Below are positions 1 through 64,000 of a stretch of 64,000 bases of DNA, one piece after another (the first letter of the stretch is position 1; each line of letters begins with the position of its first letter). The stretch is from Pseudarthrobacter sulfonivorans. GTDB lineage: Bacteria > Actinomycetota > Actinomycetes > Actinomycetales > Micrococcaceae. A program made the position numbers and the translations under genes. The stretch is from assembly GCF_001484605.1 (NCBI RefSeq), contig NZ_CP013747.1:1054001-1118000 (forward strand), in the 5' to 3' direction. The notes beneath the pieces were generated by a model. It was not told where the DNA came from. It saw only the letters and a list, made by a program, of their open reading frames with translations, and ran no database searches.

Positions 1-868
<868 letters not shown>

Positions 869-1096
869 TCAGCGCCGCTTGTGGGGTATGTCACTGGGCC
901 AGAGCTGCACGTATTTGGGGTCCTGACGGCGCAGCTCCTCCGTCGCCGTGAACGAATGGACGGGATCGACGTCCCGCAATTGCACGGCTGCGGCGTAGGC
1001 CTCAACAGCCGGGGCAGCAGTTTGGCCCCAGCCGTCGGCTGTTACGTGCCTGCCATTAACGGCGGACCTTTTGGCGGACTTCCAGAAAGCAAACAC
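869..1096 (-). CDS. Possible small hypothetical protein
   Basis: A 75-codon frame that could start at GTG 1096; the same frame stays open up to 1210. The composition is plausible for a real protein (aromatic N-terminus FAFWKSAKR, charged C-terminus ending PSDIPHKRR). I recognise no family. It lies alone between icd and the protease, and no strong ribosome binding site is visible. The alternative is chance open sequence in a high-GC genome. Low confidence. Confidence 0.28.
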   Translation of the reverse strand: MFAFWKSAKRSAVNGRHVTADGWGQTAAPAVEAYAAAVQLRDVDPVHSFTATEELRRQDPKYVQLWPSDIPHKRR

Positions 1097-1338
1097 GATG
1101 AGACCCCAATTCGCTGAGAGTCCGGAGCCCAGATCGGACGTGTAACTGTATAGAGAAAAGTACACTTCGGCGGCCGTTTTTGCCAGAGCGGCGCACCAGC
1201 GAGCGATCATGAACGCCTGCCCGGGACCATACCCGAGGCGTCACTACTATGTACAAATTTGTCATACGTCGATAGGTTCGAGGAGTCACGCGGCGGGCCG
1301 TCCCGGACCCCCTCACACCCGTTTTAGACAGGACAACA

Positions 1339-2307
1339 ATGACGCGAACCAGCTCCCTGGCCGCCAGCTTCCTGAGCCTTTCGGCAGCTGCCATAATCGC
1401 GCTGGTTGGCGCCGGGGGCGCCAACGCTGCCCCATCGGCGTCGGACGATAACGCAGTACCTTCGGTTGCCCGCGCAACGGCGGACAGCACCGGCGCGGCA
1501 GACTACTGGACATCAGACCGCATGCGCGCGGCGATTCCCGGCGATGTCCTCGCAAGCAAGGCGCTGGAGCGCGGCAACTCTTCCAGCGCGGCGAGCGTGC
1601 TGAAGGGACCTAAAACCAAGGTGGCGGGCACCACGGGCAAGCCCTCACTCTCTCAGCCTGCAAGCCCTGTAGCCCACATCGGCAAGGTGTTCTTCACCCT
1701 CGGCGGCCAAAATTACGTCTGCTCCGGAAACGTCGTGTCGGCGTCGAACAAGAGCACCGTTGCCACGGCCGGACACTGCCTCAACGAGGGTCCCGGCACG
1801 TTCGCCACCAAGTTCGTTTTTGTCCCTAAGTACAAGGACGGGGTGGCGCCCTACGGTGCGTGGACCGCCGACGAGTACTTCACGCCCACCCAGTGGAGCA
1901 CGGGTGGGGACATCACCTACGACACCGGCTTTGCCGTGATGGACCCGAGGCAAGACGGCGCACTGCTGGAGGATGTCGTCGGCGGCTCAGGCGTGGCATT
2001 CAATGAAGACCGCGGCCTGCAGTACACCGCCTACGGCTACCCCGCCGCCAAGCCCTTCAGCGGCGAACGGCTCTGGAGCTGCACCGGCACGGCCACCAAA
2101 GACACTAACAACTCGCAGTTCAATACCCAGGGCATCCCGTGCGACATGACGGGCGGCTCTTCAGGCGGCCCGTGGTTCATCGGCAGCGGCTCCGACGGCT
2201 TCCAGAACTCCATCAACAGTTACGGCTACAGCCCGAAACCCGTGATGTACGGCCCGTACTGGGGCAGCGTCATCAAAGCGACCTACGACAGTGCCGCAGC
2301 AGCCTAG
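1339..2307 (+). CDS. Secreted trypsin-like serine peptidase
   Basis: A 322-residue exported endopeptidase. Residues 1-30 form a signal peptide (Arg, then a Leu/Ala-rich core, then GANA-AP cleavage). A propeptide-like segment with YWTSDRMRAAIP follows at about 55-66. The chymotrypsin-fold catalytic triad is readable: His146 in TAGHCL, Asp195 in YDTGF, and Ser275 in TGGSSGGPW. AGGA lies before the ATG. The gene stands alone, and a strong hairpin follows at 2516. Substrate is unknown. The fold and triad are confident; a specific peptidase name is not justified. Confidence 0.9.
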   Translation: MTRTSSLAASFLSLSAAAIIALVGAGGANAAPSASDDNAVPSVARATADSTGAADYWTSDRMRAAIPGDVLASKALERGNSSSAASVLKGPKTKVAGTTGKPSLSQPASPVAHIGKVFFTLGGQNYVCSGNVVSASNKSTVATAGHCLNEGPGTFATKFVFVPKYKDGVAPYGAWTADEYFTPTQWSTGGDITYDTGFAVMDPRQDGALLEDVVGGSGVAFNEDRGLQYTAYGYPAAKPFSGERLWSCTGTATKDTNNSQFNTQGIPCDMTGGSSGGPWFIGSGSDGFQNSINSYGYSPKPVMYGPYWGSVIKATYDSAAAA

Positions 2308-2500
2308 GAAAACCTCGCCTGACGAGGCATCCGGGAACGGATCCGTCAGCCACATCAAATCGGGCCAGCCCCGCGAGGAGATCCTCGAGTACTGGACCAA
2401 ACAGCGAATGGCCGCTGCAAAGCCCCGGGAGCTTCGGCTTCCGGAAGGGGGGCCGCGCCTCATGCAGCGGGGCGCGGACCCGGCACCACGTCCTTCCTAG
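2291..2500 (+). pseudogene. Possible remnant of a second serine-peptidase propeptide
   Basis: A 69-codon frame starting at GTG 2291, overlapping the end of the serine peptidase by 17 bases in another phase. It contains EILEYWTKQRMAAAKP, which shares the pattern YWT..RM.AA.P with the propeptide region of the upstream peptidase (YWTSDRMRAAIP). The frame then degenerates and stops before any catalytic motif. The simplest reading is a truncated tandem paralogue, but a short motif match can arise by chance, so this stays tentative. Confidence 0.35.
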
Positions 2501-2515
2501 CTGCCCGTTAAGGCC

Positions 2516-2555
2516 CGACGGCGCCTGTCCCCTCAGTTGGGGACAGGCGCCGTCG
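2516..2555. terminator. Bidirectional hairpin between serine peptidase and purH
   Basis: A perfect 17-bp stem (2516-2532 with 2539-2555) and a 6-base loop TCAGTT. It lies between the convergent peptidase gene and purH, so it can end transcripts from both sides. There is no long T-run on either side, so intrinsic termination is inferred from stem strength and position. Confidence 0.75.
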
Positions 2556-2617
2556 ACGTTTAACCCTGGGCCCACGCCGGCAGGGTTCCCTGACCGACCT
2601 TAGGGAGCCGGTGGGGA

Positions 2618-4303
2618 TTAGTGGAAGAAGTGGCGGGCACCCGTGAAGTACATGGTGATGCCGGCCGCGTTGGCCGCGGCAACGACTTCCTCATCCCGGA
2701 CGGAACCGCCGGGCTGGACCACGGCGCGGACGCCGGCGTCGATCAGGATCTGCAGGCCGTCAGCGAACGGGAAGAACGCGTCGGAGGCTGCAACGGCGCC
2801 GCGGGAGCGCTCGGGTGCGCCAGTCGCGTCGGCGTTTGACGCACCGCCAGCACCTTCGCCGTCGGACTCCACCGAAACGCCCAGCGTGTTGGCGCGCTCG
2901 ACGGCAAGGCGGCAGGAGTCCAGCCGGTTGACCTGGCCCATGCCGATGCCCACGGCTGCGCCGTGATCGGCGATCAGGATGGCGTTGGATTTGGCGGCAC
3001 GGCAGGCAGTCCAGGCGAAGGCGAGATCCGCGAGCGTCTTTTCGTCGGCGGCTTCGCCGGCGGCGAGGGTCCAGTTGGCGGGGTTGTCGCCGTCGGCGTC
3101 CACCTTGTCGCTCATCTGTACCAGGACACCGCCGGAAACCTGGCGCATTTCGGCCGGGTAGCGGCCGTAGCCCTCGGGCAGTGCGAGCAGGCGGATGTTC
3201 TTCTTCTTGGCGAGGATCTCCACGGCTGCCAGCTCGAAGTCCGGGGCGATGACAACCTCGGTGAAGATGCCGGCAACGGTCTGCGCCATGGCCGCGGTGA
3301 CCGTCCGGTTGGCAGCGATGACGCCGCCGAACGCGGAGACGGGGTCGCAGGCGTGGGCCTTGGCGTGGGCGTCGGCGATCGGGTCGGCGGCCGAGGCGGA
3401 ACCAACGGCGACACCGCACGGGTTGGCGTGCTTGATGATGGCGACGGCGGGCTCGGCGAAGTCGAACGCGGCGCGGAGGGCGGCGTCGGCGTCGACAAAG
3501 TTGTTGTAGCTCATGGCCTTGCCGTGCAGCTGGTCGGCCTGCGCGATGCCGGCCGGGGCTGCCTTGTCTACGTAGAGCGCAGCCTGCTGGTGCGGGTTTT
3601 CGCCGTAGCGGAGAACCTCGGAGCGCTCCAGCGACAGGCCGGCGTAGGCAGGCCAGTCGATGACGCCGTCGCCGTCTTCATCCAGGAACTGGCTGGCAGT
3701 CCAGGTGGCCACGGCGTTGTCGTAGGACGCGGTGTGGGCGAACGCCTTGGCGGCCAGCCGCCGTCGGGTCTTCAGGTCAAAGCCGCCCTCAGCGGCGGCG
3801 GTAACCACGGAGCCGTAGAACGCGGGGTCAACAACAATGGCGACGGCGGCGTGGTTCTTCGCTGCCGAACGGACCATGGCGGGGCCGCCGATGTCGATCT
3901 GCTCAACGACATCGTCCTGCGCGGCGCCGGACTTCACGGTCTCAACGAACGGGTAGAGGTTCACCACCACCAGGTCGAAGGTTTCAATTTCCATGCCGGC
4001 GAGGGTTTCCATGTGCGCAGGGACGCGGCGGTCCGCCAGGATGCCGCCGTGGACGCGCGGGTGCAGCGTCTTGACGCGGCCGTCCAGCATTTCCGGAGAC
4101 CCGGTGACTTCTTCGACTTCCTGGACCGGGATACCGGCCGCGGCGATCTTCTTGGCCGTGGAACCGGTGGAGACGATCTTCACGCCGGCTGCGTGCAGGC
4201 CCTTGGCGAGATCCTCCAGCCCGGTCTTGTCGTAGACCGAGATCAGCGCCCGGCGGATGGGAACACGGTCGATGGATACACGGTCAGGCTGCGTGACGCT
4301 CAC
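2618..4303 (-). CDS. purH: Bifunctional AICAR transformylase / IMP cyclohydrolase
   Basis: Catalyses the last two steps of purine synthesis: formylation of AICAR with 10-formyl-THF, then ring closure to IMP. The N-terminal MGS-like cyclohydrolase domain starts [17 protein letters not shown] and has [11 protein letters not shown]. The transformylase domain carries the catalytic Lys-His of IIKHANPCG near residue 290, and the protein ends with the usual [10 protein letters not shown]. At 561 residues it is about 35 longer than typical, mostly from an N-terminal extension and a Gly/Ala/Ser-rich insert near residue 480 ([15 protein letters not shown]). GTG start at 4303 with GGAG 8 bases upstream. 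Confidence 0.97.
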
Positions 4304-4445
4304 AAAAAGTCTCCGTCTGATCTCGCGGAACAGTGCCGCGGTTGGTGGGGATGGGCCCAGTTTATCGTGTTGTGCGGTTTGCCCCGCTTGCCGGCGGCAG
4401 TGTGAACGTCAGTGGGCACGGTTAGAGTTTTCACAGGAGGCTGCG

Positions 4446-5798
4446 ATGAATACTTACACCACTGTGCCCAGCGGCGAACAGGTGGTCCAGGAACTGCCCT
4501 GGCGTTGGAAAGTCCAGGGCAGGATCTTCGTGATCGGCGGCCTCGGCTTCATGTTCGATGCCTGGGACGTGACGCTTAACGGCATCCTCATCCCGCTGCT
4601 CTCGACGCACTGGGCCCTGGCTCCCGGCGAAGTGGCCTGGGTGGGTACGTCCAACCTGATCGGCATGGCCCTGGGCGCGTTTGTGTGGGGCACCATCGCC
4701 GACACGATCGGGCGGAAGAAGGCGTTTACGGCCACGCTGCTGATCTTCTCGCTCTTCACGGTCCTGGGCGCCTTCTCCCCCGACTTCATCTGGTTCTGCG
4801 TGTTCCGCTTTATGGCCGGCTTCGGTCTGGGCGGCTGCATTCCGGTGGACTACGCGCTGGTGGGTGAGTTCACACCACGCAAGCAGCGCGGGAAGGTCCT
4901 CACCGCGATGGACGGCTGGTGGCCGGTGGGCGCGGCCCTTGCCGGTTTTGTGTCCGCCGGCCTCGTGGCGGTGTTCGGCGACTGGCGGCTGACCATGCTG
5001 GTGATGGTGCTGCCTGCGCTCCTGGTGTTCTGGGTCCGGCGCAGCGTTCCGGAGTCGCCGCTGTTCCTCATCCGCAAGGGCCGCCGCGAGGAAGCTGCCA
5101 AGGTCATCGACGACCTCGTGGCGGCAACGGGCGCCGAACCCCGTGCCTACAGCCTGCCCGACGCGCAGGAAGTTCCGCGGCTCTCCGCCGGCAGCGCCTG
5201 GCACCAGCTGCGGCTGGTGTGGCAGTTCAACTGGAAGATCACGGCCACGGCCTGGGCCCTGTTTTTCAGCATCCTGCTGGTCTACTACCTGTCCCTGACG
5301 TGGATGCCGCGGATCCTGATCGGCGCGGGCTTCGCCGAGTACAAGGCGTTTGTGACCACGGCGTCCATGGCCGCGGTTGGGCTCTTGGGTGTTGTTGTGG
5401 CCGCGCTGCTGGTGGAGCGTGTGGGCCGCAAATGGATCCTGGCCATCACCGGCCCGCTGTCCGCGCTGACCCTGGTGATCGTGGCGATTGTGGTGGACAT
5501 CCCCACGGCAGCCGTTTTCTGGCTGCTGGTATTCGGCTTTGTGGTGCAGATAGCGATTCCGGTGCTCTACGCCTATGTGTCAGAGCTTTACCCCACCGAG
5601 CTCCGCGGCACGGGTTTCGGCTGGGCGTCAACATTTTCGCGGCTGGGGGCTGGTTTTGGGCCCCTGATATTTGCGAACTACTTCTGGCCCGAGCTCGGCC
5701 TGGCCACGTCCTTCGCCCTGGCCGGCGGGCTGGTGCTGGTGGCCGTCCTGTGGATGGCGTTCTTCTCCCCCGAAACCAAGCAGCGCCGCCTCGAGTAG
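4446..5798 (+). CDS. MFS transporter, sugar/metabolite porter type
   Basis: A 450-residue inner-membrane carrier with about 12 hydrophobic segments. The MFS signature between TM2 and TM3 is clear (GTIADTIGRKKAF), as is the equivalent after TM8 (VERVGRKW), plus an R-P-E-S-P loop after TM6 (VPESPLFL) typical of the sugar-porter and NiaP-like groups. Start chosen at ATG 4446 because AGGAGG lies at 4435-4440; the frame remains open further upstream. It lies on the opposite strand between purH and purN, genes usually adjacent, so it looks inserted. Substrate not predictable; nicotinate, aromatic acids or sugars are possible. Confidence 0.88.
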   Translation: MNTYTTVPSGEQVVQELPWRWKVQGRIFVIGGLGFMFDAWDVTLNGILIPLLSTHWALAPGEVAWVGTSNLIGMALGAFVWGTIADTIGRKKAFTATLLIFSLFTVLGAFSPDFIWFCVFRFMAGFGLGGCIPVDYALVGEFTPRKQRGKVLTAMDGWWPVGAALAGFVSAGLVAVFGDWRLTMLVMVLPALLVFWVRRSVPESPLFLIRKGRREEAAKVIDDLVAATGAEPRAYSLPDAQEVPRLSAGSAWHQLRLVWQFNWKITATAWALFFSILLVYYLSLTWMPRILIGAGFAEYKAFVTTASMAAVGLLGVVVAALLVERVGRKWILAITGPLSALTLVIVAIVVDIPTAAVFWLLVFGFVVQIAIPVLYAYVSELYPTELRGTGFGWASTFSRLGAGFGPLIFANYFWPELGLATSFALAGGLVLVAVLWMAFFSPETKQRRLE

Positions 5799-5818
5799 CC
5801 CCCGGCGTCACCCGAAAA

Positions 5819-6382
5819 TCAGACGGCGGCGAGGGCTGCCAGGGTGTTGACCAGGAGGCGGCGCTCCACCACTTTGATGCGTTCGTGCAGGGATTCCTCG
5901 GTGTCGCCCGGTTCAATCGTGACGGCTTCCTGGGCGATGATGGGCCCGGTGTCCACCCCGGCGTCGGCCCAGTGCACCGTGCAGCCGGTGACCTTCACGC
6001 CGTAGGCCATGGCATCGCGGACGCCGTGGGCGCCGGGGAACGCAGGCAGCAGGGCCGGGTGGGTGTTGAGGTACTTGCCGTGGAAGGCTGCGATAAAGTC
6101 GGCGCTGACGATACGCATAAAGCCGGAGGAGACCACGACGTCCGGGGCGTAGGACGCCACGCGGGCGGTCAGTGCGGCATCCCATTCGTCGCGGGTGGGG
6201 AAGGAGTTGAAGTTGACCACAAACGTCTCCAGCCCGGCTTCCGAGGAGCGTTCGACGCCGTAAGTCCCCTCCCGATCGGCACCTACCGCGGCGATTTCCA
6301 CGTCCAGCTCCCCAGCCTTGACGGCGTCGATGACTGACTGGAGATTGGACCCGGTACCGGAAACGAGGACTACGATGCGCAT
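5819..6382 (-). CDS. purN: Phosphoribosylglycinamide formyltransferase
   Basis: Transfers a formyl group from 10-formyl-THF to GAR in purine synthesis. The 187-residue length is normal. It starts MRIVVLVSGTGSNLQ, binding the phosphoribosyl group. The active-site Asn/His are in NTHPALLPAFPG and the catalytic Asp in DAGVDTGPI. The convergent MFS gene ends only 20 bases away, with no hairpin between them. The promoter region is short (6383-6421) and shared with the divergent membrane protein. Confidence 0.97.
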   Translation of the reverse strand: MRIVVLVSGTGSNLQSVIDAVKAGELDVEIAAVGADREGTYGVERSSEAGLETFVVNFNSFPTRDEWDAALTARVASYAPDVVVSSGFMRIVSADFIAAFHGKYLNTHPALLPAFPGAHGVRDAMAYGVKVTGCTVHWADAGVDTGPIIAQEAVTIEPGDTEESLHERIKVVERRLLVNTLAALAAV

Positions 6383-6421
6383 GGGTCTAGCTTATGGGCA
6401 CGCTCGCGTAGGCTGGAAAAC

Positions 6422-6850
6422 ATGAACAACACCCCGGAACCGGCTGGCCAGCAACGGACCAAACAGCCGCTCAGCGACGCCGCCAAGGACTCGCTCACCA
6501 AAACCCGCAACCTGTTCCGGATCTTCATTGTCACCGTGCTGGGCGCCTTCTTCGTCTACCAGCTCGACGTCAGCTACCTCTGGCTCACCGGCATCCTGAC
6601 CGCGGCGAGCTTTGTGCTGGGTATCCTTCTGCTGGTTCGGTCGGCTCGGCTGAAGGAGTCCAAGCTGGTCCTGTTCGGCACCGTCTCGGGGCTGGTGGTA
6701 TCGCTGATCATGCTGCTGGTCATCCTGGCCACGGCGCTGTTTTTCCGCCAGGTCCAGGACTTCCAGACTTGCTCACGCGAGGCCCTCACCGACCAGGCGC
6801 TCTCCAATTGCCGGGTCCAGCTGGAAAGCTCGCTGCCGGGTCTCCGGTAG
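6422..6850 (+). CDS. Small membrane protein of unknown function
   Basis: A 142-residue protein with a polar N-terminus (to about residue 30) and three hydrophobic helices: about 32-50, 55-75 and 82-105. A cytosolic or extracellular C-terminal stretch follows with two cysteines (QTCSREALTD and NCRVQLESSLPG). I do not recognise the family. It diverges from purN by 39 bases and converges on the DUF6350 gene. The frame, composition and context are consistent with a real, conserved-type actinobacterial membrane protein, but no function can be given. Confidence 0.8.
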   Translation: MNNTPEPAGQQRTKQPLSDAAKDSLTKTRNLFRIFIVTVLGAFFVYQLDVSYLWLTGILTAASFVLGILLLVRSARLKESKLVLFGTVSGLVVSLIMLLVILATALFFRQVQDFQTCSREALTDQALSNCRVQLESSLPGLR

Positions 6851-6892
6851 CAGCCACACCACTAGCAGCCACGCCAGCAGTCGCCACGAAAG

Positions 6893-8227
6893 TCAGCGGG
6901 CCAGTTCCGCTTCCTCATCCACGTGCTGCTGGCGTTCCAGCCACGGTCCGGCTGCGTAACCGATCACGACGCCGATGCCCACCTCGGCGGCAATCCAGAG
7001 TCCCATCCACAAGGGGTCGGGTCCGATGGCGGTGAGGCGCCCGAGGCCGGCGGAGCCACGGGCCAGCCAGGCCAGGCCCGCGGCCAGCAGCCCGGACACA
7101 ACCCCGACCAGCGCGCCGAGGGCAAGGGTGGACACCGTGGCCGTGAACCAGCGCGCGTCAATCTTGATGGAGAGCCACTCGTCAAAGTGGTTTTCGCCTT
7201 CGCGCAGGAACCACCATCCGGCCAGGATCCCCGCCAGAACGGGCAGCACCAGCGCCACGAACCCGTAGTCCAGCGGGCCTGACGGGATAGCGGCGAAGAC
7301 GGGGATGGACGGCAGCGGCCCGGTGGCGGTGCCCAGCGGCCCCACCTGCGAGCCCACGCCCATAGCGAAGCCCGAGCCCGAGACCCAAGCCAGCGCAAAA
7401 ACCACAAGGTTGGGCAGATACCCAAGCTGCGCGATGGTGAGAGCGGCACCCCCTACCGCGCCGGCGTCGAGCGCTTCATAGACAGCAATCACCAGGTTCC
7501 AGTGGATAAAAAGGTCCACGGCCAGGAGCACACCGGCGAGCGCCAATGAAGCAGACAGCGCCACAAATCCCGCCTTCGCCGCGGAGCCCAAATAGGAGCC
7601 GGCCCAGCGGGAATGCTGGCTGGTGCGCGAGATCCAGTCGACCGCATCGACGCCGATCAACCGGCTCCACGAGCCTGCCTCGCGGCGGGCGCCAATCACC
7701 ATGCCGAGGGCGAACGGGATCAGCGGGATCAGCATCGCGAACCAGATGTTAATGACGACGTCGGCGGTGCGGCACACAAAGCCGGTGGCAGCGCCGAACG
7801 CCGAGTAGACCACCCAGGACCCGAGCAGCGCCTGCCACAGTTGGTCCGTATAGGAAGCCCGGGCCAGGCGCCGCCCCGCACGCCAGGCGAGCAGGAACGG
7901 GATCAGGGTCAGGCCGAGGGGCACCAGGGTCAGCAGGCCGGAGCCTGGACTGCCGGCCGCACCAGCCTCACCAGACACGACGGCGAGCTGCAGCGGCACC
8001 CCGTGAATCAGCAGCCAGCCTTGGCCGGCGAGGCGGGCCAGGGCATCAAAGGCGGCGTTCTGGAAACCCGCGGTGGCCCACACGGCCACAATGGGCACCA
8101 CCGCCAGGAGCGCGGAGATGATGGCAGCCTGCGCCGTTTCGAGGCCTCCCTGCAACCACAAGGGCATGGGAAGGCCTCGGTCTCCGGTCTGATCAGCGCG
8201 CAGTTTCATCGTGTCCCATGGTGTCAC
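6893..8227 (-). CDS. DUF6350 family polytopic membrane protein
   Basis: A 444-residue integral membrane protein with about ten hydrophobic segments and short loops, ending in a charged tail (QQHVDEEAELAR). The DUF6350 call rests on overall character and its position next to purN and purH, where this actinobacterial family commonly lies. Function is unknown. GTG 8227 is chosen because GGAGG sits 7 bases upstream; an in-frame ATG at 8209 is the alternative. The small frame at 8259-8420 lies directly upstream on the same strand. Confidence 0.82.
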   Translation of the reverse strand: MTPWDTMKLRADQTGDRGLPMPLWLQGGLETAQAAIISALLAVVPIVAVWATAGFQNAAFDALARLAGQGWLLIHGVPLQLAVVSGEAGAAGSPGSGLLTLVPLGLTLIPFLLAWRAGRRLARASYTDQLWQALLGSWVVYSAFGAATGFVCRTADVVINIWFAMLIPLIPFALGMVIGARREAGSWSRLIGVDAVDWISRTSQHSRWAGSYLGSAAKAGFVALSASLALAGVLLAVDLFIHWNLVIAVYEALDAGAVGGAALTIAQLGYLPNLVVFALAWVSGSGFAMGVGSQVGPLGTATGPLPSIPVFAAIPSGPLDYGFVALVLPVLAGILAGWWFLREGENHFDEWLSIKIDARWFTATVSTLALGALVGVVSGLLAAGLAWLARGSAGLGRLTAIGPDPLWMGLWIAAEVGIGVVIGYAAGPWLERQQHVDEEAELAR

Positions 8228-8244
8228 GGCCGGGCCTCCGGACC

Positions 8245-8265
8245 GGGTTTCGACAGGCTCATTCC
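8245..8265 (-). repeat. Copy of the GGTTGAGCCTGTCGAAACC dispersed repeat
   Basis: Read on the minus strand this is GGAATGAGCCTGTCGAAACCC, differing from the core by GGAAT in place of GGTT at its left end. The TGA within it terminates the small frame at 8259-8420. It lies between that frame and the DUF6350 start. Confidence 0.7.
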
Positions 8266-8420
8266 CCCTGCGAGACGCGCCTCACCAGAGTTCGTAGTCC
8301 GCGGCCGGCGAGGCCCGTGGCAGGCGAAGAACCGGACGACGACGGCGGGACGGCCGCCGCTGGTGATGGCGCCGTCGTCGGGCGTTCAGACTGTCGGGGC
8401 GCCTCATCCGGGTCGCTCAT
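8259..8420 (-). CDS. Possible small Ser/Pro/Ala-rich protein upstream of DUF6350
   Basis: A 53-residue frame from ATG 8420 beginning MSDPDEAPRQSERP. It has an Ala/Pro/Ser-rich middle and a basic end (GRGLRTLVRRVSQGE). Its TGA lies in a copy of the dispersed repeat. It is on the same strand as, and just upstream of, the DUF6350 gene, so the two could be cotranscribed. No clear ribosome binding site and no recognised family. It may be a real short protein or chance open sequence. Confidence 0.35.
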   Translation of the reverse strand: MSDPDEAPRQSERPTTAPSPAAAVPPSSSGSSPATGLAGRGLRTLVRRVSQGE

Positions 8421-8521
8421 GTCGCTGGGCAGATGTCCCCATCCGGGCCTGATTCGGCGCTTTTTCCGCGGGTCCGCCGTAAAATTGGAATGTCCGCAAT
8501 CAGTGGTTGGAGGCAGAAAAA

Positions 8522-8980
8522 ATGACTACCGCATCCCCACATGCACACGTTCATTTTGGGCGCGCAGACGTCCAAAATGCGGGCATGGGAGTAGGTATCC
8601 TGTTGTTGGTGGTGGGTGCCCTGGGCTTTATCCCCGGCGTCACCACCCAGTACAGCGAATTGATGTTCCTGGGACCTGATTCCCATGCAATGTTCCTTGG
8701 GCTGTTCCAGGTGTCCATGCTGCTCAATATTGTGCAGCTGGCCATCGGCGCAACGGGCTGGGCGATGTCCCGGACCGAACATGGCGCACGGAACTTCCTC
8801 ATCGGAGCAGGCGCGCTGTACATCATCCTCAGCATTTTCGGGCTCAGTGTCGGCGTTGACTCGGCGGCCAACTTCCTGTCGTTCAACATGGCTGACAACT
8901 GGACCCACCTGGTGCTGGGCGTAGCGATGATAGCTGCTGGCTGGCTGTTCTCCAGGAACATGTCCGGCGAGAGGAAATAG
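8522..8980 (+). CDS. DUF4383 family membrane protein
   Basis: A 152-residue protein with four hydrophobic helices (about 25-45, 65-85, 95-112, 122-140). Polar loops carry the DUF4383 features, such as an Asn/His-rich segment before the last helix (NMADNWTHLVLG). The family is widespread in Actinobacteria and of unknown function. GGAGG precedes the ATG at 8522 (GGTTGGAGGCAGAAAAA). A terminator-like hairpin follows at 9056. Family call good; function unknown. Confidence 0.85.
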   Translation: MTTASPHAHVHFGRADVQNAGMGVGILLLVVGALGFIPGVTTQYSELMFLGPDSHAMFLGLFQVSMLLNIVQLAIGATGWAMSRTEHGARNFLIGAGALYIILSIFGLSVGVDSAANFLSFNMADNWTHLVLGVAMIAAGWLFSRNMSGERK

Positions 8981-9055
8981 CCCGGAAATGACAAACCGGG
9001 AAACAGGAGCCGCGAATGAGAAATGATCAATAAGTTCTGAATTTTCGTCCTACTC

Positions 9056-9103
9056 GCCGGTGCAGTTGCCGCGTTCCGCGACCAGCTGCACCGGCTTCTT
9101 TGT
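9056..9103 (+). terminator. Rho-independent terminator after the DUF4383 gene
   Basis: A 13-bp stem pairs GCCGGTGCAGTTG (9056-9068) with CAGCTGCACCGGC (9083-9095), one G-U pair included. The loop is 14 bases and TTCTTTGT follows. Confidence 0.75.
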
Positions 9104-9201
9104 GCGCGACGGCGACGAAAACTAATGCTGGACGGCGGCTGGGGCCGAGCGTACGCTAATGCCCATCGGCCGCTAATGCCCATCGGCGAGGGGGGAATCG
9201 G

Positions 9202-10023
9202 ATGGGGGCGATACTGCGGGCTCGTTGCCGCTCCGCGTCCCGGCCTGTGTTGTTGGCCCTCCTGACCGCTTTGGCGTGGCTCGTGTGGGGAGCGGGAACA
9301 GCCACCGCTTCAAGCCCCGTCCCGGATGCCGGAGGCCTTCTGAAGCCCGTTTCGTCCGTTCTTGCGAAACCCCGTCCTGTTCCGGTGCCTCCCGCCGTGG
9401 TGAGCTCAAGCGGAACTGCACTGGCAACCGCAACGTCCCTCGCGGATTCGGCTGCGGCCGCCGCAAACATGTTGGCTGCCCCCGCGCTGCCGGCGGTCAC
9501 CGGCACTGTTGATACTGCCACTGCCCTGGTGCCCGGGCTTTCCGATCTGCTGCCCGTTCCTGGCATACGGCCGCTGCCTGGCCAGCCACCGCTTACGACG
9601 CCGGCACCCGGCCCGGTGCCAACGGCGGCACCCAGCCTCCCGGCGTCGAGCGCGGTTGCGGAGGGCAGCAATGCGGGCGTTAGCCCGGCACCGGCCGGGC
9701 CGGTGGGCCTGGCGGCGACCAACGCCCCGAGGCTCGTCTTCGGCCCGGCCCAGGACCGCTCAGGCTTGGCCTCCACCCCGGAGGCAACGGCAAGCGCTTC
9801 CGGCCCCAAAAACAGGCCGCAAAACCCTGCGCTGCGAATTCCTCCGGCCCTGGCCAATGGCGCCGGGACGGCCAATTCCGGGTCAGCCGGAGGGTCCGAG
9901 GGGGCGGCTGACCTTGGCGGGTCCTGGCCATTCCTCCCCACAGCCACCAGTGGACCACACCTGTCCGGCGCCGTGACGCTGCCGGCCGGTCCTTCCTTCG
10001 ATCCAGGGTCCTCACCCGACTGA
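9202..10023 (+). CDS. Secreted Ala/Pro-rich low-complexity protein
   Basis: A 273-residue protein with an N-terminal export signal (Arg-rich start, hydrophobic LLALLTALAWLVWG, cleavage near ATA-SS). The rest is almost entirely Ala, Pro, Ser, Gly, Val and Thr, with few charges and almost no aromatic residues, suggesting an extended, disordered extracellular chain. No domain is recognised and no sortase or anchoring motif is visible. A candidate 28-codon peptide follows 92 bases downstream. The reading frame is convincing (signal peptide, third-position GC); function is not inferable. Confidence 0.72.
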   Translation: MGAILRARCRSASRPVLLALLTALAWLVWGAGTATASSPVPDAGGLLKPVSSVLAKPRPVPVPPAVVSSSGTALATATSLADSAAAAANMLAAPALPAVTGTVDTATALVPGLSDLLPVPGIRPLPGQPPLTTPAPGPVPTAAPSLPASSAVAEGSNAGVSPAPAGPVGLAATNAPRLVFGPAQDRSGLASTPEATASASGPKNRPQNPALRIPPALANGAGTANSGSAGGSEGAADLGGSWPFLPTATSGPHLSGAVTLPAGPSFDPGSSPD

Positions 10024-10114
10024 ACAGGTCATCTCTGCCCTTTTCGCGGCAGACCATGACCACCGCGCACCACCGGCGCGCGGACACCACGTTCAGTCAA
10101 GGAGAAAACCCGTC

Positions 10115-10201
10115 ATGTCCATCAACAGTGCTGTGATCAACCGCGCCCATGTCATCTCGACAGTGGGCAACTGGCCCGACCCGATGGGAAAGCTCGGCTA
10201 G
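10115..10201 (+). CDS. Candidate 28-residue peptide
   Basis: ATG 10115 to TAG 10201 encodes a 28-residue peptide beginning MSINSAVINRAH and ending GNWPDPMGKLG. AAGGAG at 10099-10104 lies 10 bases upstream, a near-ideal ribosome binding site. A GC-rich hairpin starts 6 bases after the stop. It follows the secreted low-complexity protein and may be in the same transcript. There is no signal peptide and no recognised family. It could equally be the start of a decayed larger gene. Confidence 0.4.
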   Translation: MSINSAVINRAHVISTVGNWPDPMGKLG

Positions 10202-10207
10202 CACAAG

Positions 10208-10248
10208 GTGCGGTGGGCGGCTGGACGGCCGCCCACCCGCCCGAACCG
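10208..10248 (+). terminator. GC-rich hairpin after the short peptide
   Basis: GTGGGCGGC (10213-10221) pairs with GCCGCCCAC (10228-10236), and flanking GTGCG/CGCAC can extend the structure. No immediate T-run follows, though AAAACTTTTC appears about 20 bases on. Probably a terminator or RNA-stabilising hairpin. Confidence 0.5.
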
Positions 10249-10284
10249 CACTCCTGTAGAAAACTTTTCACTTTATTTATGAAT

Positions 10285-10450
10285 CGTTGACCGCTAGCAG
10301 GCAGCAATTTGAGCAGAACCAGGCGGTGGTGCGCACCGCCGTCGAACGCCGTGAACGTGCCGTTCGGCGGCGTGAAGGACTCCTCCACAAACACGTTCCG
10401 CGAGCAGGGCAGGTCCGCGCTGGACTTCTTCACCTGAACCGCATCCCGCT
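10285..10450 (-). pseudogene. Possible gene fragment, family not recognised
   Basis: On the minus strand the frame across this interval reads like the inside of a real protein (for example SRNVFVEESFTPPNG, then GGAHHRLVLLKLLPA). It has no suitable start and runs into non-coding-looking sequence at both ends. It abuts the left arm of the inverted-repeat element at 10457. I cannot name the parent family. It may be a relic truncated beside the repeat, or a coincidence of composition. Confidence 0.25.
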
Positions 10451-10456
10451 GATCAA

Positions 10457-10583
10457 GCGCGAACGGACACTTGCGGCCCACCCTCCGGCGCGAACCGGCA
10501 GGTAATCCCCTCAAAACTCGGTTTTGAGGGTAATAGCTGCAAGTTCGCGCTTGGAAATCAGGGCCCCAAGTGTCCGTTCGCGC
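10457..10583. repeat. 127-bp palindromic element with 17-bp inverted ends
   Basis: GCGCGAACGGACACTTG at 10457-10473 is repeated exactly as its reverse complement at 10567-10583. Inside, CCCTCAAAAC (10508-10517) and GTTTTGAGGG (10521-10530) form a perfect 10-bp stem with a 3-base loop. Additional GCGCGAAC/GTTCGCGC half-copies lie at 10489-10496 and near 10542-10549. There is no transposase gene. The layout resembles a REPIN or MITE-like non-autonomous repeat. It ends 41 bases before the HNH nuclease start. Confidence 0.7.
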
Positions 10584-10623
10584 CAAAGGCGGCACTGGCC
10601 ATGGGGCCTGCAACAATGGCCCC

Positions 10624-11481
10624 ATGAGCGACATCATCCTGGGCTGGGACCCGGCCGGCTGGAACCGGTGGAACTACGCGGCTGTTACTGAACAGGTCGC
10701 CGTGACAGGGCTGCACCTGGAGCCCTGGAGCGTGGGCCGGAGCGTTGCCCCCGGCACCGGCGTGTGGCTGCTCCTGCTGGGAGCGCACGGCCCCGGCCTG
10801 ATCGGCCATGGCGTTGTCCTGTCGGGGCAGCCCGGGCACCCGGATCAGGCGGCCACGTCGTCGGGCCAGCCTGAGTTCACCGTGCAGGTGGCGTTCGATG
10901 CGCTCCTGCCGCTGGGCGACCACGTGCCTGCCGCGGTCCTCGACGCAGCGGTGCCCGGCGTCGTGTGGGACAGCGCCGAAACCGAGGGCATGGCGCTGGA
11001 GTCCGGCGACGAAGCCGCGGTCCGGGCGCTCTGGGCCACTCACGGGCCGGCGCAAGGACCAGACCCCACCCAACCTGTGCCCGGCACGTACCCCGAGACC
11101 GCCGTCGTCCGTGTCACCGCCAACCGCTACGAGCGTGACCCCGAGGCCCGGCGGGCGTGCATCGCGCACCGCGGCAGCAGCTGCGCGGCTTGCGGGTTCT
11201 CCTTCGAACTGGCGTACGGGGAGCTCGGCAAGGACTTCATCGACGTCCACCATGTGGTGCCCGCGGCCCAACTCGGCGGCGGCTACCAGCTGGATCCGCT
11301 CACGGACCTGGTTCCGCTCTGCGCCAATTGCCATGCCATGGCCCACCACGGGGTGACCACGCCGCGCACCCAAGCCGAGCTGCGGCAAATCATGGCCACC
11401 GCCGGATACCTCCGCGGAACCACCGTTGCCCCTGAGGAGATTGAGGCCCAGCGCGTTGCCCGCGAGATCCTCGGCAAATAA
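10624..11481 (+). CDS. HNH endonuclease domain protein
   Basis: A 285-residue protein. The last 110 residues form a treble-clef HNH nuclease of the McrA-like type: zinc cysteines in SCAACGF (about 187-190), the catalytic FIDVHHVVPAAQL (about 206), and the closing LCANCHAMAHHG. The N-terminal 170 residues resemble no domain I recognise and probably bind DNA or sense a ligand. ATG 10624 is preferred because WDPAGWNRW follows and the 18 codons upstream are poor and repeat-derived. It may be a restriction-type or repair nuclease; no partner methylase is visible. The palindromic element lies just upstream. Confidence 0.85.
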   Translation: MSDIILGWDPAGWNRWNYAAVTEQVAVTGLHLEPWSVGRSVAPGTGVWLLLLGAHGPGLIGHGVVLSGQPGHPDQAATSSGQPEFTVQVAFDALLPLGDHVPAAVLDAAVPGVVWDSAETEGMALESGDEAAVRALWATHGPAQGPDPTQPVPGTYPETAVVRVTANRYERDPEARRACIAHRGSSCAACGFSFELAYGELGKDFIDVHHVVPAAQLGGGYQLDPLTDLVPLCANCHAMAHHGVTTPRTQAELRQIMATAGYLRGTTVAPEEIEAQRVAREILGK

Positions 11482-11648
11482 TCAAACAGCCCGCGCTCTG
11501 GACTCTTGGGCGGGCGCCAACCAGACTGTCTACAACAGCTGGCCGGCTGGCCGGAATTGGAGACACACAATACCGGCAGGGACTGAGCAGCTGCCATTAT
11601 TGGGGCTTTCCTGGGAGGCCTGTTCCGCACGCGCGAAAGGACCTCGTC

Positions 11649-13082
11649 ATGCCGGATCTGTCAGCATTCTTCCCGCTTCTTGCCGCGATTATCGGGGCAA
11701 TGCTGGTGGTCGGCTTTGTTTGGGGGGCCATCAAACTGATGTGGAAAGTGGCGGAGCCCAATGAGGCCCTGATCATCTCCGGCCTGACCCGCGGAACCCT
11801 GGAAACCCGGGCCGGAATGGACTTCAAGATTGTCACTGGAAAGGGCGCCCTGGTATTTCCGGGCCTGCAGACCGTCCGCACGCTTTCCCTGACGCTGAAT
11901 GAAACGGAGCTTAAGGTTTCCTGCGTGACCTGGCAGGGCATCCAGGTGATTGTGGAAGGCGTGGTAATTTACAAAATTGGTGACGCCCCGCCGTTTATCG
12001 CAAATGCGGCCAGGCGTTTCCTGGGCCAGCAGCCCAAAATGGAAAGCCAGGTCTACAACGTCTTTGAGGGCCACCTGCGGTCCATCATCGGAAGCATGAC
12101 CGTTGAAGAGATCATCCGCGAACGGGACAAGATGGGGTCCCAGGTCCGCAGCGCCAGCGGAGTGGAAATGGAGAAGCTGGGGCTGGTGGTGGATTCGCTG
12201 CAGATCAAGGACCTGCAGGACCCCACGGGGTACATCCAGAACATCGCCAAGCCCCACATCGCCCAGGTCAAAATGGAGGCCCGGATCGCGGAGGCCACGC
12301 GGAACCGTGAGGCCGCCGAGAAGGAGGCCGAGGCGGCTGCCATGATCGCGGACGCGCAGAGCGTTTCGGCCATCCGGCAGTCGGTGGCGCAGGCGAACGC
12401 CGAGCGGGCCAAAGCCGAGGCCGCCCAGGCGGGACCGCTGGCGGATGCGACGGCGCGGCAGCACGTCGTCGTCCAGGAAACGGAAGTGGCCAAGCTTGAG
12501 GCGGACCGGGAGGAGCAGAAGCTCCAGACCACGGTCCGGAAGCCCGCCGACGCCAAGGCGTACGCCAAGCGCACAGACGCGGAGGGCCAGAAGGCGGCAG
12601 ACATCAGCGCCGCCGAGGCGCTGGCCCGCCGCACGGAACTTGAGGCCCAGGCCAACGCCCGCCGGACGGAGCTGCAGGCCCAGGCGAACGCCACTGCCGC
12701 GTCGGCCGCGGCCGGAGCCACGAAGGTCACCGGCGAGGCCGAAGCCGCTGCCACCAGGGCCCGCGGTGAGGCCGCCGCCTCCGCCATCAAGGCCAAGGCG
12801 CTGGCCGAGGCCGACGGCATCAAGGCGCGGGCCGAAGCACTCGGGACCAACCAGGACGCCGTCATTTCGCAGCAGCTGGCCGAAAACATGCCGGCCATCA
12901 TCGCCGCAGCGGCCGAGCCTTTCTCCCACGTGGGCCAGATGACCGTGCTGAACGGCGGCGAGGGCGTGAACAAGATGCTGGGCGGCATCCTGGCCCAGGT
13001 GGGCGACTACCTTCCTGCCTTGTCCTCGGCACTGAAGAACAGCCGGGAAGGCAAGCGCCCCGCGAAAGCCCCCGATGCATAA
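11649..13082 (+). CDS. Flotillin-like SPFH domain protein
   Basis: A 477-residue membrane scaffold protein. One N-terminal transmembrane helix (about 8-30) is followed by the SPFH/band-7 domain (to about 210; EPNEALIISG, VEEIIRERDKM). A long Ala/Glu/Lys coiled coil (about 210-400, with many EAEAAA/ARRTELQAQAN heptads) leads to a C-terminal oligomerisation segment. Flotillins organise membrane microdomains. AAAGGA lies before the ATG. Its stop overlaps the start of the NfeD-like gene by 8 bases, the usual flotillin/NfeD pairing. Confidence 0.93.
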   Translation: MPDLSAFFPLLAAIIGAMLVVGFVWGAIKLMWKVAEPNEALIISGLTRGTLETRAGMDFKIVTGKGALVFPGLQTVRTLSLTLNETELKVSCVTWQGIQVIVEGVVIYKIGDAPPFIANAARRFLGQQPKMESQVYNVFEGHLRSIIGSMTVEEIIRERDKMGSQVRSASGVEMEKLGLVVDSLQIKDLQDPTGYIQNIAKPHIAQVKMEARIAEATRNREAAEKEAEAAAMIADAQSVSAIRQSVAQANAERAKAEAAQAGPLADATARQHVVVQETEVAKLEADREEQKLQTTVRKPADAKAYAKRTDAEGQKAADISAAEALARRTELEAQANARRTELQAQANATAASAAAGATKVTGEAEAAATRARGEAAASAIKAKALAEADGIKARAEALGTNQDAVISQQLAENMPAIIAAAAEPFSHVGQMTVLNGGEGVNKMLGGILAQVGDYLPALSSALKNSREGKRPAKAPDA

Positions 13083-13323
13083 GAACGTTGACCGGAGCCT
13101 TACCGGCAAGATCGGCCGCGTGACCGGGCGCATTGGCCCCGGAACCCTCGGCGAGGTCATGCTGCCCTATCTGGGCGGCACCAACGCGTTCCACGCCCAC
13201 CCCTTCGACAAGACGAGCATCTTCGCGGTCGGCGACGAGGTGCTGGTCATCTATTTCGAGCCGCCGCAAACGGTCTATGTGGACGAACTCCCGGACGTGC
13301 TGCGGCACGGCGAAGGCGGCTGA
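13075..13323 (+). CDS. Short NfeD-like OB-fold partner of flotillin
   Basis: An 82-residue protein whose sequence (GKIGRVTGRIGPG, then AVGDEVLVIYFEPPQTVYVDEL) looks like the small beta-barrel of NfeD proteins, which bind SPFH partners. It has no transmembrane helix of its own. It starts inside the last codons of the flotillin-like gene (8-base overlap, different phase), so the two are almost certainly translationally coupled. The NfeD assignment is by fold pattern and context rather than a strict signature. Confidence 0.72.
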   Translation: MHKNVDRSLTGKIGRVTGRIGPGTLGEVMLPYLGGTNAFHAHPFDKTSIFAVGDEVLVIYFEPPQTVYVDELPDVLRHGEGG

Positions 13324-13410
13324 CCCCACCGCTGATCTGTTAACCCAACCTTTCCCTCGACTCAACCCGGGTGACCCCGCCCCGACAGGCGCCGCGCCCA
13401 CCGTGGAGGG

Positions 13411-14616
13411 GTGAGGATCGCAATTGTTGCCGAGTCGTTCCTGCCGCTGATGAACGGAGTGACCCACTCCATCCTGAGGGTGCTTGAACACCTGGAGGAC
13501 CAGGGCCACGACGTCCTGGTCATCGCCCCTTCTACCTATGCCGTCTCCGAGTTCGTGGGACCGGCCGAGGTGGTTCACGGCGCGACGGTGCACCGGGTTC
13601 CCGCAGTTCCGCTGGCTGGCTACACCAACGTGCGAGTGGCGATGGGCGGTGTGTACCGGGTCAAGCGAATCCTTGCCGACTACGCACCCGACGTTGTCCA
13701 CCTCGCATCGCCGTTTATCCTCGGGTGGCGGGCAGTGCAGGCCGCGCATCAGTTGGGGATCCCCACCATAGCCATCTACCAGACCGAGGTTCCCAGCTAC
13801 GCCGCACGCTATGGTGTGCCGTTCCTGGAGAACTGGGCGTGGAACCGGGTGGAGAATATCCACTTGCTGGCCACCCGGACGCTGGTGCCGTCCACCTTCG
13901 CGCTGAACCAGTTGCGCGGCCGCGGGATTCCGCGCGTGGGCATGTGGCGGCGCGGTGTGGATACCGCGCGGTTTTCGCCGGAAAAGCGCGACGCCGGGTG
14001 GCGGGCAACGGTTGCCCCCGGCGGTGAGCGCATCATCGGCTACGTCGGCCGGCTGGCCATCGAAAAGCAGGTGGAGGACCTCGCCGCGCTCGCCAACGTC
14101 CCGAACACCAAGCTGGTGATTGTGGGCGACGGACCCCAAAAGTCCGCCCTGCAGGAAGCCCTGCCGGGCGCCGTGTTCACCGGGTTCCTCGGCGGTGAGG
14201 AGCTGGCGAAGGCGGTGGCGTCCTTCGACCTTTTTGTCCATCCCGGCGAGTTCGAGACGTTCTGCCAGACCATCCAGGAGGCCATGGCATCGGGGGTGCC
14301 GGTGGTGGCCACGGGCCGCGGCGGGCCCCTGGACCTGGTGGAAAACTCCCGTACAGGCTGGCTGTACCAGCCCGGCGACCTGGCCGGTTTCCGGGCCCGG
14401 GTGATGGACCTGATGGGCGACGACGCCAAGCGCCGCGCGTTCGCCACGACAGCGCACGCCTCGGTCCAGGCGCGGACGTGGCCGGTGCTCAGCGCCGAGC
14501 TGGTGCGTCAGTACCAATCAGTAATCGCCGGAGAACCGTTGGCTGAAACCGTCGAAACCAAGAGCCGCCGCCCGGTGGTTGAGCCTGCCCAAACCAAAAG
14601 TGGAGCGTCCCTGTGA
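13411..14616 (+). CDS. GT4-type glycosyltransferase, mannosyltransferase-like
   Basis: A 401-residue cytosolic GT-B enzyme. The N-terminal acceptor domain starts MRIAIVAESFLPLMNGV, and the donor domain has YVGRLAIEKQV and the E-x7-E element HPGEFETFCQTIQEAMASG. It most resembles actinobacterial GDP-mannose-dependent transferases that mannosylate membrane lipids (MgtA/PimB-like). GTG start. The C-terminal tail (VVEPAQTKSGASL) is read from a copy of the dispersed repeat. The stop overlaps the UDP-glucose dehydrogenase start by 4 bases, suggesting a shared role in cell-surface glycan or glycolipid. Donor sugar not certain. Confidence 0.85.
   Translation: MRIAIVAESFLPLMNGVTHSILRVLEHLEDQGHDVLVIAPSTYAVSEFVGPAEVVHGATVHRVPAVPLAGYTNVRVAMGGVYRVKRILADYAPDVVHLASPFILGWRAVQAAHQLGIPTIAIYQTEVPSYAARYGVPFLENWAWNRVENIHLLATRTLVPSTFALNQLRGRGIPRVGMWRRGVDTARFSPEKRDAGWRATVAPGGERIIGYVGRLAIEKQVEDLAALANVPNTKLVIVGDGPQKSALQEALPGAVFTGFLGGEELAKAVASFDLFVHPGEFETFCQTIQEAMASGVPVVATGRGGPLDLVENSRTGWLYQPGDLAGFRARVMDLMGDDAKRRAFATTAHASVQARTWPVLSAELVRQYQSVIAGEPLAETVETKSRRPVVEPAQTKSGASL
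14541..14595 (+). repeat. Dispersed-repeat copies inside the glycosyltransferase 3' end
   Basis: A degenerate GGCTGAAACCGTCGAAACC lies at 14541-14559 and a better copy, GGTTGAGCCTGCCCAAACC, at 14577-14595. Both are translated as the glycosyltransferase tail (AETVETK, then VVEPAQTK). Confidence 0.65.
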
Positions 14617-16031
14617 AAATATCGGTGATCGGCTGCGGCTACCTCGGCGCCGTGCACGCCGCCACGCTCGCGTCCATGGGCCACACCGTGGTGGGCATCG
14701 ACGTGGACGCCACCAAAGTGGACCAGCTGGGCCGCGGCCATGCCCCCTTCTTCGAACCCGGTCTGGACGAACTGCTCCGCGACGGACGCAGCACCGGCCG
14801 CCTCACGTTCTCCACCGACGTCGCCGCTGCCGCCAGCGCCCAGGTCCACTTCCTGTGCGTCGGGACGCCGCAGTCCAAGACGTCCGACGGCGCCGACCTC
14901 ACCTTCCTCGTTTCCGCCACCGAGGCGCTACTCCCGCACCTGGCGAGGGGCGCCGTCGTCGTCGGTAAATCAACGGTGCCCGTGGGCACGGTGGACATGC
15001 TCCAGGGCGTCCTCGCGGGGCGGCCCGACGTGCAGCTCGGCTGGAACCCGGAGTTCCTGCGGCAGGGCACAGCAGTGAAGGACTCGCTGGTGCCGGACCG
15101 GCTGGTCTACGGTGTGGCGGGCGGACGCGCCGCGGCCTTCAACCCCAAGACCGGGGCGCCGCGTGCCGTGACGGCTGCGCTGGATGCCGTTTATGAGCCG
15201 CTGCTGAACGCCGGCATTCCGCGCCTGGTGTGCAACTTTGCCACGGCTGAACTGATCAAGTCGGCCGCGAACGCGTACCTGGCCACCAAGGTCAGCTTCA
15301 TCAACGCCATCTCCGAACTGTGCGACGCGTCCGGCGCGGACGTGGCCGAACTCAGCGAGGCCATGGGCATGGACCCGAGGATCGGGAACCGCTACATGCA
15401 TGCCGGGCTGGGCTTCGGCGGCGGGTGCCTGCCCAAGGACATCCGCAGCCTCCGCAGCCAGGCCGCCGCGCTGGGCGTGGACCCTGTGAACGACTGGATG
15501 GGCGTGGTGGACGCCATCAATCTCCGCCAGCGGACCCGGACAGTGTCCCTGGCCGCGGAACTGTGCGGCGGCGCGCTCTCCGGACGCGCCATCACCATCC
15601 TCGGAGCCTCCTTCAAGCCCGAGACCGATGACATCCGCGACTCCCCGGCCCTGGACGTGGCGGCCCGGCTGGCGGCGGCCGGCGCGCACGTGACGGTGAC
15701 GGATCCGAAAGCCGTAAACCACGCGTGGCTGCGGTATCCGCAGCTGCGGTTCGAAGCCTCCGCAACGCGGGCTTTGGAGGGTGCCGAACTGGTGCTCCTC
15801 CTTACTGAGTGGGACGAATACCGGCGCCTGAGCCCTGCCGCTGCGGGCGCTTTGGTGCGGCGGCGGGTGATCCTGGACGCCAGGAACGTCCTCGATGCTG
15901 CTGCCTGGCAGGCGGAGGGCTGGGTGGTCCGCGGGCTGGGGACCAACGCCGGAGCCGCTGTCAGCGTCGTTTCCGGGGCCGGCCAAGTTTCCGGGGCCGG
16001 GGCCGGCCTGACGGGAATGCGTAACTCTTAG
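14613..16031 (+). CDS. UDP-glucose 6-dehydrogenase
   Basis: Oxidises UDP-glucose to UDP-glucuronate with two NAD+. The 472-residue protein has an N-terminal Rossmann motif (GCGYLGAVHA), the central dimer helix with substrate Lys/Asn (ELIKSAANAYLATKVSF), and the catalytic Cys in GFGGGCLPKD near residue 273. The C-terminal UDP-binding domain contains GASFKPETDDIRDSPA. GTG start overlapping the glycosyltransferase stop by 4 bases. The last 20 residues are a Gly/Ala/Val-rich extension (repeated VSGAG) beyond the normal end. It supplies glucuronate for envelope glycans. Confidence 0.93.
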   Translation: MKISVIGCGYLGAVHAATLASMGHTVVGIDVDATKVDQLGRGHAPFFEPGLDELLRDGRSTGRLTFSTDVAAAASAQVHFLCVGTPQSKTSDGADLTFLVSATEALLPHLARGAVVVGKSTVPVGTVDMLQGVLAGRPDVQLGWNPEFLRQGTAVKDSLVPDRLVYGVAGGRAAAFNPKTGAPRAVTAALDAVYEPLLNAGIPRLVCNFATAELIKSAANAYLATKVSFINAISELCDASGADVAELSEAMGMDPRIGNRYMHAGLGFGGGCLPKDIRSLRSQAAALGVDPVNDWMGVVDAINLRQRTRTVSLAAELCGGALSGRAITILGASFKPETDDIRDSPALDVAARLAAAGAHVTVTDPKAVNHAWLRYPQLRFEASATRALEGAELVLLLTEWDEYRRLSPAAAGALVRRRVILDARNVLDAAAWQAEGWVVRGLGTNAGAAVSVVSGAGQVSGAGAGLTGMRNS

Positions 16032-16163
16032 CCAGTTTTCACCGCTACGGACCACGCGAACGCGAATTCCCGGGCCTCCATTCCCAAGCGCCGCGCGAAA
16101 GTCACGCGTTTTCGCACCGCGATCACAACATGCACTTTATGATGTGCGTGGGGGTGGTAGCGC

Positions 16164-18290
16164 ATGGGGCGTTCCAGGCGGCAGGACAAGGATCTGGGCG
16201 CGTCGAAGTTCGGCGTGCTGCTTGATGCCAGCCCGGATGCGCTGATGGCGGTCAACGCGGACGGCACCATCAAAATGGCCAACGCGGCAGCCAGCAAGCT
16301 GTTCGGCTACACACGCGCTGAGCTGATCGGCAGCGACCACTGGCTGCTCCTGTCGGAGGGGTTCCGGAGCGAAACGCGGCTGCTTCAGGAGCACCTGCAA
16401 GCGCAGCCCGATAAACCGCTGCCGCCGCGTGAAGTGTACGGACTGCACCGGGACGGCACAGAGTTCTCCGCCGAGGTGGCAGGCTCACTGCTGGACGACG
16501 GCGGCTCGCAGGTTTTGCTGGTTTCGGTCCGGAGCACGGAACACCGCAAGGGAGCTGACGCTGACCTCCTCGAGGCCATGTCACTGCTGACGGCCACGCT
16601 CGAATCCACCGCGGACGGCATCCTGGTGATCAGCTCCGACGGCAGTGTTGCCGGGTTCAATGACCAGTTCCTGAAGATGTGGGGCATCCCGCCGGAACTC
16701 CTGGACGGTGACACCGAAGTGCCCATCATGCGGCTGATCATCTCCCAGGTTGCCAACCCGGAGGCCTTCATGGCAAGGATCGCCGAGGTTGTGGCGAACC
16801 CGGCGGCAGAAAGCCACGACGTGCTGGACTTCAAGGATGGCAGGACCTTTGAAAGGTACTCGCGGCCCCAACGGGTTGGTGAGAGGATCGCGGGCCGGGT
16901 GTGGAGCTTCCGGGATGTCACTCCGCGCAGGCAGGCGCAGGCGCTGGCCGAGCAGGCCGTGACTGACCTGGCCGCGCAGGCCGAACAGCTGCGAGCACTT
17001 GCGTTCCAGGATCCGCTGACCGGACTGGCCAACCGGGCGGTCTTCAAAGACGCACTGGTGGCAGCCCTCCGCGAGCCGCGGTTCAAGACCGTGGATGTCC
17101 TGCTGGTCGACCTGGACGATTTCAAGGAGGTCAACGACATTATGGGCCACCAGGCTGGCGACGACATGCTCGTGGAAGTGGCGCGCAGGCTCACAGGCTG
17201 TGTCCCCACCGCGGACGTGGTGGCCAGGCTGGGAGGCGACGAGTTTGTCGTTCTGCTTACCGCCTGCCCGGACGTCGAAACCATCGCGGCCTGTATTGTC
17301 CGCTGCCTGCATGTTCCGGTGTGGATTGACGGCACCATGCTGCGCCCCAGCCTGAGCCTGGGACTTGCCTCCATGGGAAATGCCGCCATCGGAGCGTCGG
17401 AGTTGCTGCGCCAGGCGGACATCGCAATGTATGCGGCCAAGACAGCGGGCAAGAACCGGTACTGTCGGTTCCATCCGGACATGATGACCGAGCTGGTGCA
17501 GCGCACGGACATGGAGGCCGGCCTGCAGCTCGCCATTCCGCTGGGGGAAATCTCCGTGGACTACCAGCCCCTTGTCTCCCCACGGATGGGCCAGGTAGTC
17601 CAGTTCGAGGCGCTTGCGCGGTGGGACCGCGATGGCGAGCGCATCCAGCCGTCGGTCTTCATTCCCATTGCGGAGCGCAGCGGCCTGATCAGCGAGATCG
17701 GTGCCGCCGTCATGACTTTAGGCCTCGCCCAGCTCGCGCCGTGGCTGAACGAAGACCCGTCACGCTCGCTGGCGGTGAACGTTTCCGGAGTCCAGCTACA
17801 GGAACCTGACTTTGCCGGCAACGTCCTCCGTTTCGCCGAGGCCAGCGGGGTGGGGGCGTACCAGCTGGTCCTGGAGGTCACCGAGAGTGTATTTTTCGAC
17901 GCCGACCACAGCCTGATCAAGCAGCTCGCCAGTCTCCGTGAGGCCGGAGTACGTGTGGCGCTGGATGACTTCGGCACCGGATACTCGTCGCTGGGCCGCC
18001 TGCAAGAACTGCCGGTGGACACAGTGAAGATCGATAAAACCTTTGTGTCCATGGTGCGCACCGGAACCGAACGCCTCCCCATCCTCAGTTCCATGATCAA
18101 CATGGCGCACAGCCTGGGCCTGACGGTCACCGCCGAGGGCATCGAGACGGCGGTTCAGGCGGACTTCCTGACAGCACGGGACTGCGATTTCCTGCAGGGG
18201 TACTTTTTCTCCCACCCTGAGCCTGGCGCCAGGCTCAAGCGGGCCCTGAAAAGGGCAGACAGCGCCATCCAGGCATTGAAGGATAGGTAA
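16164..18290 (+). CDS. PAS-PAS-GGDEF-EAL cyclic-di-GMP signalling protein
   Basis: A 708-residue soluble protein. PAS 1 is at about 12-125 and PAS 2 at about 140-260. A GGDEF diguanylate cyclase domain follows with an intact RLGGDEFVVLL near 355, then an EAL phosphodiesterase domain with intact FEALARW near 481, EVTESVF and DDFGTGYSSL. Both catalytic motifs are conserved, so it could make and break c-di-GMP under PAS control. No membrane segment, so it senses a cytosolic signal. First of four GGDEF or kinase proteins in this window and close to envelope glycan genes. Confidence 0.95.
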   Translation: MGRSRRQDKDLGASKFGVLLDASPDALMAVNADGTIKMANAAASKLFGYTRAELIGSDHWLLLSEGFRSETRLLQEHLQAQPDKPLPPREVYGLHRDGTEFSAEVAGSLLDDGGSQVLLVSVRSTEHRKGADADLLEAMSLLTATLESTADGILVISSDGSVAGFNDQFLKMWGIPPELLDGDTEVPIMRLIISQVANPEAFMARIAEVVANPAAESHDVLDFKDGRTFERYSRPQRVGERIAGRVWSFRDVTPRRQAQALAEQAVTDLAAQAEQLRALAFQDPLTGLANRAVFKDALVAALREPRFKTVDVLLVDLDDFKEVNDIMGHQAGDDMLVEVARRLTGCVPTADVVARLGGDEFVVLLTACPDVETIAACIVRCLHVPVWIDGTMLRPSLSLGLASMGNAAIGASELLRQADIAMYAAKTAGKNRYCRFHPDMMTELVQRTDMEAGLQLAIPLGEISVDYQPLVSPRMGQVVQFEALARWDRDGERIQPSVFIPIAERSGLISEIGAAVMTLGLAQLAPWLNEDPSRSLAVNVSGVQLQEPDFAGNVLRFAEASGVGAYQLVLEVTESVFFDADHSLIKQLASLREAGVRVALDDFGTGYSSLGRLQELPVDTVKIDKTFVSMVRTGTERLPILSSMINMAHSLGLTVTAEGIETAVQADFLTARDCDFLQGYFFSHPEPGARLKRALKRADSAIQALKDR

Positions 18291-18333
18291 GGGCGCCTGC
18301 GCTGACTAAGCCAGCGGCAGGAACGCGAGGACA

Positions 18334-19668
18334 ATGGGTTCCATGGACGTCGTTGTCATCGAAACGCGGCCGCTCGGGGACCGCAGCTACCTGGTCCACG
18401 ACGGCGAGGTGGCCCTGGTCATCGATCCGCAGCGGGACACGGACCGGGTGGAAGCCGCGGCCGCGGAAGCGGACGTCCGGATCACCCACGTTGCCGAAAC
18501 CCACCTGCACAACGACTACCTCACCGGCGGGCTCATCCTCGCCCGCGCGCACGGTGCCGAGTACCTCGTCAGCGCAAACGACGACGTCGCGTTTGATCGC
18601 ACGCCAATGGCCGACGGCGGCACGGTCCAGGTAGGCCGGCTCACCGTGAAGGCCGTGGCCACGCCCGGCCACACCCACCACCATCTCAGCTACGTGGTCA
18701 GCGATGGCGAGGACCAGGCGGTGTTCTCCGGCGGCAGCCTGCTCTACGGGTCGGTGGGCCGGACTGATCTGGTCAGTGACGAGGACACCGAAGACCTCAC
18801 CCGCGCCCAGTACTCCTCGGTCCGCCGCCTGGCCGCCGAGGCCCAGCCGGACGCAGCCCTGTACCCCACGCATGGATTCGGCTCGTTCTGTTCGTCCGGG
18901 CCGGCGTCGAGCGCCCGATCGTCCACCGTCGCCGAACAGCAGGAATCCAACCACGCGTTTACGGACGCCGATGAGGACCACTTTGTGCGGGAGCTCATCA
19001 ACAACCTGACCGCCTACCCGTCCTACTACGCGCACATGGCCCCGGCGAACCGGCAGGGCCCGGGGCCGGCGGACCTCACTGTGCCGGAATCCGTGGATCC
19101 GGCGGAGCTCAGCCGCCGGCTCGCGGACGGCGAATGGGTGGTGGACCTGCGCCACCGGGTGGCCTTCGCCAGCCGCCACCTGCAGGGCTCGGTGAGTTTC
19201 GAGTACGGCCGCGGCTCCAGTTTCACCGCCTACCTGGGCTGGGTCCTGCCGTGGAACCAAAAAATGACGCTGGTGGGATCAGAAGAGGACATCGAAAAGG
19301 CCATCCGGGACCTGTCCCGGATCGGCATCGACTCCCCCGATGCCGCCCTCGGAACGGACCCGTCGGCACTCGCGCCGGGCACCGCCGTCGTGCATTATCC
19401 GCGTGTGGGCTGGGCCGAAATGCTGCACGGGCGAAGTGCCGGGGACGTGGTGCTCGATGTCCGCCGGACGGATGAGTACGACGCCGGCCACGTCGCCGGG
19501 GCGGTGAACGTCCCGCTGCATGAGCTGCTGGGGCGGATGGCCGAGGTTCCGGCGGGCACGGTGTGGGTGCACTGCGCCACCGGATACCGCTCCGGGGTGG
19601 CGGCCAGCCTGCTGCAGCGCGCGGGCCGGCAAGTAGTACATGTGGACGCGAAGTACGGTCCTTCTTGA
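18334..19668 (+). CDS. Persulfide dioxygenase-like MBL-fold / rhodanese fusion
   Basis: A 444-residue protein. The metallo-beta-lactamase domain (about 4-215) has the persulfide dioxygenase motif ETHLHNDYLTGG and ATPGHTHHHLSY. The next region (about 250-340) is a rhodanese fold without a catalytic cysteine. The C-terminal rhodanese (about 350-444) has the active-site loop VHCATGYRS (Cys near 413). Such fusions oxidise glutathione- or mycothiol-type persulfides to sulfite and move sulfane sulfur. It stands alone between signalling genes. In this genus the thiol partner would be mycothiol (inference). Confidence 0.88.
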   Translation: MGSMDVVVIETRPLGDRSYLVHDGEVALVIDPQRDTDRVEAAAAEADVRITHVAETHLHNDYLTGGLILARAHGAEYLVSANDDVAFDRTPMADGGTVQVGRLTVKAVATPGHTHHHLSYVVSDGEDQAVFSGGSLLYGSVGRTDLVSDEDTEDLTRAQYSSVRRLAAEAQPDAALYPTHGFGSFCSSGPASSARSSTVAEQQESNHAFTDADEDHFVRELINNLTAYPSYYAHMAPANRQGPGPADLTVPESVDPAELSRRLADGEWVVDLRHRVAFASRHLQGSVSFEYGRGSSFTAYLGWVLPWNQKMTLVGSEEDIEKAIRDLSRIGIDSPDAALGTDPSALAPGTAVVHYPRVGWAEMLHGRSAGDVVLDVRRTDEYDAGHVAGAVNVPLHELLGRMAEVPAGTVWVHCATGYRSGVAASLLQRAGRQVVHVDAKYGPS

Positions 19669-19769
19669 GATGTGAGGGATATCATAAGGTTGCGTCTTCG
19701 CCCAGGTCTCGGGCGGGCCCGGGTCTCAGCTTTTACGGGTGACGGGCGCACCGATGGGGAGGGATCCGC

Positions 19770-22700
19770 GTGTCTCAGAATGGTCTCCTGGAGCAGCGTC
19801 CCGCCATCAGCACGAGCACGGCCAGGCTGGGTTGGCTGATCGCGCTTGGTGCTGTGGTGCTGGGCGTTCTTGGACTGTATTTTGCCGCCAACAGCGGCAC
19901 CCCCACGGCCCTGGTGGCGGGTGACTTCGCCATCCTCGGGGCGGCCGTGCTGGCAGGTCGCAGCTGCGCCCACGCCGCGTGGCGCGGCGGGGTGAACGCC
20001 CGGGCCTGGACCCTGATGTCGGTGGCCGCCTTCGTCTGGGCGGCCGGCATGGCGGCCTGGACCTACTTCGGCCTCGCCAATAACCATGTGTACCCGTTCC
20101 CCTCCCTGGCGGATGCCCTGTTCCTGGCCTATTCGGTGCCGGCCGCCATCGCCCTTTTCAGCTTCAAGCGGCCAGGCGGCACAACCCGGGTGGGGCTGGT
20201 CCGGACAGCCCTGGACGCCGCTGTGATTGCCGGTTCACTCCTGGTGGTCAGCTGGCATACGGCGCTGGGCCCGGCCTTCAGCTCGGAAGGCGACCTCCTG
20301 ACCCGGCTCACCAGCATGGGCTACCCGGTGGTGGACGTGGTCATGACGTCCTTGGTGGTGGTCCTCGGGATGCGGCGGCAGCCCGGTGAGCGCCTGCCGT
20401 GGCTGTGTTTCGGCGGCGGCCTGCTGGTCCTGACCGTCACGGACAGCATTTATGTGCGGCTGACGTTCGACGGCGTCACGGGCGTCACCGGATCGCCGCT
20501 CGCCCTGGGCTGGATCGGCGCCTTCCTCCTGATTGCGCTGGCACCGCTGCTCCCTTACGCGGAGAAACCGCGGCCGGACCGCAAGGCCTATGCACTGGCA
20601 CTTGAGCTGCTGCCCTACATTCCGATCCTGGTGGCCGTGATCATGGTTGCGGCCCCGCACGTCAGCGAAATGAGCGCCTTCCTGCTGGTGGTGGCCAGAA
20701 CAACTGTTGCCTGCATCCTGGTCCGCCAGGTCCTGATCATCATCGAGAACCTCACCCTGACCACCGGGCTGGAGAAGGAAGTGGCTGCCAGGACGGCTGA
20801 ACTCGAAGGACTCGGCGCGATCGTCAACTCCTCCACGGATGCCATCCTGAGCACCACGCCGGAGGGCATCATCACCAGCTGGAACCCTGGGGCGCAGCAT
20901 CAGTACGGCTACACGGCCGCGGAAGCGATTGGCCGTGACGCGCGTTTCCTCCTGCCGCCGGGCAGCACGGACGGCGACGACGAGGTTTTCGAGCAGCTCC
21001 GCGACGGCGGCGGGGCCATGAGTTTCGAAACCGAGCACCTGCGCAAGGACGGCGCCATCATCCCCGTGTCCTTGACCATTTCCCCCATCCGTGAAGGAGC
21101 GACAATCCGCGGGATCGCCGTTATCACCAGGGACATCACGCTGCGCCGGGCCGCCGAACTGGAGCTGAAGGCGGCCAGGGAAACGGCGCTGGAATCCAGC
21201 CGGCTCAAGTCCGAATTCCTGGCCACGATGAGCCATGAAATCCGCACCCCCATGAACGGCGTGGTGGGGCTGACCGCACTGCTGCTGGAGACGCCGCTGG
21301 ACCAGACGCAGAAGCAGTACGCCCAGGGCGTCAAGGGCGCCGGCGAGGCGCTGCTGTCCCTGATCAACGACATCCTGGACTTCTCCAAGCTGGAAGCCGG
21401 CAAGGTTGACCTGGATGTGCGGGCGTTCGATCCCCGCGTCCTTGTGGAGGAAGTGGCGGGCCTGCTGACCGAGCCCGCGCAGGCCAAGAACCTTGAGCTG
21501 ATCGCCTACTGCGAGCCGGACGTTCCAGCCCGGCTGCACGGTGATTCCGGCCGGATCCGCCAAATCCTGCTCAACCTGGCCTCCAACGCCGTGAAGTTCA
21601 CAGCGGACGGGGAGGTGTCCATCCGCGTGACGACGGAGACGCCGGACGCGAAACCCGGCGCCGCCGCCATGGTCTGCTTCGAAGTCCGCGATACCGGCAT
21701 CGGCATCGACCCTTCGCACCACGCACGGCTGTTCGAATCCTTCTCCCAGGCTGATGCTTCCACCACCAGGCGCTACGGCGGCACCGGCCTGGGCTTGGCC
21801 ATTTGCAGCCGGCTCACTGAGGCCATGGACGGCGAGATCGGGCTGGACAGCTCTCTGGGCGAGGGCAGCACGTTCTGGTTCCGCGTCCCCGTGCCCGTTG
21901 CCCCGCCGTCCACGGATCCCGTGCCGGCCGCCGGTTTCCTCGCCGGACTGCGCGTCCTGGTGGTGGACGACAACGCCACCAACCGCCTGGTGCTGGAATC
22001 CCAGTTGCGCGGCTGGAAGATGCAGCCGGAGGCCGTGCCGGATGCCCGCGCCGCGCTGGCCCGCGCCCACGAAGCCGCAGCAGCCGGAGTGCCTTTCCAT
22101 CTGGCCGTGCTGGACCTCTGCATGCCTGATACCGATGGCCTGGAGCTGGCCCGCGAACTCAAGGCCGATGCCGCTCTGGCGGACATCGAGCTGATCATGC
22201 TCACGTCCACCATGCAGGTCAACGCCGCCGAGATCGCCGACGCCGGAGTCCGCGAATGGCTTATGAAACCGGTCCGCAGCTCCGAGTTCTACAACCGCCT
22301 GATCCGGCTGATGTCCACGAGTGAACACCATGCCCCTGCGGCTCTTGGGTCCGGCCGGCCTTCCGACGCTGAGCCGTCGGCTGAGTCGTCCGGTTCGTCC
22401 CCCGAGTCCTCCCCGGAGCCGTCGGCTGATTCGTCCGATGCGTCGTCCCTCGGGGGCGCATCACGGGGCCGCATCCTGGTAGTGGAGGACAACGAGGTGA
22501 ACCAGTTGGTGGCCCGCGCCACGGTGATCAAGTTCGGCTACGCGGTAGACATGGTTGCCGACGGTGCCGAGGCCGTAGCCGCCACCGCCAGCACCCGGTA
22601 CGCCGCCGTCCTGATGGACTGCCACATGCCGGTGATGGACGGGTTCGAGGCCACGCGCGTCATCCGGCAGCGCGACGGCGGGGCCGGCCATCTTCCCATC

Positions 22701-23258
22701 ATCGCCATGACCGCCGGCGCCCTGGACGGGGACCGGGAACGCTGCCTCGCCGCCGGTATGGACGATTACCTCTCCAAGCCGGTGGACGCCGCCGAGCTTG
22801 AAGCCGCCCTGGCCCGTTGGGTCCCCGAACAGGCGCCGCAGGAGCTGGAGGCACGCCAGTCGGCCGAGGCCCCACAGCTGCTGGCCGTCACCGGTGGACG
22901 TCCGCCGGTGCTGGATGCGGACCGGCTGGCCATGCTGCGCGGCCTCGGCCCCGAGGACGGCCTAGGCCTGCTGCCCGCGACGACGGAGGCGTTCCGGAAA
23001 GACGTTCCCGCGCGGCTCGCGGCGCTGCGCGAAGCCGTGCGCAACGGCGGCGGCCCCGCTCTGGCTCAGGCCGCGCACGCCCTGAAGGGTGCCGCCGCCA
23101 ACATCGGAGCTACCGCCGTCGCAAGCCTGTGCGGCGAGCTGGAGGACATGGGACGCAGCGGAAAGCACGACGGCGGCCGGCAGCTGGTCAGCCGGCTGGA
23201 AGCGGAGCTTGTGCGTGTGGACTTTGAACTTGATCTAGCGCTGGAGGTGGCACAGTGA
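19770..23258 (+). CDS. Hybrid sensor histidine kinase with two receivers and HPt
   Basis: A 1162-residue membrane sensor. About eight hydrophobic helices in the first 330 residues form a MASE-like sensor. A PAS domain (about 350-465) precedes HisKA (phospho-accepting His in [13 protein letters not shown], about 488), HATPase ([12 protein letters not shown] about 600; GGTGLGLAI about 670), receiver 1 (VVDDNATN, Asp in [10 protein letters not shown] about 781), receiver 2 (VVEDNEVNQ, Asp in [10 protein letters not shown] about 948) and HPt ([12 protein letters not shown] about 1104). A Ser/Pro/Glu linker (about 865-895) joins the receivers. The stop overlaps the downstream REC-GGDEF gene by 4 bases, making that its likely phosphorelay target. 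Confidence 0.95.
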
Positions 23259-24163
23259 AAGTCCTGGTGGCGGATGACGATCCGGGCTCGCTCCTGGTGG
23301 CCCGCGCCGCCGTCGAACTCTACGGGCATGACTGCCTGACGGCGGCGGACGGTGACGAGGCGTGGGCACTGTACCTGGAACACCAACCCGATGTTGTGGT
23401 CACGGACTGGATGATGCCGGGGATGGATGGGCTGGCGCTGTGCCGGGCCATCCGGGCGCGCGGGGCGGACTTGTACACGTACATCGTGCTGCTGACGTCG
23501 CAGGGGTCCCGGGACGATGTGCTCGCCGGGCTCGCGGCCGGGGCGGACGACTACGTCACCAAGCCGCTGGATCCGTTTGTCCTGCATGCACGGCTGCTGG
23601 TGGCGCTGCGGGTGACCACGCTTCACGCGGACCTGGCTCACTACCGGAAGGTGCTCTCGCAGCAGGCGCGGACCGATCCGCTCACCGGCCTGCACAACCG
23701 GCTCAAGCTCTCCGAGGACCTTGAGCAGATGCATGCGCGCAGCCAGCGGTACACGGAGGGGTATTGCGTGGCCATGTGCGATGTGGACAACTTTAAGAGC
23801 TACAACGACATCTACGGGCACCAGGCGGGCGATCTCGCGCTGCGTGCCGTGGCGGGGGCGCTGGTGAGTGCGGCGCGCAAGAGCGACGGCGTGTACCGGT
23901 ACGGCGGCGAGGAATTCCTGCTGGTCCTGCCGAACCAGTCGCAGCTGAGCGCCAAGGCATTTATGGAGAGGGCGCTGAATACCGTCCGCGGGCTGCAGAT
24001 TGTCCACTCCGGGGATCCGCTGGGGCAGCTGACGCTGAGCGCCGGGATTTCCGCGTTCACTTCCGAGCACCGTGCCGACGCCGACACGCTCCTGGGTGAA
24101 GCCGACGCCGCCCTCTACGCCGCGAAGGCGGCCGGCCGGAACCGAGTGGAGCTGGCGCTGTAG
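23255..24163 (+). CDS. Response regulator with GGDEF output (PleD/WspR-like)
   Basis: A 302-residue cytosolic diguanylate cyclase. The receiver (1-118) has acidic DDD near residue 7, phospho-Asp in VVTDWMMPGMDG near 50, and the Lys in VTKPLDP. The GGDEF domain (about 140-300) reads YGGEEFLLVLP, the GGEEF variant that is fully active in known cyclases. GTG start overlaps the hybrid kinase stop by 4 bases, so the two are cotranslated. Inference: the kinase phosphorylates this protein and raises c-di-GMP. Confidence 0.94.
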   Translation: MKVLVADDDPGSLLVARAAVELYGHDCLTAADGDEAWALYLEHQPDVVVTDWMMPGMDGLALCRAIRARGADLYTYIVLLTSQGSRDDVLAGLAAGADDYVTKPLDPFVLHARLLVALRVTTLHADLAHYRKVLSQQARTDPLTGLHNRLKLSEDLEQMHARSQRYTEGYCVAMCDVDNFKSYNDIYGHQAGDLALRAVAGALVSAARKSDGVYRYGGEEFLLVLPNQSQLSAKAFMERALNTVRGLQIVHSGDPLGQLTLSAGISAFTSEHRADADTLLGEADAALYAAKAAGRNRVELAL

Positions 24164-24210
24164 CGTTTAGCCCTGGCCTGTATTGGCCGGTGGCTACGCG
24201 GCTTTTTTGC
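24164..24210 (+). terminator. Terminator of the kinase/GGDEF operon
   Basis: An imperfect stem pairs GCGTTTAGCCCTGGCC with GGCCGGTGGCTACGC around a short loop, followed by GGCTTTTTTGCG on the plus strand. It overlaps the last codons of the convergent gene at 24194. Confidence 0.55.
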
Positions 24211-24757
24211 GCTGCTTGGTCTGATCCGGCTGCTTCTTCACGGTCTGCTGCGGAGCAGGCTGCTGCTGCTGCACCGGATAGCGCTTCACGGGCTGCTGCT
24301 GGGTTACCGGGCGGTGCTGTGCGGGCTGTTTCAGTGCGGACTGCTTTGGGGCTTCGGGCTCGGCGTGCTGCGCCTGTGCCTGTGCCTGTGCGGTGGCCTG
24401 AGCCTGCGTTGCGGGCTCCTGAACCTGCTCGTCCGCTGGTTCTGCGTCCTGCAGCGTTTCTTCCTGCGCGGCCTCGTACTCGGCGGTCCCGTCCCGTTCC
24501 AGCTCAACCAACGCGTACATGCGGTTGCGGCGCCAGCGGCGGACCAGGTCCACACCGGCCAGGATGCCTGCCAGCGGCGTCAGCACAGCTGCGGCATAGA
24601 CGAACAGCATCCACGTCAGGGTGGCCATGGGGGGCTGGTTGTTGTTCAGCAGGGAGAGCCCGCCGAACATGGCGATGATCCAGAAAAGCAACACCGCCGT
24701 CAGCACCGCGGCCGCGGGGAAGTACTGGTTGCGTACGATCTTCTTCAGGGTTTCCAT
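24194..24757 (-). CDS. Membrane protein with Gln-rich C-terminal tail
   Basis: A 187-residue protein. Two hydrophobic helices (about 13-35 and 45-68) lie in an N-terminal membrane part, followed by a basic stretch (RRWRRNRMY). From about 85 on it is low-complexity: Glu-rich, then Ala-Gln repeats (QAQATAQAQAQAQ), then Gln/Pro/Lys repeats ending KKQPDQTKQRKKAA. The family is not recognised. It converges on the kinase/GGDEF operon. The basic Gln-rich tail could bind a polyanion or peptidoglycan, but that is speculation. Confidence 0.75.
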   Translation of the reverse strand: METLKKIVRNQYFPAAAVLTAVLLFWIIAMFGGLSLLNNNQPPMATLTWMLFVYAAAVLTPLAGILAGVDLVRRWRRNRMYALVELERDGTAEYEAAQEETLQDAEPADEQVQEPATQAQATAQAQAQAQHAEPEAPKQSALKQPAQHRPVTQQQPVKRYPVQQQQPAPQQTVKKQPDQTKQRKKAA

Positions 24758-24888
24758 GCATTTTCCTCCTGCCTGGCCGGGGTGCGGTGAGAGGCCGCAT
24801 GAACACCAGTATGCGGCTGCAGGCCCGCGGATTCGCGCAACACGCAGGCGGTGGTGACGAACCTAACTGCGGCCCGGTCGAGAGCTGT

Positions 24889-24933
24889 GATCGAGCCCGT
24901 CGAGATCCAGGTTTCGACAAGCTCAACCACCGG
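24889..24933. repeat. Facing pair of dispersed-repeat copies
   Basis: A forward, degenerate copy (GATCGAGCCCGTCGAGATCC, 24889-24908) faces a well-conserved reverse copy (GGTTTCGACAAGCTCAACC, 24910-24928, continuing ACCGG to 24933). Together they can form a hairpin. They lie in the 245-base gap between the Gln-rich protein and the reductase, which holds no gene. Confidence 0.75.
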
Positions 24934-25002
24934 CCGGGGCTTCCCTGCTGAGGGCACAGCCAATACCGTGGATGCCAACTGCCCCTGACCTTGGAGGTCC
25001 CC

Positions 25003-25554
25003 ATGCGCAAAGTCACGTCCGGCCTGTTCCACTCCGTTGACGGCGTGGTCTCGGACCCGTTTCTCTGGCAGTTCGACAGCTTCGACGACGACCTCGGCAA
25101 GGGACTCACGCGCATGATGGAAAGCGTGGACACCGTGGTGCTTGGCCGGGTGAGCTACCAGGAATGGGCTGGGTACTGGCCCACCGCATCGGTGGACGAG
25201 GACTTCGCCGGATTCATCAACCCGGTGGAGAAGTTTGTGGCCTCCCGGACGCTGACGGAACCGCTCGAGTGGCAGAACTCCCACCTGATCGAGGGACCGC
25301 TGGAGGAATTCGTGGCGGGCCTGAAAGAGCGCGACGGCGGCGAGATCGCCGTCACCGGCAGCATTTCCGTGGTGCGCCAATTGCTGTTCGCCGGGCTGCT
25401 GGATGAGCTGACCCTGATCACCCACCCTGTGGTCGCCGGCAGCGGCCGGAAGCTGTTCCAGGACGGCGACCCCGTGACGCGGCTCGGCCTGAAGGACCAG
25501 TACCGGACCACGAAGGGCAACGTCGTCAGCACCTATGCGCTGCTGGGCGAATAG
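25003..25554 (+). CDS. Dihydrofolate reductase family (RibD C-terminal-like) protein
   Basis: A 183-residue protein with the RibD_C/DHFR-like fold: N-terminal strand MRKVTSGLFHSVDGVVSDP, NADPH-binding VLGRVSYQEWAGYW, and the typical C-terminal block IAVTGSISVVRQLLFAGLLDELTLITHPVV split by a loop. The ATG at 25003 is chosen because GGAGG lies 7 bases upstream. This group (YwjB/YyaP-like) is usually of unknown substrate and should not be called folA. It stands alone, converging on the MocR regulator. Confidence 0.85.
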   Translation: MRKVTSGLFHSVDGVVSDPFLWQFDSFDDDLGKGLTRMMESVDTVVLGRVSYQEWAGYWPTASVDEDFAGFINPVEKFVASRTLTEPLEWQNSHLIEGPLEEFVAGLKERDGGEIAVTGSISVVRQLLFAGLLDELTLITHPVVAGSGRKLFQDGDPVTRLGLKDQYRTTKGNVVSTYALLGE

Positions 25555-25569
25555 GCACCGCCACTCCCG

Positions 25570-26982
25570 TCAGGCCCCGTTCCGCTCTATGCACTGGCCA
25601 ATAATCCGGGCGCCCTCGGGAAAGGCGCCCGGATTCGTCCCCGAGTAGTTGAGCCGGATGAACGGCCCCGCCGGTTCGGCCGGGAACCACTCGTTTCCCC
25701 CGGCGATGATCACCCCGGCGGCTTCACAGTCGCGGGTCAGCCGTTCAAGGTCGGTCCCGTCGGGCAGCCGCGCCCACAGGTTCAGGCCGCCCTTGGGCAC
25801 CTGCTCGATATGAGCCTGCGGGGCGTGCTGGCGGAGGCTGGTGACCAGCAGGTCACGGCGGGACTCAAGCTGGTGGCGGAGGCTGCGCAGGTGAGTCTGC
25901 CAGCCCGGCTGCGTGACGACGTCGAGCGCTGCCGCCTGGAGCAGCCCGCTGACGTACATCGATTCGGCCGCCCGGTCCGCCAGGATGCGCTCCCGCGCCG
26001 GGCCGCGGGCGATGACCGCGGCGACGCGGATCGACGGTGACACGCTCTTGGTCAGCGAGCGCAGGTAGACCACGTGGCCGGAGTCGTCGCGCGAGGCGAC
26101 GGGCACGGGGTTGGAGGTGATGCCGAAGTCGTGCGCCCAGTCGTCCTCCACAAGGAACGCCCCCTTCGCGCGGACCACGTCCAGGACCTGTTCACGCCGT
26201 TCGGCAGACCACTGCGCGCCCGTGGGGTTGGCGTAGTTGGGCTGCGCGTAGAACAGCCGCGCGCCGGACTCCTCAAAGGCGCGGGCAAGCTCCGCCGGGT
26301 CCGGGCCGTCCGGTCCGCTGGGCACCGGGACAACGCGCACGCCGGCCTGCGCTGCGGCCAGGATGGCGCCCCAGTAGGACGGCGATTCCATCAGCAGCGG
26401 CTGTCCGCGGCCGGCGAGCGCGCTGAAGATGGAGCTCAGCCCGCTTTGGCTTCCGGGGAGTACGACGACGTCGCTCGGGTTCGGCGGGGTGGTCCCGGCC
26501 GGTGTGGAGGCACCGAGTTCATGAGCGAACCACGACTGCAGTTCGGGCATTCCGGCCGCGGGCGGACGGAAAAGGGCAGCGTCACCGCGGGCTGCCCGGG
26601 CAATAGCGGCCCGCACCAGCCGCTCGGGCAGGAGTTCGCGGTCCGGGTAGCCGGAGTGGAAGGAAATGGCATCGTTGGCCACGTTGCGCATGGTGCTGGA
26701 AGCCGGGGGCGGCGGCGCCAGCGGGGAACGGAGGGCCGCCGTCTGCCAGCCGTAATCGGAGGGACGGGCGCTCCGGACGGCGCGCACGAAGGTCCCGACG
26801 CCGGGCCGGCTCTCGATCAGTCCCAGTGCCGTGAGCGTCTGCAGGGCCTTCTGCACCGTGACGGGACTGGCCTGGTACTCGGCCACCAGCGAGCGCGTGG
26901 ACGGCAGCTTGGCACCGGGCGCGGCCGAAGAAATCCATTTCTTCAGGTGCGCCACAATCCTGGAACTGCTATCGTTATTCAT
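25570..26982 (-). CDS. MocR-type regulator: GntR wHTH fused to aminotransferase domain
   Basis: A 470-residue PLP-dependent transcription factor. The winged helix (about 5-75: LVAEYQASPVTVQKALQTL, then GLIESRPGVGTFV) is followed by a linker and a fold-type I aminotransferase domain. That domain has the PLP lysine in YLRSLTKSVSPSIR and the YAQPNYANPTGAQW motif. ATG 26982 is chosen because MNNDSSSRIVAHLKKW begins the wHTH; the frame continues 105 codons upstream only as the antisense of the EamA gene. Such regulators typically control the divergently transcribed neighbour, here an EamA transporter. Confidence 0.9.
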   Translation of the reverse strand: MNNDSSSRIVAHLKKWISSAAPGAKLPSTRSLVAEYQASPVTVQKALQTLTALGLIESRPGVGTFVRAVRSARPSDYGWQTAALRSPLAPPPPASSTMRNVANDAISFHSGYPDRELLPERLVRAAIARAARGDAALFRPPAAGMPELQSWFAHELGASTPAGTTPPNPSDVVVLPGSQSGLSSIFSALAGRGQPLLMESPSYWGAILAAAQAGVRVVPVPSGPDGPDPAELARAFEESGARLFYAQPNYANPTGAQWSAERREQVLDVVRAKGAFLVEDDWAHDFGITSNPVPVASRDDSGHVVYLRSLTKSVSPSIRVAAVIARGPARERILADRAAESMYVSGLLQAAALDVVTQPGWQTHLRSLRHQLESRRDLLVTSLRQHAPQAHIEQVPKGGLNLWARLPDGTDLERLTRDCEAAGVIIAGGNEWFPAEPAGPFIRLNYSGTNPGAFPEGARIIGQCIERNGA

Positions 26983-27958
26983 GAGAGACAATAGTAGCGC
27001 TACTGCGCTTTTGCCGCTAGTGATACCGTCCCGCCAGCCCATCGGACTCTGGTGGGGTCTCGCGGGAGTAGCGGCCTTCTCCTTCACGGTTCCTTTCACG
27101 AAGGTGGCCGTCGAGTCCCTGTCCCCGCTGCTTATCGGCTCAGGCCGTGCGGTGGTAGCCGCCGTCCTCGCCGCCTTCGCGCTCGCCCTCACCCGGCAGC
27201 GGCTCCCCCGCGGCACGCAGTGGGTCCGCCTCGCGGTAGTGGCCGGCGGCATCGTCGTCGGGTTTCCCCTGCTGACCTCCTTTGCGCTCTCCACCACGCC
27301 GGCCAGTCACGGTGCCGTGGTGATCGCCCTGTTGCCCGCCGCGACGGCAGTGGCTGCAGTCCTTCGGGGGCGCGAGCGTCCACGCCTGGCATTCTGGCTC
27401 ATCACCGGCGTGGGAGCGCTGGCCGCCATCGCCTTCGCCTCCATGCAGTCCGGCGGATTCGGGCAGCTGCACTCGGCGAATCTGCTGCTCCTCGGCGCGG
27501 TGGTGGCCGCGGCCATCGGCTATGCGGAGGGTGGACTGCTGGCCCGCGAGCTGGGCGCCTGGCAGACCGTGTCGTGGGCGCTGGTGTTGGCGTCGCCGCT
27601 GATGGTGTTCCTGGTGGCGGTGTCCGTGGCGCAGCAGCCGCCGTCGGGCACACCGGTCCAGTGGATGGCCTTTGCGTACCTCGGCGTCGTCAGCATGTTC
27701 CTGGGCTTCTTCGCCTGGTACCGCGGCCTGGCCATCGGCCCCATGGCCCAGGTCAGCCAGATCCAGCTCATCCAGCCGGTGCTGAGCATCTGCTGGGCGG
27801 GCCTCCTGCTCGGCGAAACCCTGACGTGGGCCACCATCATCGGCGGCGTTGCCGTTATCCTCTGCGCCGGCGCCGCCGTCCGCGTCCGGGTCAGGCCAAC
27901 CCCCGCTCAACCAGCCATCCTCCACGCCACAAGAACCCTCCAGCCAGCAAAGGATTAG
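26981..27958 (+). CDS. EamA/DMT family transporter
   Basis: A 325-residue inner-membrane protein with about ten helices arranged as two EamA repeats, each ending in the typical G-E-x-L region (LLLGETLTWATIIGGVAVI in the second). Drug/metabolite-family exporters move amino acids or other metabolites. If started at ATG 26981 the start codon overlaps that of the divergent MocR gene; in-frame TTG 27011 or GTG 27020 would leave room for an operator. PaiB follows 4 bases after the stop, so the two probably form an operon under MocR control. Confidence 0.87.
   Translation: MRDNSSATALLPLVIPSRQPIGLWWGLAGVAAFSFTVPFTKVAVESLSPLLIGSGRAVVAAVLAAFALALTRQRLPRGTQWVRLAVVAGGIVVGFPLLTSFALSTTPASHGAVVIALLPAATAVAAVLRGRERPRLAFWLITGVGALAAIAFASMQSGGFGQLHSANLLLLGAVVAAAIGYAEGGLLARELGAWQTVSWALVLASPLMVFLVAVSVAQQPPSGTPVQWMAFAYLGVVSMFLGFFAWYRGLAIGPMAQVSQIQLIQPVLSICWAGLLLGETLTWATIIGGVAVILCAGAAVRVRVRPTPAQPAILHATRTLQPAKD
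26993..27004. promoter_or_regulatory. Palindrome AGTAGCGCTACT, candidate MocR operator
   Basis: A perfect 12-bp palindrome lying just inside the annotated EamA start. If EamA actually begins at GTG 27020, this is the centre of the divergent control region. CTAT...ATAG half-sites (26969-26972 and 26991-26994) flank the MocR start. Confidence 0.45.
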
Positions 27959-27962
27959 ACCC

Positions 27963-28592
27963 ATGTACACCCCAGCCCATTTCGCAGCCAGCCCCGACTC
28001 CATCAGCCACCTCCTCACCCGGCCGGCCGCAGCCAACCTGGTCACCAAGACCTCGCAGGGCCTGCTCGCCACCCTGCTGCCCTTCGCCTACGACCCCTCC
28101 ATCGGCGAACACGGAGCACTGCTGGCACACGTGGCCCGGAACAACACCCAGTGGTCCGAGCCAGCCATCGGGGAATCCCTGATGATCGTCCAGGGCGCGG
28201 ACGCCTACATATCGCCATCCTGGTATGCGTCGAAGGCCGAGCACGGACGCGTGGTGCCCACGTGGAACTACTCCACGGTGCACGTTTACGGCCGTCTCGT
28301 CATCCACGACGACCCGGCCTGGGTTGCCGGCCAGGTCAGGCGGCTCACCGGCGTCCACGAGGCGGGCTTTGACCACCCGTGGAGCGTGGACGATGCGCCG
28401 GAGCGTTACATCTCCGGCCAGCTTCGCGGCATCGTGGGCATCGAACTGCTGATCACCAGGATCGAGGCGAAGACCAAACTCAGCCAGAACCGGCCCGACG
28501 CCGATATCGACGGCGTGGTCGCTGGCCTCAGCGCGCGGGGTGAGTCGGACAGCGCCGCTGACGTCGAGCGGGCACGGCCGGAACGTTCGTAG
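27963..28592 (+). CDS. PaiB-type FMN-binding transcriptional regulator
   Basis: A 209-residue protein of the PaiB family: starts MYTPAHFA, has ISPSWYASK and the hallmark VPTWNYSTVHVYG, and a C-terminal helix with KTKLSQNRPDADIDGV. Family members bind FMN and, in Bacillus, repress sporulation and degradative-enzyme genes; the fold is the pyridoxamine-oxidase split barrel. ATG 27963 follows the EamA stop by 4 bases, so it is cotranscribed. It may act with the exporter in a stress or polyamine response (inference). Confidence 0.9.
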   Translation: MYTPAHFAASPDSISHLLTRPAAANLVTKTSQGLLATLLPFAYDPSIGEHGALLAHVARNNTQWSEPAIGESLMIVQGADAYISPSWYASKAEHGRVVPTWNYSTVHVYGRLVIHDDPAWVAGQVRRLTGVHEAGFDHPWSVDDAPERYISGQLRGIVGIELLITRIEAKTKLSQNRPDADIDGVVAGLSARGESDSAADVERARPERS

Positions 28593-28693
28593 GCGACTAC
28601 GGCACGGACTTTGACCCCGGCGGCCGGCCTGCCCGACTGGGCAGACAGGGTGGCGATAATTCACGTAGCTCGTCTGGGCTGGAATGATAATTG

Positions 28694-28705
28694 TAAGCAT
28701 GCTTA
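28694..28705. promoter_or_regulatory. AT-rich palindrome TAAGCATGCTTA upstream of csbD
   Basis: A perfect 12-bp palindrome within the only AT-rich stretch ahead of the CsbD gene, 49 bases before its ATG. It could be an operator or part of a stress promoter. The overlapping GCTTATGATATGACT could supply a -10 region. Confidence 0.4.
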
Positions 28706-28754
28706 TGATATGACTGTCCGGATAGGACAACTGCCAACCAGAGGAGGAAACACC

Positions 28755-28931
28755 ATGGGACTGGGCGACAAGATCGAGAACGCTGCTGAGAAGGCGGGCG
28801 GCAAGGGCAAGGAAGCTGCCGGCAAGGCGACGGGCGACGAAAGCCTGCGGAGGGAAGGTCAGACCGACCAGGCAAAGGGCGATCTGAAACAGGCCGGCGA
28901 GAAGGTTAAGGACGCCTTCAAGAAGGACTGA
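28755..28931 (+). CDS. CsbD-like general stress protein
   Basis: A 58-residue, highly charged Lys/Glu/Gly/Ala-rich helical protein of the CsbD family: GDKIENAAEKAGGKGKEAAG, then QTDQAKGDLKQAGEKVKDAF. These proteins accumulate in general stress, with unknown biochemical role. AGGAGGA lies 6 bases before the ATG. An AT-rich palindromic region precedes it and an 11-bp terminator stem follows at 28940, so it is a monocistronic gene. Confidence 0.93.
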   Translation: MGLGDKIENAAEKAGGKGKEAAGKATGDESLRREGQTDQAKGDLKQAGEKVKDAFKKD

Positions 28932-28939
28932 CCGAGCAC

Positions 28940-28982
28940 AGGCGAAGGGTGCATCTCTGAGGAAGGGGTGGACCCTTCGCCT
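28940..28982 (+). terminator. Terminator after csbD
   Basis: AGGCGAAGGGT (28940-28950) pairs exactly with ACCCTTCGCCT (28972-28982) around a 21-base loop, and TGTCC follows. Confidence 0.65.
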
Positions 28983-29081
28983 TGTCCAGCTGCAGTTCAG
29001 CTTTCGGGTCATCGTCCCGTGGGCAGCGGAATGGGTTACGGTTTAGCCTGCACTGGGAAGTTCTAAAGAATCGCGGTAACT

Positions 29082-29636
29082 GTGGACGTAGTGAGCGGCG
29101 TAAGCCTTGACTGGTTCAAGGCCCTTACCTGGATCTTTGCCATCGCCACCGGGCTGCTGCTGGCCTTCTGGCGCCAACGCCGGCTCCATTTGGCTGCACT
29201 CGGTTCCGTGATCGTTTTTATGGGTACAAGCGCCGGGGCAGGTATCTACGTTCTGAATCATGTTGGCGATCCCCGCTGGGGCAGCAAAGCCGAGGACCGC
29301 ATCAGCGCTCCCCCACTCACGGAGACCCCCGTTATCGGACGTTTTATGGGCTCCCTCGACGACGTCATTCACGGAGTGGCTGACAGCGTCAACCACTTTG
29401 TTGACTTCCGGGCTGCTCTTCCCGTGGCAATGGAATTCTTCGTGGCAGCAGGCTGGGCGTTAGCTCTCGCCCTGCCGTTGGGGCTGGCCGCCCTAATTGT
29501 CAGCTATGCGGACGCACAACGCCGTAAAGCCGAATTCCTCAAGTACAAACTCCAGGTTGAGGAGCTCAAAAGTGAGCTCGAAGATATCAAGCGCCACCTC
29601 GGGTATCCAACCCGGGAAGAAAGTGACTCATCCTAG
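29082..29636 (+). CDS. Membrane protein with C-terminal coiled coil
   Basis: A 184-residue protein from GTG 29082. Hydrophobic helices at about 12-27, 35-58 and 112-135 flank an extracytoplasmic loop (about 60-110). The cytoplasmic end is a predicted coiled coil (KYKLQVEELKSELEDIKRHL) ending in an acidic tail. I do not recognise the family. A weak ribosome binding site precedes it. It ends 9 bases from the convergent mmuM stop, with no terminator visible. Confidence 0.7.
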   Translation: MDVVSGVSLDWFKALTWIFAIATGLLLAFWRQRRLHLAALGSVIVFMGTSAGAGIYVLNHVGDPRWGSKAEDRISAPPLTETPVIGRFMGSLDDVIHGVADSVNHFVDFRAALPVAMEFFVAAGWALALALPLGLAALIVSYADAQRRKAEFLKYKLQVEELKSELEDIKRHLGYPTREESDSS

Positions 29637-29645
29637 GACGGCAGC

Positions 29646-30626
29646 TCACTCAGGGTCCCGTGGCGGCTCGGCAGGCCGGCCTGCAGCCAGTGCGGCAATG
29701 TCCCGGGGCGTGGTGCGGCAGCAGCCTCCCACGATGCGGGCACCGAGCTCCCGCCAGGCACTGGCTCCGGCTGCAAGGCCTGCGGGGTGGGCTTTGACCG
29801 CTTCAGCGGCATTGCCTGATGCGGGTGCCCAGGTTTTGGTGGCGGCGTCGTAGCTTTCGCCGGAGTTTGGATACGTGACCAGCGGTTTGGAGCCCGCCTT
29901 GCCGAGGGCTGCAAGGGCGGCCGGGACCAGGTTCAGCGGCACGCAGTTCACGCCCACGGCCACCACGCGCGGCTCGGACCCGCAGAGCTCCGCTACCGCA
30001 GCCAACGGAGTGCCGTCGCTGATGTGCGCACCGTCCCGCAGCGAGAACGAGAACCAGGATTCGACGTCGAACTCCCCGGTCAGTGCCAGCAGCGCCTCTG
30101 CTTCGGCAAGGGACGGCAGCGTCTCGCAGGCCAGGAAGTCGGCTCCGGCATCCACCAGGGCCGCGATGCGGGGCCGGTGGAAATCCTTGAAGGCCTCGGT
30201 GTCCAGGACGTAGTCCCCGCGGTACTCCGAGCCGTCCGCGAGGTAGGCGCCGTACGGGCCGACTGATCCGGCGATCAGCAGCGAACCTGCTTGTGGGTGC
30301 CGGGCGAGGTGTCCGCGCCGGGCGTCATCGGCCAGGCGGACTGAGAGCCTGACCAGGTCCAGTGCAGCGTCCTCAGATAGCCCACGCTGGGAGAACCCCA
30401 GCGGTGTGGCCTGGTAGCTGGCGGTGGTAGCCACGTTGGCGCCGGCTTCGAAGTAGTCGCGGTGCACGTCACGGATCAGCTGCGGCTGCTCCAGCAGGAC
30501 CTTGGCCGACCACAGCGGATCATCCAGGCTGCAGCCGCGCGCTTCAAGTTCGGTAGCGAGGGCGCCGTCGGCCGTGAGATGCGCTCCGGCAGCAAGCAGT
30601 TGGGACAGCGCGGTGTTGCGGGGCAT
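29646..30626 (-). CDS. mmuM: Homocysteine S-methyltransferase
   Basis: A 326-residue zinc enzyme that makes methionine from homocysteine using S-methylmethionine or a similar donor. The betaine/homocysteine methyltransferase barrel starts with DGALATELEARGCSL. Zinc ligands are visible as Cys in GVNCVP and the CysCys of VGGCCRTTP. ATG 30626 is chosen with GGAG 9 bases upstream; an in-frame start further upstream would add MNRMPFTPP. It diverges from an IclR regulator. Confidence 0.93.
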   Translation of the reverse strand: MPRNTALSQLLAAGAHLTADGALATELEARGCSLDDPLWSAKVLLEQPQLIRDVHRDYFEAGANVATTASYQATPLGFSQRGLSEDAALDLVRLSVRLADDARRGHLARHPQAGSLLIAGSVGPYGAYLADGSEYRGDYVLDTEAFKDFHRPRIAALVDAGADFLACETLPSLAEAEALLALTGEFDVESWFSFSLRDGAHISDGTPLAAVAELCGSEPRVVAVGVNCVPLNLVPAALAALGKAGSKPLVTYPNSGESYDAATKTWAPASGNAAEAVKAHPAGLAAGASAWRELGARIVGGCCRTTPRDIAALAAGRPAEPPRDPE

Positions 30627-30753
30627 GGCGTGAGCTCCCGGGGTCGGTGGCGTGAAGGGCATTCTGTTCATCATAAGCAACTGGACATGCTGGTAACGAG
30701 CATGGCGAACTGTTACCGGGCTGGCTCCCGGCAGCTCCACTAGACTCTGGCCT

Positions 30754-31575
30754 ATGTCGAAAATCTCCAGCATGGGCCGTGGCATGATGGCCATCCTGGC
30801 CCTGGGCGCACGGCATGAGGCCGGACTTCCGGGTGGCACCGCAGCCGGGATCGCCGCCGACCTGGGCAAGGACCGCAGCCAGGTCTCGCGGAATCTCCGC
30901 AGCGGTGAGCAGGAGGGATTCCTCGGCCGGACCCTCGAGCGCACCTACACTTTGGACTGGTCCATCCTGACCGACGCGCAGCAGCTGACGGGGCGGAGGC
31001 TGCACACAGACGGCGCCGTGGCGCTGGAGCGGCTGGCTCGCGACACCGATGAGGGGTGCTTCCTGGGCGTGCTGCACGGCGCGAGCACCTTAACCATCGG
31101 CGAAAGCGTTCCGGCCAGCAGCAACCTGGTGGGCTCATGGCTGGGCAGGCCCTACCCCGCGTACTGCAGCGACGCCGGCCAGGCTGTGCTGTGGGAGTCG
31201 CCGGAAGCCGAGGTGCGGACGGTGTTCGCAGGCGTCGACTTTGTGCGGCACGGCCCCAATACCCCGTCCGACGTCGACGACTTCCTGGTGCGGCTGGCTG
31301 CGGCGCGGGTGCGGGGTTACTCAGTGGTGGATGAGGAAGCGGAGCCAGGGCTCTATTCGCTGGCCGTCCCCGTCCGGGATTTCAAGGGCGATGTGGCGGC
31401 GGCGCTGCAGATCGTAGGCACCAAGGCCCGCCTGGAGCCGCGCCGGACCGGCTGCGTGGCGGCCCTGGTGGAGCAGGGACGATGGCTCGAGACCAGGCTT
31501 GGCTACCAGCCCGGGCAAAGGCTAGCGGATCTGGATGTTGCCGCTCCTGAGCGTGTGGAGGGGTCGCGGGTCTAA
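30754..31575 (+). CDS. IclR family transcriptional regulator
   Basis: A 273-residue regulator. The N-terminal winged helix (GIAADLGKDRSQVSRNLRSGEQEGFL) is followed by an IclR effector domain (about 85-255) with SDAGQAVLW and the VRGYSVVDEEAEPGLYSLAVPVRD motif. It lies divergent from mmuM with a 127-base gap, so it might control that gene, though many IclR proteins regulate other catabolic loci. The ester-cyclase-like gene converges from the far side. Confidence 0.88.
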   Translation: MSKISSMGRGMMAILALGARHEAGLPGGTAAGIAADLGKDRSQVSRNLRSGEQEGFLGRTLERTYTLDWSILTDAQQLTGRRLHTDGAVALERLARDTDEGCFLGVLHGASTLTIGESVPASSNLVGSWLGRPYPAYCSDAGQAVLWESPEAEVRTVFAGVDFVRHGPNTPSDVDDFLVRLAAARVRGYSVVDEEAEPGLYSLAVPVRDFKGDVAAALQIVGTKARLEPRRTGCVAALVEQGRWLETRLGYQPGQRLADLDVAAPERVEGSRV

Positions 31576-31683
31576 GGGTGTGACCTAGAACAACTCACTA
31601 GAGAAATCGGATAGCCAGAGCCAAAGCCCCCACAGAGAGTCTGGGTAAGGACCCCGGCCAGTAAGCAGCCAACTGTCGGCGTG

Positions 31684-32091
31684 CTACTTTTCAGGGACGA
31701 GCCCAAGTTGCTGCATCACGCCCAGATTATCGTAGCTATTCCACTCCTCGACTATCTTGCCTCCTTCGATGCGGCTGATGGAAATGCCTTTGATCTCTAC
31801 TTGCCTCCCAGTGGGAGGGCCAAACTCCTCTATCTCTCCCTGGTGGCTGCCGCGTAGCGTCCAGCGGGTGACGACCTTATCCCCTTCGGCTATCTCGTCC
31901 TCAACGGTTGCGCTCATGTCGGGGAAAGCGGATTTGTACGTGGCGATAAACTGCTTGGCTTCCTCCGTGCCGTGGATCTCTTGACCGGGGTCGTGCCAGA
32001 CGAGATCGGGGGCGTACACCTCGTCGATGATGTCCAGGTTATCCGGGGCCTCCCAAGAACGACGCGCCAAGGCCTTGTTTTCTTCGGACAT
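31684..32091 (-). CDS. SnoaL-like ester cyclase / NTF2-fold protein
   Basis: A 135-residue cone-shaped NTF2-fold protein: MSEENKALARRSWE start, DLVWHDPGQEIHGTEEAKQF, and ISISRIEGGKIVEEWNSYDNLGVMQQLG end, all standard for the SnoaL/polyketide ester cyclase family. Most members lack a proven reaction and bind small hydrophobic molecules. ATG 32091 chosen with GAAGGG upstream; GTG 32103 would add four residues. It lies between two IclR genes and has no obvious partner enzyme. Confidence 0.87.
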   Translation of the reverse strand: MSEENKALARRSWEAPDNLDIIDEVYAPDLVWHDPGQEIHGTEEAKQFIATYKSAFPDMSATVEDEIAEGDKVVTRWTLRGSHQGEIEEFGPPTGRQVEIKGISISRIEGGKIVEEWNSYDNLGVMQQLGLVPEK

Positions 32092-32235
32092 ACTTATCCA
32101 CACCCTTCCCTAAAGGACCTTTCAGGCATTTGCCAGCACCAACCTTACGAGGGCGCTGTAGGAACATTGTCCCGCACCCGCACTCGCAAATAGAAGGGGC
32201 CGGGGCTCCTCGTGTAAGGACACTCTGGCGACCAG

Positions 32236-33003
32236 CTAGCGGTCGGCGGCGAGGGAGCCGAGGTGGTCCGCGGCGCCGCGCAGAACAGTGGCAATGCCCG
32301 CAGCGTCATGGCCGAATTCGTTCCGCCGTCCCAGCACGCTGAGTGCGGCCAGGATGTTGCCGCCCCCGTCACGGACCGCGACGGCCAGCTCCACGATGTC
32401 ATGCTCAAATTCCTCGTCGGAGGTGATGTAGCCGCGTGGCAGGTCGCGGGCCATCAGCTTCCAGACTTCACCGACGGAGTGCGCCGCGCCAGGGCCGCCC
32501 ACGCCGATGAAGTTCACCTCGCGCAGCAGCTGGTCCAGGGCAGGCAGGTCATGGTCCCAGAGCAAAGCCCTGCCGGCGCCGGTGCACCATACCGGCGTCA
32601 CCATGCCCGGCGCAACGAAGCTGCCCAGGGCGGCGTCGTTACTGGAGGCGCGCACCAGGATCGCCCGGAACCCGTCCCGGACGGAGAGCCGCGCCCGCAG
32701 CCCCAGGGCGGAAACCAATGACTCGAGTTCGGGCTTGGCTTCACGCACCCAGCCGGTGTTGAGCGAGGCGGCAAGGCTGAAGAACCGCGGCCCGGTCCGG
32801 AAGGGTCCTCGGTCCACCCGCTCCAGCAAACCCAGATCGCACAGTTCCTGCGCCAGCCGCGACACGCGGCCCTGGTCCATGTCCAGCTCCGCCGCAAGCT
32901 GGGAAACGCCCAGCAGCTGCCGCCCGCGTTTCTCCCGGTCAACCACCAGCCGGACAATCCGGAGCCCTTGCGCCAACGATGACGCGTCAGCGGACGAATC
33001 CAC
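32236..33003 (-). CDS. IclR family transcriptional regulator
   Basis: A 255-residue regulator. The wHTH (SQLAAELDMDQGRVSRLAQELCDLGLLERVDRG split over the helices) and effector domain (PVWCTGAGRALLWDH, DLPRGYITSDEEFEHDIVELAVAVRDG) are complete. GTG start at 33003. It is encoded downstream of, and on the same strand as, an amino-acid permease (80 bases apart), so that transporter is the first candidate target. Confidence 0.88.
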   Translation of the reverse strand: MDSSADASSLAQGLRIVRLVVDREKRGRQLLGVSQLAAELDMDQGRVSRLAQELCDLGLLERVDRGPFRTGPRFFSLAASLNTGWVREAKPELESLVSALGLRARLSVRDGFRAILVRASSNDAALGSFVAPGMVTPVWCTGAGRALLWDHDLPALDQLLREVNFIGVGGPGAAHSVGEVWKLMARDLPRGYITSDEEFEHDIVELAVAVRDGGGNILAALSVLGRRNEFGHDAAGIATVLRGAADHLGSLAADR

Positions 33004-33083
33004 GCTTGTTACCCCTCACTGCCGGTGCTCGCCCTATTCTTCCACGGGGCCCGGGGTCGGTGACGCAGGTGACTTGGGGCTGG

Positions 33084-34523
33084 TTACTGGACTGCCGCCG
33101 TCGGACGTTTCCGGCCGTGCCGGAAGTAGAAGTAGACGTAGCAGGCGGCCACGAACGGGATGCCGAAGTAGAGGGCGGCCACCTGGTTGGGGTCCAGGGC
33201 GATGCCCACGAGCGAGATGACGCACAGTGTGAACGCCAGGATGGGCACCAGCGGGAATAGCGGGGCCTTGTAGGCAAGGGCGCCAACGTCTCCGCCGTTC
33301 CGCACGAAGGCGCGCCGGTGGAAGAAGTGCGAGGCGGTGATGGACATCCATACGCCCACCACGGCGAATCCGGCCACGGACACGAGCACCAGGTAGACCG
33401 TTTCGGGGGCCACCACGCTGCTGATGAGGGACGCGATGCCGCCCACCATGCTCACAGACAGGGCGATCAGCGGGATGCCGCGTCGGGTGAGGCGCCGGAA
33501 GGCCTGGGGCGCGTGGCCTTCGTCGGCCAGGGAGTAGAGCATCCTGGCGCAGGAGAAGAGACCGCTGTTTCCGGCGGAGAGAAGGGCTGTGATGATGACG
33601 AAGTTCATGATGTCGGCTGCGAACGGGATCCCGATGGCGGAGAAGACAGTGACGAAAGGGCTCTCGTCCAGGCCCACTTCGTTGTAGGGGATGGTGGCTG
33701 CGATGACGGCGATGGCGCCGACGAAGAAGATCAGCAGCCGGATCACTGTGGTGCGCATGGCTTTGGGGATGCTGGTGGCGGGGTCCTTGGTTTCGCCTGC
33801 TGCCACGCCGATCAGCTCGGACCCGGAGAAGGCGTAGAAGACGGCGAGGACGGTGACCAGGACGCCGGTGAAGCCGTTGGGGAACAGCCCGCCGGCCGTG
33901 TTGAAGTTCTCGAAGAGGAAGGGGTGGCTGCCGCCGTCGCTGAGCGGACGGAAGCCGAACAGTGCGGCGCCGCCGAGGACGATCAGGCCGATAATGGCGC
34001 CCACCTTGATGATGGCGAACCAGAATTCGGATTCGCCGAAGAACCTGGCGGACACCGCGTTGAAGCCAAACAGCACGGCAGCGAAAATCAGGCACCAGAT
34101 CCACACGTCAACGTCCGGGAACCAGCGCTGCATAAGCAGCCCGGACGCGGTGAATTCGGAGCCGATGGCCACCGCCCAGCAAAGCCAGTACAGCCAGGCG
34201 GTGGCGAATCCGGTGGCGGGCCCGATGGAGCGGGCGGCGTAGATGTGGAAGGCGCCGGACACCGGATAAGCGATGGCCAGCTCACCCAGGCATGCCATCA
34301 CCAGGTACACCACAAACGCGCCCACCAGGTAGGCGAGCACAGCGCCCAGCGGACCGGCCTGGGAAATGGTGTAGCCCGAGCTGAGGAACAGGCCGGATCC
34401 GATGACGCCGCCCATGGCGATCATCACCAGGTGCCTGGTGCCCATGGATCTCCGGAGTCCGGGCTGGACCGGCGCGTGCCCGGCGGGCGTCGCGTCGAGC
34501 GTCAGGGGTGAGGGGGTTTCCAC
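33084..34523 (-). CDS. APC family amino-acid permease
   Basis: A 479-residue inner-membrane transporter with 12 helices. The APC signature is present in helix 1 (MIAMGGVIGSGLFLSSGYTISQAGP) and in GELAIAYPVSGAFHIYAAR after helix 3, as in the AAT (LysP/GabP/AnsP-like) branch that imports amino acids with protons. GTG start with GGAGA upstream. The following IclR gene lies on the same strand. The exact amino acid cannot be read from the sequence. Confidence 0.92.
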   Translation of the reverse strand: METPSPLTLDATPAGHAPVQPGLRRSMGTRHLVMIAMGGVIGSGLFLSSGYTISQAGPLGAVLAYLVGAFVVYLVMACLGELAIAYPVSGAFHIYAARSIGPATGFATAWLYWLCWAVAIGSEFTASGLLMQRWFPDVDVWIWCLIFAAVLFGFNAVSARFFGESEFWFAIIKVGAIIGLIVLGGAALFGFRPLSDGGSHPFLFENFNTAGGLFPNGFTGVLVTVLAVFYAFSGSELIGVAAGETKDPATSIPKAMRTTVIRLLIFFVGAIAVIAATIPYNEVGLDESPFVTVFSAIGIPFAADIMNFVIITALLSAGNSGLFSCARMLYSLADEGHAPQAFRRLTRRGIPLIALSVSMVGGIASLISSVVAPETVYLVLVSVAGFAVVGVWMSITASHFFHRRAFVRNGGDVGALAYKAPLFPLVPILAFTLCVISLVGIALDPNQVAALYFGIPFVAACYVYFYFRHGRKRPTAAVQ

Positions 34524-34716
34524 GGGCGTCTCCAGGAGGGGTGGTCAGCAGGTGTGCGGCAGCCGGGCGCACTCCCCTGTCCCGTCCCGGGTACCGAAGA
34601 TCTGCACGTCAACAGAGAGAAATTAGCACAATCACCGAATTACGCTCGCTAAAATCATGCAAACTTGTTCATATTGCACACTTGTTACCTTCGGTGACCT
34701 GCCCCCGGTTGGAAGA

Positions 34717-35535
34717 TCAGCGCGCGACGAGTGCCTCGCTGGCCTCCCACAAACCCTGCGCCAGCTCGGCGTCGTACGCCTGGGCGTTGGCCTTGGCCAG
34801 GGCGCGCTTGGCGTAGTAGGCACCGGAGATCCAGTCGGTGCCGGGGGTGCCGTTGCTGAGCCAGAGCAGGGTGTCGGCGCCCTGGTCCGGGGTGAGCATA
34901 AAGCGGTTGAGGAGCGTCTTGTAGGCGTGCCGCATGGGGCTGGTGGACTCTGCCGCGAAGTTGGTGCGGACCACGCCCGGGTGGAACGCCGCCGTCGTGA
35001 TTCCCTGCTCGCCGAAGCGGCGGTGCAGCTCGGACGTGAAGAGGATGTTGGCGAGTTTGGCGGTGCCGTAGGCGCGGTTGGTGGAGTAGGTGTGCTCCGA
35101 CGCGAGGTCGAAAAGGTCCATTTTGCCGAAGCCGTTGGCCGCGCTGGCGGTGTTGATGACCTTGGCGTTGCTGGCGGTGAGGACGTCCATCAGTTCCGTG
35201 GTGAGCAGGAACGGCGCCAGGTGGTTGATCTGGAAGGTGGACTCGTTGCCGTCCACCGTGAGCTGGTGCTTGCCCATGATGCCGCCGGCGTTGTTGGCCA
35301 GGACGTCGATCCGGTCGTAGTCGTCCCTCAGCTGCGCGGCGAGCGTGCGGACCTGGTCCAGCTCGGCGAAGTCGCTGACGAAGTAGTCGGCGTTGAGTTC
35401 CTTCGCGATGGCCTGCGTCTTCTCCTCGGAACGGCCGACGAGGACCACCCGGTCGCCTGACTGGGTCAGCGTCCGCGCGGCTGCCGCGCCGATGCCGTCG
35501 CTGGCGCCGGTGATCACGATGGTGCGTTGGGTCAA
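34717..35535 (-). CDS. Short-chain dehydrogenase/reductase
   Basis: A 272-residue NAD(P)-dependent oxidoreductase with a Rossmann fold: TGASDGIGAAA (nucleotide binding), NNAGG near residue 83, catalytic Ser in INTASAAN, and YGTAK with Tyr near 152. It belongs to the retinol-dehydrogenase-like subgroup (ASEHTYSTNRAYGTAKLANILF, then FHPGVVRTNF). TTG start with AAGGA upstream. No pathway context; it diverges from the TfoX-like gene. Confidence 0.92.
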   Translation of the reverse strand: MTQRTIVITGASDGIGAAAARTLTQSGDRVVLVGRSEEKTQAIAKELNADYFVSDFAELDQVRTLAAQLRDDYDRIDVLANNAGGIMGKHQLTVDGNESTFQINHLAPFLLTTELMDVLTASNAKVINTASAANGFGKMDLFDLASEHTYSTNRAYGTAKLANILFTSELHRRFGEQGITTAAFHPGVVRTNFAAESTSPMRHAYKTLLNRFMLTPDQGADTLLWLSNGTPGTDWISGAYYAKRALAKANAQAYDAELAQGLWEASEALVAR

Positions 35536-35674
35536 GGGGTGTCCTTCGGTTGGGTGGAACCTGGGAGGTGAGTGCGGACTCCTGCCAGCCTATCGGTACG
35601 GCAATTCTGTCCCCGGCGCACCGGCGGGCATAAGCTGCACAAGGAATCACACCGCAACCCTGGGAGAGAGCGAC

Positions 35675-36052
35675 ATGGAGATGGCCAAAGCGTCCGACGA
35701 AGCCAAGGAGCGCTTCCGCTCAGTAGTGCCGGACAACCCCGAGGTGGTGGTCAAGCCGATGTTCGGCAACCTGGGCGCCTTCGTGAACGGCAACATGTTC
35801 GCCGGACTCTTCGGCTCAACCATCGGCGTGAAGCTCTCCGACGCAGACCGGCAGGTGCTCGAAAGCACCGAGCGGACCGTCCCGTTCGGCCCGGCGGAGC
35901 GGCCCATGGGCGGCTACACCGGGCTGCCGGAGGTGTGGAACGCCGAAGGCGACGGCGACGACGCGCGAGCAAGCGCCTGGGTGGAGAAGGCCTTCGAGTA
36001 CGTCGCGGGGCTCCCGCCGAAAGCGCCCAAGGCAGCCAAACCCCGCAAGTAG
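35675..36052 (+). CDS. TfoX/Sxy N-terminal domain protein
   Basis: A 125-residue protein consisting of just the TfoX N-terminal domain: MAKASDEAKERFRSVVPDN, then VVVKPMFGNLGAFVNGNMFAGLFG, then KLSDADRQVLE. In gamma-proteobacteria TfoX/Sxy activates competence; in Actinobacteria single-domain forms have unknown role. It ends in a Pro/Lys/Ala tail (PPKAPKAAKPRK). GGGAGAG lies upstream. A hairpin at 36071 separates it from gntP. Confidence 0.85.
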   Translation: MEMAKASDEAKERFRSVVPDNPEVVVKPMFGNLGAFVNGNMFAGLFGSTIGVKLSDADRQVLESTERTVPFGPAERPMGGYTGLPEVWNAEGDGDDARASAWVEKAFEYVAGLPPKAPKAAKPRK

Positions 36053-36070
36053 CGGCGGACCAGGAGTACG

Positions 36071-36115
36071 ACGACGGCGGGGCGGCCAGAATTTCCCTGG
36101 ACACCCCGCCGTCGT
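36071..36115. terminator. Bidirectional terminator between tfoX-like gene and gntP
   Basis: ACGACGGCGGGG (36071-36082) pairs exactly with CCCCGCCGTCGT (36104-36115) around a 21-base loop, with AC/TT-rich flanks, between convergent genes. Confidence 0.65.
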
Positions 36116-36146
36116 ACTTCAGTCAGCCGTGGCTGGAGTCAGAGCG

Positions 36147-37550
36147 CTAACCCGCCACGCCGGCGAGCAGGAAGAGGACCGCGGCGATGGCGAAGCCCAT
36201 CACGCCGATGAGGGTTTCCATGACGGTCCAGGTCCGCAGGGTGGTCTTGACGTCCATGCCGAAGAAGCGGCCCACCAGCCAGAAGCCGGAGTCGTTGACG
36301 TGGGAGACCACCACGGAGCCTGCTGCGACGGCGATAACCAGGGCTGCGATCTGCATGCCGGTCAGACCGGCGGTGGCTACGGCAGGGGCGATCAGGCCCG
36401 CAGTGGTGGTCAGGGCCACCGTGGCGGAACCCTGGGCGATGCGCAGGATGGCGGCGATCAGGAAGCCGGCCAGGATCAGCGGGATGCCCAGGTTGCCCAG
36501 GACATCGGCCAGCGCGTCGCCAATGCCGGAAGCCCGGAGGACGCCGCCGAACATGCCGCCGGCGCCGGTGATCAGGATGACCGAGCAGACCGGGCCCAGC
36601 GAGGATTCGAGCAGCTTCTCGATGGCGCCAGCGTCCTTGCCGCGGCGGGCGCCCAGGACAAACACGGCCACCAGGACGGCGATCAGCAGGGCCACCGGGG
36701 TTTCGCCGATGGTGCGCAGGACCTGGAACCACTGCTCGCTTTTGACCTCTTCGGAGAGCACGCCGGAGGACGCAAGGGTGTTCAGGCCGGTGTTGATGAA
36801 GATCAGGACGAGCGGCAGGAGCAGCAGGCCGATGATGGTGCGGAAGCGCGGCGGGTGGGATTCGGCTTCGGCGCTGGCGTGGCCCAGGATTTCCGGCACC
36901 GGGAGGACCAGCTTCTTGCCGGTCCACAGTCCGAAGAGGTAGGCGGTGACATACCAGGTGGGGATGGCGGTGATGAGGCCGGCGATCAGGACCAGCCCGA
37001 TGTTGGCATCAAAGAAGGCAGCGGCGGAGACCGGACCCGGGTGCGGCGGCAGGAAGATGTGCATCACGGAGAACGCGCCGGCGGCGGGCAGGCCGTAGCG
37101 CAGCACTCCCCCGCCCAGGCGGTGGGCCACCGCGAAGACCACGGGCAGCATAACCACGAGGCCGGCGTCGAAGAAGATGGGGAAGCCGAAGATCAGCGAG
37201 GCCAGGCCCAGCGCGAACGGTGCACGCTTTTCGCCGAACACACCGATCAGGTAGTCGGCCAGCACCTTGGCGCCACCGCTGGTCTCAACAATGCGGCCGA
37301 GCATGGCGCCCAGTCCCACGAGGAGCGCCACGGTGCCCAGGGTGGTGCCGAACCCGTTGATCAGCACAGGAACCACCTGGTTGGCGGGGATTCCTGTGGC
37401 GAATGCCGTGGCGAGGCTGATCACGATCAGGGCGACGAGTGCGTGCATCCGCAGCTTGATGATCAGGAACAGCAGCACGACGATCGATGCCGCGGCGATG
37501 AGCAGCAGGGGGCCTGCGCCCAGCGTTTGGGTCCATCCTTCGATGACCAT
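36147..37550 (-). CDS. gntP: Gluconate permease, GntP family
   Basis: A 467-residue proton-coupled gluconate importer with about 12-14 helices. GntP features include GFPIFFDAGLVVMLPVVFAVA and the cytoplasmic FLPPHPGPVSAA loop, plus RIAQGSATVALTTTAGL and VSHVNDSGFWLVGRFF near the end. AAAGGAGA precedes ATG 37550. It is downstream of gntK on the same strand (65-base gap) and opposite the GntR regulator, forming a classic gluconate uptake module. Confidence 0.95.
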   Translation of the reverse strand: MVIEGWTQTLGAGPLLLIAAASIVVLLFLIIKLRMHALVALIVISLATAFATGIPANQVVPVLINGFGTTLGTVALLVGLGAMLGRIVETSGGAKVLADYLIGVFGEKRAPFALGLASLIFGFPIFFDAGLVVMLPVVFAVAHRLGGGVLRYGLPAAGAFSVMHIFLPPHPGPVSAAAFFDANIGLVLIAGLITAIPTWYVTAYLFGLWTGKKLVLPVPEILGHASAEAESHPPRFRTIIGLLLLPLVLIFINTGLNTLASSGVLSEEVKSEQWFQVLRTIGETPVALLIAVLVAVFVLGARRGKDAGAIEKLLESSLGPVCSVILITGAGGMFGGVLRASGIGDALADVLGNLGIPLILAGFLIAAILRIAQGSATVALTTTAGLIAPAVATAGLTGMQIAALVIAVAAGSVVVSHVNDSGFWLVGRFFGMDVKTTLRTWTVMETLIGVMGFAIAAVLFLLAGVAG

Positions 37551-37615
37551 GGTTCTCCTTTGAAACAGAACTAATGAAATATTGGGGGAAAATTGGGCGG
37601 GCTCAGCAGCCCGGC

Positions 37616-38161
37616 TCAGCAGGCGCTGAGCTCCGACTGAGCGGGAAGCGTGAGGCCAGCCAGCACGGCGGCCACGATCTCCTCCGGGGAGTTGGAGATG
37701 TCCAGGCGGAGGCTGCCGGCGGCAAGTTCGTTGCCGGTCAGCGGCTCCAGGGTGGCCAGCTGGCTGGGCAGGAGCGTGGGCGGCATGAAGTGGCCTTCGC
37801 GGCCCTGCATGCGCTGGCCGATCAGGTCGGCCCCGCCGTCGAGGTGCATGAACAGGACCCGGCCCTGCGCGTCGGAGAGCAACTGACGGTAGCTCTGCTT
37901 GAGCGCGGAGCAGGTGAGCACGGTGCTCTCCCCGGCCGCCGCATTTGCGGTCATCCAGGCCTGGATTTCCCGCAGCCAGGGCCAGCGGTCCTCGTCCTGC
38001 AGGGGAATGCCCTGGCTCATCTTGTCGATGTTGGACAGGGGGTGGAACTCGTCCGCTTCGGCACAGGCCCAGCCAAGCTGCTGGGAAAGCGCTGCCGCAA
38101 TGGTGGACTTGCCGGAACCGGCAACGCCCATCACCACCACGTGCGTGGCTGGATACTGCAT
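37616..38161 (-). CDS. gntK: Gluconokinase
   Basis: A 181-residue P-loop kinase that makes 6-phosphogluconate, feeding the pentose phosphate or Entner-Doudoroff pathway. Walker A is GVAGSGKST (about 11-19). The gluconate-binding EADEFHPLSNIDKMSQGIPLQDEDRWPWL is split over residues 37-65, and LTCSALKQSYRQLL is also standard for the family. GAGGTAAAAC before the ATG is its ribosome binding site. First gene of the gntK-gntP operon, divergent from the regulator. Confidence 0.96.
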   Translation of the reverse strand: MQYPATHVVVMGVAGSGKSTIAAALSQQLGWACAEADEFHPLSNIDKMSQGIPLQDEDRWPWLREIQAWMTANAAAGESTVLTCSALKQSYRQLLSDAQGRVLFMHLDGGADLIGQRMQGREGHFMPPTLLPSQLATLEPLTGNELAAGSLRLDISNSPEEIVAAVLAGLTLPAQSELSAC

Positions 38162-38238
38162 GTTTTACCTCCGAAGACGCCGTTGGCTAAGTGAAGAAAG
38201 CTATTAGCGCGTCTCACAGGGAACTGCGCTGGGAAATA

Positions 38239-38250
38239 AGGTATCACCAA
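38239..38250. promoter_or_regulatory. Candidate GntR/FadR-type operator
   Basis: GGTATCACC (38240-38248) has inverted GGT/ACC arms with a 3-base spacer, the pattern expected for FadR-subfamily GntR proteins. A related TTGGTGTCATA lies 27 bases on (about 38273). Both are in the gntK/regulator divergent region. Confidence 0.45.
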
Positions 38251-38348
38251 TCAGCACCACAGATACTATCTTTTGGTGTCATAAATCATACCTTTGGAAC
38301 CTTTGTGGGTACGATTGGAGGGCGCAGGCGCAGACGAAAGCAGGAAAG

Positions 38349-39089
38349 ATGTCGACGGCGACACCAGCACCGGACGCGGATAACGCGCACGACGGCGGGG
38401 CCTCCTCCCCCGCTATGCATGAACGCGTTCTCGAGGCGGTTGGCTCTGCCATCGCGTCCGGGAGCCTCCCTCCGGGCAGCCGGCTGACCCTTGAGGGCCT
38501 CCAGCAGGAGTACGGCATCTCCCGCACCGTTGCGCGGGACAGCATGAAGGTCCTGGAGTCCATGAACCTGGTGTATTCGCGCCGGCGGGTGGGCATCGTG
38601 GTCCAGGAGCGCAGGTTGTGGAATGTCTTCGATCCCAAGCTGGTGCGTTGGCGCCTGGGCTCTGTCCGGCGCGATATCCAGTACAGCAGCCTCACGGAGC
38701 TGCGCATCGCCGTCGAGCCCATTGCGGCTGCCGGTGCTGCCCGCCGGGCGAGCGCCGCGGAACGGGCCAGGCTGGTTTTCCTGGCTGCGGAGCTGCGGCG
38801 GCTGGGCGAAGCGGGCGAACTCGAGGCGTTCCTGGCCGTCGACATCGAGTTCCACTGCCTGCTGCTCGAAAGCTGCGGCAACGAGATGTTCACAGCGTTG
38901 GAAGGCATGGTGGCCGAGGTGCTCACCAGCCGGACCAAGCAGGGACTGATGCCCTTCAAACCGCGGCCCGAAGCGTTGCAGGCCCACGAGGATGCTGCGG
39001 CGGCAGTGGCCCGGGGGGACGCGGTTGGCGCGGAGACCGCCGTCCACCACATCCTGGACGAGGTCCGGAACGCGATGGGCCTGCACTGA
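38349..39089 (+). CDS. gntR: GntR (FadR subfamily) regulator of gluconate genes
   Basis: A 246-residue repressor. The winged helix (about 20-88: GSLPPGSRLTLEGLQQEYGISRTVARDSMKVLE) is followed by the FCD effector domain (about 105-235) with its metal/ligand residues in LRIAVEPIAAAGAARRAS, DIEFHCLLLESCGNEMF and HHILDE. AGGAAAG lies before ATG 38349. It is divergent from gntK-gntP, with candidate operators between them, so it very probably represses gluconate uptake in the absence of the sugar acid. Confidence 0.9.
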   Translation: MSTATPAPDADNAHDGGASSPAMHERVLEAVGSAIASGSLPPGSRLTLEGLQQEYGISRTVARDSMKVLESMNLVYSRRRVGIVVQERRLWNVFDPKLVRWRLGSVRRDIQYSSLTELRIAVEPIAAAGAARRASAAERARLVFLAAELRRLGEAGELEAFLAVDIEFHCLLLESCGNEMFTALEGMVAEVLTSRTKQGLMPFKPRPEALQAHEDAAAAVARGDAVGAETAVHHILDEVRNAMGLH

Positions 39090-39183
39090 CTCTTTCGGGA
39101 CGCCTCGTTAGTGAGTAGCCTGCAAGTAGGGGCTCATGCAAAGGGTCCAAACATGCCGTGAAGACAAATCTGTGAGGTGAAAA

Positions 39184-40938
39184 ATGGCCATCACCGGACA
39201 TTCACGAATAGGGACTGCCTCAACCGCTGCTCCCCCTGTAGTGCCGCGGCGCAAAGGCTCCATGGTGGTCGGCTGGCTCACCTCCACCGACCACAAAGTC
39301 ATCGGGTACATGTACCTGATCGCCTCGTTTGTGTTCTTCCTGATGGCCGGAGTTATGGCCCTGCTGATCCGGGCCGAACTCTTCGAACCCGGCATGCAGG
39401 TCCTGCAGACCAAGGAACAGTACAACCAGCTTTTCACGATGCACGGCACCATGATGCTGCTGATGTTCGCCACCCCGCTGTTCGCCGGCTTCGGCAATGT
39501 CATCATGCCGCTGCAGATCGGCGCTCCCGACGTCGCGTTCCCGCGGCTGAACGCCCTGGCCTTCTGGTTCTTCCTCTTCGGCTCCACCATCGCCGTGTCC
39601 GGCTTCATCACCCCGCAGGGCGCTGCGGCATTCGGCTGGTTCGCCTACGCGCCATTGAACAACACCACCTTCACCCCTGGCATCGGCGGTGACCTCTGGG
39701 TCTTCGGCCTGGCGCTGTCCGGATTCGGCACCATCCTGGGTGCGGTCAACTTCATCACCACCATCATCTGCATGCGCGCCCCGGGCCTGACCATGTGGCG
39801 GATGCCCATCTTCACCTGGAACACACTGGTCACGGCCATCATGGTGATCATGGCATTCCCGCCGCTGGCCGCGGCCCTGTTCGCACTGGGGGCGGACCGC
39901 AAGTTCGGTGCCCACATCTATGACCCGGAGAACGGCGGCGCTATTCTCTGGCAGCACCTGTTCTGGTTCTTCGGCCACCCCGAGGTCTACATCATTGCGC
40001 TGCCGTTCTTCGGCATTGTGTCCGAGATCTTCCCGGTCTTCAGCCGCAAACCGATCTTCGGCTACAAGGGTCTTGTCTACGCCACCATCGCCATCGCAGC
40101 CCTGTCCATGACCGTGTGGGCGCACCACATGTACGTGACCGGTTCGGTGCTGCTGCCGTTCTTCGCCTTCATGACCATGCTGATCGCGGTGCCGACCGGC
40201 GTGAAGTTCTTCAACTGGATCGGCACCATGTGGCGCGGCTCCCTGACGTTCGAGACTCCCATGCTGTGGGCCCTCGGCTTCCTCATCACTTTCCTCTTCG
40301 GCGGCCTGACTGGCATCATCCTGGCTTCACCGCCGCTGGACTTCCACGTCTCCGATTCCTACTTCGTGGTGGCGCACTTCCACTACGTGGTGTTCGGCAC
40401 CGTGGTGTTCGCGATGTTCGCAGGCTTCTACTTCTGGTGGCCTAAGTTCACCGGCAAGATGCTCAACGAGCGCCTCGGAAAGATCCACTTCTGGATGCTG
40501 TTCCTGGGCTTCCATGGGACCTTCCTGATCCAGCACTGGCTGGGTGTCAAGGGCATGCCCCGCCGCTACGCGGACTATCTGGTGGAGGACAACTTCGCCT
40601 GGATGAACCAGTTCTCCACCATCTCGTCATTCCTTCTCGGCGCCTCGACAATTGCGTTCTTCTGGAATGTTTACATCACGGCGCGCAGCACGGAGCGCGT
40701 TGAGGTGGATGACCCGTGGGGCTTCGGAGCCTCGCTCGAGTGGGCAACGTCCTGCCCGCCGCCGCGCCACAACTTCATGTCCCTGCCCCGGATCCGTTCG
40801 GAACGTCCCGCCCTGGACCTCCACCACCCCGAGCTCAGCGTCCGCGCGCACGACACCTCCCACAGCCCTGCCGCGGCCGCTCTGGGTGCTGCGGATATCG
40901 GCGAAAAGGACGTACGCAATCCGAACCCGGACGAGTGA
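39184..40938 (+). CDS. ctaD: Cytochrome c oxidase subunit I
   Basis: The 584-residue catalytic subunit of aa3 oxidase with 12 helices. Haem and copper ligands are all present: His in FTMHGTMM, the His-Tyr pair in [22 protein letters not shown], and VVAHFHYV. The C-terminal tail (about 530-584) is a polar extension with [21 protein letters not shown] precedes ATG 39184. No ctaC, ctaE or qcr genes are nearby, so this is an isolated and possibly second copy that must assemble with subunits encoded elsewhere. Confidence 0.96.
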
Positions 40939-40942
40939 CCGG

Positions 40943-40962
40943 GGATTGAGCCTGTAGAAACC
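40943..40962 (+). repeat. Degenerate dispersed-repeat copy after ctaD
   Basis: GGATTGAGCCTGTAGAAACC differs from the core by two substitutions. It lies 4 bases after the ctaD stop and at the 3' end of the frameshifted gene on the other strand. Confidence 0.65.
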
Positions 40963-42016
40963 TAAACCGAGCGGCCCACAGCCTGGACCGCCAGCAGGAA
41001 CTTCACGCCGGACAAACCCGGCGGCCAGCATGGCGCCGCGGATCGCCTCCATCTCGCGGTTCCACGTCGGCGCGATGCCACTGAGGTGCCAGTCCATGTG
41101 GACGCGGGTGACCAGGCGGACCGCGTCGTGTTCCTGACGGCCGACGGCATCCACGAGGTAGTCCCACAGCTCCGCGGGCCGTTCCAGGCAGCGTTTGCCG
41201 CGCGGTGTGAGCACCAGCCGTGCGTGCGTCTCGCGGTTTCCCTTGCCCATGATGGGATCGCTCCAGCCGAGCTCGTCCATGGCGCGCTTGACCATGGCGG
41301 GCTTCAGGTAGCCGTCCTTGGTGAGTTCCAGGCCGTCCGGAGCGGCGTTTTCCAACAGCCAGCGGACCGGCAGCAGCACGGCGTCACGCTCCGCGTCGGC
41401 GAGTGGCTGCGGCCACCATTGGAGGCTGAGCAGCCGGAGTTTTGCGGTTGGCGGCCTGACGGTCGAACGTTGCGGGGGCGAAGTGGCTGCCGTACTCGCC
41501 CGTCACGCCGAAGATCCAGGACGTCGCATCCGCGTGTTCCGGATGCTCCGGGTCCGCCACGATCTGCAGCAGTCGCTGGTAACCGTGGGGCCCGCCGGAG
41601 TCCTCCACGGGTCCGCGGGTGGCGCCATCCACGCACAGCAGTTCCCCGGCCGGAAGGTCCGCCGAACCAAGCACCTCCACGTGATGCGTCCAGCTATCGC
41701 CAAAGTCGTACTCGTATTCCAGCGCGCTTCCCGGCTTTTGGGCATCCAGCAGTTCGGAAAGGACGACGCCGGAGGCCGGCTCTGCGTCCAGATCTTCCGT
41801 GAGGTCCTGGGGACCCACAATCTCCCGCGGCTTTCCGGCGCGGTCCACGCAGCGGACGGCGTAGAGGTGGCTGTTTTCCCAGCCGAAGGCGGCCTGGACC
41901 GCGAGGTGGAACTCGGGAACCGTCAGCGTCAGGGGGACCTGCAGCCTTCGCCAGATCAACGGTTCGGTGTCCGTAATGCTGATCTGCAGGTCGAAGGCGG
42001 GAACGGAAAGTTGCAT
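40962..42016 (-). pseudogene. Frameshifted plasmid pRiA4b ORF-3-like protein
   Basis: The N-terminal part (42016 to about 41445) is a pRiA4b ORF-3 domain: ITDTEPLIWRRLQVPLTLTV, then YEYDFGDSWTHHVEVL, then GGPHGYQRLLQIV. At a run of four T (plus strand, about 41440-41446) the frame breaks. Dropping one base continues as NRKLRLLSLQWWPQPLADAERD and then LLPVRWLLENAAPDGLELTK, a plausible C-terminal domain. Past about 41010 two frames compete: one ends at 40962 and the other runs on antisense to ctaD, so a second lesion is possible. Either a real pseudogene or a homopolymer sequencing error. Confidence 0.7.
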
Positions 42017-42050
42017 GGAGGCAATCTGCCAGAGTGCGGCCGGGGATCCG

Positions 42051-42749
42051 TCATGGTGCAGGCTCAACGGACCCAACTGACTCAACTGACTCAACCGCAT
42101 AGGGTTTGGTGGCCGACCGCCGCAGCGGATGACGCAGGCGCACCTGGTACGGGCCGTTCCGGAACGTGGCGCGGGGGTCCAACTGGACAAGCACGAGTGG
42201 TTCGTCGCTGGCGGAGTCCAGCCGCACCACGATGCCGTCGCGCCGCCCGTCCACCCACAGCGGGGTAGCCGGCTCCACGGCGGTTTCCTTAAAACGTTCC
42301 CTATACTCGTGCCCTGCGGCCAGGAAGAGTATCCCATGGGCCAGCCCAATGACTTTCAGCGGGACCACGGCGTCAGGCGGTGGGGGTTCGGGGGTGGGCC
42401 GGGCTTGCTGGTGGTATTCCTGCGCAGCTGACGCCCTGGCTGCCTTCGCGTGCCGGTTGCATTCCGCGCACCGGGTTCGCTCCCCCACAGCGGCCAATAG
42501 GGTCACAAGCAGTCTTCTGGGGGCGTGGTCCCAGCTGTCGGCCACCACCGGACACCACGCCGTGTGATAGACCGTCCCGTATTTCATCACATAGACCTGG
42601 TCATCGCCCAGTACGGGCACCCCCTCCCGGCGGGCGGCGGGCTCCACCGGCTTGAGCTCGCCGAGGCCTCTGGTCTCTGCGTGGGCGGGGCGGCTGCCGT
42701 TGACGTACTTGCGGATGAGCGGACTGAGTTGACGTTTTGGTATTGGCAC
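42051..42749 (-). CDS. Hypothetical protein with a CxxC pair
   Basis: A 232-residue protein whose frame can begin at GTG 42749 (VPIPKRQLSPLIRKYVNG); GTG 42806 is an upstream alternative. The middle holds VYVMKYGTVYHTAWCPVV and TRCAECNRHAKAAR, possibly a metal site. The C-terminal half reads like a small beta-rich domain (LVLVQLDPRATFRNGPYQVRL). The last residues (ESVESVGSVEPAP) come from a short TTGAGTC tandem run and a degenerate copy of the dispersed repeat. No family recognised. Just upstream of the frameshifted gene on the same strand. Confidence 0.65.
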   Translation of the reverse strand: MPIPKRQLSPLIRKYVNGSRPAHAETRGLGELKPVEPAARREGVPVLGDDQVYVMKYGTVYHTAWCPVVADSWDHAPRRLLVTLLAAVGERTRCAECNRHAKAARASAAQEYHQQARPTPEPPPPDAVVPLKVIGLAHGILFLAAGHEYRERFKETAVEPATPLWVDGRRDGIVVRLDSASDEPLVLVQLDPRATFRNGPYQVRLRHPLRRSATKPYAVESVESVGSVEPAP

Positions 42750-42872
42750 GAAGTGCGGGCCTCTCTGTGCAGCGGGATGGACTCGATCACCCCCCTGCTT
42801 GCCCACTGACTATCTTGAAGGGGTTTCTCGCAAGTTGCCAGTCGGGCGCTTTGAAGCACATCCGGGTTAACA

Positions 42873-42906
42873 AAAGCAGGGCCGGTCTAATGACCGGCCC
42901 TGCTTT
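42873..42906 (-). terminator. Terminator after the cold-shock gene
   Basis: A perfect 15-bp stem (AAAGCAGGGCCGGTC at 42873-42887 with 42892-42906) and a 4-base loop. On the minus strand it is followed by TTTGTTAACC. Confidence 0.85.
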
Positions 42907-42943
42907 GAAAATGAAACCCTAAGGCCCCAGAATCTCTAAAGAA

Positions 42944-43147
42944 TTAGAGTGCCTGGATGTTGACGGCCTGGGGACCCTTGGGGCCCTGCTCGGTTTCGAA
43001 GGAAACCTTCTGGTTCTCTTCGAGTGAGCGGAAGCCGGAAGAGGCGATCGCGGAGTAGTGAGCGAAAACGTCCTGTGAGGAGTCATCGGGGGAAATGAAG
43101 CCGAAGCCCTTTTCAGCGTTAAACCATTTGACGGTACCAGTAGCCAT
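42944..43147 (-). CDS. Cold-shock protein, CspA family
   Basis: A 67-residue single-domain nucleic-acid chaperone: [20 protein letters not shown] includes RNP1 (KGFGFI), and VFAHYSAI is RNP2. It melts RNA structure and is usually induced by cold. AAGGAC lies before the ATG. The 5' region (43148 to about 43330) is long and pyrimidine/purine-patterned, consistent with a structured leader. A 15-bp terminator follows. Paralogues are normal in this group, so I give no number. Confidence 0.97.
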
Positions 43148-43340
43148 TATTTTTGTCCTTCGTGAAGGTGGAGGAAAAGTCCCGACTTTCGGGTCCTCCG
43201 GTGTGGGGTGTTCAAAACCGCTACTTCAGAAAGACGCGGACTTTCGACCGCGCGTACTGCCTGAACTACCAACCGCATAAACACAACAACAGGATCAACA
43301 CTACAGGAGATTTTCGGAACCATTTACCACCGGCCAACGA
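43148..43340 (-). promoter_or_regulatory. Probable long 5' leader and promoter of the csp gene
   Basis: About 190 bases without a gene upstream of the cold-shock ORF. The first 60 bases before the ATG are rich in complementary tracts (GAAAGTCGGGACTTTTC on the minus strand forms a stem), as in cold-shock mRNA leaders. The promoter is probably in the AT-rich 43265-43320; exact boxes not assigned. Confidence 0.4.
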
Positions 43341-43343
43341 GAC

Positions 43344-43389
43344 GGGTGGCTGAGCCTCCACGATCCGGTGGTTGAGCCTGTCGAAACCC
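43344..43389 (+). repeat. Dispersed-repeat copies ahead of the alpha/beta hydrolase
   Basis: An exact core GGTTGAGCCTGTCGAAACC lies at 43370-43388, preceded by CCGGT. A decayed partial copy (GGGTGGCTGAGCCTCCAC) starts at 43344. Here the repeat sits just before a start codon, unlike most other copies. Confidence 0.85.
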
Positions 43390-43406
43390 AGGCGTACCGT
43401 TCTCCC

Positions 43407-44216
43407 ATGGGACCAATTCGGGCCATTCTTCTACCGGGCGCTGTACTCCCCGCCCAGGCCGCCTTCGGCGGACTCATCGCAGCCCTCGGGCCGGATGTCC
43501 AGGCAATCGCCAAGGATCTCGAGCTCTACGCGGAAGATGGGCCGCCGGCGGACTGGAGCCTGGACACAGAGATCGACGGCGTGCTGCGCGAAGCCGATAC
43601 CCGGGGATGGGAGACGTTCCACTTAACGGGCTATTCAGGTGGCGGCGCGGCGGCGCTGGCGTTCGCTGCCAAGCACCCGGGCAGGCTGCTGAGCCTGGCG
43701 CTGCTGGAACCTGCCTGGGCCGGGAACTGGGACTGGAGCCCTGCGTACACGGAGCTCCGGAAGAAGTACGAGCAGCTGGAAACACTCCCGCCGGAACAGT
43801 TCATGTCCGCCTTCATGAGGCTGGGAGTTAAGCCCAACGTCGTCCTTCCGCCACCGCCGGATCCCCCGCCGCCGTGGATGGCCAACCGGCCGGCGGGTAT
43901 CAGGGCGTTCCTGCGGACCTTCAAAGACTATGACCTGGAGAGGGCGCGTTTGGCTGCCTTTCGCCAGCCCGTCTACTTCGCCTTGGGCGGCCTGAGCAAT
44001 CCCCATGACTACGGCGATATTGCCAGCCGACTGTCGAGGGTCTTCTTCCCGGACTTCCACCTGGAAGTGTTCCCCAAGCGCCACCACTTCGACCCGCCAC
44101 ACCGGATCGAGCCCGAGCGGCTGGCTGAATTGCTCCGGCGGCACTGGGAGCAGGCGGAAGCCGGCACGGTGGCTGCGCCTGTCGAAACCGAGCCTCTCGA
44201 AACCCGCGGTGGTTGA
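43407..44216 (+). CDS. Alpha/beta hydrolase
   Basis: A 269-residue hydrolase starting MGPIRAILLPG. The nucleophile elbow is LTGYSGGGAAALAF (GxSxG, Ser near 74). The acid and His are in the last third (His in KRHHFDPPHR). A proline-rich lid segment (PPPPDPPPPW) is at about 150. ATG 43407 is preferred over GTG 43368, which would only translate a dispersed repeat. At the other end the repeat again supplies the tail: PVETEPLETRGG and the TGA are read from repeat copies. Substrate unknown. Confidence 0.8.
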   Translation: MGPIRAILLPGAVLPAQAAFGGLIAALGPDVQAIAKDLELYAEDGPPADWSLDTEIDGVLREADTRGWETFHLTGYSGGGAAALAFAAKHPGRLLSLALLEPAWAGNWDWSPAYTELRKKYEQLETLPPEQFMSAFMRLGVKPNVVLPPPPDPPPPWMANRPAGIRAFLRTFKDYDLERARLAAFRQPVYFALGGLSNPHDYGDIASRLSRVFFPDFHLEVFPKRHHFDPPHRIEPERLAELLRRHWEQAEAGTVAAPVETEPLETRGG

Positions 44217-44219
44217 CCC
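44168..44219 (+). repeat. Cluster of dispersed-repeat copies at the hydrolase 3' end
   Basis: GGTGGCTGCGCCTGTCGAAACC (44168-44189) is followed by GAGCCTCTCGAAACCC (44190-44205) and GGTGGTTGACCC (44208-44219). The hydrolase stop TGA (44214-44216) lies in the last of these. Confidence 0.7.
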
Positions 44220-44265
44220 TATTCGTTCGGGCGCACAGATTGCTACGCTTGCTACGGAGGTAACC

Positions 44266-44532
44266 ATGACGACAATCCCACACCGGGAACTGCGCAACCA
44301 GAGCAGCAAAATCCTGGAGCGCGTTAAGAACGGCGAAACGATCGACGTCACGAACAACGGCGAAATAGCCGCTACATTGATCCCACCGTCGGCGTCACCC
44401 TTTGAGCGGTTGTTGCTGGCGGGCCAGGTCCGCCCAGCCGCCAAGGGGCCGGTCGATTTCCAGACGCTGCCGCGCGTCCCGTCCGAAGCAGGCACTGCTG
44501 AGATCCTGGCTGACCTCCGCGGGGACCGGTGA
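44266..44532 (+). CDS. Phd/YefM-type antitoxin
   Basis: An 88-residue antitoxin: TIPHRELRNQSSKILERVKNGETIDVTNNGEIAATLIPP is the typical Phd/YefM DNA-binding fold, and the C-terminal half (FERLLLAGQVRPAAKG, then LADLRGDR) wraps the toxin. GGAGGTAACC precedes the ATG. Its stop overlaps the toxin start by 4 bases. It should repress its own promoter and neutralise the PIN toxin. Confidence 0.93.
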   Translation: MTTIPHRELRNQSSKILERVKNGETIDVTNNGEIAATLIPPSASPFERLLLAGQVRPAAKGPVDFQTLPRVPSEAGTAEILADLRGDR

Positions 44533-44921
44533 TCATCTATCTGGACACGTCGGCTGTCCTCAAGCTTGTGGTCGAAGAGCCAGCATCATCCGCGGCCGCC
44601 CATTACCTCTCAACCGCGGCAGCCCAGGGCCACCAGCTGGTGGCTTCGATGCTCCTCTATACGGAACTTCATTGCGCGGCCCATCGTCGCGGATTTCCCG
44701 GCGAGCCCGTCAATACGGTCCTCGGCGCCATCAACCTGGTCGATCTTGCCCGTTCGGACCTTATGTACGCGGCAGCCCTGCCCGGCAAGCTCCGGAGCGC
44801 CGACGCCATTCATCTGGCGGCAGCCATCCGGCTGCAGTCCGACGTCATGGTGGCGTATGACGCCGAGCTCCTGGCTGCCGCCGTCGAGGCCGGCCTGAAC
44901 GTCCTCTCCCCCGGTGGTTGA
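44529..44921 (+). CDS. VapC-type PIN-domain ribonuclease toxin
   Basis: A 130-residue PIN-domain toxin with the acidic metal site visible: Asp6 in IIYLDTSAVLKL, Glu near 46 in LLYTELHCA, Asp near 98 in RSADAIHLA, and Asp near 114 in VAYDAELL. It would cleave RNA, probably tRNA. GTG start overlapping the antitoxin stop. The protein ends NVLSPGG with its Gly-Gly-TGA read from a dispersed-repeat copy. Confidence 0.93.
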   Translation: MIIYLDTSAVLKLVVEEPASSAAAHYLSTAAAQGHQLVASMLLYTELHCAAHRRGFPGEPVNTVLGAINLVDLARSDLMYAAALPGKLRSADAIHLAAAIRLQSDVMVAYDAELLAAAVEAGLNVLSPGG

Positions 44922-44938
44922 GCCCTGCCGAATCCGGA
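44911..44938 (+). repeat. Dispersed-repeat copy at the vapC 3' end
   Basis: CCGGTGGTTGAGCC (44911-44924) then CTGCCGAATCC: one inserted C and one A-to-T change against the core. The vapC stop TGA is at 44919-44921. Confidence 0.7.
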
Positions 44939-45011
44939 ACCGCCGGCCTCGACGGAAATTGTCACCGTCCCCGTGTAGCTTAGGAATAACAGCCCCCGCA
45001 CCGAGGACGCC

Positions 45012-45311
45012 ATGGATTTCTACGCCATTAACGCACTGCGTGAGAACCACGCGGGGTGGTCCCTGCTCCGCGCTCAGAACGCCCCGCTGGCCGTCAGTTT
45101 CTTCATCAAGGCCTTCACCGGGCCTAACCAACGGGACATCGGCCGGCAGGAACTCATTGACCACCTCGATGATGTCCTGTTCGGCCTCCGTCGAATCCGA
45201 GCCTGGCGAAACTCCCGGTGGCCTGTCCTTTCCAAGAACACGGAAGTAATCTGGAGTCTCCAGACCGGTCACAATCACGGGAGATGCCATTACAATCCCG
45301 CACCGAACTGA
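45012..45311 (+). pseudogene. Truncated DUF3375 (Wadjet JetA-like) protein
   Basis: The first about 62 residues match the N-terminus of DUF3375 proteins: MDFYAINALRENHAGWSLLR, then APLAVSFFIKAFTGPN and ELIDHLDDVLFGLR. DUF3375 is JetA, the kleisin-like subunit of the Wadjet (JetABCD) plasmid-defence complex, normally about 480 residues. Here homology stops at about 45197, where a degenerate dispersed repeat (45199-45220) begins. The remaining frame (WRNSRWPVLSKN...) is unrelated. No jetB, jetC or jetD is in the window. Conclusion: a relic, not a working system. Confidence 0.68.
45199..45220 (+). repeat. Degenerate dispersed repeat at the DUF3375 truncation
   Basis: GAGCCTGGCGAAACTCCCGGTG resembles GAGCCTGTCGAAACC(A)CCGGTG with a few changes. 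It starts exactly where the DUF3375 similarity ends. Confidence 0.5.
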
Positions 45312-45379
45312 ATCCCCTGCCAGGCCATACGAACGCGCGGGCAGCAGGAAAAGTAACGTCCTTCAACCGAGGGAAGACC

Positions 45380-45739
45380 ATGAGTACAGAACCGGCCCCC
45401 AGCCCTGATCCCGGCCAAGGTGCTAGCGGCATCCCGCCGGAGAACGCCGGCACCCGCAGTCGCATCGCCGTTACGCGGGCTGGAATGGCCTGGGCAGCGA
45501 CGGTGGCGGCACTGATCCTGCTGATCCTTCTGATCATCTTCATCGTCCAGAACCAGGACGACATGACGGTACGGTTCATCGGCCTCGAAGGCACCATCGC
45601 ATCCGGTGTCGCGCTGTTTATAGCTGCTGTGGGAGGCGGCGTGCTCGTCGCTGTTGCCGGCGCTGCACGGATCCTGCAGCTCAGATCCCGCACGCGGCAC
45701 CAACTGCCAGCCCCTCCCCGGACTGACCGGCGGGCCTGA
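45380..45739 (+). CDS. LapA domain (DUF1049) membrane protein
   Basis: A 119-residue protein. A polar Pro/Ser-rich start (about 1-30) is followed by two helices: WAATVAALILLILLIIFIVQ and IASGVALFIAAVGGGVLVAV. Between them is QNQDDMTVRFIGLEG, the LapA signature. LapA proteins work in envelope lipid or LPS-related assembly in proteobacteria; the role in Actinobacteria is unknown. GGGAAGA precedes the ATG. It lies among defence-related relics without obvious partnership. Confidence 0.85.
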   Translation: MSTEPAPSPDPGQGASGIPPENAGTRSRIAVTRAGMAWAATVAALILLILLIIFIVQNQDDMTVRFIGLEGTIASGVALFIAAVGGGVLVAVAGAARILQLRSRTRHQLPAPPRTDRRA

Positions 45740-45787
45740 GCGCTTTGACTGGCGCCGGCGAGGGCGGCAGCTTGGCGTCGGAGCCGG

Positions 45788-45904
45788 ATGTTTACGATTC
45801 TTTCCAAGGCATCCAGCCACCGGAACATCAAAATCCGCAAACTGGCCGACGACATCCTCGCCACGCTCCCCGGAGGGCCTTCCCGCACACACTTCGAGCC
45901 CTAG
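45788..45904 (+). pseudogene. Possible ANTAR-domain 3' relic
   Basis: A 38-codon stub whose residues MFTILSKASSHRNIKIRKLADDILA resemble (when split) the end of an ANTAR RNA-binding domain, in which a Leu..AS..RN.K.R..A pattern is normal. No ribosome binding site and no upstream part is present. Low confidence; a search against ANTAR profiles would decide. Confidence 0.3.
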
Positions 45905-45950
45905 CCGCAACCGTACAAATGCCGTACCTTGACTGACGGAGGTACAGACG

Positions 45951-46220
45951 ATGGCAAGCACTAAAACACGGCGCTTGGAATTGCGCACGGATGAGACCAC
46001 GGATGAGTTAATCACGGAGGCTGCCGACCTTCTGCACGTGTCCAAGTCGGCGTTCGTCACCGAGGCCGCCCGGCAGGCCGCACAAAAAGTCATCTTGCGT
46101 TCGGACATCACTCTCATGGCACCCGAGGTCTTCGACGCCATGATGGCATCGCTGAACGCTCCGGACGAATCCGCAGAACTCGCCGCACTCGCCCACCTGC
46201 CGCGGCTTATCGGCCCATGA
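45951..46220 (+). CDS. TacA-like DUF1778 antitoxin
   Basis: An 89-residue ribbon-helix-helix antitoxin: RRLELRTDETTDELITEAAD, then LHVSKSAFVTEAARQAAQKVI, followed by a toxin-binding tail with MAPEVFDAMMASLNAPDE. GGAGGT lies upstream of the ATG. Its stop overlaps the acetyltransferase start by 4 bases (ATGA), as in TacAT pairs. Confidence 0.92.
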   Translation: MASTKTRRLELRTDETTDELITEAADLLHVSKSAFVTEAARQAAQKVILRSDITLMAPEVFDAMMASLNAPDESAELAALAHLPRLIGP

Positions 46221-46762
46221 ACAAACCGACTTTTCACACCACGAAACTGGCCCCCGGGTATGACCTGGGGGCCTTTGACTGCGGCGAAGCCGCCTACAAC
46301 GAGTGGCTGACGGACCACTCGGTGCAAGCCGTGGAGGCCGGTTCGAGCATGGTCTACCTTCTTCTGGAGGGCAGCCCTGAAACGGACGAGCGGGTGGTCG
46401 GATACTTCGCGATCTGCCCCACCTTGGTAGTCCGCGACGGCATGCCGAAACCGCTCCAGCGAAAAGAACTGCGCAATGGCCCAGGGTGGCTCTTGGCCAA
46501 GTTGGCCCTCGATAGTTCCCTGCGCGGCGACAAGGTCAACCAGTGGGGCTGGCAGCTTCTGCGGGTGGCACTGGAGACAATCATGGATGCCGCGGAGCTC
46601 GGTGGTGGCCAGATCATCGTGGTCGAGGCCGACAATCCTGGCTTGGTGGGCCGGTACACCCGCCACGGATTTATCCCAACCGGAGGCGATAACCTGAGGC
46701 TTCACATGAAGGTTGCAACAGCCAGGGCGTACCTCCGTTCTGCCAACGGGCCGGAAGCGTGA
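46217..46762 (+). CDS. TacT-like GNAT acetyltransferase toxin
   Basis: A 181-residue GNAT-fold toxin of the group that acetylates charged tRNA and stops translation. It starts with the family-typical FDCGEAAYNEWL. The acetyl-CoA loop is LRGDKVNQWGWQLL (R-G-x-K-x-x-x-x-G). The catalytic Tyr is in YTRHGFIPTG. It overlaps both the antitoxin (4 bases) and the downstream GGDEF gene (GTGA), so all three could be translated from one message. Confidence 0.93.
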   Translation: MNKPTFHTTKLAPGYDLGAFDCGEAAYNEWLTDHSVQAVEAGSSMVYLLLEGSPETDERVVGYFAICPTLVVRDGMPKPLQRKELRNGPGWLLAKLALDSSLRGDKVNQWGWQLLRVALETIMDAAELGGGQIIVVEADNPGLVGRYTRHGFIPTGGDNLRLHMKVATARAYLRSANGPEA

Positions 46763-48090
46763 AGGACACTCCGTCCACCACGCCGCGCTCCTTTAGCCTG
46801 CAGCGTGAATGGTCCGGGGCATTCACGCTGATGCTGCTGGCCCTGTTCATCGGCGCGGCGGTCACTGTCGTCGGAGTCCGGTTTGTGGTGAACGAGATGG
46901 AAGCTGCCACCGCCCGGCTCCAGGCCGAGTACGGCAGTGTCGCGGAGCTGACGGCCGCCCTTGAGACGCATGAGCAGCTGGGACACCAGTTGCTCGCGGC
47001 GGCACCCGTGAACCGGGAGGCATTTGTCCTGGAACAAAAGGAAATTGAGGAGCTCTTCCGGGCGGCCGCCGCAGCCGAGGCTGCGGACGAAGGCCGGCCC
47101 GATGCCCTGTCCGCGGCACAGCAGGACTGGCAGGCCGGCCTGGAGAACGGTGGCCTCTGGAGTTCCAACGTTCTGGAGCTCACGGGAAACAGTGCGGCTA
47201 ACGCCCCTGCCTTCGCCGCTGCCAGCTCGTCCGTCCGGACGCAGCTGGCCGCCATCCAGCAGTCCTCCCTCCAGGCGCTGAACAGGGGGCTCGTGGACAC
47301 GCGCGAGCTCGAAGGCCTCCTGGTGGTTGGCCGGATCGGGCTGTTCGTGGTGGCCATCGGCGCCACCCTGTACTTCCGCCGCCGGGTGGTCAAGGACCTG
47401 ATGTGGCCCGTCAACAGCCTCCGACGGGGCGTCCTGAAGCTGCAATCCGGCGACTACAGCCACCGCCTGGACGTGGCCCGGCGCGACGAGCTGGGCGAGG
47501 TGGCCGTGGCGTTCAACGGGATGGCCGCATCGCTGCAGGACAGCCATAAAGCCCTGACGCACCGTGCCACGCACGATGACCTCACCGGGCTCGCCAACCG
47601 TGCGGCCCTGGCCGAGCGTCTGCTGGCGTCCTTCGAGCCGGACAGCGACCGCCGGACGCGGCACGAGGGCCTGCTGTTCATCGACATCGACGATTTCAAG
47701 GACGTCAACGATTCCTTGGGCCATGAGGGCGGCGACGCGCTGCTGGCCCAGCTGGCCGAGCGGCTGCGGGCCAGCGTCCGCAGCCACGACTTGGTGGCCC
47801 GGCTGGGAGGCGACGAGTTCGCCGTCGTGGTTTTGGATAACGACGACGGCACTCCGGCAACGGGGCCCGTCGCCGAGCGGATCTATGAGGCTCTTAGCGA
47901 GCCGTTCGTGATTGGTGACCGCTCGTTGCGGGTGTCACTGAGCATGGGGGTCGCGCAGCGCACCGCGGACACCGCGGACGTGACGGAGCTGCTGCGGCAG
48001 GCCGATTCGGCCATGTACCGGGCCAAGCTCGGCGGCAAGGCCCGGTACGAGGTCCACGGCGGGGAATCACCGGTGGTCGAGCCTGTCTAG
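46759..48090 (+). CDS. Membrane HAMP-GGDEF diguanylate cyclase
   Basis: A 443-residue sensor. TM1 is about 18-42, an extracytoplasmic helical domain 43-190, TM2 about 193-212, HAMP about 214-268 (VNSLRRGVLKLQSGDYSHRL), and GGDEF about 280-435 with intact RLGGDEFAVVVLDND. It makes c-di-GMP in response to an external or periplasm-like signal. GTG start overlaps the tacT-like stop. The final residues PVVEPV and the stop come from the dispersed repeat, which is shared with the convergent dehydrogenase. Confidence 0.94.
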   Translation: MKDTPSTTPRSFSLQREWSGAFTLMLLALFIGAAVTVVGVRFVVNEMEAATARLQAEYGSVAELTAALETHEQLGHQLLAAAPVNREAFVLEQKEIEELFRAAAAAEAADEGRPDALSAAQQDWQAGLENGGLWSSNVLELTGNSAANAPAFAAASSSVRTQLAAIQQSSLQALNRGLVDTRELEGLLVVGRIGLFVVAIGATLYFRRRVVKDLMWPVNSLRRGVLKLQSGDYSHRLDVARRDELGEVAVAFNGMAASLQDSHKALTHRATHDDLTGLANRAALAERLLASFEPDSDRRTRHEGLLFIDIDDFKDVNDSLGHEGGDALLAQLAERLRASVRSHDLVARLGGDEFAVVVLDNDDGTPATGPVAERIYEALSEPFVIGDRSLRVSLSMGVAQRTADTADVTELLRQADSAMYRAKLGGKARYEVHGGESPVVEPV

Positions 48091-48092
48091 AC
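48070..48092 (+). repeat. Dispersed-repeat copy carrying two convergent stop codons
   Basis: CCGGTGGTCGAGCCTGTC (48070-48087) then TAGAC. The palindrome CTAG at 48087-48090 supplies TAG for the GGDEF gene on the plus strand and TAG for the dehydrogenase on the minus strand. Confidence 0.75.
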
Positions 48093-49073
48093 GACTGCGT
48101 TGACCGCAGCATCACCGTTCAACACGCGCGCGATGTCGCCCACTACTGTCGTCCCCATCGCGGCGTTCGACATGTCGGTGAATGCTCCGATATGCGGCGT
48201 AAACAGCGTGCGGGGGGCTTTCAGCAGCGGATGATCCGCGGGCGGGGGCTCCGGCGTGAAGGCGTCCGCCGCGTATCCCCCGAGCGCTCCTGAGCTGAGC
48301 GCCTCGGCGATCGCAGGGCCATCGACGAGGTCGCCGCGTGCCGCGTTGACCAGAAGCGTTCCCGGCTTCAGTCGTTGCAGAACGTCCCCGGAGACAATCG
48401 GGGTGCCATTGGGGGCGCTGGGCAGGTGCAGAGTGATCACGTCGCACAGCAGGAAGATCTCGTCGAGCGAGGCAGGTGTTACTCCTGCGGCGTGCATCAC
48501 CTCAGCCGGCACAAACGGGTCGTGAGCGAGGAGCCTTGGCCCGAACCCTTGGGCCCGCCGCGCGACGGCCTGCCCAATGCGGCCAAACCCCACAACGCCC
48601 ATGGTCCGCCCGGACAGCTGCGGGCCGAAGAATCGGTCCCATCGGCCAGCCATTACGCTCGCATGTGCCGGCACAATCTGGCGCGCAAGGGCCAGCAGAA
48701 GTCCGAGCGTGAGGTCCGCCACGGCGTCCGAGTTGCCACCCGGCGCGTTGACCACCGTGATACCTCTCTTGCGGGCTGCTTCCAGATCGATGTTGTCTGT
48801 GCCCACACCGTGCTTGGCGATCACCCGGAGCCGCGGCGCGGCATCCATGACCTGCGCATCCACAATGTCAAGACCCACCAAGAGCGCGTCGCAAGAGCCG
48901 ACCTGTTGGGCCAGGTCCGCCGTGCTCAAAGGGTGCTGACCGGACGCACGCCGCGCCTGCAGTCCGTGCCGGCGCAGTTCGTCCCAGGGCTCCTCCGAGT
49001 GTTGTCCGAAGCTCGGCGTGGTGATGAGAACGTCACCCAGTGCAAGGCCGGGCCCGTCTTCCAGGTCCGTCAT
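48087..49073 (-). CDS. D-isomer-specific 2-hydroxyacid dehydrogenase
   Basis: A 328-residue NAD-dependent enzyme of the SerA/phosphoglycerate dehydrogenase group. The Rossmann motif is GVVGFGRIGQAVA. The catalytic Arg is in LVNAARGDLVDG, Glu in AADAFTPEPP, and His in FTPHIGAFT. ATG 49073 chosen with GAGGGG upstream; an earlier start would overlap the transporter gene. It ends in a shared repeat with the GGDEF gene. Downstream of the Nramp-like gene, it probably belongs to the acid-sugar catabolic set. Confidence 0.9.
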   Translation of the reverse strand: MTDLEDGPGLALGDVLITTPSFGQHSEEPWDELRRHGLQARRASGQHPLSTADLAQQVGSCDALLVGLDIVDAQVMDAAPRLRVIAKHGVGTDNIDLEAARKRGITVVNAPGGNSDAVADLTLGLLLALARQIVPAHASVMAGRWDRFFGPQLSGRTMGVVGFGRIGQAVARRAQGFGPRLLAHDPFVPAEVMHAAGVTPASLDEIFLLCDVITLHLPSAPNGTPIVSGDVLQRLKPGTLLVNAARGDLVDGPAIAEALSSGALGGYAADAFTPEPPPADHPLLKAPRTLFTPHIGAFTDMSNAAMGTTVVGDIARVLNGDAAVNAVV

Positions 49074-49095
49074 CGTCTGTCCCCTCAGGCTGTTC

Positions 49096-50508
49096 TTAAC
49101 CAATTTTCACTCCGAACACCTGCGTGATCGTGTAGATGCCCAGCGCAGTGATGGCGAGGCTCGAAAGTACCAGCATGCCTGTGTTGAGCATGCCCCCGCG
49201 GAAGCGCTCCGGGACCTCGCGGCGCAGGTGCCAGGTAGCGAAGACGACGGCGACAAGGAAGATTCCGCTGGCGATCCCGCCGATTTGGACCATGAGCAGC
49301 GGGGACTGGATGAAGAGGAACGAGACCGCCCAGATCGGCGGGAGGATGAGGACCAGGGCGCGGATGGTGCGCTGACGCTGTTCAGGGTTGCGCCAGTCGA
49401 TGACTCCCAGCAGTCCCAGCGTGTTGGCCCACAGCCGTGGGACGCTTGCGCAGGATGCGAGGAAGGTCTTGGCAAGGATGACTGCCGCGGCAATCAGGAA
49501 GAAGACTCCGCCCCAGTCGCCGAGCACGCTGCTCCAGACCTTCGAGAGAGTGCTGATCATCTCCATGCCCTTGGGCACCAGCCCCTGGGGGTGCAGCACT
49601 GCGGCGCCGATGATGTAGAAGGCCAGAGTGCATGCAGTACACACAACCCAGCTCAGCAGGACATCGAGCTTCAGGACTTTCAGCCATCCCTCAGCGCGCT
49701 TGGCCCGCGCCTCGCTGCCATCATCCGGACCGATCCAGCGCGCGTACCCCTTCTCCAGGCACCAATACGTGTAGGTCGTCATCTCGTCGGCCCCGACGCC
49801 CGTCAGTCCGAACATGGCGACGGCGATGCCGATCGTGCCCACCGGGATGGCGAAGGCGAGCCCGGTCGCAAGGTCCACGGGGCCGTAGGAGAACTCCGTG
49901 AAGGGCAGGCCCACGGCGAGTGCGACGGTGGCCAGCGTGGTGAACGCGATGGCGATGACAGCGATGCGTTCAATGAGGCTGTAGCGGTTCAGGTACACCA
50001 CGCCGACAGTCACGATCAGGATGATGACAGTCCAAATGAGGAGCGACGGGAAGCTCAGCGGCTTGTCCACGATCGGAAGGAGTAGCGAACAGGCAGTCAC
50101 CGCCCCGCCGATGATCCCTCCGCGCTGGAGCATCTTGGCGATGTCCATGCCGATCCACAGAACGTTGATCCAGCTGATGCGGCCGATTTTTGGCCCCACC
50201 TGCGCGTAGCCTTCGAGGGCGGTCTTGCCGGAAAGAATGGACCAGCGGGCGAGCTCCAGTTGCACCCATACCTTCACTGCGGCGCTGATAATCACCAGCC
50301 AGAGGAGGACAAAGCCAGCCTGGGCACCGAGGGCGGTTGTGGTGATGAGCTCACCGGATCCGACAACCGCGGCGGACAACAGCATCCCGGGACCGAGGTA
50401 GCGGAACCGCCCACGGAAGGTTGTTGGCGGCTCCAGGGCGTCTTCTTTACGGAGCACATAGGGGTCGGGCACGCCCGGGGGCGTAACGGTTACTGTCGTC
50501 GCTGACAT
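49096..50508 (-). CDS. Nramp-related transporter without the DPGN motif
   Basis: A 470-residue membrane protein with 11 or so helices. It starts with the Nramp-like FRGRFRYLGPGMLLSAAVVGSGE in place of the metal-binding DPGN of helix 1. The helix 6 region is AVAMFGLTGVGADEMTTYTYWCLEKGY rather than an MPH motif. It therefore belongs to a divergent branch that may carry magnesium or an organic substrate rather than manganese. It lies between an aldolase and a dehydrogenase gene on the same strand, so an organic acid-linked substrate is plausible (inference). Confidence 0.85.
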   Translation of the reverse strand: MSATTVTVTPPGVPDPYVLRKEDALEPPTTFRGRFRYLGPGMLLSAAVVGSGELITTTALGAQAGFVLLWLVIISAAVKVWVQLELARWSILSGKTALEGYAQVGPKIGRISWINVLWIGMDIAKMLQRGGIIGGAVTACSLLLPIVDKPLSFPSLLIWTVIILIVTVGVVYLNRYSLIERIAVIAIAFTTLATVALAVGLPFTEFSYGPVDLATGLAFAIPVGTIGIAVAMFGLTGVGADEMTTYTYWCLEKGYARWIGPDDGSEARAKRAEGWLKVLKLDVLLSWVVCTACTLAFYIIGAAVLHPQGLVPKGMEMISTLSKVWSSVLGDWGGVFFLIAAAVILAKTFLASCASVPRLWANTLGLLGVIDWRNPEQRQRTIRALVLILPPIWAVSFLFIQSPLLMVQIGGIASGIFLVAVVFATWHLRREVPERFRGGMLNTGMLVLSSLAITALGIYTITQVFGVKIG

Positions 50509-50679
50509 GGGACTCCTTGATATGGGACCAAACGGCCGCCGCAGATCGAAATATGGGTTGGGATAAACAGGGGAAAAATGAGGTGAAGCGGACGCACGTC
50601 ATCGGTGCGAAGTGTGTGGATCCATCGATGCGTGTTCGACGGAAAGTGTCATGCCTGACGCGGGTCAGAAAGTTTCGGG

Positions 50680-51468
50680 TCAGCCCTTAGTGTTGACGGC
50701 GCTGGTGGCGGCGGCGAGATGGGCCTTGGCGATCTGTTCCAGGTGGGTGAGGTCCGAGGCGATGGTGGTGAACGTGTAGCCCTGGCTGAGCCGAAGTGCG
50801 GCCACGTCCCCCGCGGGTGTGTGGATGCCCGCGGCGATGCCGGCGGAGGCTGCGGCCTCGGCGATGGTCTTCAGCGCGGCGTTGAATTCGGTTTCGATCG
50901 CGGGGTCCCCGGGGAATGCCCCGCCCACGGCGATGGCCAGGTCTGACGGGCCCACATAGATGCCGTCCAGGCCCGGGGTAGCGCAGATTTCCTTGACGTT
51001 GGCCAGACCGTCCGGTGTTTCGATCATGGCGAACACCAGCGTGGTGGCGTTGGCTTCGGCCGGCACCGGCCCGATCCGCAGGGCGGAGCGCATGGGTCCG
51101 TAGGAGCGTCCGCCCATGGGCGGGTACTTGGCTGCGGCAACGGCGGCGGCCGCATCAGCTGCCGTATTGACCAGCGGAACGATGACGCCCACGGCACCGG
51201 CGTCCAGGGCCTTTCCGATCGCGGTCAGGTTGTTGTCCTCCACCCGGACCATGCCGACGGCGGTGTGCCCGGCGTCGATGGCCATCAGACCGTTGAGCAC
51301 ACCCGAGTAGCCGAGCAGACCGTGCTGCGCGTCGAGTGCCACGTAGTCGTAGCCGAGCCGGCCGATGCGTTCGGTGGCCACGGGCGCGTCCAGCACTGCC
51401 CAGTAGCCCACCGCCTGTTCCCGGGCGCGGATCTTGCGGGCGAATTCGAGGGCCAGTTCGGATGTCAT
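50680..51468 (-). CDS. HpcH/HpaI-type class II aldolase
   Basis: A 262-residue metal-dependent aldolase of the 2-keto-3-deoxyglucarate/4-hydroxy-2-oxoheptanedioate group. The barrel shows DAQHGLLGYSG (catalytic His), metal-binding Glu in MIETPDGLANV, and Asp in IYVGPSDLAIAVGG. It cleaves 2-keto-4-hydroxy acids to pyruvate plus an aldehyde. ATG 51468 is chosen since the sequence MTSELALEFARKIRAREQ begins the family alignment; upstream codons are antisense to the reductase. Part of the acid-sugar cluster with the Nramp-like gene and the reductase. Confidence 0.9.
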   Translation of the reverse strand: MTSELALEFARKIRAREQAVGYWAVLDAPVATERIGRLGYDYVALDAQHGLLGYSGVLNGLMAIDAGHTAVGMVRVEDNNLTAIGKALDAGAVGVIVPLVNTAADAAAAVAAAKYPPMGGRSYGPMRSALRIGPVPAEANATTLVFAMIETPDGLANVKEICATPGLDGIYVGPSDLAIAVGGAFPGDPAIETEFNAALKTIAEAAASAGIAAGIHTPAGDVAALRLSQGYTFTTIASDLTHLEQIAKAHLAAATSAVNTKG

Positions 51469-51547
51469 ACGGAATCTTTTACCTTCAGGTCGGGTGTTCG
51501 GAAAAGCGGATCGGGATAGGTAATGCAGGAAGATATCCCAGAATGCG

Positions 51548-52537
51548 TCAGCGGTTGTAGGCGGGCATCGGGCCGCGGAGTCCGGCTCCAACGGCGTCGC
51601 ACGCCTCCACGACGTCGGCCGGGAGCGGCCCGTTGGCCACCGCGGCGATGTTGGCCTGGAGCTGTTCCACCTTGGAACCGCCCAGCAGCATGGAGCCCAC
51701 GCCGTCGCGGTAGGCCAGCCACCGCAGCGACAGCTCGGCAAGCGTGATGCCAAGCTCCTTCGCAACAAGGGAAAGTTCGTTAATGGCGTCGAACAGCTGC
51801 CGGTCCCAGTAGCGCTGGGTGTACATGGCGGCAAGTTTGGAGTCGCCGTAGCGGCCCTCGGTGGGCTTGGCCTCGAAGCTGTGCTTGCCGGTGAGCAGGC
51901 CGCCGCCCAGGGGGTTGTAAACCATGGTGTGGACATTGTGCGTGGCCGCGAATTCGAGGTACTCCTCCTCAACCCGGCGCGCCACCAGGTTGTACAGCTG
52001 CTGCGCGACGACGGGCCGCGGCGCCCCCACTTCGCGCGCCACGTGGATGACGTCGGCGATCTGCCAGGCGGCGAAGTTGGACACACCCAGGGCGCCGATC
52101 TTCCCCTCGGCAACCAGCTCCGCCACCGTGGACAGGGTCTGGTGCAGGGGCGTGGCCCGGTCCGGCTGGTGCAGGTAGAACAGGTCGATGCTGTCCACGC
52201 CGAGCCGGCGGAGGCTGCCCTCCACACTGCTGCGCAGCCCGGCCGGGGACAGGGGTGAGTTCGCTCCGTGGTCCGGGTGCGGCATGCCGGCCTTGGACGC
52301 GAGGATGACCTCGCCGCGCCGTTCCTTCAGGAGGCGGGACAGCATTTCCTCCGTGGCTCCCCCCACATAGGCGTTTGCGGTGTCGATGGTGGTGATGCCG
52401 GCGTCGAGCGCCTCCTCCACCATCCGCCCCGCGGTGGCCTCGTCAACGGTGTCGCCGAACGTCATGGTTCCCAGTACCAGCCGGGAGATGGGGAGTCTCA
52501 GGCCGTCCACCTGGGTGCCTTCGGGCTGCTTGCTCAT
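51548..52537 (-). CDS. Aldo/keto reductase
   Basis: A 329-residue NADPH-dependent reductase with the full tetrad: Asp in TIDTANAYVGG, the Tyr four residues later, Lys in ILASKAGMP, and His in LFYLHQPD. The C-terminal NADPH loop has LGGSKVEQLQANI. ATG 52537. It is the first gene of the leftward group and shares the control region 52538-52738 with the divergent kinase-dehydrogenase fusion, so it is probably coregulated with it. Confidence 0.92.
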   Translation of the reverse strand: MSKQPEGTQVDGLRLPISRLVLGTMTFGDTVDEATAGRMVEEALDAGITTIDTANAYVGGATEEMLSRLLKERRGEVILASKAGMPHPDHGANSPLSPAGLRSSVEGSLRRLGVDSIDLFYLHQPDRATPLHQTLSTVAELVAEGKIGALGVSNFAAWQIADVIHVAREVGAPRPVVAQQLYNLVARRVEEEYLEFAATHNVHTMVYNPLGGGLLTGKHSFEAKPTEGRYGDSKLAAMYTQRYWDRQLFDAINELSLVAKELGITLAELSLRWLAYRDGVGSMLLGGSKVEQLQANIAAVANGPLPADVVEACDAVGAGLRGPMPAYNR

Positions 52538-52627
52538 GCGTTGATTCCTCGAGGTTGCTGTGCTTGGTAGATCGGACCATGACGCTATCGCTGATCTCCG
52601 GCCGTGTTCCCCATCACTCTGGCATCT

Positions 52628-52644
52628 TTGCGCGTAACGCGCAA
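52628..52644. promoter_or_regulatory. Perfect palindrome TTGCGCGTAACGCGCAA, candidate operator
   Basis: Two 8-bp arms around a single central A, in the divergent region between the reductase and the fusion gene. A related, imperfect site (TTAGCGCAATTCGTGCAA, 52650-52667) follows 5 bases later. The DeoR regulator encoded downstream is the natural candidate binder. Confidence 0.6.
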
Positions 52645-52738
52645 GTCGCTTAGCGCAATTCGTGCAACCGTGTCATGATGTAAGCATCCCGCTTCCGGCG
52701 GGGTCACAGCCAATGACGTACCCATGGAGAGGAACAAC

Positions 52739-55108
52739 GTGGCTCACGTGTTTGTGCAGGCCGACGATTTCTCCGGCGCCGCCGAGGTTGGCTACTGCTT
52801 TGTGGAGCACGGGCTCTCTACGCAGGTCTTGCTGGGAACGCCCGACGGCGGCGCCTCCTCGCCGGGGAACGTCACCGACGTTGTAGTAGTCGATACACAC
52901 TCCCGCGGCCTTCCCGAAGCCGCCGCCGAAGCGCTGGCGACCGAGGCTTTCTCAAGTTCCGCCGCTTCGGAGGCTCAGGTGTCCTTCAAAAAGACCGATT
53001 CCCTGTGGCGCGGCAACATCCGCGCCGAGGTTGCCGCGCTGACAGGCCTGGGCTATCACGCGGTCATTGCCGGGGCACTCCCCCAGCTGGAACGTTCGGT
53101 CCGGGACGGAAAGCCGTTCGCTGCCGGGGTCCCCCTGGGGCAGACCGAGCTGTGGCAGGCCGAGATTTCCGCGCCGCCCGCTGACATCCTTTCCCTTCTC
53201 AGCCCGGACAAGGCTGCCTCGGTGCAGACCGTGGACCTGGCCGAGCTTCGGTCCGGATCACTCGCCGCGAAGCTGGCCGGAAAGCTGGAATCCACCGAAC
53301 CAACGCTGGTGGTGGTTGACGGCGAAACGGTCCCGGACCTGCAGATCGTAGTGGACGCCCTGCTGGAGCTTGGCTTCAGCGCCGGTGGCAGGCGCGTGGT
53401 GCTGGTGGGCACCGGCGGAGCAGCGGACACGCTCGCGAAGCGGCTGGCCGCACAACTTGCGCGAAATGCGCAGGCGGCGGCAAGAGCTGACGCGACCAGT
53501 GCGGAACGGAAGCTCACCGCCAGACCCGTTCTCGCCGTCGTCGGCTCCGCCTCCGGGACTGCGCAGAAGCAGCTGGCTCAATTGGAGGACCGCGGCTTCA
53601 CCGTGGTCCGGCTCAACCCGGACTCCGCAGACACAGCCGGTGCTTATGCCGCCGAACTGGCCCAGGTTTGGCGGTCCTTGGCAGCCGGAACCTGCGTGGC
53701 TATCACGGTTGCCGCCGCAAAAGTGGACCCGTCAAACGCCGCGCGCATTGTCCAGGCGCTCTCCCGCTTCGCCGCACAGGCAGCAACGGAATCGGGCGCG
53801 GACCTGATCCTCACCGGCGGCGAGACGGCCCGCGAAGTCCTGGACGCCGTCGGCCTCCAGCGGCTGGTGCCGCTCGCGGCCGTGCAGCACGGCGCTGTGC
53901 TCAGCCGCGCCGATGACGGAACGCTGGTGGGCACCAAGCCCGGCAGCTTCGGCGATGACCTCGCCCTTGTACAGCTTTACAACGAAATCCGGGAGCGCCG
54001 CGGCCAGTCCGCAGACGCGCCCGCCAACACCCTTCCCAGCAAGACTTCCGAAAGACCTGGAGCAGAAATGACCACCGCAGCAGCAAACAAGACCGAGCAG
54101 GCCGCCCTCCCCCATATCGCCGTCACCATGGGCGACGGCGCCGGTGTTGGACCCGAGGTGGTGGTGGCCGCGGTCCTGGACCCGCAGAGCAACGCCGAGT
54201 GCCGGCCCGTGGTGATCGGGGACGCGCTGCGCCTCCGCCAGGCCGCGGACATCCTGGGCATCGAGGCAGATATCCGGACCATCGCCTCGGTGGAGGACGC
54301 GGTGTTCATGCCGGGCCGGGTGAACGTGATCGACATGGCGCTGCTGCCGGAGGACCTGCCCTGGGGCCAGCTCTCCCCCGTGGCCGGGCACGCTGCCTAT
54401 GAATACATCCGGGTGGCCAGCGAGCTGGCCATGGCCGGGAAGGTGCAGGCCATCTGCACCGCGCCGCTGAACAAGGAGGCCCTGCACGCCGCCGGGCACA
54501 TCTTCCCCGGGCACACCGAACTGCTGGCGCAGCTGACCGGGACCGAGGAAGTGTCCATGATGCTCTCGACGCCCAAGATCCGCGTCATCCACGTGACCAC
54601 GCACATCGGGCTGATGGACGCCATCCGCAAGATCAACCCGGACCTGGTGGAACGCACCATCCGCCGCGGCCACGAGGCCCTGATCCGCGCCGGCATCCCG
54701 AACCCGAAGATCGGCGTCTGCGCCATCAACCCGCACGCCGGCGAGAACGGGCTGTTCGGCCAGGGCGAGGAAGCCGAGAAGATCGAGCCGGGAGTGAAGG
54801 CCGCGCAGGCCGCCGGGATCGACGTCACCGGCCCGCTGCCCGCGGACACGCTCTTCTTCCTGGCCGGCCGGGGCGATTACGACCTGGTGGTGGCCATGTA
54901 CCACGACCAGGGGCACGGCCCCGTGAAGGTGCTGGGCATCGAGGCCGGCGTGAACATCACCGTGGGCCTGCCTGTCATCCGCACCTCCGTGGACCACGGC
55001 ACCGCCTTTGACATTGCCGGCAAGGCGATCGCCGATTCGCGCAGCATGGTGGAGGCCCTGCACCAGGCGGCGGAGATGGCCACCCGGCCCGCCGTGGTCG
55101 GTGGTTGA
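52739..55108 (+). CDS. Fusion: four-carbon acid-sugar kinase + PdxA-type dehydrogenase
   Basis: A 789-residue single ORF of two enzymes. Residues 1 to about 425 are a DUF1537 four-carbon acid-sugar kinase (QADDFSGAAEV, SFKKTDSLWRGN, ILTGGETAREVL). Residues about 455-785 are a PdxA-family NAD dehydrogenase (CTAPLNKEALH, FPGHTELLAQ, INPHAGENGLFG, MYHDQGHGPVK). The usual MGDPxGIGPE reads MGDGAGVGPE. Separate DtnK/PdxA2 pairs convert D-threonate or D-erythronate to dihydroxyacetone phosphate. GTG 52739 has GGAGAGG upstream. The linker retains an internal GGAG and ATG at 54068. It ends VVGG-TGA in a repeat. Confidence 0.9.
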   Translation: MAHVFVQADDFSGAAEVGYCFVEHGLSTQVLLGTPDGGASSPGNVTDVVVVDTHSRGLPEAAAEALATEAFSSSAASEAQVSFKKTDSLWRGNIRAEVAALTGLGYHAVIAGALPQLERSVRDGKPFAAGVPLGQTELWQAEISAPPADILSLLSPDKAASVQTVDLAELRSGSLAAKLAGKLESTEPTLVVVDGETVPDLQIVVDALLELGFSAGGRRVVLVGTGGAADTLAKRLAAQLARNAQAAARADATSAERKLTARPVLAVVGSASGTAQKQLAQLEDRGFTVVRLNPDSADTAGAYAAELAQVWRSLAAGTCVAITVAAAKVDPSNAARIVQALSRFAAQAATESGADLILTGGETAREVLDAVGLQRLVPLAAVQHGAVLSRADDGTLVGTKPGSFGDDLALVQLYNEIRERRGQSADAPANTLPSKTSERPGAEMTTAAANKTEQAALPHIAVTMGDGAGVGPEVVVAAVLDPQSNAECRPVVIGDALRLRQAADILGIEADIRTIASVEDAVFMPGRVNVIDMALLPEDLPWGQLSPVAGHAAYEYIRVASELAMAGKVQAICTAPLNKEALHAAGHIFPGHTELLAQLTGTEEVSMMLSTPKIRVIHVTTHIGLMDAIRKINPDLVERTIRRGHEALIRAGIPNPKIGVCAINPHAGENGLFGQGEEAEKIEPGVKAAQAAGIDVTGPLPADTLFFLAGRGDYDLVVAMYHDQGHGPVKVLGIEAGVNITVGLPVIRTSVDHGTAFDIAGKAIADSRSMVEALHQAAEMATRPAVVGG
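54059..54070 (+). promoter_or_regulatory. Internal ribosome binding site and ATG for the PdxA-like half
   Basis: GGAG at 54059-54062, 5 bases, then ATG 54068 in frame with the fusion, just before TTAAANKTEQAALPHIAVTM. It looks like the original start of a separate dehydrogenase gene and could still yield a free PdxA-like protein of 346 residues. Confidence 0.6.
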
Positions 55109-55122
55109 GCCTGTCGAAACCC
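55100..55122 (+). repeat. Dispersed repeat at the fusion-gene 3' end
   Basis: An exact core GGTTGAGCCTGTCGAAACC (55103-55121) preceded by GGT. The fusion-gene stop TGA is 55106-55108. Confidence 0.85.
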
Positions 55123-55179
55123 GGTACGGCCGGGGCCGGAACTAGCATGGTAACCACGCCCACGGGAAGGAAACCGGGA

Positions 55180-55953
55180 ATGCTGTCGGCAAATGCCAGG
55201 CGCGAGGAGATCTACCACCTCGCCGTCACCACCGGCCTGGCCTCCGTGGAGGAACTGTCCGCCCGGTTCGAGGTCACGGCCTCCACCATCCGCCGCGACC
55301 TGGCGCTCCTGAACGGGCAGGGCCGGCTGGCCCGCACCTACGGCGGCGCCATGGCCCTGGGCGCCCACCCGGAAGCGTCGCTTCGACAGCGCACCGGCGA
55401 GGCCTTTGAGCAGAAGCACGCCATCGCCCGCTGGGCGGCGTCCGTGATCCGGCCCGGGGAAAACATCCTGCTCGACGCCGGCTCCACCGTGGGTGCCCTC
55501 GCCCACGAGCTGCGCGCTTTTGATCGGTTATCCGTGACCACGCCGGGCATCAACACCATGCAGGAACTGGCCGAGTCCCAGGGCATCGAGGTGGACTGCC
55601 TGGGCGGCCGGCTGCGGAGCCTGAGCCAGAGCTTCGTGGGTCCGCTGGCCGAGGCAGCCCTGGAGCGGATGAGCTTTGACCGCGTGTTCCTCGGCGCCGA
55701 CGCCGTCACCGCCGAGGACGGCATCTGCGAGGCCGACCACTCCCAGACCCGCCTCAAGGAACTCATGGCCCGACGCGGCAATCTTGTGTATGTCCTGGCG
55801 GACTCCTCCAAGCTCGGCCTGCGGCCCTTCCACGCGTGGGCGCGGCTCGCGCTCCCCTGGACGCTGGTAACGGACGACGGCGCCGACCCGGGTCAGGTGC
55901 AGAAGTTCCGGGACGCAGGGGTCGACGTTGAGGTGGCCGCCGTCGGTGGTTGA
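55180..55953 (+). CDS. DeoR family transcriptional regulator
   Basis: A 257-residue sugar-phosphate-sensing repressor. The N-terminal HTH (SVEELSARFEVTASTIRRDLALL) is followed by the DeoR effector domain with ILLDAGSTVGALAHEL, VFLGADAV and CEADHSQTRLKELM. ATG 55180 chosen with GGAAGG 10 bases upstream; ATG 55147 is possible. It follows the kinase-dehydrogenase fusion by 71 bases and probably controls the cluster, responding to a phosphorylated intermediate. It ends AAVGG with Gly-Gly-TGA from a repeat. Confidence 0.9.
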   Translation: MLSANARREEIYHLAVTTGLASVEELSARFEVTASTIRRDLALLNGQGRLARTYGGAMALGAHPEASLRQRTGEAFEQKHAIARWAASVIRPGENILLDAGSTVGALAHELRAFDRLSVTTPGINTMQELAESQGIEVDCLGGRLRSLSQSFVGPLAEAALERMSFDRVFLGADAVTAEDGICEADHSQTRLKELMARRGNLVYVLADSSKLGLRPFHAWARLALPWTLVTDDGADPGQVQKFRDAGVDVEVAAVGG

Positions 55954-55993
55954 GCCTGCCGAAACCCGCGGTGGTTGAGCCTGTCGAAACCAC
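55945..55993 (+). repeat. Tandem pair of dispersed repeats after the DeoR gene
   Basis: GGTTGAGCCTGCCGAAACC (55948-55966, one change) and an exact core GGTTGAGCCTGTCGAAACC (55973-55991), 6 bases apart, each preceded by GGT. The DeoR stop TGA is 55951-55953. Confidence 0.85.
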
Positions 55994-56157
55994 CGGTTGG
56001 CCCATGAGCCAGACCTTCCCGCGGCCGATGTAGGGGAAGCCAAGGAAAGCCTGCCGCCAGGAAAGGAATGCCGCGTGGGCTGCCGAGATCGAGCCCGACA
56101 CATTCCTTGCATCACTTAGCCATTGCACTTAGTGTTCCTCCCGTGTTACTTTGCCAT

Positions 56158-56499
56158 ATGGCTAAGTATCCGCAGCTGAATAGCGTCTTCCAGGCGCTGG
56201 CCGACCCCACCCGCCGTGCCGTGCTGGGGCGGCTGGGTGAGGGCCCTGCAAGCATCAGCGAGTTGGCAAAGCCTTTCGATATAACGTTGCCCTCCTTCAT
56301 GAAGCACATCCACCTTCTGGAGGAGAGCGGCTGGATCCAGACGCGCAAGGAGGGCCGGGTGCGCACTTGCGTCATCGAAAAGAAATCGTTCGCCGTGGTC
56401 GAAGCCTGGCTGTCCGAACAACGCGACATCTGGGAAGGCCGCACTGACCGGCTTGAGCACTTCGTCACCACCACCCATGAAAAGGAACAGGAACAATGA
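56158..56499 (+). CDS. ArsR-type HTH regulator
   Basis: A 113-residue winged-helix protein of the ArsR group that pairs with AHSA1 genes: NSVFQALADPTRRAVLGRLGEG, then ISELAKPFDITLPSFMKHIHLLEESG, then IQTRKEGRVRTC. No metal-binding cysteine motif, so it is probably not a metal sensor. ATG 56158; its stop overlaps the next start by 4 bases. CACTTAG occurs twice just upstream (56113-56134), a possible operator. Confidence 0.9.
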   Translation: MAKYPQLNSVFQALADPTRRAVLGRLGEGPASISELAKPFDITLPSFMKHIHLLEESGWIQTRKEGRVRTCVIEKKSFAVVEAWLSEQRDIWEGRTDRLEHFVTTTHEKEQEQ

Positions 56500-56975
56500 A
56501 CTCAGCCACACACCCGGATCTCGATCTGACAATTTCGCGAATCATCAGCGCGCCCCGCTCCGTCGTTTGGGGGGCCTGGACGGACAAAGCGAGCTTCGAG
56601 CAATGGTGGGTGCCTGCGCCTGCCGCCTGCAAGGTCCTGGAAATGGACCTCCGGCCCGGTGGATCATTCCTCACCCAGATCAGCGAGAACGGCGGCGAGT
56701 TCATGCCGCACATCAGTGGCTGCTTTCTCGCAATCGATGAACTCGAGCGAATCGTCTTCACGAATTCCCTGGTCGGCGGCTGGCGACCGGCTGAAGATCC
56801 ATTCATGACCGCGATCATCACACTGAAGGACCACCCGGAAGGTACCGAATACGTCGCCAACGTGATGCATCGCAACAACGCAGACCGGAACATGCATAAA
56901 GAGATGGGCTTCTACGACGGGTGGGGTACCGTCACGAGGCAACTCGCCGAACTAGCAGAGCAGCAGGCGCTGTAG
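56496..56975 (+). CDS. AHSA1/SRPBCC domain protein
   Basis: A 159-residue START-like protein: ISRIISAPRSVVWGAWTD, then FEQWWVPAPAACKVLEMDLRPGG and a C-terminal helix beginning MGFYDGWGTVTRQLAELAE. The family binds hydrophobic ligands or Hsp90-like clients; this bacterial group is functionally uncharacterised. It overlaps the ArsR-type gene, and such regulator-AHSA1 pairs are common. Followed by the relic region. Confidence 0.9.
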   Translation: MNSATHPDLDLTISRIISAPRSVVWGAWTDKASFEQWWVPAPAACKVLEMDLRPGGSFLTQISENGGEFMPHISGCFLAIDELERIVFTNSLVGGWRPAEDPFMTAIITLKDHPEGTEYVANVMHRNNADRNMHKEMGFYDGWGTVTRQLAELAEQQAL

Positions 56976-57000
56976 ACGCCCGCGGTGACGCGGCCCTCGG

Positions 57001-57112
57001 GACGCGCGGCTCGCGCTGCCCGGGACCCTGCTAACGGACGACGGCGCCGACCCGGCTGAGGTGAAAAGTTCCGGGATGCGGGGATGGCGGTTGAGGTAGC
57101 GGAGGTGCAGGG
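57001..57112 (+). pseudogene. Degenerate duplicate of the DeoR gene 3' end
   Basis: Bases 57004-57108 align almost without gaps to 55840-55944, the last 105 bases of the DeoR coding region. Exact blocks include GCGCGGCTCGCGCT and the 18 bases of the ACGGACGACGGCGCCGAC segment. Translation gives ARLALPGTLLTDDGADPAEV, then a one-base deletion shifts the frame and TAG follows. There is no upstream gene body, so this is a dead 3' fragment. Confidence 0.85.
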
Positions 57113-57131
57113 TCGGGCGTAGCATCCTGCC

Positions 57132-57281
57132 ACGGGTATCAACGCCACGAAGATCACCAAGGACGCGCTCACCGCAGACTTCCGGATCCTGGACTACGTC
57201 ACGACGCCGGGATCCCACGTCAGCACGAAGACCTCCTTCGCGATCCAGGACGGAGTAGCTGGGCTGCAGGTAAAGGGGTAG
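57132..57281 (+). pseudogene. Alkaline phosphatase D-like 3' fragment
   Basis: The last 49 codons of a decayed gene: INATKITKDALTADFRILDY, then VTTPGSHVSTKTSFAIQDGVAGLQ, matching the C-terminal strand pattern of PhoD-type alkaline phosphatases (TDFRxxDYVTTPG...F...G.PGL). No start or catalytic domain remains. It ends in TAG lying in a decayed dispersed repeat. The family is assigned by pattern memory; a profile search would confirm. Confidence 0.55.
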
Positions 57282-57319
57282 GGCCTGTCGGAACCCCGGT
57301 TTGGTTGAGCACCGAAACC
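57275..57319 (+). repeat. Decayed dispersed-repeat copies after the relics
   Basis: GGGGTAGGGCCTGTCGGAACC (57275-57295) and GGTTTGGTTGAGCACCGAAACC (57298-57319) each retain most of the core. The PhoD-like relic's TAG lies in the first. Confidence 0.6.
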
Positions 57320-57338
57320 GCGCCTGCGGCATCCATGG

Positions 57339-58262
57339 CTATGGAGAGACGGCAGCGACATTCGCGGTGGAACCGGAGCCTGAACTTCCTACCGCTATGG
57401 GAGCCTGCACTGCGTTGCCCCATTCGGTCCAAGAGCCGTCGTAGTTCCTCACCCTGTCCATGCCCAGCAGGAAAGTCAAGGCAAACCACGAGTGGCTTGA
57501 ACGCTCGCCGATGCGGCAGTAGGTGATGACTTCATCGTCGGCTCGAAGGCCTACTTCGTGGAAGTAGATCTCCTCGAGTTCCCGCCGCGGCCGGAAAGTC
57601 CCATCGTCGGAAACAGCCCGCGCCCACGGGACATTGCGCGCCCCGGGGATATGCCCGCCGCGGAGGACACCCTCCTGGGGGTAATCGGGAATTGACGTGC
57701 GCTCACCCGTGTATTCCTCAGGGCTGCGGATGTCTATCAGCGGTAGGCCGATATGTTCCTGGACGTCACTCTTAAACGCCCGGATGGAGGCGTCGTCGCG
57801 CGTGACCACCGGATACGGCGTTGCGCTCCTGGCGGGCGGCGGCGCTGTCTCCAGAGGACGCCCTTCGGAGATCCAGGTTTCACGTCCGCCGTCGAGCAAG
57901 CGGACGTCAGGATGGCCAAAGAGACTGAACACCCAGAGCGTATAGGCAGCCCACCAGTTGTGCCTGTCACCATAAATGACAACGGTGCTGTCCCGTGAAA
58001 TACCGCGGGACGTCATCAGATTGGCAAATTCCTGCCCCGTCAAATAGTCGCGCATCACCTGGTTGTTCAGGTCCGTATGCCAATCAATTTTCACTGCCGA
58101 CGGTATATGGCCCACTTCATACAGCAGCGGATCCTCGTCAGATTCCACGATGACCAGCCTGCGGTCGGCCATGTGCTGCACAAGCCATTCGGCGGTGACC
58201 AACCTGTCGGAATGTGCGTACTCTGCGATTCGGTCAGAATTGTCTGGAGGTAAGGCTTGCAT
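57339..58262 (-). CDS. Thiosulfate sulfurtransferase (two-domain rhodanese)
   Basis: A 307-residue sulfurtransferase with an inactive N-terminal rhodanese domain (about 20-140; no Cys in the loop at [10 protein letters not shown]) and an active C-terminal domain (about 175-285) with [13 protein letters not shown], Cys near 248. It transfers sulfane sulfur from thiosulfate to cyanide or thiols. AAAGGA precedes ATG 58262. A Ser/Gly tail extends past the domain. Possibly cotranscribed with the CGNR gene 84 bases upstream. Confidence 0.92.
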
Positions 58263-58346
58263 TGAGGTCCTTTGATGGGATTGATAGCCCGTCAGCGAAA
58301 AGACCTCCCCCTTGCCAACCTGTTCACCCAGGAACAGGGACGGGAG

Positions 58347-58964
58347 TCAATTCACGAGCTTTGATTCATGTTTTCGCGCCCGGTGCGCTCGAAGATTTGC
58401 CGGGTTGCCGCAGATTTTCACGTCATGCCAAACGCCGCTGTTGTTGCGTGAACGATCAAAGAACGCAACCCTGCATTTTTCGCTGCGGCATAGTTTGAGC
58501 CGGTGCCAGGTTCCCGCGAGTTGGGCCTGGAAAATCTCTGTCATGGCCAGGGACTCGATGTGCCCGGCGCCCGCTCCCTGCGGTTCTGCCTGGAGCATTC
58601 CATTGGATTTGAGCTTCAAGGACGTGGCGGCTGTCCAGACTGTGGGCAGGGCGTCGACGTCGGAACCGACGACGGCGTCAGGGTCCCCTTCGGCGTTTAG
58701 CGTGCCTGCAAGTTCGTCACGAAAGTACCGCAGATGTTCCAGGTCGCGTTCCGTAAGTCTGACTTCGACATAGCGCCTGCCGGTTGCCAGTGCCCACTGT
58801 TTCAGCCCCGCGTCCACCCAGGCTTGGGCGAGCCCAAGGTCAAGCAATAAATCGGACCTTCGCGGCTTTCCGGCGGATTTCGTGTTGAGCAGGTCATGCA
58901 CAAAACCGAGCCCCCCAGGAGCACTTTCCATGTCATAGCGCTGCGTCGCGTTCCAGTCGCTCAC
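58347..58964 (-). CDS. CGNR zinc-finger (ABATE) regulator
   Basis: A 205-residue protein. The N-terminal ABATE-type domain (GGLGFVHDLLNTKSAG) is followed by a C-terminal CGNR zinc finger. The finger is LKLCRSEKCRVAFFDRSRNN, then KICGNPANLRAHRAR; cysteines CxxxxC and the ICGNP variant are clear. Such proteins are probable DNA-binding stress or catabolic regulators. GTG start. It lies between the rhodanese and the CoA gene cluster on the same strand and might control either. Confidence 0.9.
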   Translation of the reverse strand: MSDWNATQRYDMESAPGGLGFVHDLLNTKSAGKPRRSDLLLDLGLAQAWVDAGLKQWALATGRRYVEVRLTERDLEHLRYFRDELAGTLNAEGDPDAVVGSDVDALPTVWTAATSLKLKSNGMLQAEPQGAGAGHIESLAMTEIFQAQLAGTWHRLKLCRSEKCRVAFFDRSRNNSGVWHDVKICGNPANLRAHRARKHESKLVN

Positions 58965-59020
58965 TGCATCCTCTTTCGCCGACTTCTAGGGCACTTGGCC
59001 ATCCACTATGTTAAGTGCGA

Positions 59021-59809
59021 TCAGCGACCTTGAAATTCCAACACAGGGCGTGGCCTTCCCGCTTTCAGGGCTTCCACTGCCGAGTTCAGCCCCGCCTGGG
59101 TGTCTTCGCGGTCAAACAAGGGCATGGCGATATCAAACATGGCTTGGTCTGCCGCAGCGACGCCGCCCAGCGACCAGGTCCTCAGGAGCGCCTTATGCGC
59201 AGCGTATGCCCGTGTGGCGCCGGTGGCGATTCGCTGCGCAAAAGCCAAAACTTCCTCCCGGAGCTTGTCGTCGGAAACGACGCGGTTCACTACTCCGGCC
59301 CGGCTCATTTCAGACGCCGGTACTTTCTCCGAGGTCATCGCCCATTCTGCTGCCCGCGCCTTGCCTGCCCTCTCTGCCACCCGATAGATTCCGCCCAGGA
59401 GAGTAACGATGCCAAGAGTTTGCTCCGGATGCCCGAACTCCGCTGACTCTGCGGCAAAGATGAGGTCTGCACGGAGAGCGAGTTCAAATCCACCTCCAAA
59501 GCAAAGACCTTGAACTTCGGCAATGACCGGCATGGGCAGCAATTCGAGCTGGTTGAAGACTGACATGTAGCGCTCAAACAAGGCACGCAGTTCCCGCGTT
59601 TCGGCGCCCGGCCACGTCATGATGTCACCTCCGAAGCTGAAGTCCGCGCCTTCAGACCGAATGATGACCACACGGGCGTCACTGCTACCGATGGCGGTTA
59701 TAGCTTCGGAAAGCTCATCCGCCATCTGAAGGTCGATTCGGTTCTGGGGCGGATTGTCCAGGACGATGGTGGCCATCTGATCCTGGACAGTGAACGTGAG
59801 GTGGGTCAT
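59021..59809 (-). CDS. Enoyl-CoA hydratase/isomerase family protein
   Basis: A 262-residue crotonase-fold enzyme: starts THLTFTVQDQMATIVLDNPPQN, with the oxyanion holes in ADFSFGGDIM and EVQGLCFGGGFELAL. The usual catalytic Glu pair is not obvious near residue 135 (FGHPEQTLGIVTLLGGIYR keeps one Glu). It hydrates or isomerises an acyl-CoA. It follows the hydrolase fusion by 56 bases in the leftward catabolic operon. Confidence 0.92.
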   Translation of the reverse strand: MTHLTFTVQDQMATIVLDNPPQNRIDLQMADELSEAITAIGSSDARVVIIRSEGADFSFGGDIMTWPGAETRELRALFERYMSVFNQLELLPMPVIAEVQGLCFGGGFELALRADLIFAAESAEFGHPEQTLGIVTLLGGIYRVAERAGKARAAEWAMTSEKVPASEMSRAGVVNRVVSDDKLREEVLAFAQRIATGATRAYAAHKALLRTWSLGGVAAADQAMFDIAMPLFDREDTQAGLNSAVEALKAGRPRPVLEFQGR

Positions 59810-59865
59810 TGGCTTAGGCCCTTTCGTTGAGGGAGTAGTGGCGAACAGGCTGAGTGCCGCAGGAT

Positions 59866-61080
59866 TCAGTCGGCGGAGTAGAATCGGGATTCACCCACGG
59901 CCTTTCCGATCCGCTTACCGAGTTCAGCCGAGAAGCGGAGTGCCGCGTCAAGCGGTCGGTGGTGGATGGCGGCTGAGACTATCTGACCGTTCTCGTCCTT
60001 GGTGAGGATGGTGATTCCGTAGAGTTTGAGACCGCCGAAGGCCGTCGCCTGCCACTCAAGATAGGTGCGCGGACCATTAATGGTTTGCTGCGTGAACTCC
60101 AATGATTCGTAAATGGAGCTGGCTGCGCTCATCACCGTTTTGACGTTCTCCCGGCCGGTGATCGGAGACCGGATGACGGAAGCCTCAAGGACAACGTCGC
60201 GGTGGAAGGCCTCGCCAAAGTCGTCCGCGGACTTGCTGGCAAAGGCGTTGATCCAGCCTTGAGCGTCGGCTCCGCCGGGTGCAGCGGCAGATGCTTCAGA
60301 AATTTCTTGGAGGAACCGGCCGATGAGTCCGGCCACGTTCTGGGGCTGCTGGACGTGGGGCCAGTGGCCCGCCCCGCTGAGTACTTCCTCCTGGACGTAC
60401 TGGAATCGTGGGGCGACCGCTGAAGATACCAGTTCGGCGGTGGCGAAAGCGTCGGCTTCACCGCGGATTATTAGTACAGGTGAGCTAAATTCACTCTTCT
60501 CAGGGGCGTCCGGGATCCCCTCGTTCCAGCAGTCGACGAGGTGGGTCACCACTTCCGGGCGGATGCGGCTGCCTATATAGGTGAGCTTGTCCAGCCCGAA
60601 TTCGTTCAGCCCGCCGCCCAGGTACATCCGAACCCCGCGCTGTGCTTCTACGTTGCCACCGAGCTGCCGGAAGGAGCTGACAGCTTCCTCGGGAAGGTGC
60701 GTCCCTGCCAAGGGAACGGGGGTAACGAATACTGCGCCCAGCACCTTGTCCGGGTGGCGGACACCCACGAGCTCGGCTACGAGCGTTCCCATGCTTTGCG
60801 CGACGAGTACTACGGGCTTGTCCAGCCCAGCCACGACGCGAGCGACGTCGTCGGCATACCGCTGCAGACTGTAGGGGCCCTCATCCCCGCTCCGGTCCCC
60901 CATCCCTGCCAGGTCCAGCCTCAGCAACTGGGCGTCCGCGGTGGCGAGTTCGGAGACGACGTCGTCCCAGACAGTCTGATCGTCCAGGAAACCGTGGATG
61001 AAAAGCACGGCCACATCGCCGCTGCCAGTGGTTGTCAGGGAGGGATCCTGCTCCTGCAACTGCTCAATTACGGTAGTCAC
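59866..61080 (-). CDS. Alpha/beta hydrolase fused to a SnoaL-like (NTF2) domain
   Basis: A 404-residue two-domain protein. Residues 1-270 are an alpha/beta hydrolase: VLFIHGFLDDQTVWDDV, nucleophile elbow VVLVAQSMGTLVAE (Ser near 94), acid in IRGEADAF, and His in GAGHWPHVQQP. Residues about 285-404 form an NTF2/SnoaL fold (GWINAFASKSADDFGEAFHRDVVLEASV split, then SIYESLEFT and TYLEWQATAFGG). GTG start directly follows the flavin reductase TAA. The fusion suggests a substrate passed between or recognised by both domains. Confidence 0.9.
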   Translation of the reverse strand: MTTVIEQLQEQDPSLTTTGSGDVAVLFIHGFLDDQTVWDDVVSELATADAQLLRLDLAGMGDRSGDEGPYSLQRYADDVARVVAGLDKPVVLVAQSMGTLVAELVGVRHPDKVLGAVFVTPVPLAGTHLPEEAVSSFRQLGGNVEAQRGVRMYLGGGLNEFGLDKLTYIGSRIRPEVVTHLVDCWNEGIPDAPEKSEFSSPVLIIRGEADAFATAELVSSAVAPRFQYVQEEVLSGAGHWPHVQQPQNVAGLIGRFLQEISEASAAAPGGADAQGWINAFASKSADDFGEAFHRDVVLEASVIRSPITGRENVKTVMSAASSIYESLEFTQQTINGPRTYLEWQATAFGGLKLYGITILTKDENGQIVSAAIHHRPLDAALRFSAELGKRIGKAVGESRFYSAD

Positions 61081-61803
61081 TTACTGCTCCTTGGTGAGGG
61101 TCGATCCGGACGCCGACCAGGCTGCTGTATTAATTGGCGACCAGTCATCCGGCTGACCGTCCAGCCGTGCCATGCGCTGCTTGTGCTTGGACTTGAGGAG
61201 CTCGTCCTCAAGGGGTGTGGTGAACACGTTTTCAACCAAGGTGTATTCAGCCGCCAGCCGGCCCACAGCCGTGACCGCCGCAGTGTCAATCCGCCCCCGT
61301 TCCAGGTACAACTCGTCCTTGACGTGGAAGCGGACCACTTCGCCCCAGACGACGTGATCGTTCATGTCTCCCACTGGGATGATGCGGTTGACGATGCATT
61401 CCATCGCGATCGGCGCGTCTTTGATCCTGGGTGCTGTCACGGCCTGTGAAGCCTCTTTTTCAAGCCCAACCGCCTCAAACTCGTCGATTCCCGAGGGGAA
61501 TTCGAAGGCTGAGGAGTGCAGGGCGTGAGCCTGTGGAAGCGTGGCCACGTTGACCACGAAGTTGCCCGTTTCGCGAATGTTGACGAACGTGTCCTTGAGT
61601 GTCGTGCCGTCTGAGCGTGGCTGCAGCGAGATGGACACCATGGGCGGCTTCCGTCCCACAGCCGTGAAGAAGGAGATGGGCGCAAGATTGGCCACACCCT
61701 CTTCGGAGATCGTGCTCACCCAAGCGATGGCCCGGGGAATGATGCTCCCGATGAGGAGTTTGTAGGAGTCTGTGGCGTCGAGGTCCGCGCTATTGATGAT
61801 CAT
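61081..61803 (-). CDS. Flavin reductase family protein
   Basis: A 240-residue flavoredoxin-like split-barrel protein: GSIIPRAIAWVSTISEEGV, then NLAPISFFTAVGRKPPMVSISL, then FVVNVATLPQAHALHSSAFEFP. It reduces FMN for a two-component monooxygenase, or is itself an oxidoreductase. ATG 61803 is chosen as the family start; an upstream in-frame extension is non-conserved. Stop and the hydrolase-fusion start are adjacent, so the two are cotranslated. No monooxygenase partner is in the window. Confidence 0.9.
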   Translation of the reverse strand: MIINSADLDATDSYKLLIGSIIPRAIAWVSTISEEGVANLAPISFFTAVGRKPPMVSISLQPRSDGTTLKDTFVNIRETGNFVVNVATLPQAHALHSSAFEFPSGIDEFEAVGLEKEASQAVTAPRIKDAPIAMECIVNRIIPVGDMNDHVVWGEVVRFHVKDELYLERGRIDTAAVTAVGRLAAEYTLVENVFTTPLEDELLKSKHKQRMARLDGQPDDWSPINTAAWSASGSTLTKEQ

Positions 61804-61928
61804 GGAGGGCCTGTATCTTTCCCTGTCAGTGTGTGTGTTGGCGTTCCCAAGAGGAAACGCGACCTGAGGCTGCATCGGCGCGGCCTGCGGTGGAGGAAGT
61901 GTTAGAGCTTTGTAGAATCAGCAACTGA

Positions 61929-61955
61929 AGTAAGCGTACCTAGTTTACCTATGTC
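61929..61955. promoter_or_regulatory. Direct repeats TAGGTAaaC/TAGGTAcgC upstream of the flavin reductase
   Basis: On the minus strand TAGGTAAAC is followed at once by TAGGTACGC, in the AT-rich part of the thiolase/flavin reductase gap (61804-62026). A candidate regulator site for the flavin reductase-hydrolase-hydratase genes. Confidence 0.35.
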
Positions 61956-62026
61956 ATTCAAGAGCATTGATCCAGAATTCGAAAATGCCTCAGGATGGCG
62001 GTCACGCCCCGGATCAGGGACCGCAA

Positions 62027-63196
62027 CTAGCGCTCCAGCACAACAGCGAGGCCTTGCCCCACCCCGATGCAGATGGCGGCAACTCCAACCCCTCCCCCGC
62101 GGCGCTTCAGTTCCCGTGCCAGGTGGATCAGGACGCGGGAGCCGGACGCGCCCAGCGGGTGTCCCACGGCCAGCGCGCCACCGTGAATGTTCACCTTCTC
62201 CGGATCCAGGTCAGGCCACAGCCGCAGGCATGCCAGGCTTTGGGCCGCGAAGGCTTCATTGAGCTCCACAACATCGACGTCGGCCCAGGTCTTCCCTGCC
62301 CGGGCCAGGGCCTGGTTGGCGGCCTCCACGGGCGCAATGCCGAAGATGTCTGGATCATTGCCGGCCACCCCGCGTGAAACGATGCGTGCCAGGGGTTCCG
62401 TTTCCAGGGCGCCCTCACGGCCGATAAGCATGGCTGCTGCCCCGTCATTGAGCGGAGATGAATTGCCTGCAGTGACTGAGCCGCCGTCACGGAATGCCGG
62501 AGCCAGGCCGGCCAAGGCCTCCCCCGAGGTGGTGGGCCGGACACCCTCGTCGGTGAGGAGTTGTGAATCCGGATGGGGCACCACCTCGTCGTCGTAGATG
62601 CCCTCGGACCAGGCCTTCGCGGCCAGCCGGTGGCTGCGAACGGCGAACTGATCTTGCTCCACCCTCGAAATGTCGAACTTGTCGGCGAGGTTTTCCGCCG
62701 TTTCGCCGTTGGAGATGGTCCAGGCCTGGTTCATCTTGGGGTTGACCATCCGCCAACCCAGCGTTGAACTGTGGAGGGTTTCAGGGCCGGCGGGATAGGC
62801 CCGCTCGGGTTTTGCGAGGATCCAGGGCGCCCTGCTCATGGATTCGACGCCGCCGGCGACAACCAGATCGGCATCTCCGATTTCCACCGCTCGGCTGGCC
62901 TGGATGGCAGCCTCGAGGCCGGAACCGCACAGCCGATTGACCGTGACGCCAGGCACCGACGTCGGAAGCCCGGCGAGCAGGGCAGCCATGCGCGCCACAT
63001 TGCGGTTGTCTTCTCCCGCACCGTTGGTGTTGCCCAGAATCACGTCATCGATCCTTTGAGTTTCCAGCCCTGGCTGCCTGTCTACCACTTCGCGGATGAC
63101 ATGGGAGGCCAAGTCGTCCGGACGGATGCCCGCCATCGACTTCCCGAATTTTCCGAAGGGGGTTCGGATCCCGTCGTAGATGAAGCTGCTTGCCAT
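62027..63196 (-). CDS. Acetyl-CoA acyltransferase (thiolase)
   Basis: A 389-residue thiolase, probably the degradative 3-ketoacyl-CoA type. The acyl-accepting Cys is in VNRLCGSGLEAA near 90. NEAFAAQ, the His in GGALAVGHPLGASGSR and the second Cys in CIGVGQGLA (usually CIGGGQG) complete the site. ATG 63196 with AAAGGCAG upstream. It heads the leftward catabolic genes and diverges from the hydrolase at 63482. Physiological substrate unknown; an aromatic or dicarboxylic breakdown product is possible. Confidence 0.95.
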   Translation of the reverse strand: MASSFIYDGIRTPFGKFGKSMAGIRPDDLASHVIREVVDRQPGLETQRIDDVILGNTNGAGEDNRNVARMAALLAGLPTSVPGVTVNRLCGSGLEAAIQASRAVEIGDADLVVAGGVESMSRAPWILAKPERAYPAGPETLHSSTLGWRMVNPKMNQAWTISNGETAENLADKFDISRVEQDQFAVRSHRLAAKAWSEGIYDDEVVPHPDSQLLTDEGVRPTTSGEALAGLAPAFRDGGSVTAGNSSPLNDGAAAMLIGREGALETEPLARIVSRGVAGNDPDIFGIAPVEAANQALARAGKTWADVDVVELNEAFAAQSLACLRLWPDLDPEKVNIHGGALAVGHPLGASGSRVLIHLARELKRRGGGVGVAAICIGVGQGLAVVLER

Positions 63197-63281
63197 CGAT
63201 CTGCCTTTCATTGCGCGTGGGTGGGGGAAATTTGGGAGGGGGGCCGGCCCGCGGCCATGTGAGGAGCATACGCTAAAAAAT

Positions 63282-63331
63282 CGTTGCAAGACATAGTCTA
63301 ACCATGTACGCTTATTTCATATCTTGCATCG
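63282..63331. promoter_or_regulatory. Inverted repeat in the thiolase/hydrolase divergent region
   Basis: CGTTGCAAGA (63282-63291) is nearly inverted by TCTTGCATCG (63322-63331; one mismatch in ten). The left arm continues into AGACATAGTCT, itself an inverted AGAC/GTCT. A candidate operator controlling both directions. Confidence 0.45.
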
Positions 63332-63481
63332 CAAGGGCTTGGTCTTCCCGCTGGAAGCCAGGACTCAGGCCCTTCAGCCACCACGCAACTGATTCATCAC
63401 AAGATTCCCCGCGGCGCGCGGCGTGGCTCCCGCGGTTTCACACCTACCCGGCCGCGAACACCGGAGAGAAAAGAGAGACTC

Positions 63482-64000
63482 ATGGCAGAACGACTGGATG
63501 TTGAATTCATGGCCGAGGGTGGCATCAAGCTTCGTGCTTGGCTCTACCTCCCGGGTGGGCCGGGGCCTCATCCCGCCATCACCATGGCCCACGGCTATGC
63601 GGGCACAAGCGCCCACGGACTCGCTGCGTATGCCTCCCGCTTTGCCGACAACGGATTTGTGGTTCTGGTCCATGACCACCGGAATTTCGGCGCCAGCGAG
63701 GGGGAACTCCGCCACGACATCAATCCCTGGCAGCAGATCAAGGATTGGCGCCGGGCAGTGACCTATCTTGAGGGCAGGCCGGAAGTAGACGCCTCCCGCA
63801 TAGGCCTGTGGGGCTCAAGCTACTCCGGAGGGCACGCCCTGGTTCTGGGAGCCACGGAACAGCGGCTCAAAGCAGTAGTCTCCCAGGTGCCCGCCATCAA
63901 CGGCCATGTCGCCGGATCCAGGCGCGCGGTAGGCGACGCCAGGACGGCGCTGGAACAGTCCTTCATCGACGACGAAAGGGACCAGGCCGCCGGTAAAGCA
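63482..64000 (+). CDS. Alpha/beta hydrolase, 5' part
   Basis: The first 173 codons of a gene running off the right edge. Starts MAERLDVEFMAEGGIKLRAW, with the oxyanion region ITMAHGYAGTSAHGL and the nucleophile elbow GLWGSSYSGGHAL (Ser near 117). It resembles the X-Pro dipeptidase/dienelactone-hydrolase-like serine hydrolases (DUF of the S15/DLH type). GGAGAG before ATG 63482. It is divergent from the thiolase gene, likely coregulated in the same catabolic programme. Confidence 0.88.
   Translation, partial: MAERLDVEFMAEGGIKLRAWLYLPGGPGPHPAITMAHGYAGTSAHGLAAYASRFADNGFVVLVHDHRNFGASEGELRHDINPWQQIKDWRRAVTYLEGRPEVDASRIGLWGSSYSGGHALVLGATEQRLKAVVSQVPAINGHVAGSRRAVGDARTALEQSFIDDERDQAAGKA

Follow-up and report, generated by a model that had tools for sequence, protein, structure and literature searches.

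The analysed window, a stretch of 64,000 nucleotides from Pseudarthrobacter sulfonivorans (contig NZ_CP013747.1, positions 1,054,001 to 1,118,000), carries copies of a short dispersed repeat within, between and just beyond genes that include those for a glycosyltransferase, a PIN-domain protein, a GGDEF protein, a PdxA fusion and a DeoR-type regulator (Table 1). The repeat unit is a sharply bounded, partly palindromic 24-mer, CCGGTGRTYGAGCYTGTCGARAYC, made up of a one-sided CCGGT tag, 4-base pairing arms and an 11-base core, the whole forming an imperfect palindrome. In a sequence logo of 142 distinct copies, the tag at one end of the unit is CCGGT, not GTAG, and the flanks are nearly flat, holding almost no information. 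Since this set had demanded three of the four arm pairs, its pairing counts are favoured, and pairing was recounted without that demand in copies chosen by core and tag alone. In these, the arms covary: pair 1 holds in 90 of 95 copies, against 64.6 expected if the arms were independent, and pair 3 in 92 of 95, against 67.4.

With up to three mismatches, the 19-base core occurs ten times in the window, compared with a mean of 0.04 in shuffles, at 8246 and 24910 on the minus strand and at 14577, 40944, 43370, 44171, 55103, 55948, 55973 and 57277 on the plus strand. These are the stronger sites of the original prediction; two others that it listed are weaker, 48075 having four mismatches and 44911 one extra base. 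In the whole genome there are 23 copies with at most one mismatch, 14 of them exact, and 60 with at most three, while a reversed-pattern control gave 0 and 1, respectively. The window is locally rich, holding 5 of these 23, where 0.29 would be expected. Within the genus, copy number varies from 0 to 70 per genome, and 15 of 36 sister genomes have no repeat at one mismatch or fewer.

Table 1. Copies of the 24-base repeat in the window and their setting.
Position	Strand	Copy	Setting
8246..8269	-	degenerate, GAAT left arm	upstream of minus-strand gene 6893-8227
14536..14559	+	degenerate, in-frame PLAETVET	glycosyltransferase tail
14572..14595	+	in-frame PVVEPAQT	near C-terminus of glycosyltransferase, native end kept
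24884..24907	+	GATC-armed	first half of tags-outward pair
24910..24933	-	second half of tags-outward pair	between divergent genes
40939..40962	+		begins directly past stop of gene 39262-40938
43365..43388	+	exact	directly upstream of alpha/beta-hydrolase-like gene
44166..44189	+	in-frame TVAAPVET	C-terminal tail of alpha/beta-hydrolase-like gene
44208..44216	+	half copy GGTGGTTGA	gives Gly-Gly-stop
44911..44935	+	one extra base	across stop of PIN-domain gene (end SPGG*)
48070..48093	+	read PVVEPV, then TAG	end of GGDEF gene
55098..55121	+	exact core	gives Gly-Gly-TGA of PdxA fusion gene ending 55108
55943..55966	+		gives Gly-Gly-TGA of DeoR-type regulator ending 55953
55968..55991	+	second direct copy, arms extended	14 nt past 55953 stop
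57272..57295	+	degenerate	after phosphatase-like C-terminal remnant (named by reading alone)

The original prediction had held that the repeat forms the last codons and the stop of genes. Its Gly-Gly-TGA ends at 44216, 44921, 55108 and 55953 are all correct, but intact copies provide only those at 55108 and 55953, and the end at 44216, although real, derives from a half copy. The VVEP tails of the proteins ending at 14616 and 48090 were read correctly, whereas the copies at 8246 and 24884/24910 are not at gene 3' ends, as they lie between divergent genes.

Comparison with relatives gave signs of the mobility suggested by the same prediction: some sites are empty there, and certain linkers and gene ends have acquired repeats in more than one genome. 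Thus, the gene at 39262-40938 has an unchanged protein end, NPDE*, in G015, where the repeat is absent. The gap at the 14572 site measures 65 nt here versus 29 nt in G015, G006 and G020, the last of which has its own repeat within the 29-nt gap matching this site; at 44166 the gap is 50 nt here versus 7 nt in G015, and at 55098 it is 24 nt versus 14 nt in G015 and G020. At the end of the PdxA fusion gene, four relatives have AV*tag, and at that of the PIN-domain gene, aligned relatives have SPNG*, SPGP* and SPGA* at the corresponding place. Traces of the 8246 site are seen in G015 and G006. The copy at 43365, ahead of a gene whose alpha/beta-hydrolase Pfam match falls slightly below the cut-off, is probably a 5' leader rather than coding sequence, because in G015 an in-frame stop precedes the conserved ATG; an N-terminal VVEPVET is disfavoured on the same grounds.

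Placement relative to genes was assessed in a census of 145 copies from three genomes: the own genome (G000; stretches round all 60 places with at most three mismatches, the window and five further 20-kb stretches), G002 (all 36 places with at most one mismatch) and part of G005 (12 stretches picked among 22 listed of its 70 places). Two of the four tag bases were demanded, leaving 54 copies in the own genome, otherwise 56; a chance core match at 59252 of the window was excluded ahead of counting, and GATC-armed copies elsewhere in the own genome (at least three, among 13 of 28 places listed) fall outside the census. Gene ends were taken from a home-made gene finder rather than from annotation, some genes having been overlooked by it as judged by eye, and the p-values take copies as independent. 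Forty-nine of the 145 copies lie between -20 and +40 nt from a stop codon, compared with 3-4% of random positions (26/54 in the own genome, 15/46 and 8/45 in the others; 23/47, 14/33 and 5/15 once neighbours are collapsed). The non-random placement at gene 3' ends that had been predicted is therefore borne out: relative to random positions the own genome shows about 10-fold enrichment, the two other genomes are enriched as well, and the bias persists with a score cut-off. Of the 84 copies outside genes, 40 are near stops, against 7-9% of random intergenic positions, so that pure filtering would suffice only if most other intergenic sites were also counter-selected.

It could be argued that all this reflects chance or coding bias, the stop phase being an artefact of the TGA present in the motif and of a home-made gene finder. 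This explanation is hardly credible, as it is refuted by the shuffle and reversed-pattern controls; moreover, the stop bias recurs in other genomes and with the score cut-off, and the flanks are nearly flat.

Regarding what the copies do at gene ends, 38 of the 49 near-stop copies are in the sense of the gene and 11 antisense; 40 have no overlap with the gene, their first base lying 0-25 nt beyond the stop. Only in 7 of the 145 does the TGA, in phase, act as the stop of the gene, the 48070 copy adding one further gene end via TAG, while 61 are inside genes, nine of these also near a stop. A systematic role as last codons and stop is not supported by these counts, although the use of several reading phases is; the reading as a gene-ending module is thus supported in part only. 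The same tails without the repeat, named beforehand as counter-evidence, were also encountered to some extent: among 81 ackA loci (L346 being read to a wrong end), 73 lack a match to the core close to the stop, and in L277, L291, L309 and L316 the protein ends VVGG* although no repeat lies at the stop, L282 being ambiguous. In L309 and L316 a copy lies about 26-31 nt beyond the stop.

The sense bias and the 10-fold enrichment would also suit a functional 3'-end RNA signal, in which the repeat is kept past stops because, in the mRNA, it terminates transcription, stabilises the 3' end or slows translation. The two copies at 55943-55995 fold at -19.9 kcal/mol (z -2.2) and the pair in L062 at -44.4 kcal/mol (z -5.1), and in Escherichia coli, REPs within 15 nt of stops, which as here lie on the downstream side of the stop, are reported to stall ribosomes (quoted in the RepRanger paper, PMC12306157). 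However, the single hairpin is weak here, since the folding energies of single 24-mers (0 to -5.8 kcal/mol, z -0.9 to +0.8) are no better than those of shuffles, the single-copy regions 55098-55130 and 40930-40980 likewise do not outdo shuffles, and stalling finds no support in our data. None of 14 terminator-like sites predicted at 39000-58500 is on a copy, and neither folding nor terminator prediction gave the signature of an intrinsic terminator (a GC-rich stem-loop with a run of T after it), so the transcript-end signal originally suggested is not upheld. Taking into account also the intragenic copies, the sister genomes devoid of the repeat and the ackA loci, an RNA signal seems unlikely.

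Several observations concern how the repeat spreads. Neighbouring copies within 100 nt of each other form 20 tags-outward, 7 tags-inward and 22 direct pairs, 13 of the 20 tags-outward pairs having gaps of 1-4 nt; arrays occur at loci L101-L120, and nested arrays in relatives. A mobile gene common to array neighbourhoods was sought and rejected, the neighbours looking ordinary (by reading, and in a few cases by domain scan). In purL, G004 has 24 additional nucleotides (20 of 24 loci readable); a net gain of 24 nt was seen once clean and once more in decayed form, and elsewhere the net difference at junctions is +10, +36 or +43 nt. As to terminal inverted repeats with target duplications, as in MITEs, the few recent events gave flanks almost free of information and one net +24 nt site.

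The chromosomal distribution of the copies is also clustered (Kuiper p 0.0001, 44 loci), which, like an arm covariation suited to a dyad recognised as DNA, might indicate a DNA site bound by a chromosome protein or used in recombination, comparable to Chi, KOPS or uptake sequences, with the sequence itself under selection. The absence of strand skew (32 forward and 28 reverse among the 60 copies) eliminates a strand-skewed chromosome motif and, together with the 0 to 70 copies among sister species, makes any such DNA site very improbable.

The REP-like tag, dimers and arrays would also fit an ordinary REP mobilised by a RAYT, if the Y1 transposase were too divergent, confined to unsampled strains, patchy or lost. 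Nevertheless, PF01797 (Y1 transposase) is absent from the own genome, and among 36 relatives in the genus only G032 was found to have it, at two loci that lack a nearby repeat. Among 297 genomes the two never coincide (PF01797 in 0 of 7 repeat-bearing genomes, the repeat in 0 of 10 PF01797 genomes), and 36 further Y1 loci have no full element, but only two bare cores and four one-mismatch cores. No cognate Y1/RAYT gene flanked by the repeat was thus found in the genomes searched for this family, and a RAYT-mobilised origin appears quite improbable. One of the G032 loci adjoins a TnpB-like frame, named by reading alone.

We consider, with a probability of roughly 70%, that the 24-mer represents an orphan family of REP/BIME-like repeats in the Arthrobacter/Pseudarthrobacter group, placed by insertion and selection. 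It would insert as a unit, alone or in pairs and short arrays, and selection would then filter the outcome. A copy just past a stop codon would be harmless, and one in a protein end or linker would be tolerated, because 24 bases make eight codons and give PVVEPVET in one sense frame; a sense copy landing in the frame GGT-GGT-TGA near a gene end makes its own TGA the stop. Since the Y1 searches found no mobiliser, movement of the copies in units of 24 bases, driven by an enzyme that is lost or still to be found, is inferred rather than observed, and selection rather than targeting would produce the placement pattern. As an alternative, function could account for the sites common to species of the genus despite large turnover (prs, argG/argH, bioB and guaB-like).

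Placement at 3' ends, supply of stops and in-frame intragenic copies have already been published for other REP families (PMC3733652). As described in PMC3733652 and PMC2817692, the RAYT-mobilised GTAG REPs, BIMEs and REPINs share with our repeat a tagged palindrome of 20-40 bp in dispersed copies, tags-outward dimers and arrays, a location just downstream of genes, in-frame intragenic copies and an element end that supplies stop codons, often so in GTAG REPs. The 24-mer differs in its CCGGT tag, in arms of only 4 bp, in single units that fold poorly, in that no Y1 transposase was found and in the source of the stop, which here is the TGA of the arm and in GTAG REPs the TAG of the tag. The CGTC REPs, described mostly from Alphaproteobacteria (PMC3733652), resemble it in having no dedicated transposase (here, the Y1 family was searched), dimers, intragenic units and a patchy distribution, but their CGTC tag and CCA tail, and also the stem of 8-9 bp that closes a 4-5 nt loop, are missing from the 24-mer. 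Rickettsia palindromic elements are likewise inserted in frame in many unrelated protein genes, RPE-1 being described in PMC3733652 as longer. Rfam gave no match in the window at gathering score, literature searches with the 24-mer sequence or its peptides found nothing related, as judged by titles and the opening of abstracts, and those for REP or RAYT with Arthrobacter or Actinobacteria yielded nothing on the 24-mer among the matches listed. The REP/BIME lifestyle, including 3'-end placement and in-frame insertion, would extend to an actinobacterial genus, with a tag and stem outside both published REP superfamilies and with no RAYT found. With 0 to 70 copies among sister species, this genus could serve to study how REPs without a RAYT move, and also how insertions give proteins novel tails and linkers and perhaps give genes novel start codons.

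As for coding use, 39 of 40 intragenic sense copies are in the frame PVVEPVET and 14 of 21 antisense copies in the frame VSTGSTT; in the MazG linker, repeats are recognisable in G000, G013, G004, G002 and G005, among 23 genomes. Two of the 39 PVVEPVET-frame copies, both in argH, have the predicted start within the copy. There, the GTG of the repeat comes after an in-frame TAA and is the sole ATG, GTG or TTG start left; the nearest homologue, P0121, begins MAEQETTKSEATN. A bolder reading would be a mobile unit of 24 bases, or eight codons, selected for translation compatibility in every phase and spread by a non-Y1 enzyme, one frame giving a GTG start and the bland PVVEPVET linker, another Gly-Gly-stop, and the reverse strand the VSTGSTT linker, so that new protein ends, starts and linkers would arise from it again and again in the genus; we regard this as doubtful.

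At up to 3 mismatches the core of the repeat is matched 10 times in the window (chromosome positions 1054001-1118000), against a shuffle mean of 0.04. The 5.06-Mb genome of P. sulfonivorans contains 23 copies of the repeat when one mismatch is allowed and 60 when three are. The 44 loci found at up to 2 mismatches are clustered along the chromosome (Kuiper p 0.0001), mainly at 0.5-2.5 and 3.0-4.0 Mb, with none in the first 0.5 Mb or the last 1.0 Mb. When 142 distinct copies from three congeneric genomes are aligned, a 24-mer unit, CCGGTGRTYGAGCYTGTCGARAYC, emerges, with nearly flat flanks on either side. The four bases preceding the core GAGCYTGTCGA pair with the four following it (arm sets GGTT/AACC, GGTC/GACC, GATT/AATC and GATC/GATC), and the CCGGT tag adjoining the left arm is unpaired. 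Since this alignment had required three of the four arm pairs, pairing was recounted without that demand in 95 distinct copies chosen by exact core and tag only. Pair 1 is kept in 90 of these and pair 3 in 92, versus 64.6 and 67.4 expected under independence; there is little variation at pairs 2 and 4, and pairs 5 and 6 hold about as often as expected by chance. A degenerate pattern without pairing demand agrees with the recount, 37 of 42 places among the matches listed being fully paired (the others being one each in genomes G269, G151 and G228 and two in G218). Neighbouring copies up to 100 nt apart are arranged with tags outward (20), inward (7) or in direct orientation (22), and nested BIME-like arrays are present in relatives.

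Coordinates of the features discussed (window positions unless a locus is named)
Position	Feature	Observation
14541, 44186, 48075	Weaker copies	Core matched at 4-5 mismatches only
39262-40938	Gene	First repeat base directly after stop; identical end without repeat in G015
40930-40980	Single-copy region	Folds no better than shuffles
55098-55130	Single-copy region	Folds no better than shuffles
55943-55995	Two-copy stretch	Folds at -19.9, z -2.2
39000-58500	Terminator-like sites	14 predicted, none on a copy; shuffle level (12.8, sd 4.2)
56900-57300	Second DeoR C-terminus remnant	Followed by C-terminal piece with end VSTKTSFAIQDGVAGLQ
2936-3907 of locus L236 (G002)	DUF4194/MksE-like gene (Pfam label from L055 orthologue)	Several VEPVET units in N-terminal part

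Placement was assessed with a purpose-written gene finder based on a codon model, retrained on P. sulfonivorans (G000) and two further genomes of the genus (G002, G005), with genes scoring at least 15. Copies centred from -20 to +40 nt of a stop codon number 26 of 54, 15 of 46 and 8 of 45, respectively, versus 3.8, 3.5 and 3.1% of random positions; start-codon windows hold 6, 1 and 2 copies (about 4% expected). Of these 49 near-stop copies, 38 share the orientation of the gene and 11 oppose it (two-sided p 1.4e-4), and 40 lie wholly downstream, their first base 0-25 nt past the stop codon. Outside genes, 40 of 84 copies are near a stop, versus 7-9% of random intergenic positions. The original prediction held that the repeat forms the last codons and stop of genes; its examples are real, but they represent a minority form, because only 7 of 145 copies have their own TGA in phase as the stop.

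Such an example is the PdxA fusion, which ends in PAVVGG before TGA, while four relatives end in AV before TAG (PAVAV in G015 and G021, PSVAV in G020, PAMAV in G003) and six more distant matches have other endings; the gap between the flanks is 24 nt here versus 14 nt in G015 and G020. The DeoR protein ends in VGG, versus SS, SG, SSVG and more in others, and the PIN gene in SPGG, versus SPNG, SPGP and SPGA at the same place. In G020 (L125) the DeoR gene itself carries, as a fusion, a tail, VSTKASFAMRDRVPGL, that resembles the piece at 56900-57300. The named acetate kinases nearest to that of the present genome belong to Arthrobacter and Pseudarthrobacter, which places the host in this group. 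For ackA, a core match with at most one mismatch lies from -60 to +150 nt of the stop in 8 of 81 loci: the stop carries the repeat in the present genome and L275, lies inside a degenerate GATC-armed copy in L271 and L279, and is followed by copies 26-31 nt downstream in L309 and L316 and by weak core matches further downstream in L319 and L349. A Gly-Gly tail by itself does not demonstrate the repeat, since ackA also ends in VVGG in L277, L291, L309 and L316, where no repeat lies at the stop.

A 3'-end signal would be a rival account of this placement. Single 24-mers fold no better than shuffles, although pairs can fold better (-44.4 kcal/mol, z -5.1, for the pair in L062); copy pairs may have an RNA role. 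Rfam gave no matches at gathering scores in the window. Taking into account these fold and Rfam results and the terminator predictions, insertion plus selection is favoured over a 3'-end signal.

A mobiliser was sought through the Y1/RAYT transposase profile PF01797, which is not found in the present genome by profile search and occurs in 3 of 59 genomes including it, G032 being the only one from this genus; there, one of two matches adjoins a TnpB-like frame (named by reading), and no repeat lies nearby. Across 297 genomes of the order, the present one among them, 7 contain the 22-base repeat pattern and 10 contain PF01797, and no genome contains both. PF01797 occurs in 9 of 25 further genomes, picked by eye, most for a raised 13-base core count. 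No full element lies within about 1.5 kb at 36 PF01797 loci (20 from these 25 genomes and 16 earlier), where two bare and four one-mismatch cores, all tagless, were seen. Gene families adjoining copies in at least two genomes looked ordinary. The 22-base pattern is present 18 times, in part as tandem arrays (L110, L111, L117), in G151, which belongs to a different family within the order. In G612, a genome of the same class, the 13-base core is matched 60 times versus 13 times in a reversed control.

In the parts of PMC3733652 considered, REPs are described as lying chiefly downstream of genes, in many cases no more than 20 bp from the 3' end, with GTAG termini often supplying the stop codon; they are also found within genes, and CGTC REPs lack a dedicated transposase. 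The 24-mer family shares these behaviours but differs in defining tags, stem and transposase. PMC3733652 does not mention Arthrobacter or actinobacteria; Arthrobacter livingstonensis is in a count table of PMC12306157, whose examined parts name no such motif. No published report of the family was found among the literature matches listed, at title and abstract level.

Within predicted genes lie 61 of 145 copies, versus 78-89% of random positions, nine of them also counted near a stop. Sense copies are called in the PVVEPVET frame in 39 of 40 cases, in RWLSLSK in none and in the TGA-meeting frame in one; the 21 antisense copies give VSTGSTT (14), FRQAQPP (4) and GFDRLNHR (3). After collapsing neighbours, PVVEPVET accounts for 21 of 22 sense and VSTGSTT for 12 of 15 antisense copies. 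Among the hosts of such copies are a 2-oxoacid dehydrogenase E2 protein (L060) and its relatives, one E2-like gene of G036 (L101) having seven copies with every spacing a multiple of three, and a MazG-like protein (named by reading), whose linker varies among 23 genomes, with repeats recognisable in G000, G013, G004, G002 and G005. Among 20 genomes read for purL, relative to the VTTETTKKFN type, G004 is exactly 24 nt longer, G019 has a decayed form of the same length, G000 is 21 nt longer and G002 has an antisense remnant. Several sites are common to different species and their repeat number changes greatly, which argues that some copies are old and turning over in place.

In argH an in-frame TAA lies upstream of the repeat, whose GTG is the only ATG, GTG or TTG ahead of the conserved GALWGGRF; the nearest homologue among the matches listed begins MAEQETTKSEATN. 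VEPVET peptides occur at this N-terminal site in 3 of 120 ArgH homologues listed (P0131, P0169, P0203). Another N-terminal peptide, of the type GSPAERSEVGxRSG, is repeated in 12 of the 120 (P0122, P0123, P0132, P0140, with PVERS, P0144, P0171, P0175, P0178, P0184, P0198, P0210 and P0224), and has the appearance of a further coding repeat, unrelated to the first, in the permissive place of ArgH.
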